Part shown: piece after piece, positions 1-64,000 of the stretch | How positions within the stretch are numbered: position 1 is the first letter of the stretch | Layout of the letters: each line of letters starts with the position of its first letter | Assembly (NCBI GenBank): GCA_946406115.1 | Contig: OX291558.1 | Span: 22,436,205 to 22,500,204 of the forward strand | DNA: 64,000 nt | From: Apoda limacodes | Taxonomy: Eukaryota > Arthropoda > Insecta > Lepidoptera > Limacodidae | Reading direction: 5' to 3' | The notes under the pieces: model-generated | What the model was told of the DNA's origin: nothing | Seen by the model: the letters and a program-made list of their open reading frames with translations, nothing else | The model's database searches: none | Made by a program: the position numbers and the translations under genes

Positions 1-252
1 ATGTGGAAAGAGTCACAAGAAGTCTTAGGTATCTTTTGGTGACCGTTCTAAACTCAGTCTCAAACTCAAAATGGTTTATTCAAATAAGGATTTTACAATC
101 ACTTTTGAATCGTCAAAGTTATAAAATATTATTTTTTGAACCCAACAAAGGTGGGAACCTTCCCGCCGGTTCACAATGTTGTTGATTTCTACCGATTTTA
201 TGTTATTTCCATTTTTATTTGGTTTACCTATGCATCCTGTAATTGAGCATCA
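1..252 (-). mobile_element. 3' UTR of the jockey-type element
   Basis: The bases beyond the RT C-terminus contain TTTGAATCGTCAAAGTTAT and GGTTCACAATGTTGTTGATT, which recur near 27000-27060, 31780-31870 and 52420-52500. This shared block marks the 3' tail of one LINE family. The element may continue left of the window. Confidence 0.6.
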
Positions 253-1480
253 TCAGTCCCAAGGATTTTTATCATTTACGTAGTCTGAAATATTGTAGTA
301 TGCCTTTTTACAAAGTACCTGCTTGATAAAAGATTTAAATTTACTTATTGATAGATTTTGAATTTTATTGGGAACTTTGGTGTAAAAGTGTATACATTGC
401 CCCATAAAAGAGATACTTATTTTGTGTAGACGTGTATCATGCACCAACAGCTTATTTTTACTTCTAGTATTTACTTTGTGAACGTCACTTTTCTTGCTGA
501 AACTATTGATATTTTATGTACATATAAAAGATTTTCATATATGTACTGCGACACTAAAGTTAAAATTTTTACTTCCCTAAACCTATCCCTCAGAGATATC
601 CTTGATCCTAATTTATAAATAGCACGAATTGCCCTTTGTAACAATAATATTGTATTTGCATCAGCAGCGCTACCCCACAATAGGATACCATATGTCATTA
701 AACTATGGAAATAGCTAAAATATACTATTTTTGCAGTGTCGACATCGGTCAATTGTCTTATTTTCTTGATCGCATACACAGCAGAGCTAAGTTTTTTGGC
801 TAGGTTATGAATATGAGGACCCCATTGAAGTTTGGAGTCCAGTGTTATGCCAAGAAAGACTGTTGAATTAACAAGTTCTAATTGCTCGCCATTAATATTA
901 ATACATGTCTGTCTCTGACTAACATTTGGTAATGTAAATTTAACACATTTGGTTTTTTTTTCATTAAGTAACAAATTATTAGCGTTAAACCAATTTACAA
1001 TTTTAGAAAGGGCAATATTTAATTCATTATAACATGTCTGTCGTCTCTTAAATTTAAAAAGCAAAGAGGTGTCATCATCAAATAAGACAATGTCATGGTT
1101 TTTTACATTATATGGGAGATCATTAATGTAAATAAGAAATAGAAAAGGACCTAAAATTGAGCCCTGAGGGACTCCCATAGTGACTGCTGATCCCGGAGAT
1201 CTTTCTCCGTTGACATCTATTTTCTGTACTCTCCTACTCATATAGGATGTCAAAAGGTCGAGAGCTTTGCCTCTAATACCATAGTGATGTAGCTTCCTGA
1301 TGAGATTTTCATGTTGAACACAGTCAAATGCCTTAGATAAATCACAAAACACTCCAAGGGCATCATGCGAATCCTCTTAGGCGTTATATATATTTTTTAA
1401 TAGTGCCACTCCTGCATCGGTTCTGGAACGGCCTTTCATAAAGCCAAACTGTTTACTACTAAGTAGCTCATTAATACAAA
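253..1480 (-). mobile_element. Jockey-type non-LTR retrotransposon relic (RT 3' half)
   Basis: An open 293-codon stretch (471-1352) holds RT motifs: MFCDLSKAFDCVQHENLIRK, GVPQGSILGPFLFLIYINDL and WFNANNLLLNEKKTKCVKF. The catalytic box reads LFDDD rather than YADD/FADD. Upstream, the frame continues to 1480 (SSKQFGFMKGRSRTDAGV) through a stop. Downstream the C-terminal part (RLHKISISFMGQCIHFY) is in another frame from 447 to 253. So it carries at least two breaks and is inactive. Confidence 0.9.
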
Positions 1481-2240
1481 AAGCTTTTGATTGTGTGGAT
1501 CACTCAAAGCTTCTGCTGAAATTAAAACACTATGGTATTAGAAATAGTGCTTTGGAATTAATAGAATCCTATATAAAAATCAGAATGCAGACAGTTAACA
1601 TTAATGGTAGTAAATCTATAGGGGGTATCTGTCAACATAGGGGTACCTCAGGGATCTAAACTAGGTCTATTTTTGTTTTTAATATATGTTGAAATGGTGT
1701 TATATGCAGATGTTACATCTTTTATCGTTAAAACAAAAAGACAGTGCCAAAGTTTAGAGAACAACCAAGCAGTTCTAAATACAGTGTTAAATTGGATAAC
1801 AAGTAATAATCTCCTACTATATAACAATAAGACAAAGCGTATTAAGTTAACGCTGCCAAACTTTAGGCCTACAGATTCAAACGAAGTTTTTGAAAAAAGA
1901 AGCATAGATATTGTAAGTAATAAATTTTAGGGGAGGTTTAGGGGTTTTTATCAAATAAACTTAGTTCTGCTGTGTATGTAGTCAAAAAAAATAAGTAGCT
2001 CGCGGATAAGTTACAGCAAAATTAGTATACTTTAGTTTCTTTCATAGCATATTGTCGTATGGCATGCGGATATAAGCGCTATATTTGTATTATAAAAATC
2101 TATAAATTAAGATAAAGATAATCGATAAGATCTATTTATAAAATGGGTCAATAATCGTTGAGACAAGTATTTAAAAGTAATAATATACTAACTGTATCTT
2201 GTCAATATATATTCGAAAATATAAAATATGTACGCAAGAA
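1476..2240 (+). mobile_element. Second jockey-type RT relic, opposite strand
   Basis: Translation gives KAFDCVDHSKLLLKLKHYGI from 1480, then after frame breaks LENNQAVLNTVLNWITSNNL (1673-1930), and further decayed matches such as VSCQYIFENIKYVRKNI near 2220. It is a diverged relative of the minus-strand copy and abuts it at the SKAFD motif, so the two RT fragments lie head to head. Confidence 0.8.
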
Positions 2241-2639
2241 TATTCAGTTTTTTCCAAAATTGCGGGTTCTAAGACCTTAATTTTTCCTCCCTCGGGCCTC
2301 TTGTTTTGTAAAATTTACTTTTCTCGAAGCAAAGCTAGCAGTCATACAACTTATGGGCGATAATGTCACGCCTATTCTATTAAATGTGTATAAAAGCTGA
2401 CTGTTACAAATATGAACTACCTTTTCTGCTATTTCCGCTATTTTAATAATGCTTTGGTGAGTTTATTTATGTATATTTATTTATTTATATCTTTATTTAT
2501 TTACTCACAAATGTGATAAAAACCTTGTGTGTTACGGAAATCACAAACTCAAGTCATTAAAGCCTTCGTTTTCGGCCTTAGGCTTCTCAATAGAACATAA
2601 AAAGTAAAAGTGAATTATATTGGAAAAGCGATAAAAAAA

Positions 2640-3235
2640 CATTTTTCGAAAAACCGGCAAGTGCGAGTTGGACTCGCGTACCAAGGGTTCCGTACCTACC
2701 ACCATTTACGTAATTTACAAACACAAACAAAAAAAGTGTGCCGCTAAGCGATCACCTATCTAAGTTCTGACCAAGCCCGTCGTTGCTTAACTTTGAATAT
2801 CGTTTTCAACAAACAAATGTGTTACTGTTTCTTTTAATGATAAGCTAGATGGCGCTGTATCGGTAATTTAAAAAAGTTATTGCTTAGGCCCGTCTCACAC
2901 TTTGACGGTTTTTATAGTTTTGTTATACTGTAGAGTTTACACTATTTTTCACTGCAAGTTTGAAGTTTGTATGTCTTTCTGTTTGTACAATACAGCAAAA
3001 ACAAAAAAAAAATGTTTTTTGTATAGGGAGCCCCCTTAAGTTTTATCTTTTTTACTTTTTGTTATTTGTTAGATAATCCCCCATTATAATATTATATATT
3101 CTATGAAAAATTTAGGATTCTACCTATTCGGTCTAAAAGATAGAACCTTTTAATGGTATTATACAGACGGATAGATAGACAGACAGACCGACCGACAGAG
3201 TTGACACCCTCTGGGTATGGAACCCTAAAAAAGTG
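2640..3235 (+). repeat. Interspersed repeat family A (GGGTTCCGTA ends)
   Basis: Begins CGGCAAGTGCGAGTTGGACT and ends GGGTATGGAACCCTAAAA; the terminal GGGTTCCGTA and TATGGAACCC are near inverted. Inside lie TTTTTGTATAGGGAGCCCCC and GACAGACAGACC tracts. Related copies occur at 4080, 34600, 35025, 48245 and 61076. I recognise it as a common lepidopteran repeat but cannot assign its class. Confidence 0.7.
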
Positions 3236-3509
3236 AGAGTCAAATATATTTGAAAAGCGATAAGAAAACATTTTTCAAAAACAAGTGCGATTTAAATGTA
3301 ATCTGGACGTAAGTCGAGATAACCGTTTAATATTTCACCGAGCTCCGGCTCCAACTACTTTACTCGATCCTTTTCCTAAGCTAAGAATGTCGTAAATTTT
3401 TATAATCTTTTATCAGTTTTATTGTTTTTTCCTGAAGTACTTTTGAAGTTCCATCATTATTTAATTTTAAGCATAGATATAATTTTATTGTATCCTAAGT
3501 TTATTTAAA

Positions 3510-3912
3510 ACTTAGGCTCCGTGGCTCAGTGGATGGCTGAATCGATCGCCGTGAGTTCGATTCCCACATAACACAAACATTTATGTGATAAACTATTGTG
3601 TTTCTATTGAGACTGGGTGTTTTCTATGTATTATTATATTTTGGTATGTACTTATATGTCTTTGTATCCGTTGTCTGGTACCCATAGTACAAGCTTTGCT
3701 AAGTTTAGGACCAGGGCATCGAGTACGTAAGTTGTTGCTAACAATTCTCGATAGACATGATATACATTGCGGTTTTGCGACAATCGATGTATTTCATACG
3801 TAATTTCAAATGCGCAATGTATATCTTATTTCTATGGATTTCAAACGAGAATTGTTACCAACAACTTTACGTAATCGACACACAGATAGCGCTGTGAGTA
3901 ATGTACGAAAAT
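3510..3912 (+). mobile_element. tRNA-derived SINE interrupted by a MITE
   Basis: The head has an A box (GGCTCAGTGGATGG) and a B box (GAGTTCGATTCCC). The body contains GTTGTCTGGTACCCATAGTA and AAGCTTTGCTAAGTTTAGGA. The SINE tail (ATAGCGCTGTGAGTAATGTA) resumes at about 3890, after the insert at 3715-3889. The same body occurs at 9145, 31280, 43195 and 51660. Confidence 0.8.
3715..3889. mobile_element. MITE-like inverted repeat inside the SINE
   Basis: Arms CGAGTACGTAAGTTGTTGCT/AACAATTCTCG and their complement with two differences, continued by ATATACATTGC/GCAATGTATAT. They form a ~55-bp stem around a short loop. Its insertion between the SINE body and tail defines both boundaries. Confidence 0.75.
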
Positions 3913-4079
3913 ATTTATTGAATTGGTACAACAGTTGCCTGCTTTACGTCTATGAAATAATTTACAATTGCCAGCTTCGCGTCAATTAAATAGGCTACAG
4001 CTGAATTTGTAGTCTATATTAGGTTCTAAGCTAGGTTATAAAAGTGAGCCATACTCATAAGCACATTTTATAAGGATTA

Positions 4080-4312
4080 ATTATCAAAACTACATACAGC
4101 CAATTTTATGCACATCGAGATACTGTGGTAATTTATCTTTCCGAGATCTCGAAAGAAAACATGATGTCGATATTTTATTTTATATTCTGCCAGTTTTAAC
4201 CGTAACGTCGGATCTCGAAGGGGATCTCGAACAACAAACGTGATTTGTTTGCCGTTTTTATAGATAATGGCACGGAACCCTTCGTGCGCGAGTCCGACTC
4301 GCACTTTTTACA
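4080..4312 (-). repeat. Family A repeat, partial
   Basis: On the minus strand it starts with GTGCGAGTCGGACTCGCGCA and GAAGGGTTCCGTGCC, followed by an ATTATCTATAAAAACGGCAA segment also present at 61120. The 3' half is missing or diverged. Confidence 0.65.
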
Positions 4313-4689
4313 AACTTGTCATACCAAACTTTAATTTGGACATTTAAAAATACTGAACCTTGCTCCCTATTATAATGTCATTCAAAAACTAACATCTTAG
4401 TTTAAAAGAGTTATAAAAAACTACGAATTTTCAAATAATCTAAGAACAATATGGAACAATAAAATAATGATACTAAAGAATATGGAACAATAAAATAATA
4501 ATAATAAAGAATATAAAACAAGTGGTTAAATATACTTATTTCAATTTAAGTATATTACATTTATTATTTAATAACTATACAAATAAATTCTATCTCGAAA
4601 TTTGTTACAGAGCACAAGTACTAAGTGTTAATTGGTGTTTCGACAGATAAAAATTGCTGCAAAAATTTATGCTAACAGAAGCTTCCTGG

Positions 4690-4862
4690 GAATTTATTAA
4701 AAATGATTTTTAATAAAATCAAATTTTGCCGCTGTTCATTTGCTACTACTTGCTACTACTTGTGATGAACAATTAAAAATGATTTTTAATAAAATCAAAT
4801 TTTGCCGCTGTTCATTTGCTACTACTTGTGATGTTCATTTGCTACTACTTGTGATGAACACT
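4690..4862. repeat. Direct tandem duplication, ~80 bp plus a shorter unit
   Basis: The block AAAAATGATTTTTAATAAAA through TTGCCGCTGTTCATTTGCTA occurs twice. CATTTGCTACTACTTGTGAT repeats again at the end. It lies outside any recognised gene. Confidence 0.8.
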
Positions 4863-4869
4863 AACTTTC

Positions 4870-7680
4870 AATATCTGTATGGAATTTTAAAACCAATTAA
4901 ACGTAAGATCGTTTTAAATAAAATGGTTTCAAGTATTTTTTATTTGGAAATAATATTTTAAGAGGGTTTATCGGTTAAAAATAATTTGGGTATTTTTTTA
5001 GGTTGAATTTCTTGTAAATAGCAATAATTTGGATTTTTTTTAGGTAGTATTACTATAAACGCAGCACAGCACTACCCTTTCAAAATTAGATTAAAAGAAC
5101 GCAATTTATCTCTATGAATTGGATAAATATGTACATAATATATTTTATGTTTTTATATTTATGTTATATTGTTAATGTATGTATGTTAATAAGGTAATTT
5201 ATTTATTTCTAGTCTTTTTTTTTGTTTTATTAATAATTGTTTTTAATTAAAATTAGTTTATTAATAAAGTTGTACTAACACTGTCTGCCTCCTACCTTTC
5301 TATATGTATTATCACTTTCACACTTAGTTTTGATTTAGGAATCTCTCTTAAGCTAGCCCCTGTACGTATAAGTTTTCTTTTATTAGTGTAATAATATGTG
5401 TTGTATTGTACAATAGATAATTATAAAAGAATTATTGAAATACTATTACTAAGCCCAATAAAATTTTAGGGGAATCCCCTACCAGAAACACATGTTTTTA
5501 ATTTTTTCCGTGCTTTGTAAAAAATTACCATATAAGCGCCACCTAGTCAAAATAGTACGTAACCAAAGTAGTAAGAGAAACAGTTACTTTCGTATATAAT
5601 AAGAAGTACTTCTTTATGTCAAACGCAGCAACATTTGAATAGAAACGATATGCGAAGTAAGGGAACGTCGGGTTTCGTCAGACTTTGGATAGGAGACCAT
5701 CTTGAAGCAAATTTTTGTTGTTGTTGTGGTCATCATAAATTATATGGTAGTATAGAACCCACAGTGCGCGACCCACAATGGTACTTGATCGATTTTTAAT
5801 GCTAATGCGAGTACGAAATTTGTTACGTAAAAGCAAAAAAAAATTACCTATCTCATACACAAAATGATTTTTAAACTTCAAACAGTAAAAAGCAAGTGCA
5901 AGGTGTACTTTAGCGTGTGGCTGTATATTTATTTATCTTTGTCTTACACATTTACAAGTTCAGTTTTATCTTTATCTAAGTTCCACTACAACAAAACTTT
6001 AAATTCCGAACTGATTATTTAGCTCGCATTATTAAAGATATAAAGAACTCTGTCTGTACCAGTAAGGCTAACACTTGACCAGTTTTTAGCTGACACGCAT
6101 AATCTACGGCATAATATATGTAGTTAAATTTATTATGATATTATAATTAGCAATTACTGAAATTTAAATAACAACGTAAACGAACATGTAGAAACCACTC
6201 AAATACTAACGTCAGACACATGCAGCTCCCTCCAGCTCGTTTTGATAGGAATTAATTAATTTTAAGTCGTGGCAAAGGCAACTTAAACAATGTAGTAGTA
6301 ATTCAGACAAGAGATGGCATTCATGAAATGTAATGGAAATTAAGTACCCGATTATCATTTAGCTTATAACGGTGTAGGTAAACCGATAAGTATTAATTGG
6401 GCGTATTATTTTTAGGTTTTGAAGCCAAATGACAAATAGCCTTATAGTTTCATCAGGTCCGTCTGTCCATCCGTCATTTTTATAATTTCGCCAAATTCCA
6501 TACTATATATAATATATATATACATATAATACCATTGTATCATAACCAGTGGCTTGCACATTTTTAAATAATCCTGACTCAAAAACACTAACCTTAACAT
6601 TAAATATATAAGTAGGTACAATAGCTTATTTTCCGTAATGGTGTAAAAAACCTCTGTATAAAAAATTGTAATAATTGTTTTGATTACAACTGAAAAATGT
6701 TGAGACTAAAATATTTCTAAATAAAAAATTACGCTGAGTTAAAAGAAAGGTTGAGTTTTTTTACGAAAAAAAACTTATAACCTCAGAAAATTCATGTCAT
6801 TTATGAAAAAAAAATATACGTCGCTGCACTTAAATTAAAATATACAAATGTAATGATACAGTGTTGCAGCACTTTAAGTTATTAAATGGTGCACAGTGTT
6901 TTGAAGTAATGTTTCGTTTACCTGAATTTGTAAACATACTTCTATATTATGGTATCGACTTCTAGTCACAGTTTTGACATGAAACGTCTAACGTTTACTC
7001 ATTACATTTATGGCTAGTCGACATGCTTGGCTTGTGACACAATACCGTCAGATTTGAATAGCTTACACGACTTACAACGTATGAACAGTGGTTTAGTATA
7101 CAACATATAGAGAAAATCATAGTACCTATAAATACATATATGAACATAGTCTCCAATTTTATTTGGGTAAAAATTTATATTAGGGTAACTTAAAATGAAG
7201 AGCATGAGCATGTAGGACTACGAATATAAACACCTTAGGTAAATATTGCAGTTAGGTGAGTTCAACTTTGAAAAGGAGGTTTATCAAATAATCCAACTGG
7301 ACTAGCCAAGATTTGGAAAAGCTTTTCATCTAAAATCGTGGACTAACTGTTGGCTTTGAAAAAAAAAAGTCACTCAGCGAGCTTCAGTGATACCGAGGTG
7401 ATTCTCTGCAAGATTAAATTAGTATTAGTAGAGGAAATGTGCCAAAGAGCGAAACTTACCGAAATAGCAAGCTAGAGTGGCTATTAATAGGCAGACCACA
7501 TTGCTCGTCAAACCAATGACTGATTGCTAAGAATCTTTTTAAGTGCCAACCACCGAGTGCAAAGAGTTGTAAAATAGTAGGTACATCTTTTTATCACATA
7601 GCAGGCAAGATAGTCAGAATCGCAAGAAGCCAATGTATATTTGTTAATGTGCTTGTTTCTTTCGGGATTTACATACACAA
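4870..7680. other. AT-rich stretch, nothing recognised
   Basis: No coding match, RNA gene or repeat family was recognised. Open frames here are short and lack family motifs. It is downstream flank of the FAS gene. Confidence 0.5.
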
Positions 7681-7689
7681 ATAAATAAT

Positions 7690-8470
7690 ATATACTCTCT
7701 TACATATAAGAGAATTGAAGTAGCAAAAAGTAGGTTTATTATTTAAGGAAATGTACAGTGACCATTTTCTTAAATGTGGTTAGTATTTTCGCACGTCGAA
7801 AATCTATTGGCAGAGCATTATACAGTGAAAATCACGTGAACAATAAAATATTTGTGATGAAAATTCGAAGAGCGTGTAGGTAGTAGGTAAAAACAGATGA
7901 TTTGTGAAATTGAAAGCGCTTTTTTTTAGATATGACGGCGTATAGAATTAAACAGTATTTTGTAAAGTAGAAACAGAATATGAGTATCTCAGCAAAGGCG
8001 AATTGGGAGCCATTTAAGAATAGGTTGAAAATTTGACACACGATCATTTTGCGCAAACCAAATATAAATCTTATGCATAAATTCTGAAGTCGCTCAAATT
8101 TATTAAGTTGCTCCTCGGCTAGATCACGATAGCTAGAATTGGAATAGACGAGAAGAAAAAATTAAAGAATAAGAAGAAATAAAAATTGTGCTAACGTAAT
8201 TTTAATTGGTATGGCAAGGAATTTTCGCAATATGTGCAAACAATAGTGAGCAGCGAAGTTTTTTGCTTACCGAGTTTACATGAAGTACCCATGATAAACG
8301 TCGATCTATATTGATGCCGAAATTTTTTACACTATATGAAATCATTATTCCATTTAGATACACAGGTGGCAAAGATGTAAAATCTAATTTCAACATAAGC
8401 CGAGAACTGCCAATAATAATCACTTGAGATTAAGTTTTAAACCAAATTATACACTTCAGGTTATTAAAGG
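7690..8470 (-). mobile_element. CR1-like non-LTR retrotransposon relic
   Basis: Frame pieces read VKNFGINIDRRLSWVLHVNS (8202-8423), then LERLQNLCIRFIFGLRK (around 8060-8110) and FNLFLNGSQFAFAEILIF (7832-8056). They match the region after the RT active site in CR1/Rex-like LINEs (LGVTFD..LSW..HV, KLQRLQN..RFIFGLRK). At least two frame changes; inactive. Confidence 0.75.
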
Positions 8471-9144
8471 AGCAAGATAATTCAACAGAAATAAAAATGC
8501 AATTTATAATAAATATAATTTTTCCTCAAAAGAGGGTTATAATTTTAGCATCTAAATAACATTTGTATTCTAGATTCTAAACTATAAATCATATTGTATA
8601 AAGTGTCATGTAATCCATCCTTATACTATTCCGGTTATAAAATATGACATCTTCGTATTAAAGATATATCGCAGATGTTAGATTAAACAAAAAAAATCTT
8701 AAACACTTGAAAAAAAAGAAAAAAAAAATAATTAACATTTCAGAGAAAATTTGGAATTGTGGTTTACAAGTTAGTACGGTGCTCGTGGGTTTTATGTTCT
8801 GGTGGGAAAAAACCCTCATAGTGAGACTTCAGTATCCACCTTTATTTTTTTTCCAGCAAATATCTACTAATCCATTTGAATATTAAAACTTGAACGAAAA
8901 ATTTTGCGGTATTTAATAGATTAATTATTAATTTGTCTTAAAAACTTGTTTATCTTAAAGCTAAGAACAGTTAATCCTTAAAAAGTGATGATGTATTATC
9001 ATCCCTTAAATTTCTCAAAATGTTAGATTTGATAATTCTTCCAGTTGTAATTTGCAAGTGCCACCCAGACGATAAAATCTATGGTGAATATAGGTACTAC
9101 CACGATCACACGTCCCACGACTACAGGTAGATTATAAGATAAGG

Positions 9145-9390
9145 GTTGGCTCCTTCGTAGCTAGGTTGGTAGTAGTTACTGTCTGCGGATCCGTGGTACG
9201 CGGGGTCGATCGCCGCACAAAAAAAAAATTATGATTAACATTTTTGTTTTTCTTGATTCTGCGTGTTAATATAAATATTAATGTTTTTACAAAAAAAAAA
9301 TGTATTTATGGCCTGGTATATATAATACAAGCTTTGCTTAGTTTGGGACTAGATGGCGCTGTGTAATGTCCAGAAATAATAGTATTATAT
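9145..9390 (+). mobile_element. tRNA-derived SINE copy
   Basis: A decayed head (GGCTCCTTCGTAGCTAGGTT, GGGGTCGATCGCC) precedes the shared body CAAGCTTTGCTTAGTTTGGG and tail GATGGCGCTGTGTAATGTCC. It ends about 260 bp downstream of the FAS stop. Confidence 0.7.
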
Positions 9391-9618
9391 TCACACTAGT
9401 TGACCCATATAACACAATGCTCAAACGTTTGAAATTGCTAAAATTTTGTTTATTTTTCATTTTTATGAATTTTTTTAAATCTAGTAAGGGTTATTGAAAT
9501 TATTTAACCAAAAAGTTCATATTTTTATTTATTTTCTGGAATATTAAGTGGCCGTATTTCTAAATCTAAATAAATTACATTCTACATATTACACATATAT
9601 ATAAGGAACTATTAATAT

Positions 9619-9624
9619 TTTATT
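9619..9624 (-). terminator. Polyadenylation signal AATAAA of the FAS gene
   Basis: Reading the minus strand, AATAAA occurs about 26 nt after the FAS stop codon. A close, canonical signal fits a very short 3' UTR. Transcript data would be needed to place the cleavage site. Confidence 0.6.
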
Positions 9625-9649
9625 AAAAATAAAGTGTATAAAGTTTAAT

Positions 9650-10221
9650 TTAAACAATCTTTACAGGATCAGCTAAAAATATTTCACATAGATTTTTCTT
9701 TTTAAACTCTTCTAGAAGATTACTATCTAGATATTTGTTTACAATGTTGGAAATTCTTAAATCCTGGGGTGCCAATGCATGATCAAATTCGAGGTCAAAT
9801 ATCCTGACCGACTTATTCGTATACTTCGACAAATTGTAATCATGTGGAAGCTTTTTAGCATTTGGATGAGGAATACCTTTCATTAAAACTATTTCTGAGT
9901 TGAGTTTTAAAGAGGGATTATATTCCTTAGACCATAGAATTCTTTTGTATGCAGTTTCTAAAAGCGATCTTTGGTATTCTTGGGAATAATTCACTAGTCC
10001 TCTTAATTTATGTACACAGAGGTGGACTTTTTTTGACCAGTTTTCTATCTTACTCAATTCTGCATTCAAACTATTGCTTTTATGTCCTGACATTAATTTA
10101 AACATGTGTTCCACTATTAAATTTTGAAGCTGTCCTTCTGTTAAATTACCAAGATATGCGTCAATGTGAATTCGTAGAGCATCAGGACTGCTGTCCAAGC
10201 AATAAAGCACTCCAAGATATC
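9650..10221 (-). CDS. FAS exon 38 (terminal): TE with Asp and His retained
   Basis: The last 189 codons open with YLGVLYCLDSSPDALRIHID, containing the catalytic Asp of the DGSP motif. Near the end DLEFDHALAPQDLRIS has the catalytic His (family GDHRTLLE). The stop TAA is at 9650-9652. The acceptor TTTTCAG completes the split Gly codon from exon 37. Confidence 0.95.
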
Positions 10222-13200
10222 CTGAAAATTGCAATCGCGTAAACTATGGTAACAGAAAATTATAAGTGTTTTGGTAAAGTTATGACGGAAAACAAAATAA
10301 TAATTCTTAAAGAAATTTCAGAAATGCAAGTTTTTGGTCAAAATTCAAGTTGGCGTGGTGAAAACATTAGGTTATTCTTTATAATTAGATTTAAAATCCA
10401 AGATGAGTTGGGTAAATATAACTTATGTATGTATCTCTGTAGATATAAAGCTGTGTTTCTGTATTAAACGGTTAGCAAATATGATGTTAAAACAAAAAAT
10501 ATTTATGACTACAAAATTTGTAATATTAGTGAATTCTGACCTCTTTTATACTACACTGGGCTGGCTTTAATCTCTATTTTAATGAGATACTTTGAAATTT
10601 ACTGTTTAAGACCAGATTACAGTGGCGCCAGTTGAATTATTGTTAGAGATGGGACCCTGAAATGGCTATTATGTATAAGATTACATTTAAAATTTTATTC
10701 CCAGACCCCCTAGAGAAGATTGCATTTTGGCAGTGGTGCTCGTAGAAAAGTTATAACCCGAACTCAAAGACAGGATGCAGATATGTATTGGTAAGATAAC
10801 ATGAAATTATTCTGCTTTATTTAGTGAGGTCACAGACCTACCGATTCTGTTATGTGCTACTGGAACAGAATAGAATGCGGATTCATAGTACCCCACACGC
10901 CGGGTGACGGGTTTTCTTAATTCGCGTTCAGCCATAATTTAGTGCTTGCCGAGAGACGTAGACAGACAGAGGTATACTATTATAAATCGTAAATCGTAAA
11001 AAAGCGTTATAAATCGTAAATCGTAAACCAAAAATACGGAAACCTTCCAACAAGCAAAATAAGGTTCTCAATCGATTTCGCCATTTTTTGCACTTCTGCA
11101 ACGACCACTCGCAAGATGTGTTTAAGCGCACAGTTGCACGCACACTGAAAGAATTCGCCTGCGTGCCGGGTAGTAACTAGTAACGTACTGATCGGCGATG
11201 GCGGCAGGTTACTTGCTTACCGGACTTTCTTGCCGATTGGGTTGGCAGGTATTTGACGTGTGATACGTTTTGTATTGCATTCTAGCCTCCCGATTTCAAT
11301 TATTTTCTGTTCTGTTCTAGCACATGAAGTGAGATTACAACGTTCCTACGATAGCTACTGCTAAAATGCATACTCGTCTAGGTGGTCTAGACACTTAAAG
11401 CAGTAAGTTCTTTGAATAGGGACAAAAATCAGCGGTCAAGGTAACTTTAGCTGATCCAGTCTACAAGTATTATAGAGATTAGTGTGAAGATGGGTAACAT
11501 TTGGAAATGATAAAAATAAACAGAACCTTCTTTTTCAAGCATCGCTGCCACTTCTAATGCGACGTTAACTCCAAACGAATAACCCAAGAGATAAAATTTA
11601 TGCTTTACTTCAAATCTCTTTTTCATTATCTAGAAGGATAAAAGTAAGGTACCTATTAACATTTTTACTGAAATCAAAATGTATCTATAACATTAAAATT
11701 ATTTAATTCACTGCTTTGAGTTTTAAAAATTTTTATATTTTACAAAATATTTTGTGATTTTATTAAATAAATAGAAATGTGTAAAAAAATATATGTCTTT
11801 TAAAGCAGCAATAATTCTGTATAGACCTATATAGCGTTCTCCTAATCGGCTGTAACTATCTTTCTGGTGATGAATAATCGACATATGTAAGTAGTTCGAT
11901 TTAGTTGTATTGACTCCTAGGTTATGATTTGTTAAACTTTCTGCTTGCTTATATTATTTGTTTATTGATCTCTAGTAATGTCAAGTTTTGGATTGGTTAT
12001 GCACCCAAATATTTACGAAATTATTAAAATAGTTGTCTCAAATTAGCCTTTAATGCATAGTCAATATGTTATTGCAGATATTGTGGAGCTATCTGCTGCT
12101 GGACCTAAGCAATGTTATGAATGGAATAATAAATCTAATACCTTTAAACGAGCAATTCTTGTATATATGTATATATATATCTCGGGAACGGCTCCAACGA
12201 TTATTATGAAATTTAGTATGCAGGGGGTTTCGGGGACGATAAATCGATCTAGCTAGGTTTCATTTTTAGAAAACGTCGTTTTATCCGTGTTTTAAGGCAG
12301 TGATAGTAATAAGCAACATAAAAGCTATTTGACAATTTAGATGGCGTTATTATGCAACGCTTAAGCTACTTGACAATAGATGGCGTTGTATAAAAAAACG
12401 AGCAACGCTTGGTCCTCCAGGTACTTATACTAATACATGCACTCTATATCAAGCCTTTAAGATACAATATTATCTGTATCGTTTTATAAACACTATACAC
12501 ACTGCCTTTTGGTCTCTTGAATAGTTGGTTTTTATTTTTAAGTACCTAACTGGACACTTTGAGGCCACATTTTTGGCAAATTGTTGTAAAGACAAAGGAA
12601 TCATTTCAAAAGAAAATATTAAACAAAAACCTATAGCGCTGTTTGGATTTAATATACATTGAAATTTGTATGAAATATTCAGCATAAAATTTCAACAGTA
12701 AATAAGAACATCCTACCATAAATATATAATAAAAAATAGGTGGTGTTTAACAAGTATATCGGTTAACACTAATTTGGCACGAACTTTCGTAATACATTAA
12801 AATTATTAAATGTGTCTAAGAAAATTAAAATAGTTTTCTACCTTGAAAACGTTCTCAGCCATGTCTTGAATACTTTTTTCATTTAAGTTGGGAGGTAGTT
12901 GAAAGGTTATTGCCTGGACCTTTAGTCTTTCACATAGTATTCTAAACATTTGATGCTGACATTCGAAACCCGTTATTATCATCAAATGGGTAGTTTGATC
13001 CAAAATTTCTTCATTCTAAAGAAATTAACATAGGTATTAAGTTTTTGTCCCTACAGTGTTCAGTACATTTATTAGAACATAATTTAATGAGACCAATGGT
13101 GTCGTTAAGTCCTGTATTATTTTAATGTGACTTTTGGTCTTGTTAAGTACTTTATTATTTTTATGTGACTTTTGGTCTCTTTCAGTCCTGTATTATTTTA

Positions 13201-16200
13201 TTATGATTAATAGTCTTATTAGGTCCTGTATTATTTTAAGTTTAAGGGTCTCGTTAAGTCCTATAATATTTTAATGGGTTCTTTGTTATTGCCTGTACAG
13301 TGATTATCAGAAATCTTTTGTTTTCAATTAATTTGTTTCATAAAATTTTAGATTATCAATCGCAAACTGTTATCGGTAGAAACAGTTTCTTTTTTGTTTT
13401 TTGCACGCTAAATTACAAGTAAATGTTAAATTTTTAAGTTAACTTAATTTACCACCGCATTTAGGGTATCTCTATTGCTTATTATTTGTCTATACTAATA
13501 TCAAAAAGAGAAAAGATTTGTTTGTTTGTATTGAATAGGCTCCGAAACTACTGGACCGATTTGAAAAATTCTTTTACCATTAGAAGCCGACATTATCCCT
13601 AATAACATAGGCTACGGCGCTTTACCGCGGGAAAATGCTTCATTGCTACCGGAAAAACAGGTAATAGGACAACGGGCAGTAAGAATTATCCTTCCGTACA
13701 TTCCTAATTACTTAATTACGTAATTACTTCCTTTTTCACATAATTTCTAAACGGCTGAACCGATTGGGTTGAAATTTTATATGGGTATTTCGATGGTTTT
13801 CTGGATGATTTAAAAATACAATTGGACTCTGTATGTGGCGCTGCTGTTGGTATTTCAACTATTCAACGGCTTGACTGATTGGGTTGGAATTTTGTATGTG
13901 TATTTCCATGTTTTCACAGACACGAATGTATTATGCCATTAAAGAGGAAAGATGTGGTTGTTTGTTTTTTTTCTATAATTGAGGAGTTTCCGTAAGAACC
14001 TACGCCGATAACGAAATTTAGGGCGGGCGAAGCCGCTGGAAAAAGCTTAGTATAAAACTTTGTCATTGAGTATCGGAGAAAAGCTTATTTTGGACAGATA
14101 TTTTTGAGGTCTTACAATAAGAGTAAATTTTCAACTGGAAATCTTAAAAACACGAATTGGCATTGGTATTAGTATCGAATAGAAAAATCAAAATTCATTA
14201 ATACAAATGCTAAAACTGCACCAATTTCAAAAATATACAATAATTGTGAAGAGACTTCTAGTCAACAAAAGCAAATGTACTAAATTATTTTTCCCTCTAA
14301 TAGATTTACTTGCGCAAATTGGGAGTTTGTATGGCGGACGGCCCGTTTACCGTTTATCTATAAAACTTTTGTAATATTTCGTTATCAGTGGTTAGAAATA
14401 TAAAAAAATGTATACAGAAAAACTATCAAACGTAATTAATAAATTAGTTATAAATTTAAATGTAACATGAACCTCTGTTGGATTGTTAAGTTTTGTAGGC
14501 ATTGCGACGACTGGCTCGGTCCCCAAACATTCATTATCTTCTACAAATGTGTAAAATGCTCCTATGCCGCTATCAAAATTTGTTTTATTCACTGAAATGC
14601 TATGTTTCATATTTTTTAAACTGAAAACAAAATTCGGTTCATTAATAAAAAAAAAAAAATTAACTTAAAATCTCTTTTTCTATATTAAGAGGTCTGGTAG
14701 ATTTTAATTCAAGTAACTAAATTATTTATGTTTCTAATTATAATTGAAACATATATTTTTATATCAAAGATGACTAATACGTCTAGATACCGTGTTCAGG
14801 CACACAAAACGAGCCATCAACACTACATCATACGCAATCTGTGCGTCGACGCGAACTGTTCTCCCGCGTAAAGAAATAAAAATGACGATTTGTGCAACAA
14901 AATCGTGTAAAAACTATTTAAAAAAAAACAATTAATGAAAAAATATCACTTTTCACAAGCTATAACACTAATCTGCATGCTATATTTGAGGTACAAACTA
15001 AGTTTTCAAAATAATTATTCGCTAAACAAACAACAAATGTTTTTATGTCTGTGTTGCCAAGTCTGTAGGTACCTTTATTTCCCAAGTTTACTAAGGCGAG
15101 CAAACACTGAAAAGGTGAAGGTGAAAGGTGTCAGACAGGTTGATAAGACTGCGTTGGTAGATGAGTTAAAGTTTCTGAAGTGGGGAGGATTTTGTGTCAA
15201 CATAAATGGCAAGTACTTCACTCATCTTCAATTTGCCGACGTCATGATGGTCATGGCAGAATCGCTGGTAGACCTAGGCACGATGCTCGGAGACCTCAGC
15301 AAAGTCTCTCCACAGGTTGGCCTTAAAATTAATATGGATAAAACGAAGGTTATGTTTAATGTCCGTGTCGCGCCTAAACCGGTTGTTGTTGGGACTGCTA
15401 CTCTTGAAGTTGCTGACGCATACACATACCTAGGGCAAGTAGTCAAGTTAGGTAGGTCCGACTTTGAGAAAGAGGTTCAACATCTTTTCGTCCAAAATAC
15501 CTCAGTGCCTAAAGACAAAAGTCTATAATCAATGTGTATTGCCAGTGATAATTTATAGTACAGAAACGTGATCTCTTAGTGTTGACTTTTTAAATAAGCT
15601 TAAAATAATTTGTTAGCAATGCGCCACCTGATTCCGACGACGAAATATCTTTTTTTCTTCTAAACTGTATAATTGTGCAGTCCGTGTATTAAGTTTTTAT
15701 CACTTACCTTATAGCGCTAATAGTCAGGGGCAACGCGACGGAACTAGGAACCTTGGCATCCGTATGTGCTGTGTTATCCATGAGGGGGGCCTACTCTAAG
15801 GGAAGGAGACTTAATTTAAAACTTGGGAAACTGCTACAAAACAGACAAGACTTTCAAACTTGAAGTGTATCACTGTGGCGGTTCCTGGTACTAGTAATTC
15901 TCCGTGTAACTATTTCCAGAGGCATCCACACTGTTTAAGCTGTTCAAATCACTCTTCTAGCAAACTGTTTCCAACAAACTCGCGTTGATACCAACGAACT
16001 GAACGCGGGATTTAATTTGTACAGACTTTCCCGAAGTACTCCACAAAATTCAAAAGCGAGCAAGAAACCATTAACAACGCAATACGCTAGTGTCGCTTTC
16101 AACCTGCCGTAAAGACTGAACTAGAATATTCTCACAGCCGACGTGTGTCCCAGCGAGCCGCCATCAAGGTCAATGTCATACCAAGTAAATGACGGAACAA

Positions 16201-19200
16201 CGTTTGTCTTAACCAAGCAGTTTTAAGTTTACAATACTATTAAAACATTTTAGTTATTGAAATAGCTTTTTTGTTTTTGCATAAACCCGATAAGTCGACA
16301 CCCGTTGTTATAAAATATTTTCTAAAATGAAAATTAATGCAATAGATGTCTAAAAACAAGAAAAAACATTATCTGGATTAAATAATCTCGCATAAGGAAC
16401 CTATAAAAGTACTTAATTATTTATCAAAACTAGTGTTACTTGCCCATAAACTTTTATCATTGTTCTTCTTAAAACTAAATAAATCATACTTTACGGTTTT
16501 GACATACATTCTAAAATTAAGTTTCCATACGTTTTTTTATACTACTAAGGTGGAAAACAAGCTAACGGACCGCCTGATGGTAAGCGGTCACCGTAACCAA
16601 TGGACGCTTGCAACACTAGTAGTAGAATATAACTCGCGCGTTGCCGACTCTTCAAAAATCTAATAACTTCTTTCTTGAAGAACCCCATACTGTAGCCTTG
16701 GCAAAGAGCTCATTCCACAACCCAAGCGTACGCGGGAGGAAGTTTCTCTGAAATGGCAGTGTACGCAACCATTTTGTAGTTTTCTGTAGGTGAAACCGCG
16801 GGGTATTTTTTAATAAGCTAAGGATTTTTAAATGCAAAGTAGGCTTTTTTTTTTTTTAAATTGATATGTGCAGCACTAATTTCTTTGTCACATTATGAAC
16901 TTTCAGGGAAATTTTCTCAAATGTGCTTAGTGGGCATTATAGGCAATCCAAATAGTTAGTTGATGGCGGCGAAAAGTTCTTGAGTGGCAGCCACAGATTG
17001 AACGTGGGACGACCTTCTGCGAAGTCTATTGATGATCTGATTGTGGAGGCATATGGCAGGAGCCTACTTTTGGTAGTGACTTTTTTTCTGGTAAAAACGG
17101 CAATGACAAGGAATCATCCAATTGCAATATAGGTTTTAGGGTTTTACTAAATAAAATCGATAACTTAAATAATGAAAAAGTATATTCTTAACACTTTTGG
17201 CTGTTTTGATTTCATTTTGAGCATTTTTGTGTGAAACTATGTGATTTGTTGGACAAAAATTTGTCAATCAATACCAAACTAAATATACATAAAAAGCTAA
17301 CAGTTAGGCACTTAAGTTAAATATTCAATAAAACTAGGTAAGTATAGTATAAAAATAAAACTTGAGACTTACTCAGCTATGGTCATCTTGAGAATTTTCT
17401 TACTTGTATAACTAATGTTATGAAACTCTTTAATACTATTTCTTACTTCTTCCACCGTGCTTTCGTTAATTATAAAGTCATTTAATAAACGATTTTCGGA
17501 AATATCATCTATGTGTTTCAAACCTACAAAGGGAAAATAAAGTCGCATAACGTTAAACACCGTATTTTTTTTTATACAATTGAATTTTGCCGTAAACTTT
17601 ATCTTTTGATTAAAAAAATGTAAGGGCTCTGCGTTTTTGGTTTAATAAAATCCTATTAATTCTATTTATTGTGAATAAATTATTTTTCAATAAATTTTGT
17701 AAAATTGCCTTAAGTCCTTGTAAGGCCAGCTTCAAAAAATATTAAAAAAATAATGGCTAATCAGAATTTAATAAAACTAAAATCGCCGAGCACTGAATTT
17801 TAAGTTAAAACTGTGAAATCAATTTCGTATAAAATAATTCTACGGCGTTTTCCCCTTAATAAACGATTTTCGGAAATATCATCTATGCTTTTTAAATTTA
17901 TAAAAGAATCATAAAGATATCTTTATATGCTCTTCTTAATTCAATGTCAAAATACAAGAAAAAACAAAAACTTACCTAAAATCATCGAAATTTTCTTAAT
18001 AAAGTGGTTTTTCCTTGTGTTAGATTTAAGAACGAACGTATTAACATTGTTATATGGTAGTTTTAGGCACATTTCCAATGCCTCCAATACTGACAACATT
18101 TTTTGTGGCTTTATTTTTTGTCTAAAATCTTTTTCTTTTCGGTTATCATTAAACTGCAACACAAAAACATTTCGTCACATAAAAAAAAAATATTACCTTT
18201 GCATTCACACTTGTAATTATGAAAAATAGTTTTCACTAGAGACTATAAATTCAGGTTCTTTATAAAGGAAGTTACTAAGTCAAAGTGGGTATTAGTTATT
18301 ATTACTAGCATCTATACGCTAACGTTATTACACAACACCAAAAACTAACATAAAATATACCTTGTCTAAACAGTCCACGCGAAAATACAAAACGGGTAGA
18401 CCTGCTTCTTTCCGAGCTTCACAAACCTTCTCTGACGCCGAAGCTGCAAAGGCTTCGCTAAGGTTTTTTGGTGAATTTGTTACGACAACAAATTCTCTGT
18501 AATTAATAGATGACTAATTAAAACTTATAAAAGTAAAATAGTAAATAAGAATAACACCATAAAGCTTGAACTAAATTCCTTACCGTAGTTCAGGACAAAC
18601 TTTTCTAGATATTAAATCTAAATTTGCGAGATTCAAAGTAAGCTTATTGAATATTGAAGCAATGTCATGTCCTTTGTCAGTTTTTGTTGTTAATATTGAG
18701 TTCAAAGTTTGAACGAGGTAAATTCCTTGTATTGCTCCTAGCAATGCAGTCTCTTGAAGTACGTCAGCAAAATCTTTTACGGTATCCAAACTTTTAAATA
18801 TAAATTTCAAACATGTACCATTGTTTTTCCACGCCCTGCAATAAGTAACTATGTTTTAAGTAATAATTATTAATATATAATTAATATAATAATAATTATG
18901 TTTGATTATTGAAAACGTGTTACTTTTATGGATATAGAACACACTTTGGTTTTGCTGAAAAAAAATCGTTTTTTTGTTGAAGATTTTTCGTTTAATTTAT
19001 TTTTAAATTTAAAAAACATTTGTAAAAAAATTAGTATGGGTTGAACCCTTATGTTAGTGCAAAACACTCGTACATAAGTTTATTAGTTCAAAAGGATAAT
19101 TTAACCGGATCTGCAAAGTGTGAACATGTCAGGATACAAATAGAACTACAAATAATACAAAGTTTAATCATTGCTGGTTCTTGACTCATTATAATGAGGA

Positions 19201-22200
19201 TCAGGCAGTTTATTTAATCCATACTAATATTATGAATGCGAAAGTAACCTGACTGTCTGTCTGTTTGGCACGGAGACAGTTCGAATTTGGGGAAAGGACG
19301 TAGGCTACTTTAAAACGTCTTTTTGCAGGATTACACTATCCTACTTCCTATACTATTAATATTATAAATGTGAAAGTTGTTACTGAATCACCCTGCAACG
19401 GAGCATCCCATCGAGCTGAAATTTGGTACACAGATAATTGAATCGACAACATAGGTTACTTTTTGTCCCGAAAATTGAAAAAGTTCTTGTCATAGCAATA
19501 TTTTGGATTTAATCAAGGCGTTGCCTTAGAAATACCACGCTGTTAACCAAATTTAGGGCGGACGAAGCCGCGGGCAAATGCTCGTTATGATAAAAAAGAC
19601 ATCCAGCCTTACGTGAACTACTGCTGCTATATAAGTACTTGACTTGACGCTTATGACTCGGTTTAAAGACGATCTGTGGGAAAAGCGGTCTGAGAAGAGA
19701 CTTTGCTTCCGCTCCCTCTGTTCTACTGCTTGCTGAATAAGTTGTGTTTTGAAAAATTATTCGATATTATGTCCCCGGCTACTTTCTACGCGCTCGATGA
19801 CACAAGGATAACAGCCTCACACCTTAGAACCTAAATAGTCATGCAGAGAGCTCCCTGTTGAATTGTGCCTTAGGGAATGAATTATGGTATTCTTCAATAA
19901 GGTAGTTATTAGATTTTGACAGGTTTGGTAACAAGACAGTCATGTTCTGAGTGATAGACAAGTGTCTATAGACGGCGGTTGAATTAAGCAGGTTGTATGC
20001 TTGTGTGCTACCTTAATGTTATTAAAAGAAAGTTTATAACACATACTTAGCTTTAATGTACACATATTGTTTATGTTCATCAGATGTCATGACTATAGTT
20101 AGATTTCTTATCCCTCGCTTTACCAGATGGTCTGCAAGCTCAATACCGATATCACTTTCATCACATAATACAATGTAGCTTCCTTTTGATGAGTAAGCAG
20201 TGCTGTAATTAATATTAACACACTCGTAAAAATACAATCAATTCTAATTAAATCATGATTAAAAAATTAAATAAAAAAGTTTAGCTTTTTGTTGTTTTTC
20301 ATTGCACACTTACATTTAAATTTAAACAGTCAGTCAAAAAAAATATATTCCAATAAGTCATTATTATTATATGGAATTTTTTTTTACCAACCAACCCACA
20401 AATATAAAAGAAATAACGTAGTACAATTCTACAAATTCAGAAAGTACGCGGTTTTATAAGAAGGGAGTGACTACAGTTCACATGGGTCACCAGTAGGCGA
20501 TCAATGCACCTGGATGGCGAAGAAAGCATCCATAGACTTATCTTTTACACAACCAAGGGGGAAAACAAGTCTCCGGTCTGCTTGCAGCAGCTACGGTGAC
20601 CATTTAACATCAGACAAACCATTTGTTTGTTTGCCACCTTGTTGGCATAAAATCATAAATAATAAGTTCATGACACTCAATTCACATACCTGGTAGTTAA
20701 AGTAAATTGACTCGCCGAATCTTTTATTTTTATTACAACTCTTCCTCTATGTTTACTGTTTGACACAAGTCTGAACGCTCTTGTAATATTTTCTGGTGAG
20801 TGCACTACACGACTCAGTGGTTTCACAATGCCTTTTGTAATTCCTTCGGTTATCATAAGTTGAATACACTGCAAATTTTAATTATGTGTTTGAAATTTGG
20901 CATAGGACTCCTTACTCTTTCATCATTTACAGGGGAAAAATGTTGATTACGAGTTTTCATTAAAATTTCGACATTTTGAAACAAAATCCGGCTTTTCGGC
21001 TTCTAGGATGAAAATTAAAATTGAAATGTTGCAATGATTTTGAAAAATATTCCTTTGGAGACAAAACAAGGGAAAAAAATGTATGAGAATTTCGATATTT
21101 TGGTAGGTAAACACTTAAGCAAATCAGTTTCTCTTTTTAAAAGTAATTTTTATGTTTGGTGAAAATGTATTTTTTTCTCTTAATATGTCCTACAAGGCTA
21201 AGTTTTCATGCACGGCCAATGAATTCAGCTGGTAGAGATTACTATTTAGCATGTAGCTCGCCATTGTACACTTTCGTTTACGCAGAGAGAATAAATAAAT
21301 AACATGGACTGGCCACAAAATTTTGAATCTATAAAATATTTTTTTAAAGTAACAGGACAGGTCACAGGACCCAGACTTAGGTTCAAAAGTGGAGAGTATG
21401 ACTCAGAGTAAGGTGGAGATTGTGACCCCTTAAGTGTAGTATGTAAACCAAAATAAGGTTCTAAAGTGGAAACTGTCACCAAGAATAAGGTTCTAAAGTG
21501 GAGACTTTGACCCCAAATAAGTTTTCTTAATTGGCGATTGTGGCCCAGAATAAGGTTTTAAAGTGAAGACTGTGACCCAGAATAAGGTTTCTAAAATGGA
21601 TACTGTGGAAAGTCGCTGGATGCGAGTGGCTCAGAGAAGGATAATAAATCTCAGAGTCTATAAATGAAACTTCCTTCCGGCATACTAATCTCCAATAGAA
21701 TTTTATTGTTATATCTTTCATTAATAACATTTTATTAAGAAAAACTTCTGATTTACCTTTCTTTCCTTAGTATTTCCTGGTTTAAAGATGTTGGAAAAAT
21801 CGATGTTTTTGTACGATCTTTCGCTAAATAGGTAAAACATTCCAAAATTTTTATTTTCGTAACTATCATGGCAATTGATATCCATGAAAAATCCTCTTGC
21901 TGCAACACACTGCATCGCTGCCTAAAATGTGTAATGAATTGTTGCATTAGCCGTTGTTTATAACTACTGAAGGAGCACAGGCCTCTCCTTGGGAAAGAAG
22001 GCTTAGAACCTAATGGTTCATAGTGGCCCAGTAGCTCACGTTGTTAAGCTAGTGGCCACTCTGCTATCGTGCTCTCCAAAGCATGGAGGAGTTCAAAAAA
22101 TATGCCAGTAGACAGTTACCCATTTAATGACAACACAGCTGACGTTACTTAATCTTGCATATCATTTCCGGACGACAAAATTTACTGGACTCCTCCTCCG

Positions 22201-25200
22201 CCAAAAAGTAATTTAATGCAATTAAGGCGGTCTTATTGCTAAGAACTATTGAAAAAGCCATTTATTGAAAAAGCCATTATTTTAATTTCAGTATAAATAA
22301 GGTAAAACTTTTTATAATTAAAAAGTACCTAAAAATATCAAAGGAATTCTTAATAGATTAAAGTAGTTTAACTTACTTCTCGTAAAGCGCCAGTAAAGTT
22401 GCTTATAACAATATCACATAGCCTATTGGCTGTCAGATTAATTACTTGATTACAAAATGTCTCATCATGACCACATATGATGTTTTTTTCTGAAAAAAGT
22501 TCCTTAAAAATCAAGCGTAATATGAAAAAAATAAAAAGGATTAAAAACTTTGCGCCACAATTCGATATGATATCAAGATCACGTAAATATCCAAAGTTCG
22601 TGGGTAGGTCCAAAGGTTGTTTTTGCTGGGTAGGGGCAAGTGGGACACAATAATACAAAAAATAGCATTTTAGTTTTAAAAAAATCTCTTTTTAGTAACT
22701 TAATGAAATGTTTTTACTTTCATATACTTTACCCAATTACCGAAGTATTAGTCATAGAAACGAGATTAACAATTAATTCTAACCCTATTTTTTTATTTTC
22801 CCGAGATCTTCACTCTGTTTCATTCTACCCTAAGTGTGGGGTACAATCCTCTGTTTCATTACACTCGAGGTCTGGGATAGAATGTAACACTACCTTGGGC
22901 ACAGTTAAACATGCATCTTTATGTATTCAAACAAATATTGAAAATAACTTAATAAACTAAAACAATCTCAAATATTATCAATAGCATTATATAAGCCAAA
23001 ATAATATTTTTTAAACCTTTGAAAGAAATTTGTCAATATTAGCTGGTCGTTTATTGTTTCCGGAAGAACTTGGTAAAAAGAAATCTTATTATATATCGAT
23101 ACTCAATTTCTGATTAGGTCAAGTTCACAGGGGAAATAAAAATCGATGCCTTTTTTGTTGCTTCGTCGCTGATAACTAATATCATAGTAATTATTTTCAT
23201 CGTCACCTGTTTCATTGGAGCCCGTTTCGTTGTACCCAAATCAATTAAAAAAGGTAAATATTTTTACTTTGAAGATATGTTTAAAATTGAAATGTGTTAA
23301 CCAAGACCCCAAATACACAATTTATAAATAAAAAAATAATTTAAGTAATTTTTTCGTACAACTATTTTTTTTCACTAAAATATTTTCAGGCTGCCATAAA
23401 AAAGTTTTTTTAGTCGCAAAATTCACACGGTACACTGGTCCTCAGAACAATTAACTTTAAATGTAACGTATATTTTAAAAGCTTATGATTTTATTTTGTT
23501 TCATTGTGCCCCGCGTTTCATACATTCCCATTTTTACCTGCATTTAATCTCTTTTTTGATGCTAGCAAATCATTAACGCAATTTATTGCGTTATTTTATT
23601 TTAAACTTGACATTACAATATTTTTGTATTGATTGACGAGTACTTACCATTTAACTGTGGAAATAACTTGAGTAAATATTTTTTTTTCCTTTGATCGCTT
23701 ACCGCAGTGATTACCGTGCAATCAAGAGATAAGGATATATGAATTACAGCTTGCCCTAACGCACCTGTACCACCACTTATAAATATACGACATCCTTTTT
23801 TGATTTTACTCTTTATGGTCTGTAATAAACAAAAATATAATCTTATTTAACACGAAGTTTCTAAAATCTTGTGAAATTTGATTTTTTTTTGATTTAGTTC
23901 AAATTTTAAAAAGTTCAAAACTAAGAAATTAGTTTAAATACCGAAAGGATTTTGGAAGGTGTTTTCAAAAATTGTATGTGCTTGCGTGCGGCTTTTTTAA
24001 CCGACTTAAAAAAGGAGGAGGTTCTCAATTCAGATGCGTAATTTTTTTTTATGTCTGTTCGGGCATAACTCCATCAAATAGAGGTTCTATGTATCTAAAA
24101 GTTCATAACACACACAAACTGTAATTTAAATCAGATTTTTGGAAATAAGTTTTACCTTTTCAGTGCAGCTTTTTAAACCCGGTTGTTTTTTTTGTTAAAA
24201 AGTTTTTATGATATAAGCAGGGCGACTATGGCTCGGACGCTAAGCAGGAAGAATTTCGTTCAATGACCGGTCACTATTTGTCTCTGTTGCACGCGCATAA
24301 TTATTTGCCGTCGCACTCGCACATATGCGATGACCTATGTTATAGAGGAGCGCAACAGCAAATAATTATGCGCGTGCAACAGAGACAAATAGTGACCGGT
24401 CATTGAACGAAATTCTTCCTGCTTAGCGTCCGTGCTTTAGCTCAGATTATACATAAGGCTGGTGGCATACTACGAGAAATTTCCCATAGAAAAAATCTAG
24501 TACGCGCTGGGCGGGTACTCTGTATGCATTCTGTATACAAAATGTATGCAAGGAGTGCGCGTCCGGCGTACGCGAGAATTTTTCTATCAGAAATTTCCCG
24601 TAATGTGCGCTCGGCCTAAGGCACCTAGCACAACGCATGCGTGATGAAACTCACATATCTCTGAAAACAACGCTTATTTTAGTTTTTTCAACCTTTATAA
24701 GCTTTTGATAAAAAATTCAAATCTATTTTTTTTAGGGCGGAAATATGATTTTAGTTTGATAAATTACTAATATAACTTTTAAAATATCAAACATATATAG
24801 CTAATCTAACTCATAATACAAACACATACAAAGTTTCACCGTATTTAATATCGAAAAAATAAAAAACCACGTTGCCTCTAACGCTTAAATCACACGGAAA
24901 AACGTCGGACATTCAGACAAGCAGAAAAACAAAAAAATTCCTATCTCGCTTAAATAATTTTTGTACTATAGATAAAATGTGTTTGTGGAATAGTGGAAAA
25001 CCTTTTACAATTTTATATTAGTATTGATAAATGTGATTAATAAATGGCGCAAACAGATTCATCATAATTTACCAAACAATAATAGGCGTATGCGTAAGGG
25101 AGTGGTACTGTCGCACCATCTTCGAGGCTCCAGTGATTGGGTATTGGCCACAGAAGATCAGGGTCTGCATTAACGACACTGCTAATTGCTCCCACTGAGA

Positions 25201-28200
25201 CAAGTCCCATAACTTTTTGTTCGCTGAAACAAAGCTTTCATATGATAGTATTTGAATCCTAATGTTACATATTTGCAACAAATTTCCTTGTGCTAAATTA
25301 TTTATTGATCTAATATGACGTTTGTTATTATGTTATTATGTTTGGTATTATATAATTTATCAAAGTCTTTACGTTTATATTCCCTTGCATAACTTGTCCA
25401 AAGTGAATTTGTGCTGGCGTTCAGCAAACTATAGTAGTTAAGTTAATCAAATAATATGGAGGGATGTATCTGTAGTGAGTGAAAACTACCTACTATGTAA
25501 ATTTGAATTTTAATAAGCTCGCGTACTACTGCATGAAAACTCTAATCATCTTTGGGAGAGATACGAAGTATAATTTTTATTGTTATACCACTAAGGTGGC
25601 AAACAACCCTACGGTCCGCCTGATGGAAGCGGTCACCGTAGCCTATGGACGCTTGCAACACCAAGGGCATCACTCGCGCGTTGCTGACCCTTTAGAAATC
25701 TAATAACTTCTTTTTTGAAGAACCCCATACTGTAGTCCTTAGAGAAAACCTTGGCAGGGAGCTCATTCCACAACCTAAGCGTTCGCGGGAGGAAGTTTCT
25801 CTGAAACCCCACTGTACGCGACCATTTCGGTTCTAAAGTCTGAGAATGAATTCAGCAGCAGCAGTACTCCATATAGGGCCGGACTTGTGACTTGTAAAGC
25901 AGCCACCTTTGCCCCGACGTGAAGTGCTGCTTCGCTCTGTTGAGTACACCAAGTTTTTTGGACGCCAGCTTTACCTTGTCTAGCAAGTGATCTCGGAACT
26001 GAACATCGCTGGAGATTGATCACCAAGGATCCCAATGCTCTTGGAGATGGAGAGGGGAGTGTTCTGGAATTGTGGGACTACAGTGAATGGGATTTAATTA
26101 GCGATAGAAATTATACGCTCTTTGTACAAAAATGTTCCTTTGTATATGGGACATCAAGTCTCATCAATAAAAAGACAAAAATAAAAAAATATGACACTCA
26201 CGAATATGGTGACTATTTTAAAACGATATAAAAGTGATCTATACACTGGAGAACTTAAGAAAAAAAATTAACAATTCAACTTTAATAGAGAACATTCAAA
26301 ATATAAACGATCTTTAAGACTTTATAGAACGGGTATGGGAGAAAATGATTTATATCGAACAAAGTGCCTTTAAGTTATTAATTTATCCCATCTAACATTC
26401 AAAGTTAACAGTTAAGAAATAATGAAAATTACAAAACACTACGCGTTAATATTGTCGCTGTCATGGCGTCAACAGCGAAAAAAGACAAATTAAGCGCTTC
26501 TAGCATAACCCACCGCCATACTAACCAGACCATCATCAAAGTTGCAACGCTGTAGACACTAAAATTCGCCTACCAAATAATTTATCTAGTGTATAAAGCC
26601 GCTTAAAGCGCATACTGCACATACATACCTGCTAGCTTCCTACATAACGTACTCGCCGTCAACGCCACACTTAACATTGCTGCCAGCTGCTAAATAGCAT
26701 ATTTCCAACGCCACTTCGTTTACCAATCAGCAAATTATCGATCACGAAGATAATTAATTATGCAGGATGCCATTAAGGTATCCCAAATTAAGAGAATCTT
26801 AAATGTTATAATTGTTTTATCCCTATGACTTAAATTTACTATTATAATGAAAAAAAGAATTCCACACTGTGTCAATTAACAACAAAAATACATGAAAATG
26901 CCAATTAATTTTCTTTACTGAAGATGGCCTGGATTATTGAGCTGCTGGATAGCACATTCAAAGTCTAGTCAAATTCAATTTATTTTATTTAAATTAGGAT
27001 TTTACAAACTCTTTTGAATCGTCAATCTGGTTCACAATGTTGTTGATTTCTACCCAGAAAAATCCAGCAAGAAACTTGATAGTTACTCTTTTAAAAAAAA
27101 TCATAAAAACTACAAGTACAATCAATGTTTCAAATATAATTTTATATTATTTCTATTTTGATAAGGTTAACCGTTGTATCCTGTAATTGAGGATATTCAG
27201 TTCCATAGTTTTTTATTATTAACATAGTCTGTAATATTGTAGTATGCTTATTGATAGCTTTAAAATATTATTGGGTCCTTTGTTGTAAAAGTGTTTACAT
27301 TGCCCCATAAAAGAGTTACTAATTTTGTGTAGACGTGTTTCATTTACTTCATTGCACCCGCCACTTCGTTTATGAATTAGAAAATTATCGTTCACGAAGA
27401 TGATTAAGTACACAGGATGCCATCAAGGTATCCCAAATTAAGATAATCTTAAATGTTATAATTGTTTTATGCACTATGACTTAGAATGTACTATTACATA
27501 CGGAGATGGCCTGAATTATTGAGTTGTCATGAAGTGTTAATTATTTTTTTTAATATTCATTGCTACTGAATTTTTTATATTGATTTCGAGATCATTTTTT
27601 CTAAGATTTGTTATAATGTTTTCTGCAATACGGATACACGAAGCCTCATCGCGTCCTATTGCGACGGTGTCATCAGCGAAGCATATTACTGAGATAGGAG
27701 TAAGATTTTTTATCACTTCGTATCCGTAAGTGGTGCTTAGATCTTCGAAGCCAGCTTCACGCAGCATGAAATCCACACTGATGTTGTATGTATATCGTTG
27801 GTGTTGATGGTGCGCTCTGCGCTACACCTCTGCTAAATCTAATTGTTGGTGTAAATTGGTGGTTCATTGTTATCTGTAGTGTTAGCAGTTATTAGTGATT
27901 CAAATAACTTTCGTATTTTAAACGGTATTGGTAGCATCTCAAGAGTTTTTTATGATATGATCATGTCCAATGTTGTCAAATGCTTTGGAAACATCTAACA
28001 ATATAGCGCAGTAATCTTTCTTTAAGTTTGTTGCGGATATCAGGCATGATTCAATTGTTACTACTGTTGTTGTAAAAAATTGGTACTACTTCAATTGTTG
28101 ATACTGTTAGTACAGTATCTCAAGTCTTTAGTTATTAGATTTGATGCTATATCGTCTAGAAGGGCCAACAGTAAAAGTGACTTTGTAATTATTTTACAAT

Positions 28201-31200
28201 AAATATCCTATAATTCTTTGTTAGCACCAGAATCCAAACTGTGTAAACCTTGTAAGGCTTGAAATTATAAAAAAATTCAGAGGACCCATCGGTATAACAC
28301 TGTTTCCTATCGAATAGGTTAGTTTTTTTTGATATGTCAGCAGTATGGAAAAAAGTGCTTGCGCTATCGTTTATTAAAATATCATGAATCCTATAGCTGT
28401 AATTAAGAATCTTAGTAAACTGTTTATGAACCAAAACAAAGATCTTACTTGAAATTCAACCCACTAAAATCCATTCCAAAACCATTTTCATACTTTTTTA
28501 TTTCGCCGGCTGCTATTTGTACATCTCTTTTCGAAAGTCCAGCAAAATATACCTGCAATAAATAATTATTTTAAATCGATAAGATTTGAGAATAAAGGCA
28601 TAATATGTTAACAAATGTTTACCTGTACTAAATTATCCTTATAATTTTCCGATTTCTCATCAGTCCATTTCAAACAATCCAAATCTCCTAATGATGAGCA
28701 AGTTAATTTATGATACTCTGCTTTAACACTCAATGAACTTGGTAAGTAGTAATATCCTCCCCAGTGGCCCTTTTTAAGAAACGTTCAAAATATTAGTTTT
28801 TTGTTGTGTTTTTACTCTTTTTAAGAATAAAAAAAAAACAATCATAATCATATTGGAATTTCTGACCAAGTTATGTTGATTTATAAACTATAAAATTTAA
28901 CAAAACAATGTAATATAAAAATAACTGGGTGACCGCAAGCGCTCTCTTTTGATTTTAAGTTGCAGCGCCATCTGTTGCTGAGTCGCTTATATCAATCAAA
29001 CTTATATCAATATTCTTCGACATATGTATAATGTTGATATACAAGAATATTGATCGCTTAAAGTATAAGGCAAAATACTTCTTCAAAAATTAACAGTGGT
29101 ACCTGTCTTAAAACGTTGATTATCATGTTTTTCTCACTCTGTTCCTTAAAAATGCTATTTTCAAGATTAAAAGAAGGTGCGTGATAGTCATCAACGACAA
29201 AAATGCTGATTTTATTTGAATGTGTTTTCCTTAGGTTTTTAACAAGACCTGCAAGAAATTTGTTTAAACAACAAAGAAGAAAACAGATTTCTATTAAGAA
29301 AATTAAGTTAACTGTTTTATCATGTCAATAAGAGTTCTAAAGTTGTAATTAAATTACTTATTGTAGTGGTGATAGTGAAGCGTTTAGTATGCAAATTTTT
29401 GAATACAATGTAGTTTAAAACAAATGCAAAAAAAATCATGTGTGTTAAATTCTATTCTCACCTAAAAGACCACAATATGATTGTCTTTCAGAAACCAATA
29501 CAACATGCTTGGAGTTTTCTAGTTCGTTAAATATTCTTGGTAACCAATCAAAACTACCATATGTTACAGGAATTAAACACAGTGTTCCTTTATCATCGCT
29601 ACCTGTTTTTCTTAATAGAATCAAAATTTGTTTTCCAACAGATATAGCTGTAATTATGGTAAATAACTTGTATTTGGGATGTATAACAGTATCTGCTTCT
29701 ATAGCCAAAACAAAAGTTTCTTTCGCTATAGATTTGTACAAACTTTTCATTTTCTGAAAAAGAAAAGTGCTTGCATTTGAACTTTAACAAAAAGTATACA
29801 CAATATTTTAAAAAGAATGTTCTGAAATAAAATAACAAAAACAAAACATTTTACTTTGTCATGTCCGTCTATCTGTTTGTAAGTTACAATCTTATAAATC
29901 TGCTACGTTTGTTCGTATATTTGTATATATCTTCTTACGTTTACTTCAAATATGAAAATAATAACATAACTGCATACATAGAGCTAAGGATTTTCTGTCG
30001 CTCACTACAATGAGCTCTTTATACAGTAATTTTAGGCGTATATTAAAAGTGTTAAAGTATCTTTTGGTCTTAGTTGTATATTTTGCGAGCGCTCAAAGAG
30101 CTTTTCGTTTAATATTTACTAAAAATATGATTATTAATCGCATTTTTTATAAAATGAGAAAAAAAAACTTGTCAACAATTTATTTAAAACACTTTTTTTA
30201 TAAGAAATAAAAAGTAGTAATTTAGCGAGGAACATCATATCTTTTAAACCTAAAATTAAAACTTACTCTCAGAGTAATGATAAAATGTTTTATGTGACAG
30301 CATTATATCGCTAATGCAAATTATTATTTCTTACCATTTCATCGCCCAGTAAGTCATCTAATATTATTAAGTTAGAGCTCATTAACTTAGGACATATTGA
30401 AATATCGAAATCTTTGTTTTCAATCACGACTTTATCTATCTGAAATGTATTTGACGGGATTTTGTCAGCTACTGCATTAACTTTACTGACAAATTTCAAA
30501 TCGTTATTTTTACATATTTCTACAATCTTTATGTGGTTGGCTAAAACATTTTCAGCCACAATTTGTAGATTAATTTGAAAAACAGCACTTATCTGTAAAT
30601 ATAAAACTAGCTGTTATAAATCGTAAATTATTATCTACCATAAACATTGTCGTCATAAAATTTTCTTACATCTACAACTCCAGTAAAAAAATGGGGAACA
30701 AACGATTTGTATTGTAATTCAAATGGATTATAATCAGTTTGTTGCTCATTCGTGAAACGAAGGTTTAGGATTTCAACTCCTCCGCATCTGTAATTTAAAT
30801 AAGTGTATTTTGTAAAATTTTCTATTAATGATATTACATAAATATCTTTGCCATTAGTAGGACTAAGGATGCTGTAGCGCCGCATACTATGAGCTGAGCC
30901 TAAATAATCATTTAATTCATACAGTCCGCCACCAAAGGCGTCTAATGTCAGCAATCGTGAGGTAAGGTGTACAGCGAGATGGAAGACGAGCGCACATGAG
31001 TACCATATATGGTCATGGCTAGTGGCTTACTGTCCAGCCAGTCTTACATTTCGTCGTAACGCCATGACTGCCTTGACGTTGTCGGATTTATCAAAGGCGA
31101 TGACTGACTGTATGAATGAAATAAATGTTTTGGCTGTGCTATTACTGCGTACGAACGTTGACAGTGAAGTGGAGTGGAGTTCTTGGGCCAGACTGGCCCT

Positions 31201-34200
31201 GGTGGGCTGTTCAAATACTAACAAGTATTAAGTAGTATGTTGTCTATTCTTGTATATGCTGTTTTTTTTATAAATTTTTTTTGGACATTATACAAAACGC
31301 CGTCTGGCCCCAAAGTAAGCAAAGCTTGTGTTATGGGAACCAGACAACGAATACAAATACATAAATATTACCATTTTTTTGTAAATACATACGTATCATA
31401 ATAAATACACCCAGACTCAAGACAAACACAAATGTTAATATTGTGACATAAATGTTTGTCCAGTGAGGGAATCGAACCCAAACCCTCTGCACGGCAGCTA
31501 GCCACTCTACCGACTAGGCTGCGAGGGAGTTAAAGTGTTAAAACGCAATATCCAGCAACTCAGATACTCTTATTTAACAACAATTGACAATGTGAAATTA
31601 TTTTTTTTGGCTAAATTATATAAATGATGAAAATATATTATCTTTTTGACATCAATTGAGTTTTATTTTATAGATATAGGTACATAATTACTAAAATATA
31701 TTTTTTGACTAAAGACGCTCTTTAAATCAAAATGTTTAATCAATAAAAACTGCTTTTTATTACTGCAATTTATATTCAAAGTCAAACTCAAAGTAATTTT
31801 TTCTAATCAAATTAAGTTTTTACAAACACGTTTGAATCGTCAAAGTTATTTAATGCTATTTCTATTTTTTAAAAGAATTAGACTTGATAAAAACATTATT
31901 TTATTCCTTATATTATGTTTTTTGTAACTAACTGTATTTGGGTAGGTTACATAGCTTGTTGGCATATGCGTTTAACATGAGTTAGCTAATGGTTAGGTGC
32001 CATGTTAGCGCCACATTGTACGCTAATTGCTACTGTATGTTCGGTAATTCAGTACTAGTTACGGACTACGGCCGTCAAAATGGCGCCTGACCATCTGTTA
32101 ACTCATTTGAAACGCACAACAAGCATCTACTTACTTTGTAACTCCAGATAGATTACAACGTTGTGCTTCTAATATTTGTATAGAATCGACGTATTTGTTT
32201 TTCTCATGCTCATTTACACAAATCTTTATCGTTTTAATAAATTTAGGAACAGACACTTCATTATATTCTCTTGAGAGTGAATTAAATTGAAAAAGTCCAT
32301 CTAGAAATTGTATCCAGTCATTGTTCCACCTTATATGAGCTTTGTTGAATTTACTATTTGTTGAATGTATTGATTGAAAACTGGATCTTAAAACAAAAAT
32401 ATTTTTTTTTTACATAGAATATCTAAATATGATGGGCAAAATAAGAGCGACATAAAAAAAAATACCAAAACCAATTGCAACTTATTCAATTATGATTATA
32501 ATGATTATATTTTTATAATCATTATCACTATCAAATAAGATTCTTTTTTGAAAATATAAATACGACTATAAGAGCCCTCGCTGGGCTTGAAATTTTTAGA
32601 TTTTCAGTGGTACGCGTTTTAGGCAATAAAATTAATTATTATATGATCGATTGTTATAGGTTTGTGTTAGCTTGCGTAAATGAAACGGTTAAATAAATTA
32701 CCGAAGTATTCTTTAAAAAAAAAATAAAAAAGAACGAAACAGTATAGAAAACGTCATTTTTTAACACAAAAATCGTTTTTATCTCAAATTTCGGCATGAC
32801 CTTTCATTTAGAGTTAGACTTTTTTTTTTTTTTTTTTTTTTATTATATTTTTATTTAACGGCCTTGCAACATGTTTATGAGACGAATGTACTTTGATGGC
32901 AAACCAGACTGGAGCATATGATTTTACGACAAATGTCGCCAATGAATACTGGTGGCGTTTGGCAACTTTTTATAACTATTTCATAATATGATGCAAAAAA
33001 AAAATTTCGTTCTGCCCTAGTATGTATGCCATATTTATCTTATTGTTTAGTTGATTTTTTTAAATATCATATTATTATAATTCTTAGAAATAAAGTTATA
33101 ATGTGCAGGTTAGAAATAAATCCTATTGTAGTCATAGTCATGATATCCGGCATCTAGTTGCTCACTGCCCGAATCGGCCCTTTTTCATAAAATTTTACAA
33201 TGCATGAGTCTGAACTGCCCGTAGCTCTAACTAGATTGTCAAGCCACCTATTTAAACACTGCGCTTTCCAAGTCATGATCTTAACTCTAGAACCATCCTT
33301 TCCAAGCGTTAATTATTTCTACGAGCTATATCGCTAGCCGATTGCGGCTTTAGTTTACTAATATTTAAGCTATCTATTAGTTCTTCTACGTTTTTACTTA
33401 TTCAGGATTCTAACAGCAGTAATATAAGTCACGACTAGCAATACTTGATGACTGGTTGAAGACTTTTACCTTAAAGCACACAGACATTTCTTAAACAAAT
33501 TTGGGCTTTCCCCAGTGAAAACGGCTTAAGGTGTGACATGGGAATTAAACATATTCTTTGCACGTCTATGTTTATTTTAGGAATTAACTGTTAGGATGCT
33601 TTGCAGGGGCTATTGAACATTTTTCTATGGGTATGAAAATAATGTGCTCAAAAAACTGAATCGTAATTATATATTCCCCATTGATGCTGATACCCCATCC
33701 TTTCCAACTCATATGCTTGAAAACATAGGGTGCTTCTGCTTTACACTTTTTGTAGCCAGTGCCGTTTTGTGCGTTGGTCTTGTTTTAAGACATCTTCACA
33801 AAATCCACTAGTCGCAGTCTCCGAAATTTCCTTTGCGCAATTCTCAATTTCCTTTCACCCTAAGCTCATCGCCTCTTTGCTTATTCTACTTATCGTTAAA
33901 AGCGTGTATTGGAGTTATCTATAGATTTTGAAATCTCCTCATACGTGGACTCAATTCCTTCTTACAATTTGTTTAGAGGTTAGTGCATGGTATATTTGTA
34001 TTACCCTCAGCAAATATCGTTTATTGATTCTTAATATCAAGTTTACTAACCTCTTAAACAGATTCTCAATCGTAAACAGTTAATAAGCAAAGTATATCAG
34101 CTTTCTTTTTTTTCAAAATTCCAAGTGGACAATTTGCAGGAAAATGCTAGTATATTTACTCGTTTAGTGCCAAAAACTTATCTGAACTTCTAACCTTCGC

Positions 34201-37200
34201 TATTTGGTCACTAGTGTCGTTGTAATTGTAAACCTCTTTAATATGGCGGCTGTATGTAGTTTTGAATTTTAACTGTCGAATCAGAGAAGTTCGGTTCACT
34301 ATATATACAACCCTTTGCCACAGTGTTTAGTTAAGATTAGGTCTATACTATACCCATTTTGATTTGAACAACGTGTTTTCTTACCTAGTTTTTAGTTATG
34401 TTTTAATGATTGGGGATTTATAGATTATCGTTTTAGGATTATTGCAATTAATACCAAATTAGCATTTATTTTATTAATGTCAAATAAATAAAAGAAATGT
34501 ATATGTAGTAGTAAATTGGTGGAATTGGCCGTTTTACAAAACATCACGCTATTTTATTTGAATTATTTATTTTTCAAGTGTCTATATAACAAAGTATTCT
34601 GTCAATATTCAGACAGCCGGACGGACAGTGGAGTCTTAGTAATTACCCTTTGGGTACGGAACCCTAAAATGAGCTGTCTACGGTGGGTTCAGGTTCATAT
34701 AGATTGTACTCTATTGTTTTAACTTTTTGGCTGTTTTTAGTTTTAATTAAGTTTTATTACCTAATCAAAAGGAATATCCCACTTAAAATTTTCTTGGCAG
34801 TGCGCTTAATTATATGGCTAAAAAGTTTCTGTTGGAGTACTTGTAACGTAGAGTACCAAGTTTTACATGACGCAATTCAATTCTGGCAAAATTACAACCT
34901 AACGGCTAATCACTGCGCTCCTTAAGTTTTGCTCCTAAGATACATGTATCTAATGCAACAAGATCATAATATAGATAAACATGGGGCGCTGCCATATGTA
35001 GAACGTATTGACAATCCAGCTCATAATAAAAAACCGGCCAAGTGCAAGTTACACTCGCGCACCGAGGGTTCCGTACCTACCACCATTTATGTAATCTACT
35101 AACACAAACAAAGGTAAGTTGCGGTTTACGATTTATGACGTATTAAAAAAAACTACCGACTAGATTTCTTTTAAACCAATTTTCGGTGGAAGTTTGCATG
35201 GTAATGTAAATCATATATTTTTTTAGTTTTATCATTCTCTTATTTTAGGAGTTACATTTTACCACTTTGAAAGTGTCTGTCGCGCAAACTATTCAGTTTA
35301 GAATTTTTTTTTATTAGAAACCTCAATATCATTTTTGAAGACCTATTCATAGATATCCCACACGTATGGATTTGATGAAAAAAAATATATTTGAGTTTCA
35401 GTTTTAAGTATGGGGAACCCCAAAAATTTATTGTTTTATTTATATTTTTGTGTAAAAATCTTAATGCGGTTCACAGAATACATCTACTTATCAAGTTTCA
35501 ACAGTATAGTTCTTATAGTTTCGGAAAAAAGTGACTGTGACATACGGACGGACAGACAGACAGACATGACGAATCTATAAGGGTTCCGTTTTTTGCCATT
35601 TGGCTACGGAACCCTATAAACGGCTCTGTTTTATCACATGACCAGCCGTTATGTGACACAGTGAATTTTACAATTAAGCTGCCACATATTTAGTTTTTAA
35701 AGCGATTTGATAATTGGTGTAAAAAATTACCCGTACGAATGACCTTTGCAATAAAATATTTTGTAAATGTCTTTACTGCTTATAATAAGTTCATCTTTGT
35801 CAGTAGCAGTATCATTCCAGTCATATAAACTGGTATCAGAATTTATCTCATCGAGTTTTCCACTAACAATTTCTGTATTTTCACAACTGATCTGCAAGTG
35901 TATCACAAATGTTAGTATTTGAAATCTATAGGTAGGTATTTCTAGTTCAGTTCTATAATATTTTTATAAGTTACCTCAAAATTGTAGCTACCCTTGTTTA
36001 TTTCAACACATAATCTTAATGGCTCATCCTTTGTTATTGTTACTTCACCATAAAATTTCACGTCGCGGAAAATTACTGACATTTCTTTATAGTCTAAGCC
36101 TTTGGACATTGCTAGGGTTTCCCAAATTAAAACTAAATATGCGGCTTCCGGAAACACATTTTTTCCTAGATGAAAAGCAAAACACATAAAATATCCAATT
36201 AATAGAATATAGAATAATAACCAAATAAACAAGACTGTAGATAGACATTGTCTTTTAGGTCAATCCATGCTAATATTTTACATGCGAAAGTGACTTTGTT
36301 TGTTTGTACTTTGTTTGCGTCTTCAGTTGAGCTGAAATTTAGTAAAGTGATATTTTTTATCCTGCAGAAATAAAATCAAAACCGAATTACACGTGGATTC
36401 TTTCTGTAATCAAACACTTGCCGTAGAAATCCCATGCCGATAGCCAAATTAAGCGCGGGCTGAACTGCTTGCGAAATCTGGTTTTACTATGAAGAACATT
36501 ATTCTTACCATTTCTAACATATCCTTCAAAGTATTTGTAATCGTCATCAAATAAAGACATAACAAAGTTTCTTTCTAGTGTTCTTATTTTATCTCTTGGA
36601 TTGTATTTAGCTTGGAGCCTAAATAACAAAAAATATATTTTCATCAGCAATGTGTATAAGTTGGAACAACTTATAAATCTGTGCTGGTGTTCAAGATTTT
36701 TTCTACAGACTTACCATTCTTCACTGTGTTCCCAGTCTACCAAATGCGACAGCAGTGGCGTTTCCGTAGAAACTGGATATTGAATTTTGGGATAAAGAAT
36801 ATCCACTTTCGGATTTAATCCCGTTTCATACAGCCTAAAAATAGAAATTGTTGATTGCAAAACTAGCAAACGTGACAGTAAAGTATCACAAACTTAACAC
36901 ATACCTATAAAACATTTTCAACTATTATTTAAGAGGGGGCAGAAAGGTATATTGTCCAAAGTCGAAGTCTAAATACAAACAAACAGACACTACTACATAA
37001 TAAGTCCAAGGCAGCAAAAATTTAATTACCTCGGTAGAAGAAAATCACAAAAATACCTTTAGTTTTGTCAATTTTAGATTTAGTTATTTTTTAATTGGTA
37101 CATATAAATAAGCGAAAATAACAATATAATATTGCTTAATACAAAACCTATTCGGTAACTTATACGCAAATTTTCAATACAAAAAATAATAATATTCGAG

Positions 37201-40200
37201 TTATTAATATTTAATGTTTTATTTCCGTTCATATTTCGCGTTGTCTGGCTTTGTGCCCCCCCTTAGCATTTTGATATTTTTACTTTATTAGATATTTTGA
37301 TCTTATTAGATATTATAGGACACAATACGTGTATTTTTTTTTTGTCTGGGTTAGTAAAAATTGAAATTAGATGTAATGTAACCTAGGAATGACACACTCA
37401 CTTTCCTATAGCCCCCAAAAAATATTTTACGGGGTTAACATGTCCTCGTCTAGTCAACGGAATATGTAAACATCCACTGAGAGACCGCTTGAGGATAGCT
37501 TGCAGAAGTCCATGGGGTGCAATTTCAATTACCAAAGCATTTGATGGAATAAGCTTTGATGTTTCTTCAAACAACACTGAATTCTAAAATTAATAATTCT
37601 TAAGCTTATTTTTATTGAGTTTTGTAGATAATATGACCAAGCAGTGCCAAGCAGTGCCAAGTCAAAAAGCAAGTTTTAGAGATATGAGCAGTTTGAAGTT
37701 CTTAATGTAAAGGTAATATTTTTATCTTTAGGATAAAAGGTATGAGAGTATTTTAGAATAGATATTTGAGTCTTATTATTATTTTGTAGTGTATTTTTCG
37801 TTTAAGGCTTCATAGTGCGTTGCGAGTTTAAAATGATATTCAACATTTATTTACAGATAAAAACGTATTTCCCTAATTCTTTGAGTGAATTTTGCCTGTA
37901 AACCTACTTAATATTCTTTTTATCCTATTTATTCAAAAAGAGCTGGTTGGTACTTTAATCCCAAGGGACGCAAAGTGGTTTTAATTTGGAATGTGGATAT
38001 TGTGGATAAATGTTCCAATCACCAAAGAGATCGCTTAAGGACATTGTATGAACAAGTAACTAGCTAAATATAAAACAGGCTGGCCGCGCGCGGACCAAAT
38101 AAAAAAAAGTTTGTGAAAAGGTAAAAACCGCGTGAAATGTATTCCACCGTTGTAATTGATTACTCAAATTAGTATTTATGATACTTTTATAAAAAAAATA
38201 GTGCGTTTTCCTGAAGTAGTAATAATGAAATAAATAATTGTACTATTCTAATATATAAAGTAACACTTACCTCTTTTCCTGGTAATAAGAAGTAGAGTGT
38301 ATCACTCGGTCGTAAATTATTATACCTCGTGTGCCAACTCAAACATAGAAACCCTCGCTGCGCTCGGTTATCTACTCTAGAATCCTTCGCTACACTCTGG
38401 ATTCAAAATAACGCCCTTGCCGTAAGAATGTTATTTTGATCCATTGTGATACAATCTACTATTGTATATGTCCACAAATCACACTATACTGTAGATGAAA
38501 GAGTTGGAACAGATGAATTAAGTTTAACATATCTCAATACCAATCCCTTAAGGAAACAACTTAGACTTTATGTAGGCGCGTAGGCAAGTTATTGTATATA
38601 TATTATAGCTAAAAATATTGCTTTTGTAAGATTTACCAATAGATTGTTGGTATGGTACTCAGCTGAAGAATATTTTGCGATTGGATCATCCCATTTGTCT
38701 TGTGGTATGGATGTAGATAGCCATTTCTTGCTTCGTTCTTTTGGTTTTGTAATAATTTCACTTAAATATTTCAAAAGACCAGGACCTAAGTACAAGTAAA
38801 ATTAGTTTTGATACACTTTAAATACAAAACCAATTGTCTTTCCATAACAATTTAAACCAAACTATTTTACAATTACAAATATATTTATTTGTAAAACATA
38901 GTAATAAATACAAGTCTTACACAATAACAATTACGGTGTGTGTGTTCTCGATGTTTTTCCGTGGGGTTTTGCGTAAAAATATCGAAATATGCATTAATTA
39001 ATACGTTCTTAATCAGTAATACGAGTAATACTAAAATTGACAAAAATATTAGAAATCTAATAATTGCAATGAATAATCATTAAAAAAGTCATTGATTGTA
39101 TACCTAGGGAAATTCTAGGAAAAACCTAGGAAATACCAAGAAAAGGTTTTTTTTAAATGAAATTATCTGTAGTTCTTTAAGAGTGTGCCATTGTACAGAA
39201 TCGTGTCAACAAAAAGGGAACAAGTAGGTATAGTTCCTATTTCCAAAATAAAACCAAAATATCTTAATTAATCACAAACAATAGTAGAAGTTTTATAATT
39301 TTTTTATAGTTTTCATTTATTTTATTGCGACCTCGACTGTCGTGTAAACTATGTTTTTTTAATAATATGAAGTTATTCAATTAATTTTATACAATCTATC
39401 AAGTAAAGCATATAGTTTTTTTAGGGAATACGTTCAACAGTTTTATAAAAATCCCTGTTGTAAAAACAGACAGATTTCTTGCATAGTATGCCTTAAATAG
39501 TTTAACTTATTTGTAAAGTTTTGCACAATTTTGATAAATATTGAGCTTGTGTGAATTTTAGTCGTTCTTCAGTTCATTTTTAACCGACTTCAAAAAAAGG
39601 AGGAGGTTCTCAATTCGACTGTATATATTTTTTTTTATGGATGTTCAGCCATAACTTTTTTATTTATGAACCGATTTACGTGATTTTTTTTATTCGACAG
39701 GATATACTTGCGAGTTGGTCCCATAAAAAAATAGCCAAATCGATTCAGTAGTTTAGTTTTAAGACAATATTTTTAAAAATACCTATGTCATCCAAATAAC
39801 TTTCCCTTGAAAAAAGCACTTTGTCACTCAAAAGTAACAAATAAAAACTTTTCAATAAATAAACCAACTGGCTTCAAAAAGATGCACTAAAAAGGTAAAA
39901 ATAATTACTTATTTCTAAAAATCTGATCTGAATTACAGTTTGGAGTTGGTTTCATGCAAGAGAAGCGTGTTATTAACTGTTAGGGAATAGATAAATTAAT
40001 TACTGCAATAAATTAAATTAAAAAAATTTAACTCTCCGGTTTCTTACATATTTTCTCTTCAGATCATTTCAAAGTAATTTTACTGCAATAAATTAAATTA
40101 AATAATTTAATTCTCCGATCTCTTACATATTTTCTAATATTTTTGTAACGTTATTTTGTGTTGATCTTTTTTGTTTACGAAAATACCTGCTTTAGCGATA

Positions 40201-40901
40201 TATTTCGAGTGATATGCTATATTTGAGCAAGGCACTTCTTTTGCAAAAACCCCTTGGTTAATAAGATCTGCAACAAAATCCTTCATAATATCAGTTGGTC
40301 CTGATATCGTCGATGATTCAAAGCTATTGTGGCAAGCTACTTCAATTCCTTGAGGGCAAAGTGGAAGAACCTGTAAAAATAAGCTTTCATAGCATTCCGT
40401 ACTAAAATCAATTTATTGGCATTCTACTAGTAACGGTTACAGCTCACATTGCTGGGGATTTGTAATCTAGGTACAGATTTACAATGATTCTTACAATGTA
40501 CAACGGCGCTCACTTTCCTGCTCAAGTTACGAGTATCATCCCTGCCTAGCCAAATTTGGTAAGATCTTGTCAATGCTTTTTTTTAAATATCTTTTACCAG
40601 GCTTTTCCCTACATATTTCAGTAGGTTTTAAAAATATTTCGTTGGTAAACCCTCCAACACAACTTCTACTGTAGTTAACCGGATTACCATTTTATGTTAA
40701 TTACTTTTCATATGAAGTACTATTTTTTAACTTCTCTTTGAGACGAGAAGTTGTGAAGTGAACATAATCCGAAAATTATGTTTTCTTTACGTTTGATGTC
40801 CCTTGGTTCAATGACATCTCAATCGATTCCTGTACTCCTGAAACTGAACTGCTTAGTTTTTCAGAAATATTGAACCAGTGGTTTATTTTTCTGAATGAAA
40901 T

Positions 40902-40937
<36 letters not shown>

Positions 40938-43900
40938 CCACTAAGGTGGCAAACAAGCTTACGGCCCGCCTGATGGTAAGCGGTCACCGTAGCCTATGGA
41001 CGCTTGCAACACCAGGGGTATCACTTGCGCGTTGCCGACCCTTCAGAAATCTAATAACTTCTTTCTTGAAGAACTCCATACTGTAGTCCTTGCAGAAAAC
41101 CTTGGCAGGGAGCTCATTCCACAACTTAAGCGTTCGCGGGAGGAAGTTTCTCTGAAACCGCACTGTACGCGACCATTTAGGTTCTAAAGTGTGAGAATGA
41201 ATTCCCTGCCGATGGCGAGCGGTGCGATGGTAGAAAGTAGCCGTGGGCATCATTTCGAACAATTCCTCAGAACACAACCCATTGTACAAGCGGTAGAACA
41301 CACACAGTGAGGCAAAGTCTCTCCTCAGACTTAAGGGCTCGATACCGCAAGTGAGTTTGGGATCGTCGACAATTCTCACAGCCCGTCGTTGAACCGAGTC
41401 AAAAGGGTCAAGCTGGTATCCGGGTGCACCTGCCCAGAGATGGCAGCAGTACTCCATATGGGGCCGAACTTGCGACTTGTAAAGTAACAACCTTTGCCCC
41501 GACGTGAAGTACTGCTTCGCTCTGTTGAGTACACCAAGTTTTTTGGACGCCAGCTTTACCTTATCTTGTAAATGATCTCGGAACTGAACATCGCTGGAGA
41601 TGTCGACACCAAGGATCCCAATGCTCTTGGAGATGGAGAGGGGAGTGTTCTGGAATTGTGGGACCACAGTGAATGGAGTTTTCTTAGCGGTGAACGCGCA
41701 CACTTGTGTCTTTGTAGGGTTGAATCGGACCAAGTTTACCCGTCCCCAGTCAGAGACCTGGGACAGTGTGGTCTCGATTTGAGACACAAGTTCTCCGCGG
41801 TTTTCCTCCACAAGGGAACGAGGGATGTTTGCACTTGCGGAACACCAGCATTAATGTCCATGCTATCAGAGCAACTACCGTCAACTACAGTTCGTATGCG
41901 TCTGCCGGACAAAAAGCTAGCCACCCATTTGCACAAACCCTCGGGCACTCCGTAAGATGGCAACTTCGATAGAAGACCGCGGTGCCAGACCCGATCGAAC
42001 GCCTTCGCTATGTCCAGGCTACATGCCAATGCCTCCCCCTGACTCTCAATGGCTAGTGCCCATCGGTGTGTGAGATACACTAGAAGGTCACCAGTCGAGC
42101 GACCGTGGCGAAAGCCATATTGACGGTCACTGACCAGATCGTGTACTTCTAGGTATCTTAGAAGCTGTGTGTTGATCACACGCTCCATCACCTTAGAGAG
42201 GAGAGAGGTAATAGCGATAGGCCTGTAATTCGATGGATCTGATCTATCGCCCTTTTTGGGCACCGGGTGCACATTCGCAGTCTTCCATGTAGACGGAAAT
42301 TGCCTAGTGTGGTAGGAAAGCGCGAAGAGGCGCGTGAGTACAGGACATAACTCAGGAGCACACTGCTTAAGCACCACTGCTGGTATACCGTCTGGCCCAC
42401 TCGACTTATGAACGTCTAGAGAAAGCAACGCCCGCCTGACCTCCCGCTGCGTTATGGAGATTTCCGGCATGGACTTACCGCACCACGGTATAGTAGGTGG
42501 TACAGCGCCTTCATCGTTCATATTCGAGTTCGAGGCAAAGAGACTGCCCAGTAGATCGGCTTTCTCTTTAGCACTATGGGCCAAGTCACCATCGGTCTTT
42601 CGCAGTGGTGGTAACGACGACTGGCAGAAGTTCCCTTCGGCAGCTTTGGCAAGCGACCAGAAAGCACGACTCCCAGAAGGATAGCTCGCAAGTCGCCCAC
42701 CTATTTTGCCGATGAATTGGAATTTTGCTCTGGCAGTTGCTTTCTTACTTTTCTCATTTACGTTCATATTTTTCTCACAACTACTTCTATTTCAATAAAA
42801 CTAACATACTAACTACTAACTTTTTAAACTACCGCGCTTTGTTTATATTATTTTTTATATTTATCGGGTCATACACGGGTAAAACACAACCTGGCCGAAA
42901 CGTTGAAAACCCTAAAGTTAAATGTTTTTTTGTTCGCGTGTAAGACCCGATAAATATAAAAATAAAACGAATATTTTTTTGTTTATTATTCCAATAATAA
43001 TGATGTACACTTACTTTACAATAAAACCATCTAACTAAAAAACTCAGTAGATTTGTGTGTGGATAGTAAATTCGTTTATAGTTATTTTATTTTTATTCTT
43101 TAAACTTATACAAATGTTTGATAAATCGATCGTATTTCATGTCTTAATCAAATTATTGTACGATGAATCATAATTATAAATAAATAAATAATACCTCACA
43201 AATATTTTTGGACATTACACAGTTACACACAGCGCCGTCTGGTTCCAAAATAAGCAAAGTTTGTGTGGTGGATACCAGACAACGGATACAAATACATATA
43301 TATTTCTTTTTATTTGTAGAAACATACATATTATACGTAGAAAACACCTCTTCCCAAGACAAACACAGATAATAAATTTTTATCTTGTGCGGGAATTGAT
43401 CCCACGCCCATCGATTCAGCAGTCGGGCAATAATAAAAATCTCAACATAAGATGGTAAAGATATTTTGAATTCAAAGTCATTGATTTTGGAAATAAATTT
43501 GCCTACTTAAAGTCACGAATTTTTTTAACAACTTGAAATTGAAAACTAAGGAATTACATTATAAGCAGCATTGCCTACACTTCAAAAGTTGCCGATCTCA
43601 TTGAATGGAACCGCCATTTTAAAAAAAATACCCTGCATCAATTTTTTAATAAGATTCTTTTGAAATTAAATATTTTTTTAAAAAAATTGGAAGGTATAAG
43701 AAAAACAAATATTTTTAATTAAATATTTACATATTATCATACAGCGTATTTCCAGATTTTGCCCTTCTTAGGTGATAAAATCATAATTTTATGAGTAAGT
43801 TATTCGCCATGTAATCATATATAGAATATATAGAAGAAGAATATATTATATAGCATATTTCAAGATCTATTTCCACAAAATCCATATATTTTCTGTAAGT

Positions 43901-46900
43901 TTAGTGGTTGATTTACAACAAATATTGAATAGGTATCTGGTCAAATTTTGAGCTTAACGTCCTTCACCTCGAATTTTTGTTTAATATTTATAATATTCAG
44001 CACTTACTTCAGCATAGCCAAGTCCGACTGCTGCCATTGATCCCTTAATGAATGGAGTCTGTACTGAAACCAAACCGCGACTGTACGCTGCTAAGATCAT
44101 CTCCTCAGCAGTGAAGCAGCCATCAGCGTAGGCACATCCCAGTTCACCCACACTGTGACCTATGGTAACAGATAACAAAGCATTAATATTAAAGGTAAAA
44201 GTTATATGGTTCTTAAACAGTTATATAAAATTCTCAAACATTTATATGGTTCTAAAAATAAGTCCACTAAATTATTTTTTTTAAGTGCTGTCCACTTTTG
44301 TTGGCCGCAGATGGCCTTATGCAACCCAAGAGCAACCACTCTTAAAAAAACTATATCTGCTAAAAATTACCACCGTTCCGGAAATCAAAGGCGTTCTAAA
44401 GAGAAGAAAAGGCAAGAAACTCTTTAGGTGTCACCTTTTATAATTTTAAAATTGATCTAGTCAAAGCACTTAGGTATTTTCGTATATGGTAATATTGCGC
44501 CTAAATGGACTGTAATCACCAACGTATTCTGTGTGTGTTCTGAGTAAGCTGACTTCGCGGGCGCGGAAAAGCGTTTCAGCCGCGGGCGTCGAGGTTATAT
44601 CGTCCTGAGATCGATCAATAATTGAGCCAAAAGGTCTACACTTAAGGCTGCACCCTACTTGAACGTACACTTTTCTGCTCAATTTAAAAATTCATTCCAC
44701 TGTCCTATTGCGTAAGTTTCGGGACATAATTTTTTCATGAAATATTAAATAACTATATAAAGCTAGAAAATTACTGTTTCAGAATTTTCGTATCTTATGT
44801 GATATAACTGTAATTAATTATTTTCCACTTTTTACGTTAAGATGTACGCCTATCTATAGTATATTTTTGCCACTGAAAAGTGAGCTCTATTAGCGATCAA
44901 CATTGTCGTCTTTGGCTTAACGCCCATAAAGCGAATGTATATGCCCGTTGGAGGCCCTCTTAATTGATCTACTGTTTGAAGCAAATTAAAATACCCTGTT
45001 TACAAAGCTATTTTACTAACCAATTATATTGTCAGGAATGATATCCATTTCAGTCAACACATCTGTCAAACCTATTTGTACCGCAGCGATGCCGACGAAT
45101 GAATGCAGAATATTGTCGTAAATATTTTTGTCGTGTGTTGTCAATATTTGAATAACATCAACCCCCTTTGGTGACAAAACTTTGTCGCATCTAATAAAAA
45201 AAAAAATATTTAATGGTTAACACAGTTTTGACAAAATTGGATACATGAATTGAAAATACAAATGTTTTAGTAAATACAAATGATTTTAGCTAGTAGTTTA
45301 GTTTAGGATATGGATTTGTTTAGAATTTTTGCTAATTGTGTACCAAAAAATAAAAAATATATAATTAGCACTGATTCTTAATAATTGCCCGGTATGTGTT
45401 TCATACGTAGTAAGAATTGAATAGGTTTTCAAGCAACTCGCGAGTAATGCCCCGGTGTTACCAGCGTTCATAAACCACGGTGACCGCTTCATATCAGGTG
45501 GACCGTAAGCTTGTTTGCCACTTTGGTGATATATAAAATAAAAATAAAAAATTAAAATAAATAAATAAAAAAGCAGTTTTAATATCAAATAAAATATTTT
45601 AGATAAATTTACAAAAAATATTAAAGGAGTTTTAACCTTTCAACAGCAGCTGCAAAGGTTGGTATACGCATAAGTTCTGCCCCCATTCCCGCCCATTGCG
45701 AGCCCATGCCGCTGTATACGAACCAGACTGGTCGAGCAACGCCAGGACAGTATTCAACATTTTTACTTATGCTAATGGTTTCTTTGTCTTCATTTATAGC
45801 TGCAAACAATTTATTTGCTAATGTATCATTGTGCGAACTTATGTCTACTTTTATTCTCTTTATGTAAACATGTTGGTGTTCAATAAAGTATTATCTATCT
45901 ATCTATATATAACGATGCTACAGACAGACAAAGGTTTAAAGCGCGTAAAATTTATTGTTGAAGGTTAAAAATTTAAGCTTGTAGCAAGTTGTCCCTAAAA
46001 TTTATTTAGATAATTATTGTATAAATTCTTAACACTAAAATTGTTGCATAATTTATATTTCTATGTTCTTTAATACCAAATTGTGGGTATTTAATATTTA
46101 TGAATTTTGATTTTTGAAATTACTTGTAGTACCTTGAACAGGAAGCGGAGTTATCATGAATATACAACCAGCTTTTACTGTTTGGTAAATAATTACCCGA
46201 CGTACTGTTACCAAAAAAATCCAGGCTTGAAACCCGTGGAAGTGTCTCACCAGGATTAGTAGAAACCTAAAATGGTCCCCTGTTTGTGTAACTAAAATAT
46301 ACGCATATGTCTGAAGCTATCGTAATCTATAGCATAACTTCGGCGAGAAAACTTGACGTGCCACGTGTTAAGTGGGAAAAGTTAAGAGTCACAGTCATTA
46401 TGTCTATGCTTTTGACTACCCGAGATATGTATATTGTTCCTGGATTATCGATAAGTATTTGAAGCAATAACTACATTGCCACCAGCGAGGACTGTCTTTG
46501 TATTGTGCATGTAAAATAGAAATATTTCAACGCCAGCTAAGTATAGGAAAAGGTACTTATTCCGTTGAGTTTTTCCGGAATAAAATGAAGATTATTGACG
46601 TAACTTAAATTTATTAGTGAATTTACATACATTGTGTTAGTGTTTACTTAATAGAAATCAATTTTTGGATCAGTATGTAATTGGTGTAACAAAAATTTAA
46701 ATTTAATTTAATAATTTCATTTTTTGTAATTTAACGGAAAATGGAAATTATCCTTATTTTGTGTAACATAAGTAATAATCAGTATAAATGCTCCATTGTG
46801 TAATTATGCCAATAGCTTAATATATTATATATCCATAATTAGTTGTGCTGACAATTATATTATTTTATATTAACATTGCTAACTAGCTCGAAAGCCTTAA

Positions 46901-49900
46901 TGGGTAAGCAAAAAATTTATCATACAGTGTGAAAGTTACCAAATATTTCACAGGCCTGATTGGTCTATAAGCCCTTACCAAACCATAGACAAAAAAAAAT
47001 CTTTAATGATGTATTGTAATTGCCTCTTGGTGATGCTTGGAATTTGCGTCTATTTAAATAAATTAAATAAAAATACAAATAACCATTCTCGAAATTACAC
47101 GTGCAACATTCCAGTGAGAAACTTCTCACAAATTTATAAAAAAAAATAACAAACGAGCGTTCACAGTTATTTCATATGCTAAGACACATTAACTTAACAA
47201 AAGCTTTTAGTAACTTAAAAACGAAAGAGTAAAAAATACTCTTAAAATGACAAAACTTAGATTGCCTCATAAGTTTCGCCGAAAAGAATGAGAAAAAAAA
47301 ATATGGATGCGAACCAAATCCTTAGGAACTTAGCTAATATACCCTGGGTGTCGATAGTTATAAAAAAATAAATAAAACAGATACAGCGAAATCATTAACC
47401 TATCCCTCTTGGAATTGGAGTACAATGGTTAAACGCCTTCTAGCTATTTTATTATCACACTTAACATCTTTATGTTGCAGTATCACAGCATATTATTGTA
47501 CAATGGATGGATGGATGGGAGTAACTGATTTTGAGGGACAACCTTTATGCGTCGCCTAGCCAATAAAAAATAAGACATTGAATCTTAAGCGTTAATGGGG
47601 CACACTCGTCCCCTGGGATAAATTTATTTAAAATTATTTTTAAATTTGTATTACTATAAAATATGTCAAAAAATAAAAATAATTTTACTTTATAACTGTT
47701 CGGTGTGGTGTTCTACAAGCGCAGATAAGACGAGCTAAGTATTTTAGACGTTATATCGATGATGTTGTTGTTTCAGTGTTTTACAAATTATTTTTGTAGC
47801 AGTAATAATCTAACTTGATAGTTTTCACCGGCGAACAATTCACCGTGTTACCTTATAATAGGTAAAATAATAATCAATTAATTTATTAATGGGCTGACGA
47901 GATTCCAGCCGTATCACTGGAACTTTTAACTTGTGTGTTACGTTTTTAATATGCCGTGTGTTATTCAATTTATATGTCACTAGTTTTAATCGGCCAAAAG
48001 AGCCGGTTTAGCACCAGATGTCATTGTGTGAGGGATCTATAGATCATAAAATATAGGATCAGTTCTACGACAGCTGTCATAGGAAACACATTTATCAAGT
48101 TTCACATTTTCTGACATTTAACTTCAGTAAGTAAGCGTGTCTAGGCTATATTTTATTGTTGCGTACACAAAAAGAGAGACGTTCGTCTGATTGTCTTAAG
48201 CATAAAGTAACATTTTTCAATTTTAGAAATAAAATCAATCAAAAAATAATCGACCAGGTGCGAGTCGGACTCGCGCACGAAGGGTTCCGTAACATTATCA
48301 TCTGTAATAAGGGCGAAGTTGTAATAGAATTGAAATTAAAGTTTTTTAAATGATAATCAAATCAAATCATTAAAAACTGAACTTTCAAAGCGAAAATTGC
48401 AAACTTATCAAGACGTTATTCATCTTCGAGACATTCAAACAACATGCGCGCTTATGAGCGCAGCTGCCTGTCACACGCTCGGTTCGATGTTGCGCCAAGC
48501 GCGCCGGTTAGTCCTATGCGTCATTTGAACGTAACTATTGTTATCAATTTAAGAAGAATAGTCTTTAGAATGGTATCATTTTATTTTTCTATAAGTATAC
48601 ATCGTTCATTTACTTATATTTTAAACTGTTTTACAGATATACCTACTTCATATAAGTAACTTTTAATGGAATTTGTACGAAAATTTTACTTTTCCAAGTA
48701 CCTACATTTTATAACTTGGTCGACATGAATACTCGTAAGCCTGTGAAGTGTACTTACCTGTGATAGTTTTCCTTTTAAATTTATTATATGCACTACCAGC
48801 GTAGTTTTTTTTTACATTTCCAAATACAATACTTTCGCTGGTAGAGGGGGGAGGGGGGACACTTGACTCTAACAAAAATTAGTACTTTAAAGCTTAATGC
48901 TTCGCAAACAGAGCCCTAAAAAAAAATGATCTTCCCATACCACCAATGTTTTTAGAATTCCTATCCAACGATACCCCATATGATGGGGTAGACGAGAAAA
49001 AATAGTTACGTCCCCACTTCACGTGTAGGAGAGATACCCTAAAAAATTTTTTTCAAAGATTTTATTCTACCACTTTGTCAGCTTGATCAATATACCTGCC
49101 AAATTCCAGCTTTCGCGTATTAGTAGTTTTTGTACTAAGCCGCCGACAGTCAGGCGGACGAACGAACATGGCGAAACTATAAGGGTTCCTTGTTGACTAC
49201 GGAACCCTAAAAATCGGTAGTTGTTTGTTTGTATTCATTCCATTGGGTTAAATCTTTGGTAAGTTTTTGTACCCACAGCCGCCGGGAAGGTTTTAGAATT
49301 ATTGAATTGAGAGCGGAAAGGAGAATCAAGAGAAACAGGGATAGGGGAGACGAGGTGATTTTAGTATTCCATAAAAATATATTCAAACATAAATAATAAA
49401 AGCAACATTTATCGGTAATATTGATTGATTATTATCAACATCGTCCTAGCACTAGATGTGTTACTATGACAGCTGTATCCACGATCAAGCTTTATTGTAC
49501 AAACTATAGAAACATTTATTTAATTTTATGCAAATGCGTTTAACTGAGTTAAATAATAACTCGATATTGTATTTCAAGTAAAACTTAATAAGGCTAATTT
49601 TAGTGTATGTTTTTTTATAAAATAACATTAGTTAGTCCATTATTAAATATTACATAATATTGTAAACAAGTTGATGTACATTCGCATCGTTTTGTGAGTG
49701 ACACGGTTTTTGATAATAAGTGCCATGGTCTGAGCCATACATAAGTAGGTACAAGCCGCGCATTTAAACCAAATAGTTATTGTGTTTACGACCGAGTTAT
49801 ATATATATAATAAATTTGAAGTTGTAGTGGAAATACTGTCTGTGCTATTCTTTATTCTGTGCCTCATCTTAGTTATAAGTCTTAGTTTTAGTAATTAATT

Positions 49901-52900
49901 GATTATACAAATATATTAACGATGTAATAATTATTTGTTCCTAAGTCTAATTAAGTAAATAAATTTTCATACTAAACAATAAATGTATCGATGATCACTG
50001 TATTATTTTAATACATCTTAGTAAATAAATAATTAGTCATAGTCGATTAATATCTTCCGATTACCTTAAGCGTTCACATTTTTTAACATTAAATGGAAAT
50101 GTTTATTATACTGTTTTACAAAATTTATGTCGTGTTATTTTTGGTCCCTTTTCGCTTTCCCTAATATTTAGGATTACTACCAAAGTAAAAATGGGTATAA
50201 TGTCGAAATCGATATATTCAGTCGCACAACACTAATTATCGATATAGTTATGTTAAGAGCTACATCCCTATGCGACGACAGCGCCCTCCTTCAATTTCTA
50301 TTTACACTCAAACTAAAAATTGAAAGAGACGGAACTATTTATAATGACCCCGCTGCGATAAGGACTGATTACTCTCTGTCTTTGGACATATACATACTAA
50401 AACCACACATATACATGTTTCAAAAATCTTATATAAAATTTCATTTTAAGGGACATGAAAGTATAAATAATGCAACAATTTTTGTGTAAAGAATTAATAC
50501 AATAATTTATTTTAATTTTTGGGACAAGCAGTATAAAATGTACAAGAGAAAGGTTTACAAAAACCCTGTTGTTACAAGGTCTAGGGTTATCTCACCTAAA
50601 ATTGTGTATCCTCGACACATATGTCCGGAAATATTTTGAGAATGGATACTGTGTAAAAGTCCAATTTCTTCAGGATTAATAGGCTGTTTTTCTAAAGCAT
50701 TTAAAATTTTGGATGCACCTGATTCTTGCCGTCCAGATGCCAGAACGAGGTATGGGATGCTTGTTGAGTATTTTTCTTTGTCCTTAAACAGAAAGATTTT
50801 AAACATGCACGTTTTTTACTTTAAAAATGCACGTTTTTTACTTTAAACATGCACGTTTTTTACTTTAAGCATGCACGTTTTTTACTTTAAACATGCACGT
50901 TTTTTACTTTAAGCATGCACGTTTTTTACTTTAAAGACTAACCTAAAAGCTTCTCTTTTTTCTTTTTTTGAGTGCTTTAATTTTAGATTAAAATAACGCC
51001 ATACATCTATTGACTTACTTATTTTAACATTTAACACTTTAAATAAAATTAAAAAAAAATAGTTTTCTTAAGGAACACCAAGTTTATGCCATTTCAATAA
51101 CTAATTTAATGAAAAAAAGGCTAATCTTAGTTATCAAATAATGCTTTATTTTATTTTTTTATAGGTGTATAAAGCATAGAATTTCAAAATTTTAAAGAGA
51201 TGACGTTTTATTTTTATTAGGGAACTTACCAGAGGTTTATAATGTCCTTTTAAAAGAACATGAATATTGGCTCCACTAAAAGAAAAAGTGTTTAGCGCGG
51301 TGTAACCTCTGCCAAACGGAACCGTCTCCTGAACTACTTTAATCTTTCCGTCACGTACCGAAGGGATGTGGTCTTGAGGCTCATTGTAGTGGAGGTTAGG
51401 TGGAAGTTGTCCTTCATGATATGCAAGGCATACCTTTAAATGCAATTGTTTCATATAGGAATTGTGTATCATTATATAACTTGTTGGTATCATTCTGACT
51501 TAAATAATAATATAAAGATATTTCTGCAGCAACTTAAAATATCAATTTAAGTCTAATTTGATATAGGATATATGCAGGACACTTAAATAGGTATAAACCA
51601 GATTTTTTTTTCGATATGTATCGATATGTAACCTGCGAGAAAACTTTTTTATAAAATCTTTAAATAATTAAATATTTTTGGACTTGGATTACACACAATA
51701 GTAAGCAAAACTTGTGTTATGGATACCAGACAACGAATTCAAATACATATATTTTTTTTTTGTAAATACATACATATCAAACATAAATACAGCCAAACTT
51801 AAGACAAACACAAATGTTTATGAGCTTTAATTTTTTAATTACAAAAGAAATGAGCTAAATTTAAAAGACCAAAATGGAGAACTTCGATTGTTACGTCAAG
51901 GTCTACGACCAGAATCATTGGTAGGTGCATACCTTATTGTGGTCTTATACTAAGGTACAATATAGTTTTTATACACTGATTTTTAATCTGATTCAATGGT
52001 TTATTTGGTGGAAATTCTAAAATTAGAAGACTAAAACCTAAAAAGGTTGCAACTGTGTAACTACCGATGTAAACAGACTTTGGCGGCACAAAAAGCGTGC
52101 CACAGTTGCGGTGCACTATGAATGGGACGATGTATCATAATTTTTTTTATTAAAATCCGTGATAGTGTAAATTTAGTAATTAAAATAGGCTAATAAAGAG
52201 TTAATTCATATAGTATAAATATTTTTTTCTTTGGTTAGCTATTCTATTTGTTTAATGCGTCTAAAATGTATATAACAAACCATCTCGGTCGAACATTATA
52301 AAGTTGATTTTTCACGATTATTTGTAATTTACTGTTATGGGCAACATAGACGTTAAATCACGTTTTTGAAAAGACTATTTTTTATGCAATTTCAATACAT
52401 TATCAGAATACGAATAGTCAAAGTCAAAATCAGAGTAAATTTTTTTTATTCAAATTAAGTTTTAACAAACATTTTTGAATCGTCAAAGTTATGAAATGTA
52501 ATATATTTAGTATTTTCTAATAAAATATCACATCCTTAAAGCAAAAAATTACAAAAATGAGTGAGTTTGTAATTTATCAACGAGATTAAATTGTGCCACT
52601 ACTTTAATAACAGTGACAAAAACAATTGGAAGATCTTCGAAAGTATCAACACGACACCTTTAACTTGATAGATACGAGACTCTAAACCGTGGTATTAACT
52701 ATCGACAAAAAATTCTGTCTAAATTCCATGATCGCTAGGCCATTATGAAGTTGTCCTTCTGGTGATCATGCAAAAAAAAAGAATTTTTGCTTTATGCCAA
52801 TCGATAGCTACGTATGGCATCTCCGCCTGGGGTGGTGCAAGAAAAAGTATTCTTATCAAAGTTGAAAGAGCCCAGAGGTGTATTTTAAAGGTTATAAATT

Positions 52901-55900
52901 TTAAACATTTTAGATATCCTAGAATTAAACTATACAAAGAATTTGAAGTTTTAAATATCAGGCAGCTATTTATAAAAACAGTTATACTTCGCCAACATTC
53001 TTGTCCAAAGCGCGATAATTTATCAGCTAGGATAAAGCATGAGGTGTATGAAATTCCAGCATGTAAAACTGTTTTTGCAAAAAGTTTCTCTTTTTTCCTG
53101 TCTCCATTTCTGTATAATCGTATTGGTAAAACTGTCTCTATTAAAGATTTGACCAGATACATCTATGGAAGTGTGCTGGATCGTTTTCTGAGTAACCTAC
53201 ATTATGAAAGGACGGAAGAGTTGTTAAAAATTATTCTTTAAATATCTAGATAGAAATAAATATATATGTGTATATATATGTATAAATAAAATAAAATATC
53301 TGTAATATATTTAAAAGTTATATTAAACTAATATATACAAATGCTCCTTACCTACGTTTCTTTCTCTCACATTTTGTATGTTTTATATTAATGCTTATAT
53401 TATGGTTCTTATTATACCTATCTTTGTATGTTTAATATTCATGTTTATAAAATAGTCATACCATAGATGTGTGATGATCAATATTATTTAATATCGAGGT
53501 AGATACTCTAAAAATTTACCGCAGACGTAAACATATAGGTATTGGGTTGGTACTTTTAGTAATAGTTATTGTATAACAGTAAAAATTATAATTAGGTTAG
53601 TACTTTTAGTAACAGTTATTGTATAACAGTAAAAATAATAATAAGTAGTATGTAAGTTTAAAAGACTAATATTTATAAATCTTTTTTGTTCGTGTATACT
53701 GTACTTGTTTACGCTTAACTCGTCGTTTCTTATCGCACGCACCTGTTGCGCCATAGAAAAAATGTAGCTTAACTATTGTTATTTTGTACCGAGAATCTTA
53801 CCTCGCCGTAACTCAGTTACTTAATATCCACCGTCAATAATCACTACAATTTAAATATGTAGATAAAAAGTATTGTTTGGTCTCACTCAAGATTTCAATT
53901 TCGCTAACATGTGTTCAGATCAAGGTTGAGATTGTACTTGCTTCCTACTATGTCTATCTCCTTTCATTAATGTGTAGGTAGGTACTTAGACTTAAAGACT
54001 TCTAGATAGATGTGTCTAAGTAGGTAGGTAGGTATATTGACTATAACATATGTATTATTTATTAAGGTCTGTATTTTTTCTGAAAATAAACTTATTCTTA
54101 TTAAGGTATACATGGGACCGAGCGCAAGAAATATCTACCCGTTTGGCGACTTTAAAAGGAAACTAAATTAAAGTTTGGAAAATCAGGTTAAAAATGTATG
54201 TGGTAATGAATTTCCTATCAAAGTTGAAAAAATTAAAATCAAGACGAAAAACGACTATTCGTCTTTCATTATAGGTGCTCCTGTAAGGAAATATCAGCAA
54301 TTCTGTTAACCAAAAAATTGGTCCGTAAATATAGAGTTTTGTGAGTGGGATGTGATTTCGTAAACCCAAAAAATCGGCGCATTTATATTCAGGAATTATA
54401 TCATCTTTTGCACACTTATTTGCAATCAGATAAACTGGTTGTAATGAGTCTATTCAAGATGCAAAAATAATACCACCGGGATGTAACATAATACGATATG
54501 ACCGATCGGATGGATGTAGGCAAGGTGGGTTTGTCTCGTGGCCACACCGCGGTTCGAGTTGCGACGCGTGAGATACCGAGTGACGTCACCATCGAACTGG
54601 TCTGTGCAATTGTTTACTAGCAAAAACGATTGTTATTTCTTTTATGCGTTGTGTTCATATTCTATTATAATATGTATTTGTGTTCCGTGCATGTGAACAA
54701 TTACTAAAATATTTTTTTTTGACTTTTTGTGGATTCACTCAGAGTAAGAGAATATCAAATTAAAATAATCAAAAATTAGATCTAGTACTGTGTAGGTCTG
54801 GAGGTGACGGTGCACCCTCGCTCGCTCTCACCAAGTGCGTCATTACATTTACAAATGTACTCGCATCTACTCGACTTGACTCTAATGATCATAATGATAT
54901 TCCTACAAATGGATGAAATTTCAAAAAAAGCCGATTTGTTTGCGATGTACTCATTCAATAGTGAGTATAGACTGGACACCGGTGTATAATTAAGATCTAA
55001 AAATGAGGTTTTTTTTATCAAACAATAAATAAAATTAAAAATGACTCTGTTCCGAGAAAAAACAATAAGTTTAGAACTGGCAGGTATATACTTCCAGAGT
55101 GGTATACTTCGGAAATAATTTGGGAAATAAAACTGGAATCAGAAGCTCACAAGTGATACAAAACCAGTAAATCAAAGAGCAATTATAAGTCCTTTTCTAA
55201 GGCTAGGAGTAGTGTTAAAAAAATATAGAAGTAGCTCAGAAACAGTACCAATGTCTAATACAAAATAATTTACTAAAAGATCCAAAATCCTTTTGGAATT
55301 ACGTTTAAAAGAGATAGTCGAAGTCTTGAAATAATATCTAATAGGAGGCAAGTGCTGACTGGAAAACAGTGTGTCGAGGAGTTTGTAAAATATTTCCAAT
55401 CGGTCTATGCCAAGGAACCAGTGGAGTTGAACGTGGATGTGGCGTTGGCTGCAGCGGGTGACGAGAATGGAGCGGCACGCGTTCACTTGAAACAACTCCA
55501 ACTAATTACTGCAACCACTTAACCGAAGAGATCAGAAGGGCCTGATCTTTAAGGATTGTCGCTAGACGTTAGCTCAACGGCTCCACTATATTTATAAGCA
55601 ATGTTTGAGGACAGCTGTGTTCCCAAATAGATGGAAAACCACCCGGGTCGTTTCAGTACCCAAAGGCAGTGTTAAGACTAAGGTGGATGAGTACAGACCG
55701 CTAGCAGTATTATCGACGCCGGCAAAAGTACTTGAATCTATCGTACATTAGAGCGTATATACGCAAGTAAGTGCACAATTCTCAGACTGTCAACATGGGT
55801 TTAGACCGATAAAAAGTACCACCAGTAATGTTCGCAGTTATATGAGTAGAATTTTACTAACATAAGACAGTGGAGAGCAGACTGACGCTGCCTATTCTGA

Positions 55901-58900
55901 TTTTACTTCAATCAATTCAATAATTACGAATTGCCCAAGGTCGTAGAACAACTTGTTTATTGCTTGCCGACAACTTGAAGTTGTACTTTGCCATACGAAA
56001 CTTTGAAGACTGTGATAAATAACAATAAACAAAGTTACAAAAATAAACAAAGAAGAAAATAATTTATTATATTTTAATACCTCGAAGTGTGTAATAATAT
56101 CATTTTCTAGAGCACGCGCTCGGGTGCAATTTGGTTGACAACACGCCGATAGTAAGAGTCACAGAAGTTTAGGACTTGGTCTGCTTAGATACGGAAATAA
56201 CATTCCGTGTCATATTATCAAAATTTGCAAGAAGACTTGTCGAAATTAAGGTTTCGTCCTCAGAGAGGCTAAGCATTTCACAAATATTCAACCCGTTATC
56301 TCCTTATATTGCGTTCGTTAGAAGTCAAATGGAATGTAACGCGGTCATTTGGTTTCCACATGAAACTAAATATCGTGTTATGTTATATGTATGATATCTT
56401 TTCATTCCTATTGATTATCAATGTAATAACTAATTACCATGAAAAGATAGTTTAATTACTTTGTTCTGAAAATATTTTGGTTATTGTTCACAACTCGTTG
56501 TCAATCAGGTCAGATTGCGATCTATGATCTTTATTAGGTTTTTGTATAGGAAGCAGTACGGAGTTTACCCATACTATCTCGTAATATATACAAGCCTTTT
56601 CATATTAGGAATGGTTGAATATAATCAACTTAAAGGTTGGAGAGAAGTGTCTCTTGTGTCTTACGTCTGTAGGTTGATAAGAGGTATGATACATGATCCG
56701 GAAATACTGAGACAAGTCAATATGTGCGTTCTAGACAGATATGTTTGGCGTCGCCGAAACTCGACAACCACAGCTACTGGATGTTCCGCGCGGGATAACC
56801 AATTTTTTGAACGAAGCACCGCTGACGCGCGCGCTTCTCACTTTAAACAACATGACTACATATCTGGACGTGTTCTGTGGCACCCAGAGTGAATCATCAT
56901 GAATAGCATTATATATTGTGTGTAATAGGATGTAAAAAATGTAATAAAAACATTATAATATATTATATGTATAAGAATTGCTGTTCTATCGCATAAAGTA
57001 AAAAAATCTATAAGTATTGTAAATAAATAAATAAAAAAAAGTATAAAAGGATTAAAGAATCTTTAAAATTCTACTAATATGAGATGGTGAAAGTGACCTT
57101 TCTATTTTCCCTTACCTTAGTGACAGCACAATTCCCTGAAGCTGATTCACTATTTCCCATGTTAGACTTGACACTACCGACTTGAATAGTCCTATTTTTG
57201 GCAAAAACTTGTCCAATAGCTTCTAGTTCATTACCATCGGCTTCAGCAATACCTATGTATTTATATTTAAAAAGTAAGATTATTTATTAAATTACAATCG
57301 TAAGAATCAACCTGCAAGTCAATACATTGAAGCTGTCTTTTGCAATCATGTATATATAAAATCTTAAATTTCTTACAACTGAATATGAAACAACAATTGA
57401 GATTGCAGTAAATATAAGAAATATTCAATTATCATCTGTGTTACAATACATAACATGATAAAGTGATTAATCATCACTGATGATTTATCAATCATTCTTA
57501 AAATAGGATTATGGGAATTATGCTAGTCTGGAATGTCACGTCTTTGTTATACAACTTTGTATTTTATAACGTTTTCATAATGTGTTACCAGATCCACATG
57601 CTTCAACAAATTCAACTTCATCAGGTGAGACATTTATATCGGAATAAAATCCATCCAGGAAGTTCTTTATATCTTCTACTTTCCGGATCGGAAGAAACTC
57701 ACAATCTGCTTTCAAACTATAACTTGATTTTGCATAGTAAACTTCGGCATATATTCTGTAAAATTATATTATAAAGCATAAAAATTCTTGGTGTATATTT
57801 CTAGTTATAACTACTAATGCGTATATCGCACATTATAATATGGTACATAAATTTTAATACCTTTTTGCATTCTTAGCTTTTTGCAAGAACAAAGCACTGA
57901 CAGTATCTGATCTCACGTAGCCATCGCCCTTCTTGTCAAAACACTTGGTCTTGCCATCCATGCATAAAAATCCGGCCCTTAACATTTCATTGATTAGATT
58001 AAAAATAATTTTAGAGATTTCTTGTTTTTTTTCAAACCGAAAATAAAATGATTTAAGAGATGAAAATATTATTGATTTATTAAAGAACCATTTTTGCACT
58101 CGACGAAATATACCTTTTCGTGTTGATAAATTATACCTTTTTGTGTTGATAAATTATACTTTTTCAAAATTTTGAGCTATGCACTAGTGCAATAAAACTA
58201 GTAATTTGATTATTATTATTTACCTGTACAAATTCAACACCACAGTTGGATGCAAGGCAATACAGCAACCCCCGACAATGGCTGAGTCACACTGTCCAGT
58301 ACTGATACTCTTAAACGCCTGTTCTAAGCAAGCTGTTGAACTAGCACAAGCCAAATCAAGTGAATACGAAGGACCTTTTGCGTCCAACCAGTATGATATA
58401 CGGTTAGCGAACATTGATTTACAACATCTGTAACAGGTTGAAAAGTCTTATAATTTTTTTAATACCAATGCAAAATCGATCGAAATCGTACACGTGTAAG
58501 ATAAACGAATACAGTTTATTCTGTCTTTGTTCCTAAGGAATAATTTATCGCCTGGGCGGAACCTTATAAATCTTTCTTACCCACGTCTTACTTTTGACTA
58601 ACCTTAATTATTTAGACCTTTCTTTCGGAAATATTGTCAAGAGGATAAAGGTTCTCCTCTGAAGTAAAATCAGAACTAGGTAATTAAAGTTGAAAAATAA
58701 AATGTATTGTTACATAAATCTATTCGCGTTATATTTAAAAGGCGTTTTATCTAAGGCAAAATTAAAAAGCATATCTATTCCTAAGGTTAAATACAGTCTA
58801 GTATAGGTACTATTTAAATTTAATGCATGTTTTATAGTGAGTAATAATTAGTAGTAGATAAGTCAGTACTTGTATAGTAAGCATTAGGGATAAAACTAAG

Positions 58901-60384
58901 ATATTTTAATACTGTCTTAGATTAATATAGGTACTTATATATATTAAAATTTTAATTTGTTGACTTAAACAAATTGACCAACTTTTTTGCTATACCACTA
59001 ATGGCAAACAAGCTAACGGTCCACCTAATGGTAACTTGTCACCGTAGCCTATAGACACTTGCAATACCAGACGCGTCACTCTCGCGTTGTTCATCTTTTA
59101 AAAATCTAACAACTTATTTCTTGAAGGAGGGAAGGAAGGAAGCTCATTACACAGTATTGCGATATGTTAAGCAGCAACCTTTGCCCCGAGATGAGGTACT
59201 TCTTCGCCCTGTTGTGTGCTCCAACCTTGTCTTCCAATTGGTCTCGAAACTGAACATCGCTGGAAATGTCAGCACCAAGGATCCTAATGCTGTCGTAGAT
59301 GGTAAGGGGTGTGTTCCGGAATTGTAGGGTTTCAGTGAATAGGGTTTCCTTAGCGGTGAATGCGCAAACTTGTGTCTTGGTAGGGTTAAATCGGACCAAG
59401 TGCTTCCATCCCCAATCAGAGACCTTGGACAGAGTGGTCTCAATTTTAGATACAAATTCTCCCCGTTTTTTCTTCACAACGGAATGTGGGATGTTTAACG
59501 TATACTAAGCATGTCAAAAACTGGCATCTGCATAGCAATGTATGTTGTTGATGGACAACATTTCATGACAATATTCAGTAGAAACAGCGCAGGACAGCAC
59601 AGAGCCTAACTACCGTCAACTTTGGTTCATATGCCTCTGCCGGACAAAAAGCTTGCTTTGTATAAAAAAATTTACGACGTGTGAGCATTTATAAAAGGAT
59701 ATCATAACAGGATTAAAGACAAAAATCATTACTCTTTTGGGGCCGGCAGCGCCACTTTTATTCGCTTGAGGCCCAGCGTTGTCCTAAGTCCGTTTCCTTG
59801 TACTTGCGCGAAAAGTACACTCACTCAGATATCCCGATGCCTTTACGTAGTACTAGCCCTAAAAGTACATTTACCCTTAAATCCCAAGTAAGTTTTGTTC
59901 TACGAGCCCGAAATCTACACTCACCCAGATATCCCAAGTCCGTTTCGTTGTACTTGCTCGAAAAGTACACTTACCCAGATATCCCAAGTCCATTTCGTTG
60001 TACTTGCTCGAAAAGTACACTCTTATCTGTATCTGAATAGGATGATCCAACAAATACGCCGACTTTTTTTCCACGAAATTGGATAGGATTGTATCCTAAA
60101 TAACAAATTGTTTATTTAATGCACAATCTTTAAATTTTATAAGAAGATCATATTAAAAAATACAAACATTTCTGCATTAAAGCGCTCATACTAAATATAA
60201 TGAAATATGTGTAATATTATAGACAATGAAATAAAAAAAATTAAATACCTACCTGAACAAATAAATCAAGTATTTGCATAGTTATTTAGTTAAGTTTCAA
60301 TAGCTAGCTTTATTATTCAGCAGCAGTAGTGAACATCGAAACACATATATGTACATACATATTTATCTACATTTACATACTACT

Positions 60385-60457
<73 letters not shown>

Positions 60458-60733
60458 AATTTTTTATGTATATATTTTGAAATTTGTCTTTTATTTATCA
60501 AATACACGCAACAAAAAAGTTTGAAAATATTTTTTTATACCGGCGTCATAAATAGCCCCATACGCGTGCTCTAAAAGTTTTCTACTCATAGGTTCCATAG
60601 TCCAAGCTTGTTTGTAGTGAACTTTGAAGAATTGAGCGTCAAATTTTCCTAGGCCACTGATTTTTCCGAAATGCTTTGGCAGTTCAGGATGATCGTAAGT
60701 CCATCGGGAATCTTGATTCGATATCATATCCAC
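9650..60733 (-). CDS. Fatty acid synthase paralogue, 38 exons seen, 5' partial, active sites degenerate
   Basis: Animal type I FAS is a cytosolic multidomain enzyme that builds palmitate from malonyl-CoA and NADPH. The exons, read 60733 to 9650, give KS, MAT, DH, pseudo-ME/pseudo-KR, ER, KR, ACP and TE in the family order. I placed 38 exons with GT/AG borders; phases agree at every junction except exon 1 to exon 2, where an unseen exon is needed. About 2,250 codons are open, against about 2,400 for a full animal FAS, so the protein is nearly complete apart from its N-terminus. The conserved framework is strong (GMGSQWAGMG, GHSVGELG, GYSFG), but KS, DH, KR and ACP catalytic residues are replaced (see exon entries). 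Introns reach 5.7 kb and are full of transposon relics. It could be an active pseudoenzyme or a gene in early decay; the long open frame favours the former. Family assignment is very secure, function is not. Confidence 0.95.
11527..11629 (-). CDS. FAS exon 37: TE nucleophile exon (Ser retained)
   Basis: Reads MKKRFEVKHKFYLLGYSFGV then NVALEVAAMLEKE. GYSFG is the GxSxG elbow with the TE nucleophile Ser. The donor G|GTTCTG is weak but phase-correct; the acceptor is CTTCTAG. Confidence 0.93.
12842..13015 (-). CDS. FAS exon 36: TE N-terminal part
   Basis: Encodes EEILDQTTHLMIITGFECQH then QMFRILCERLKVQAITFQLP. Corresponds to LFLIHPIEGxxxxFxxLAxxLxxPxYGLQ at the start of the TE alpha/beta hydrolase. 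The usual HPIEG loop is altered to ITGFE. Splice phase is 0 on both sides. Confidence 0.92.
13098..13285. repeat. Degenerate minisatellite, ~38-bp unit, five copies
   Basis: Units start GGTCTCGTTAAGTCCTGTAT followed by TATTTTAATGTGACTTT and diverge at about a fifth of positions. The array begins ~80 bp upstream of FAS exon 36 in transcript sense. Confidence 0.75.
13490..14053 (+). repeat. Interspersed repeat family B (GGCGAAGCCGC end)
   Basis: Starts CTATACTAATATCAAAAAGA, contains ACTGGACCGATTTGAAAAAT, and ends TTTAGGGCGGGCGAAGCCGC. Related copies are at 19210 and 36268. The pattern is common in Lepidoptera; class not assigned. Confidence 0.65.
14473..14620 (-). CDS. FAS exon 35: ACP-TE linker
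   Basis: Reads LKNMKHSISVNKTNFDSGIG, then TEPVVAMPTKLNNPTE. The EPVVxMxS segment is characteristic of the FAS linker before the thioesterase. The donor GAG|GTTCAT is weak but gives the correct phase 0 into exon 36. Confidence 0.88.
15080..15530 (+). mobile_element. RTE-type reverse transcriptase fragment
   Basis: Open frame with YFTHLQFADVMMVMAESLVD, VGLKINMDKTKVMFN and DAYTYLGQVVKLGRSDFEKE. These match the active-site and post-active-site region of RTE-clade RTs, where the box is FADD; here it is FADV. Only about 130 codons survive and the 5' half is not recognisable. Confidence 0.85.
15540..16430. other. Intronic stretch, nothing recognised
   Basis: Within the FAS intron between exons 34 and 35. 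No coding motif or repeat family was recognised, though local GC rises near 15720-16150, suggesting old transposon material. Confidence 0.35.
16533..16850 (-). mobile_element. 3' fragment of the 41-kb LINE family
   Basis: The minus strand encodes FQRNFLPRTLGLWNELFAKA, matching the C-terminal end of the LINE at 40904-42767. The same 3' sequence follows (ACTAAGGTGGAAAACAAGCT on the plus strand). 5'-truncated. Confidence 0.8.
17373..17523 (-). CDS. FAS exon 34: ACP exon, phosphopantetheine Ser replaced
   Basis: Reads GLKHIDDISENRLLNDFIIN, then ESTVEEVRNSIKEFHNISYT. The family has SLADLGMDSLMGVEVRQTLExxxxxxL. Anchoring on EVR, the modified Ser of GMDSLM is Glu and the next residue is Ser. No GxDSx motif exists, so normal 4'-phosphopantetheinylation is not expected. 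The donor GA|GTAAGT is strong. Confidence 0.93.
17857..17925 (-). pseudogene. Truncated duplicate of the ACP exon start
   Basis: About 36 bp are identical to FAS exon 34 and flanking bases remain similar. The minus strand encodes IDDISENRLL again and then diverges before the phosphopantetheine region. The acceptor dinucleotide is changed (GTAG to ATAA at the matching position), so it is probably not spliced. It lies in the intron immediately upstream of exon 34. Confidence 0.85.
17976..18153 (-). CDS. FAS exon 33: KR end and ACP linker
   Basis: Encodes FNDNRKEKDFRQKIKPQKML then SVLEALEMCLKLPYNNVNTF and VLKSN. This corresponds to PQRIxSCLEVLDxFLxQPxxVxSSxVLAEK ahead of ACP. It ends SMIL and joins exon 34 in phase 1 (VxxILG). 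A plus-strand ORF over this exon is its shadow. Confidence 0.9.
18361..18496 (-). CDS. FAS exon 32: KR active-site exon, Tyr absent
   Basis: Reads EFVVVTNSPKNLSEAFAASA then SEKVCEARKEAGLPVLYFRV. The family has FVxFSSVSCGRGNxGQxNYGFANSxMERICExRR. Counting back from the shared VCE, the catalytic Tyr position is Glu in LSEAFAAS. The SSVS Ser loop is shortened. Splice sites are consensus. Confidence 0.92.
18584..18835 (-). CDS. FAS exon 31: KR central part
   Basis: Begins AWKNNGTCLKFIFKSLDTVK after the split Lys and includes LLGAIQGIYLVQTLNSIL then NLDLISRKVCPELR. This corresponds to RxWRxxGVxV, LGPVGGVFNLAxVLxDxxxxNQ and NLDxxxRxxCPELDYF. The usual Lys in KPKxxGTxNLD is not evident. Confidence 0.92.
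19210..19590 (+). repeat. Interspersed repeat family B, two nested partial copies
   Basis: CATACTAATATTATGAATGC GAAAGT begins one copy; a second start (CTATTAATATTATAAATGTG) lies at about 19350. The end AAATTTAGGGCGGACGAAGC is as in the copy at 13490. Confidence 0.65.
20047..20202 (-). CDS. FAS exon 30: KR N-terminal part, NADPH motif lost
   Basis: Reads STAYSSKGSYIVLCDESDIG, then IELADHLVKRGIRNLTIVMT. The family sequence is KSYIIxGGLGGFGLELAxWLVxRGAxxLVLTSR, so GGLGGFG has become CDESDIG and the glycine-rich Rossmann turn is gone. The following SR (cofactor phosphate contact) is changed too. Framing residues are conserved, making the alignment firm. Confidence 0.93.
20690..20868 (-). CDS. 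FAS exon 29: ER C-terminal end
   Basis: Reads CIQLMITEGITKGIVKPLSR, then AFRLVSNSKHRGRVVIKIKD. Matches LLxEGIxxGxVRPLxxxVF...AFRYMxxGKHxGKVVxxI. The donor is AG|GTATGT, phase 2. Confidence 0.93.
21365..21607. repeat. Degenerate minisatellite, ~40-bp unit, about six copies
   Basis: Units resemble GAATAAGGTTCTAAAGTGGA GACTGTGACCC with substitutions. It sits in the intron between exons 28 and 29, about 150 bp after exon 28 in transcript sense. Not coding. Confidence 0.75.
21757..21921 (-). CDS. FAS exon 28: ER
   Basis: Fifty-five codons starting AAMQCVAARGFFMDINCHDS and containing NFGMFYLFSERSYKNIDFSN. It matches ASxRCLAxxGRFLEIGKxDLxxNxxLGMxxF, although the EIGK core is changed to DINC. Confidence 0.92.
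22377..22489 (-). CDS. FAS exon 27: ER
   Basis: Reads EKNIICGHDETFCNQVINLT then CDIVISNFTGALRE, matching NSRDTSFEQxVxxxTxGKGVDLVLNSLxEExLxAS. The Asp of GHDETF aligns with the conserved Asp of SRDTSFE. The donor is GAA|GTAAGT. Confidence 0.93.
23648..23819 (-). CDS. FAS exon 26: ER NADPH-binding motif
   Basis: Encodes IKKGCRIFISGGTGALGQAV then IHISLSLDCTVITAVSDQRK and KKYLLKLFPQLN. GTGALG supplies the GxGxxG dinucleotide motif. A Lys aligns with the proposed ER catalytic Lys of the KRxYL segment. ER therefore looks more intact than KR. Confidence 0.94.
23997..24200 (+). repeat. Interspersed repeat family C
   Basis: Starts AACCGACTTAAAAAAGGAGG AGGTTCTCAATTC and continues with TTATGTCTGTTCGGGCATAA. 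The second copy is at 39581. Class unassigned. Confidence 0.65.
24235..24431. mobile_element. Perfect 73-bp inverted repeat (MITE-like foldback)
   Basis: Arms 24235-24307 and 24359-24431 are exact reverse complements over all 73 bases, starting GGACGCTAAGCAGGAAGAAT; the loop is 51 bp. Such identity implies recent insertion or gene conversion. Lies in the intron between FAS exons 25 and 26. Confidence 0.9.
24457..24616. mobile_element. MITE-like element with imperfect terminal inverted repeats
   Basis: The left end GGCTGGTGGCATACTACGAG AAATTTCCC pairs, with several mismatches, with the complement of the right end (GAAATTTCCCGTAATGTGCG CTCGGCC). It lies 25 bp from the 73-bp foldback. Confidence 0.65.
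25073..25223 (-). CDS. FAS exon 25: ER
   Basis: Reads EQKVMGLVSVGAISSVVNAD, then LLWPIPNHWSLEDGATVPLP and YAYAYYCL. WxxPxxWxLEEAATVPVVYxTAYYAL is a conserved FAS/MDR landmark, with Leu-Pro replacing Val-Val here. The start and stop phases fit. Confidence 0.94.
25575..26100 (-). mobile_element. LINE 3' fragment with internal deletion
   Basis: The minus strand shows QRNFLPRTLRLWNELPAKVF-like sequence and, further up, the GVLNRAKQ-region equivalent of the LINE at 40904-42767. About 250 bp between these parts are missing. It begins at CACTAAGGTGGCAAACAACC and ends near 26100. Confidence 0.8.
26960..27365 (-). mobile_element. Jockey-type LINE 3' end fragment
   Basis: The minus strand encodes NETRLHKISNSFMGQCKHFY, nearly the same as the C-terminus of the element at 253-1480. 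It is followed by the shared 3' UTR block (TTTGAATCGTCAATCTGGTT, ACAATGTTGTTGATTTCTAC). Confidence 0.8.
27537..28090 (-). mobile_element. Reverse transcriptase fragment, distinct lineage
   Basis: Reads CAILLDVSKAFDNIGHDHII near 28000 and, in another frame, ISVICFADDTVAIGRDEASC then IRIAENIITNLRKNDLEINI (27537-27776). The FADD box is intact but the frame is broken between the parts and ends truncated. The clade is uncertain (R2/R4-like or jockey-like). Confidence 0.75.
28449..28552 (-). CDS. FAS exon 24: ER N-terminal part
   Basis: Reads VYFAGLSKRDVQIAAGEIKK, then NGFGMDFSGLNF. It corresponds to VYYASLNFRDVMLATGKL...GxEFSG of enoyl reductase. The donor AA|GTAAGA keeps phase with exon 25. Confidence 0.92.
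28623..28769 (-). CDS. FAS exon 23: pseudo-KR segment before ER
   Basis: Begins GHWGGYYYLPSSLSVKAEYH and continues GDLDCLKWTDEKSENYKDNL and VQ. GxWGxxRxxxL and DLSSLxW are family landmarks. The acceptor is a purine-rich AAAAAG, weaker than average; phase 0 both ends. Confidence 0.9.
29103..29248 (-). CDS. FAS exon 22: pseudo-KR segment before ER
   Basis: Reads GLVKNLRKTHSNKISIFVVD, then EQSEKNMIINVLRQ. Matches GLxNCLRxEPGG...LNVYRDGxWG of FAS. The donor is CAG|GTACCA, phase 0. Confidence 0.9.
29462..29753 (-). CDS. FAS exon 21: pseudo-ME / pseudo-KR region
   Basis: Ninety-seven codons including ITAISVGKQILILLRKTGSD and SKHVVLVSERQSYCGLLG. This poorly conserved central scaffold lies between DH and ER. 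Identified by position, in-phase splicing and the ending SERQxxxGLLG, which leads into exon 22 GLVKNLR. Confidence 0.88.
30335..30592 (-). CDS. FAS exon 20: pseudo-methyltransferase region
   Basis: Eighty-six codons, ISAVFQINLQIVAENVLANH through IILDDLLGDEM. Position and the QIVxEN pattern match the pseudo-ME region of animal FAS, a relic methyltransferase without known activity in the family. Both splice borders are consensus and phase 0. Confidence 0.9.
30670..30787 (-). CDS. FAS exon 19: DH to pseudo-ME linker
   Basis: Begins CGGVEILNLRFTNEQQTDYN after the split Lys and ends KSFVPHFFTGVVD. I chose the donor GAT|GTAAGA because it is strong and joins exon 20 in phase 0. The alternative G|GTAGAT at 30639 leaves phase 1 and shifts the frame into a stop. 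Confidence 0.9.
31280..31535 (-). mobile_element. tRNA-derived SINE, best preserved head
   Basis: On the minus strand: A box CTAGTCGGTAGAGTGG, B box GGGTTCGATTCCC, then body GTATTCGTTGTCTGGTTCCC and CAAGCTTTGCTTACTTTGGG, then tail GCCAGACGGCG. Putative RNA polymerase III promoter is intact by sequence. Confidence 0.8.
31775..31890 (+). repeat. Jockey-type LINE 3' UTR piece
   Basis: Contains AAACACGTTTGAATCGTCAA AGTTAT, the same block as at the window start. Orientation follows that copy; no coding part adjoins. Confidence 0.5.
32135..32386 (-). CDS. FAS exon 18: DH C-terminal hotdog
   Basis: Reads SSFQSIHSTNSKFNKAHIRW, then NNDWIQFLDGLFQFNSL, and ends RCNLSGVTK. WxxNWxxFxDxxxQ is the conserved FAS segment. 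The acceptor TTTTAAG and donor AA|GTAAGT give phase 2 on both sides. Confidence 0.93.
32820..32840. repeat. Poly-T tract
   Basis: A run of about 21 T, possibly the 3' tail of an old minus-strand retroposon. No element body was recognised next to it. Confidence 0.6.
33000..34590. other. Intronic stretch, nothing recognised
   Basis: Part of the 3.3-kb intron between FAS exons 17 and 18. No protein family, RNA gene or clear repeat was recognised. Confidence 0.4.
34600..34672 (+). repeat. Family A repeat, 3' end only
   Basis: Ends TTTGGGTACGGAACCCTAAA after ACAGCCGGACGGACAGTGGA, the typical 3' terminus. Confidence 0.6.
35025..35625 (+). repeat. Family A repeat, near full length
   Basis: Begins CCGGCCAAGTGCAAGTTACA and GAGGGTTCCGTACC, and ends AGGGTTCCGTTTTTTGCCAT followed by GGCTACGGAACCC. 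The two ends are inverted copies of GGGTTCCGTA. Confidence 0.7.
35731..35891 (-). CDS. FAS exon 17: DH second part
   Basis: Encodes ISCENTEIVSGKLDEINSDT, then ELIISSKDIYKIFYCKGHSY and G. KDIYKxxxxxGxxYG is the family motif ahead of the second DH hotdog. The donor is GG|GTAATT, phase 2. Confidence 0.93.
35975..36165 (-). CDS. FAS exon 16: DH first hotdog fold
   Basis: Encodes KNVFPEAAYLVLIWETLAMS and KEMSVIFRDVKFYGEVTITK. FPxxxYLxLxWETLA is typical of the FAS DH/product-template fold. The acceptor ATCTAG and donor GAG|GTAACT fit. Confidence 0.94.
36268..36482 (+). repeat. Family B repeat, short copy
   Basis: Starts CATGCTAATATTTTACATGC GAAAGTGACTTTG and ends AAATTAAGCGCGGGCTGAAC. Located in the intron between FAS exons 15 and 16. 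Confidence 0.55.
36509..36618 (-). CDS. FAS exon 15: DH N-terminal part, catalytic His replaced by Tyr
   Basis: Reads LQAKYNPRDKIRTLERNFVM, then DDDYKYFEGYVRNG. The dehydratase HxxxG active site of the first hotdog fold (family GHxIDGRxLFP) reads GYVRNG+KNVFP across the junction, so the His is Tyr (codon TAT) and the Asp of IDG is Asn. The donor G|GTAAGA joins exon 16 in phase 1. Confidence 0.92.
36715..36834 (-). CDS. FAS exon 14: MAT-DH linker
   Basis: Encodes KLYETGLNPKVDILYPKIQY then PVSTETPLLSHLVDWEHSEE and W. This is the family segment GLNPxxxxLYPPVxFPVxRGTPxxSxxxxWDHSxxW. Phases 2 to 2 fit both sides. Confidence 0.92.
37402..37583 (-). CDS. FAS exon 13: MAT end and linker
   Basis: Reads NSVLFEETSKLIPSNALVIE then IAPHGLLQAILKRSLSG and HIPLTRRGHVNPVKYFLGAI. 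IAPHGLLQAILKR is strongly conserved in animal FAS. The donor is AA|GTGAGT, phase 2. Confidence 0.94.
38637..38785 (-). CDS. FAS exon 12: MAT C-terminal end
   Basis: Reads GPGLLKYLSEIITKPKERSK, then KWLSTSIPQDKWDDPIAKYS and SAEYHTNNLL. YHxNNLxxPV is a conserved MAT-end motif. The donor is TTG|GTAAAT, phase 0. Confidence 0.94.
39581..39975 (+). repeat. Family C repeat, longer copy
   Basis: Starts AACCGACTTCAAAAAAAGGA GGAGGTTCTCAATTCG and runs through ATGGATGTTCAGCCATAACT, then AATCTGATCTGAATTACAG. Confidence 0.65.
40000..40135. repeat. Tandem duplication, ~80-bp unit, two copies
   Basis: TACTGCAATAAATTAAATTA and CTCCGGTTTCTTACATATTT recur after about 80 bp with a few substitutions. It lies ~50 bp past FAS exon 11 in transcript sense. 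Confidence 0.75.
40187..40370 (-). CDS. FAS exon 11: MAT catalytic His exon (retained)
   Basis: Encodes CPQGIEVACHNSFESSTISG followed by GVFAKEVPCSNIAYHSKYIA. The His of AYHS matches the catalytic base of the MAT Ser-His pair. The acceptor TTTTTACAG and donor G|GTATTT fit in phase. Confidence 0.95.
40904..42767 (-). mobile_element. Non-LTR retrotransposon, 3' half, catalytic box deleted
   Basis: An open frame of 343 codons (from 42767) carries RT motifs: SNYRPIAITSLLSKVMERVI, SDRQYGFRHGRSTGDLLVYL, ACSLDIAKAFDRVWHRGLL and AGVPQ. A second frame (41811-40984) carries the later part: VRFNPTKTQVCAFTAKKTPF, LGVDISSDVQFRDHL and YKSQVRPHMEYCCHLWAGAP. About 40-50 codons between GVPQ and EENRGELV, including the YADD box, are missing. 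The tail is a 31-T run on the plus strand (40904-40934), i.e. a 3' poly(A). Lies in the FAS intron between exons 10 and 11. Jockey/CR1 superfamily by inference. Confidence 0.9.
42852..42963. mobile_element. Short MITE-like element with 19-bp perfect inverted ends
   Basis: TTTTTATATTTATCGGGTC and its exact complement at 42944-42962 flank about 70 bp; pairing extends a further ~7 bp with one mismatch. It starts 85 bp beyond the LINE. Confidence 0.75.
43195..43425 (-). mobile_element. tRNA-derived SINE copy
   Basis: The minus strand has body CGTTGTCTGGTATCCACCAC and tail CCAGACGGCGCTGTGTG; the B box is decayed (GGGATCAATTCCC). Confidence 0.75.
44008..44159 (-). CDS. FAS exon 10: MAT nucleophile exon (Ser retained)
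   Basis: Joined to exon 9 it gives GHSVGELGCAYADGCFTAEE, containing the nucleophilic Ser of MAT. It continues AAYSRGLVSVQTPFIKGSMA. The Arg of AYSRG aligns with the conserved Arg that holds the malonyl carboxylate, so malonyl specificity is plausibly intact. The donor is GAA|GTAAGT. Confidence 0.95.
45021..45190 (-). CDS. FAS exon 9: MAT
   Basis: Reads CDKVLSPKGVDVIQIL, then NILHSFVGIAAVQIGLTDVL and ending DNIIG, which runs straight into the GHSVGE elbow of the next exon. The acceptor is TTATTAG. The donor G|GTTAGT is slightly non-consensus. Phase is consistent. Confidence 0.95.
45440..45545 (+). mobile_element. LINE 3' end fragment, opposite orientation
   Basis: CGGTGACCGCTTCATATCAG GTGGACCGTAAGCTTGTTTG CCACTTTGGTGATAT is the complement of the 3' end of the LINE at 40904. 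Only about 100 bp remain, inserted between FAS exons 8 and 9. Confidence 0.75.
45637..45799 (-). CDS. FAS exon 8: MAT N-terminal part
   Basis: Reads GVARPVWFVYSGMGSQWAGM then GAELMRIPTFAAAVER. The GMGSQWAGMG loop is the oxyanion-hole region of MAT and is perfectly conserved. The acceptor TTGTTTGCAG and donor AG|GTTAAA keep phase with exons 7 and 9. Confidence 0.95.
46000..48230. other. Intronic stretch, nothing recognised
   Basis: Part of the 4.8-kb intron between FAS exons 7 and 8. AT-rich, only short unconvincing frames; one GGAT microsatellite-like patch at about 47505. Confidence 0.4.
48245..49212 (+). repeat. Family A repeat ends flanking a divergent middle
   Basis: The 5' part is ACCAGGTGCGAGTCGGACTC GCGCACGAAGGGTTCCGTAA; the 3' part is AAGGGTTCCTTGTTGACTAC GGAACCCTAAAAA. 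The middle, longer than in other copies, may contain an insertion. Confidence 0.6.
50596..50782 (-). CDS. FAS exon 7: KS-MAT linker
   Basis: Encodes YLVLASGRQESGASKILNAL and IGLLHSIHSQNISGHMCRGY followed by TILG, the linker preceding the malonyl/acetyltransferase. The acceptor TTTAAG|GAC lies only about 22 nt from a six-copy 22-bp tandem array (50801-50936). The donor is G|GTGAGA, phase 1. Confidence 0.92.
50801..50936. repeat. 22-bp minisatellite, six copies, next to a FAS splice acceptor
   Basis: Six near-identical units (ATGCACGTTTTTTACTTTAA plus AC, GC or AG), starting every 22 bp from 50805. The array ends ~22 nt upstream of the exon 7 acceptor in transcript sense, where the branch point and pyrimidine tract would lie. 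Confidence 0.95.
51230..51433 (-). CDS. FAS exon 6: KS C-terminal end
   Basis: Sixty-eight codons beginning VCLAYHEGQLPPNLHYNEP and ending with NTFSFSGANIHVLLKGHYKP. These match the end of the KS fold (PPNLHY, NSFGFGGxNxH). It joins exon 5 exactly (CAVTK/VCLAYHEG) in phase 0, showing the 5.7-kb gap is one intron. Confidence 0.93.
51660..51825 (-). mobile_element. tRNA-derived SINE, 3' part
   Basis: The minus strand has CGTTGTCTGGTATCCATAAC ACAAGTTTTGCTTAC, matching the SINE body. The tRNA head is missing. Confidence 0.65.
52415..52510 (+). repeat. Jockey-type LINE 3' UTR piece
   Basis: Contains CATTTTTGAATCGTCAAAGT TATGAAATG, shared with the window start and 31775. Confidence 0.5.
52743..53241 (+). 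mobile_element. Non-LTR RT C-terminal fragment, open frame
   Basis: 159 codons, including SIATYGISAWGGARKSILIK, VERAQRCILKVINFKHFRYP and NIRQLFIKTVILRQH. These match the conserved C-terminal segment of LINE RT ORFs. The 5' part is absent. It lies in the 5.7-kb FAS intron in antisense to FAS. Confidence 0.85.
53543..53640. repeat. Tandem duplication, ~47-bp unit, two copies
   Basis: GTACTTTTAGTAATAGTTAT TGTATAACAGTAAAAAT recurs once with one or two changes. Confidence 0.75.
55150..56895 (+). mobile_element. Decayed non-LTR retrotransposon, third lineage
   Basis: Frame pieces include AVEEF-like CVEEFVKYFQSVYAKEPVEL (around 55380), KTTRVVSVPKGSVKTKVDEY RPLAVLSTPAKVLESIV (55630-55750), and a 125-codon open 3' end (56515-56892) with RFLYRKQYGVYPYYL and PEILRQVNMCVLDRYVWRRR. 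Several stops and frame shifts, and the RT active site is not seen, so it is inactive. Confidence 0.85.
57116..57252 (-). CDS. FAS exon 5: KS, second catalytic His replaced by Asn
   Basis: Reads IAEADGNELEAIGQVFAKNR then GSVKSNMGNSESASGNCAVTK. The family has KSNMGHPEPASG; the His is AAT (Asn) here. The surrounding residues are conserved, so the alignment is not in doubt. The donor is AAG|GTAAGG in phase 0, and the next exon lies 5.7 kb away at 51433. Confidence 0.93.
57589..57755 (-). CDS. FAS exon 4: KS, first catalytic His replaced by Cys
   Basis: Reads IYAEVYYAKSSYSL through SPDEVEFVEACGSG. The family motif here is VEAHGTGT, where His is one of two histidines that activate malonyl-ACP decarboxylation. 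The sequence shows GAA GCA TGT GGA, so the residue is Cys. The acceptor TTTTACAG and donor G|GTAACA are good and phases fit both neighbours. Confidence 0.93.
57861..57977 (-). CDS. FAS exon 3: KS
   Basis: Reads AGFLCMDGKTKCFDKKGDGY then VRSDTVSALFLQKAKNAKR, matching the KS segment with the FDKxGxGYxRSE pattern (here Asp for Glu). The chosen acceptor, AAG|GGCC at 57978, joins exon 2 in phase (AG+G = Arg) and aligns without gap to the family. The donor is AG|GTATTA. The acceptor is purine-rich and weaker than its neighbours, so this border is the least certain in the KS block. Confidence 0.88.
58110..58165. repeat. Short tandem duplication, ~27-bp unit
   Basis: ATACCTTTTCGTGTTGATAA ATT is repeated once with one change, between FAS exons 2 and 3. 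Confidence 0.7.
58224..58427 (-). CDS. FAS exon 2: KS active-site cysteine exon
   Basis: Encodes MFANRISYWLDAKGPSYSLD followed by LACASSTACLEQA. The Cys of LACASS aligns with the nucleophile of the DTACSSS motif, so the acyl-accepting Cys is retained, although the flanking Thr and Ser differ. The acceptor CCTGTTACAG is followed by one nucleotide of a split codon, so the previous exon must end in phase 2. Exon 1 ends in phase 1, hence an intervening exon is missing from my model. The donor is AG|GTAAAT. Confidence 0.93.
58440..58980. other. Intronic stretch searched for a missing KS exon
   Basis: Between exons 1 and 2. No reading frame with the expected GVFxG / SE motif was seen. One short AG...GT-bounded open segment at about 58635-58675 (minus strand) has no KS similarity. 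Confidence 0.4.
58985..59660 (-). mobile_element. LINE relic, same family as 40904-42767
   Basis: The minus strand encodes ETTLSKVSDWGWKHLVRFNP, TKTQVCAFTAKETLF and LGADISSDVQFRDQL, with internal deletion and frame shifts. The 3' end CACTAATGGCAAACAAGCTA is on the plus strand at 58996. Confidence 0.85.
59790..60024. repeat. 50-bp minisatellite, about 4.7 copies
   Basis: Units resemble CGTTTCGTTGTACTTGCTCG AAAAGTACACTTACCCAGAT ATCCCAAGTC. Each contains a small palindrome pairing GTACTT with AAGTAC. Open frames here merely read the repeat. Confidence 0.9.
60389..60448. repeat. (AT)n microsatellite
   Basis: About 30 uninterrupted AT repeats in the intron just past FAS exon 1 (93 bp from its donor). 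Confidence 0.98.
60541..60733 (-). CDS. FAS exon 1 (first visible): KS N-terminal part
   Basis: Sixty-four codons starting VDMISNQDSRW. They include KFDAQFFKVHYKQAWTMEP and LLEHAYGAIYDAG, the classic FAS ketosynthase segment. The acceptor is AG before GTG at 60733; the donor is G|GTATAA and leaves phase 1. Real upstream coding (the start Met and the first ~35 residues) must lie in another exon, since family members begin before this point; nothing matching it was seen from 60734 to 64000. The ATG inside the exon is probably not the start. Confidence 0.9.
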
Positions 60734-60841
60734 CTATAAAGTAAAATTTTGGTTGTAAAACGGATTTGTGTTTAAGAGTAAATTAAAATGCCTTTACTGA
60801 AGATATAAGAGGTTTGTTAGTCTTTCGGTACATCTAAGCGA

Positions 60842-61060
60842 TTTGAAGAATTGAGCGTCAAATTTTCCTAGATCACTGATTTATCCGATAAGCGTTGGCA
60901 CTTCAAGATGATTGTAAGTCTATCGAGAATCTTGATTCGATATCATATCCACCTATAAAGTAAAGTTTTAAGCGCAAAACGGATTTGTGTTTTACAGTTT
61001 ATTAAAATGCCTTCACTGAAGATATAAAAGATTTTCTAGTTTTTCGGTACATCTAAGCTC
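60842..61060 (-). pseudogene. Decayed tandem copy of the exon 1 5' part and its intron flank
   Basis: The 219 bp at 60842-61060 repeat 60623-60841 in the same orientation with scattered substitutions. The unit includes the acceptor and the first ~111 nt of FAS exon 1. In this copy the exon reads VDMISNQDSR and then TAG (Trp codon to stop), so use of the duplicate acceptor would truncate the protein. Confidence 0.9.
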
Positions 61061-61075
61061 TCTTTAGTAAGTGAA

Positions 61076-61405
61076 AAAAATCGGCCAACCGCGAGTTGGA
61101 CTGGCGCACAAAGGATTCCGTAACATTATCTATAAAAACAGCAAAAAAATCACATTTTTTGTATGGGAGCCCCCCTTAAATATATGTATTATTATTTATT
61201 TTTAAATTGAATTTATAACTAAATATAAATTCAATTTATAAATGCAATGCAAGCGTCTACCCGTTGCCGTTATCAATATCGAGCTAAAACAAGCAAAAAA
61301 AAATCACGTTTGTTGTATTGGAGCCCTCTTAAATATTTATTTTTATATATTTAGTTTTCAGTATTTGGTTTTAGTATCTTGTTTGGGTACAAACCCTAAA
61401 ATTGA
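61076..61405 (+). repeat. Family A repeat, rearranged copy
   Basis: Starts CGGCCAACCGCGAGTTGGAC and CAAAGGATTCCGTAACATTA; it contains TTTGTATGGGAGCCCCCCTT and then a second similar segment TTTGTTGTATTGGAGCCCTC. Ends GGGTACAAACCCTAAAA. Confidence 0.65.
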
Positions 61406-61409
61406 AGAT

Positions 61410-62400
61410 ACAACGAATTATTTTGCTTCTAGCTGCTGCCCGCGACGTCGTCTGCGTGAACGCTATGCTATAACATTACTTTTTGTGAACGAAACCATAG
61501 CGCGATCTAATTCGACGCCAACGCCATCTAGTTAGCAACTAGGAAACATTTTTATATGGTGAAAAAAACACATCTAAGTTATGACTTTACACGATTTTTT
61601 AACATAAAATAAATGGCTATGTGTAAGTAGAATAATTAATAATTAAGAAGCAAGTCAAATATGCGTCGTTAGGTTACACGTAGGTTGCTCGTTCCCCGTA
61701 GGTGATAGCGTCATAATATGTAGCCTATATGTTGACCCGAGTTCTTAATAATATTCGTGCCAAATTTGAAATAAATCCATGCAGGACTTTTTGAGTTTAT
61801 CCCGAACATACATACAGACAAACATACAAAAATTCTAAAAACTATATTTTTGGCTCCGGTATCGATTGTAGATCACACCCCAAGTATTCTTTTAAAAAAA
61901 TATTCAATGTACAGTTTTGACTTACTCCTCCTCCTCATACCATTTTATTATATGTATAGATAGTAGAGTAATATATACACGGTGGAAACGCTAAGAGATC
62001 TCACTGGATTATTTTCTAAAATAAAAACGATATCGAAATACTGATGATTGATACTGAAAGTAGTTTACGAGCTCGATCCAATAGTATAAATAATAGTTTA
62101 TGAAACAAACTGGATCTATCCGAAAATTTGATGTTGTCAGCTTCTTTACATTTAGTATGGCGACATGGCACTCATCGCATGATGCCTACATAATTTTTCT
62201 ATCAGAGTTTTATAATTTCTCTTTTTTCAACATTAGAATACGCCATTATACTTAATTTAAAATGCATACCTTTTTTTACAAACAAAATAGCTTTTTGTGT
62301 CATCATTCCTCATTTAATTTTTTTTTAGTCAATAGTCGATAAATTGGTTTTATTAATTGAGGCAAAATAATTAAATTCATTCAGATCGGTTTATTAAGAT
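61410..62400. other. Upstream stretch, nothing recognised
   Basis: No FAS N-terminal exon and no other gene seen on either strand. Part (about 61670-61880) has the 'gaaataaatccatgcaggac ...ttgagtttatcccgaacata' phrasing typical of old dispersed repeats. Confidence 0.4.
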
Positions 62401-62405
62401 ATCCT

Positions 62406-63562
62406 TTTTGTCTTAAATGACAGGTAAAGCGCAACGCAAATAATATAAAGAACTGCAAGACAATCAATTACCTCAAGTTAGGTAGGTTGTTATACCTAAC
62501 GGACCATGTCTGTCTGTCTTATGTCCTCTTAGGGGGCCTAAGGGATCTCTAAATTCCAACTAATTTATTAATAACAAACCAGAAAAACGCGCCGTTCTTA
62601 AGGCATGTCCTTGTTAACAAAATGGGCAGAAACAATGCCCCACCCTAGGCAGAGCAGGTCTGACAGAGAAACTGTTTACCCTTAAAAATTGGCAATTGCG
62701 ACAGAGTAGCAACAGCTCTTGTAAGAACCGAGTCGCCTACTAGAACTTTAGCAACGCGAGGAAAACCCATCCAACGCAGTCACTGCTGCAAGAGACGAAG
62801 ATACGCGAGAGAAAATCTTTTCCAAAAGTTCTGAGACATCTCTTGCGGCAATACCTCCAGATCATTTAAGTCCGAAGAAATTGGCTGAGAAGAATCTTTG
62901 ATACCTTCACCACCGCTTCGAAAAATTCGCACCGAAAATGGGAAAGCTGGGAGATCGAAAATCCACTTCATTCCCTTGCGAGAAAGGGGATATCCTATGT
63001 CCTGCTTACTTGCAACACGTAACTAGTGGACTTCTTGTAGATACCAATCAGCACCCTTATAGTTGGTGCCGTAATCCCAACGGATGATATTTGGCAATCC
63101 ACGGCGGCTAACGAAGCGAGCAAGGCAGACAATGAAAAACTCAGTGAAGAGAGAAGTGACTACTTCCAGGTGGTAAGCCTTTGTAACAAGACATACAAAT
63201 ACATAAAAGTATGCATTGAACACCTTGGTATTGCGCAAGGTCTTGTCTTAATGTTAAAGGGACTTGCAAAATAAGTTCCAACATAAGAAAAGACACGAGG
63301 GGATTTGCTCGATCAGGAGGCAAATCGCCCATTTGTGGCTGATTCAAAGTTGCCTTGAGCCTAATGAAAGATATTGAGATGTAGTTAGGTACAACAAAAA
63401 GTACACAGGTAAGCAATAGTCTGGTGGTTAACAACTATGCTCTAGGTACCAAATCGTTCTTTATTGTCTTATGTGGCAGGTAAAGCGTAATCAAAATAAT
63501 ATTAAAAACTGCAAGACGATTACTTACCTCAAGTTTGGGAGGTTGTTGTACGTACGGTCATT
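62406..63562 (-). mobile_element. BEL/Pao-like LTR retroelement relic (integrase part)
   Basis: The minus strand encodes YVFVCLVTKAYHLEVVTSL, FVSRRGLPNIIRWDYGTNYK GAD (63238-63023), and downstream FWKRFSLAYLRLLQQ (62971-62780). These match the BEL/Pao integrase core and C-terminal region. Stops separate the parts. Direct repeats of ~100 bp at 62406-62513 and 63461-63562 (TGTCTTA..GGCAGGTAAAGCG) flank it. Heavily decayed. Confidence 0.8.
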
Positions 63563-63739
63563 TGCAGAACTGCATATAGAATTACATAACAAAATAGAAT
63601 GGCGAGGCGTAGTCACTCACACACTTAAGAAATAAAGTAATATGTCTTGTAGAACCTGAGTAATATTAGTTTCACTTAATATTTTAGATAATAATTTCAC
63701 TAAAAAAGAGTAGCCTAGTAGATAGACGTATCAGATCTT

Positions 63740-64000
63740 GATACGTGTACTGAGTGCAATGCAGGTTGTGAATTCGAAGCTCACCTTATGCTATTGTTGT
63801 TTGCAAGGAAGTATTTAGATTTTGACTGGGAGCACACCTTATTCACCGATGAGAAGTCGTTTGAATCATCTGAAAACGGGAGGGTTTATTTGTGGCGCAG
63901 AAATGGAACCCGCTATGCAGAACTAAATGTTGTCTCAAATATGGAGCTGGACGGATATCTCTTAATATGTGGTGGTGGATGACTGCGGCTGGTCCTGGTG
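63740..64000 (+). mobile_element. Tc1/mariner-type transposase fragment, runs off the window
   Basis: Reads FARKYLDFDWEHTLFTDEKS then GRVYLWRRNGTRY, the segment with the second catalytic Asp of the DDE triad (FTDEK). After 63950 the frame shifts by one and continues as WWWMTAAGPG, matching GxWGWMSxxGPG. The 5' portion is not recognised. Confidence 0.85.

Follow-up and report, generated by a model that had tools for sequence, protein, structure and literature searches.

The window (the whole stretch of 64,000 nucleotides that was analysed) carries on its minus strand, from 60733 to 9650, a FAS-like gene. We read it, with a probability of roughly 55%, as an old and still selected paralogue of a multi-intron insect FAS that would be unable to elongate a fatty acid, and in which MAT and TE would most likely be the working parts. 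Equivalent residue losses are found in paralogues of the same genome, and comparisons among the tandem copies show purifying selection. From the sequence we infer an expressed protein that would dimerise, would keep some enzyme activity and would work with a partner, and this pseudo-synthase probably does a different job from fatty acid building.

Gene structure and catalytic residues

The exon model was built from lists of open frames and a splice search that scored GT/AG pairs that keep the frame. The original prediction of 38 exons and about 2,250 codons came close; the exact figures are 39 coding exons and 2292 codons in the window, making up a CDS of 6879 nt (2292 aa plus stop) with no internal stops, and all internal splice sites of this copy are GT-AG. 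The first coding exon (G000:C21:22504148-22503990, 159 nt, phase 0) begins with an ATG and lies outside the window, about 3.8 kb beyond it, with a counterpart in two tandem paralogues, B and C, which are described below. The gene is therefore complete, with a product of 2345 aa. Comparison with B and C led us to discard an earlier version of the exon 35/36 junction, in which exon 35 ended at 17404 and exon 36 began at 14540.

A rough concatenation of 2087 residues matched fatty acid synthase structures at E 1.7e-248 in a structure-database search, with weaker C-terminal parts matched separately. Colinear FAS structure matches and the Pfam order together give the domain order KS-MAT-DH-pseudoME/KR-ER-KR-ACP-TE in one chain, although DH, ER, KR and ACP have diverged too far to pass their Pfam cut-offs. 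The window protein was matched by the profiles for MAT (Acyl_transf_1, 1.5e-67), ketoacyl-synt (5e-48), Ketoacyl-synt_C (9e-20), the KS C-terminal extension KAsynt_C_assoc (2.1e-27) and FAS_pseudo-KR (1.3e-14; residues 1248-1335, extending into exon 24), and narrowly by the thioesterase profile (3.6e-6; 27.8 bits against a cut-off of 26.4). The KR profile fell under its cut-off (11.8 versus 22.6 bits), as did an ER-type match, and the PP-binding and dehydratase profiles gave no match to this protein at E up to 1.

We read the active sites along the chain in window coordinates, all on the minus strand. The residues named are those taken as catalytic in the family; reference letters came from structure-database alignments, except for the ACP reference, which is the usual family motif. 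The KS domain occupies exons 1-7 (60733-60541, 60095-59975, 58427-58224, 57977-57861, 57755-57589, 57252-57116 and 51433-51230), as placed by the splice model and Pfam, and all seven exons are also present in B and C. Its active-site Cys is kept (DLACASS, codon 58346..58348) and both His are replaced: the first by Cys (57596..57598, EACGSG for EAHGTG) and the second by Asn (57152..57154, SNMGN for SNMGH). The KS-to-MAT linker and the start of MAT follow in exons 8-9 (50782-50596 and 45799-45637; splice model and KAsynt_C_assoc). The rest of MAT and the post-MAT linker lie in exons 10-15 (45190-45021, 44159-44008, 40370-40187, 38785-38637, 37583-37402 and 36834-36715; Pfam and splice model). 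Here the Ser (44152..44154, GHSVGE), Arg (44079-44077, AYSRG) and His (40211-40209, AYHS) are all kept, and the same residues are found in B and C.

The DH domain (exons 16-19: 36618-36509, 36165-35975, 35891-35731 and 32386-32135; structure match and splice model) has Tyr at its His site (36521-36519, YFEGYVRNG), with the Asp (32301-32299) and Gln (32289-32287) of its second half retained (FLDGLFQ). It is followed by the pseudo-ME/pseudo-KR region in exons 20-23 (30787-30670, 30592-30335, 29753-29462 and 29248-29103; Pfam FAS_pseudo-KR and structure match). The ER domain, in exons 24-30 (28769-28623, 28552-28449, 25223-25073, 23819-23648, 22489-22377, 21921-21757 and 20868-20690; structure match and splice model), keeps the cofactor motif GGTGALG in the window copy. 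In the KR domain and KR-ACP linker (exons 31-34: 20202-20047, 18835-18584, 18496-18361 and 18153-17976; structure match and splice model), the cofactor loop GGLGGFG has become CDESDIG at 20165, and the SVS...Y active-site loop near 18459 is shortened and altered.

The splice model places an ACP remnant in exon 35 (17373..17523), where DSL is replaced by NES. The phosphopantetheine Ser appears lost with slight doubt, as a gapless alignment places Glu at its position and Ser one residue further on. A PROSITE-type ACP motif was absent from the window copy, B and C, and matched a human control. The ACP-TE linker and TE domain (exons 36-39: 14620-14473, 13015-12842, 11629-11527 and 10221-9650) were placed by a structure match at E 1.6e-5 and the Pfam thioesterase profile. 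TE keeps its Ser (11578-11576, GYSFG), Asp (10195-10193, LDSSP) and His (9781-9779, FDH), and these are likewise present in B and C.

These readings bear out the claim that KS, DH, KR and ACP lack key catalytic residues, subject to the doubt over the ACP Ser. As KS is without its decarboxylating His, DH without its His and KR without its site, and as no ACP is recognisable, the elongation cycle is predicted to be lost.

Several further features were seen in the window. A partial duplicate of model exon 1 and its upstream flank (61019-60842, minus strand) adjoins the intact exon, with 87.6% identity over 178 nt, 22 mismatches and two in-frame stops in 37 codons; this decayed duplicate is a natural control for unselected sequence at the locus. 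The beginning of the ACP exon is partly duplicated in a short stretch (17856-17916, minus strand; 83.6% identity over 61 nt) just upstream of the real exon. On visual inspection, two long open frames of the minus strand, at 471-1376 and at 40984-42791, resemble the reverse transcriptase of non-LTR elements; the latter falls inside the intron that separates exons 11 and 12.

FAS-like copies in the same genome

Contig C21 carries four FAS-like copies, the window copy and B, C and D, all on the same strand and within 22.44-22.88 Mb. All 39 exons were located in each of B and C by a splice search that imposed phase, not position. Acceptors stood at the predicted base for 37 of 39 exons in each copy, and donors for 32 of 38 in B and 34 of 38 in C; where the exon 11 donor is predicted, both copies have GC, not GT. 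Copy C is intact, with no internal stop. Copy B (G000:C21:22512387-22627555) has two frameshifting deletions in KS, one of 2 nt in exon 3 and one of 1 nt in exon 6, but stays open elsewhere; it may be recently dead, may reflect an assembly error or may give a KS-less product. If the lesions are taken at face value, members of the family do die. An isolated extra copy of a KR exon lies between B and C (G000:C21:22638656-22638787).

The losses recur in these paralogues, often with other replacements. At the first KS His site, C has Thr, B has Ala and D has Asn; at the second, C has Asn and D has His. C retains the KS Cys, but B has lost it (DSSINSS). In both B and C the DH His is Phe, the KR loop reads CDETD or CDESD and the ACP motif is gone. 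The MAT and TE residues and the ER cofactor motif had all been listed as remaining. For MAT and TE the residues hold in the window copy, B and C, but the ER cofactor motif is whole in the window copy alone of the three, B and C having GTSALG, with Ala at the aligned Lys. The GGTGALG of the window copy is thus not a family feature; ER is not to be counted as a kept activity, and its retention was rejected as a shared character. Copy D (locus L035, at G000:C21:22.869 Mb), with Asn at the first His and the second His kept or regained, groups with C in the KS tree.

The search was extended to the single genome as a whole (800 Mb in 31 contigs). Two canonical FASs, at C20:27.94 and C22:19.81 Mb, have the KS Cys and both His. 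At least 13 FAS-like copies have one or more KS His replaced, four on C21 and nine at C22:5.9-7.5 Mb; these counts are lower bounds because the search scores only the best candidates, exon by exon. The KS search gave 17 matches: one on C10, in a separate KS-like gene that was left uncounted, four in the canonical FASs and twelve in the two clusters, with copy B added separately. The first His site could be read in ten of the 13 copies (all but those at C22 7.16, 7.29 and 7.49) and was changed in every one. The second was read in eleven (all but B and C22 6.80) and was changed in ten, D being the copy that keeps His. In the C22 cluster, viewed over 5.9-7.8 Mb, the first site is Phe in all six copies read and the second is Phe, Tyr or Cys in the eight read. 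At C22:7.78 Mb there is one more copy, whose exon 8 match contains an in-frame TAG.

In a tree of KS-to-MAT exons, the His-less copies form one clade (support 100/99) adjoining the canonical C22:19.81 gene. The KS tree, in which six of 15 rows filled less than half of the columns and most C22 rows were short, supports the C21 group at 90/92 and the C22 group at 100/98; it took 12 of the 13 copies, C22:7.49 being omitted as its exon 6 equals that of 7.29.

Other profiles were scored across the genome. PP-binding matched four genomic places, and among FAS genes only the canonical pair, with none in the C21 or C22 clusters. FAS-associated KR matches were found only at the two canonical FASs, among the 37 of 124 candidates scored. 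With the MAT profile, the exon bearing GHSxGE was matched in each of the four C21 copies and, in the C22 cluster, at eight places (E up to 0.01), several of these matches being under the Pfam cut-off and the Ser itself having been read in the window copy, B and C. Stops fell within the matched stretch in three of the KS-search cluster matches and in several MAT-profile matches, including three of the eight C22 GHSxGE-exon matches, and could be intron read-through or lesions. The thioesterase profile picked up C20 and copy C alone; as even the window copy escaped it, it is uninformative on TE loss elsewhere. A scan of viral contigs with the KS-MAT part gave five pattern matches and no relative.

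Selection and possible roles

Selection was measured among paralogues of the same genome by Nei-Gojobori counts with a codon bootstrap, on the model of the window copy with the older 35/36 junction, which lacks 37 residues there. Overall dN/dS was 0.15 [0.13-0.17] for window-C, 0.17 [0.14-0.19] for window-B and 0.25 [0.22-0.28] for B-C. As dS is about 1.4 in comparisons with the window copy, near saturation, and 0.54 for B-C, the latter is the safer pair. On the C branch alone dN/dS was 0.16 for the whole gene, 0.07 for MAT and 0.14 for TE, and on the B branch it was 0.27 overall.

By domain, B-C gave 0.14 for MAT, 0.20 for TE, 0.38 for DH, 0.39 for pseudo-ME/KR and 0.42 for KR. Across pairs, KS ranged from 0.06 to 0.17 and MAT from 0.11 to 0.15. 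ACP with its linker is near neutral in B-C (0.96 [0.47-2.08]). Together with the same or equivalent losses in the tandem paralogues, the overall values agree with the original prediction of a selected pseudo-FAS unable to elongate.

KS is among the most constrained parts though chemically dead (0.06 for window-C, 0.17 for B-C and 0.07 on the C branch), which suggests that its fold, probably as a dimer core, matters. MAT and TE retain their residues in each of the three copies read, and transfer and hydrolysis would therefore be the most likely remaining chemistry. In the mechanism that we favour, the conserved KS fold would keep the protein dimeric, paired with a second chain of its own kind, a sister copy or a canonical FAS subunit; MAT would take a malonyl or acyl group from CoA, and TE would hydrolyse acyl groups delivered from CoA or from the ACP of a partner. 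The role previously proposed, that of a malonyl/acyl transferase-hydrolase, a scaffold or a partner of another FAS, would fit the MAT and TE residues kept in the window copy, B and C. Several observations count against our main reading: the frameshifts of copy B, the near-saturation of synonymous sites in comparisons with the window copy, the constraint on ER in B and C despite their broken motif, the lack of the usual acceptor for MAT in a chain that appears to have no ACP, and the narrow margin by which the thioesterase profile clears its cut-off.

It is possible, though we consider it rather doubtful, that the protein is a scaffold or regulatory partner with no chemistry of its own. Its KS core would then heterodimerise with a canonical FAS (C22:19.81 or C20) and alter the output, stability or location of that enzyme, the MAT and TE residues being kept for the fold. 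The constraint on the dead KS fits this proposal, as does that on ER, which is 0.20 in B-C with the motif absent from both copies. Constraint alone is thus no proof of chemistry, and MAT or TE activity is not readable from it. On the other side, pure scaffolding needs neither the Ser, Arg and His of MAT nor the Ser, Asp and His of TE, and all six are kept in three copies.

We regard it as unlikely that the transferase-hydrolase and partner readings extend to the whole expanded class. The at least 13 copies that lack a KS His, against two canonical FASs, might then be catalytically dead subunits that act as KS-dimerised partners or as acyl-CoA transferase-hydrolases; rather than making fatty acids, they would pair with an active FAS and re-programme lipid, wax or pheromone synthesis.

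That the gene is a pseudogene, its function lost and its sequence drifting, seems to us quite improbable, even though many catalytic residues are gone, copy B is frameshifted, the ACP codons approach neutrality and the C22:7.78 Mb match holds a stop. From the nonsense fraction of the gene, drift would be expected to have introduced some 261 nonsense changes into each lineage after the window copy and C separated, and 99 after B and C did. None is observed in the window copy or C, and none in B outside its two lesions. The frame has therefore stayed open, with correct phases, beyond what drift would allow, as had been claimed. This absence, the low dN/dS (0.15-0.25) and the conserved splice sites argue that the gene is under selection despite the frameshifts in B. 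The window copy alone may have died very recently.

The retained KS Cys raises another route to function, that of an acyl-transfer KS. The KS0 domains of bacterial assembly lines lack the condensing His. The same combination of a kept Cys and a lost condensing His is found in the window copy and C, and not in B. By analogy with these domains, which are described as non-elongating transacylases (PMC8456789), the Cys might load acyl groups without condensation and the protein might hand them to a partner. Such loading would be possible in the window copy and C but not in B, where the Cys is lost, and the chain appears to offer no ACP; as an account of the gene it is very unlikely. An assembly or gene-model artefact, in which catalytic exons were missed or sequence errors mimic losses, is extremely improbable: the exon model is computational, but separate copies at separate loci have equivalent losses and matching splice sites, and the same method reads canonical residues in the two canonical FASs.

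Relation to known systems

The main reading, of a selected paralogue that keeps MAT and TE, can be set beside four kinds of known protein. The window copy resembles the KS0 domains of trans-AT polyketide synthases in its KS fold and in a Cys without condensation; it differs in that KS0 domains are described as handing their acyl group on to the ACP within their own module (PMC8456789), and here no ACP is recognisable. With the canonical type I FASs of the same genome (C20:27.94 and C22:19.81 Mb) it shares domain order and overall length, and with C22:19.81 also intron positions at the first KS His site; these two differ from it in having both KS His beside the Cys, and in ACP and KR exons that can be recognised.

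Expansions of FAS genes are on record for other moths, in Antheraea yamamai (PMC5774507) and in Busseola fusca, with 25 genes in three clusters (PMC6697066); for the latter a pheromone role has been suggested (PMC6697066). The genome analysed here is like these in holding many FAS-annotated genes. The two accounts, in the parts that bear on copy number, list genes by annotation, whereas here catalytic residues were read. It is easy to read the number of FAS copies in an insect as a measure of its capacity to make fatty acids or pheromones, and if most copies in a genome cannot elongate, such annotations need revision.

Another parallel is with the 'aberrant' insect FASs of cluster III. As described by Finck et al. 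2016 (PMC5039406), in so far as the account of the cluster extends, these are without a PP (ACP) domain, have modified DH, ER, KR and TE, keep KS and MAT, and have undergone lineage-specific expansions in several orders, Lepidoptera among them. The same authors cite a Tribolium gene with a comparable domain structure, whose knock-down killed all larvae (PMC5039406). The window copy likewise has no PP domain, DH, ER and KR that are absent or under Pfam cut-offs, a TE barely above and KS and MAT over them, a likeness at the level of the published domain descriptions. The aberrant kind of FAS is thus already known at the level of domains and annotation. Unlike cluster III as described by domain presence (PMC5039406), the KS here is also dead, with both His replaced, and selection was measured by domain. 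In the open-access literature, as far as its text could be searched, no statement of KS His losses at residue level was found. Measured against that literature, this analysis adds the residue-level KS losses, the extent to which they recur among paralogues, and selection estimates for each domain. If our reading is right, a dead KS held about as tightly as MAT would offer a clear and testable case of the passage from an enzyme to a scaffold or transfer-hydrolysis protein.
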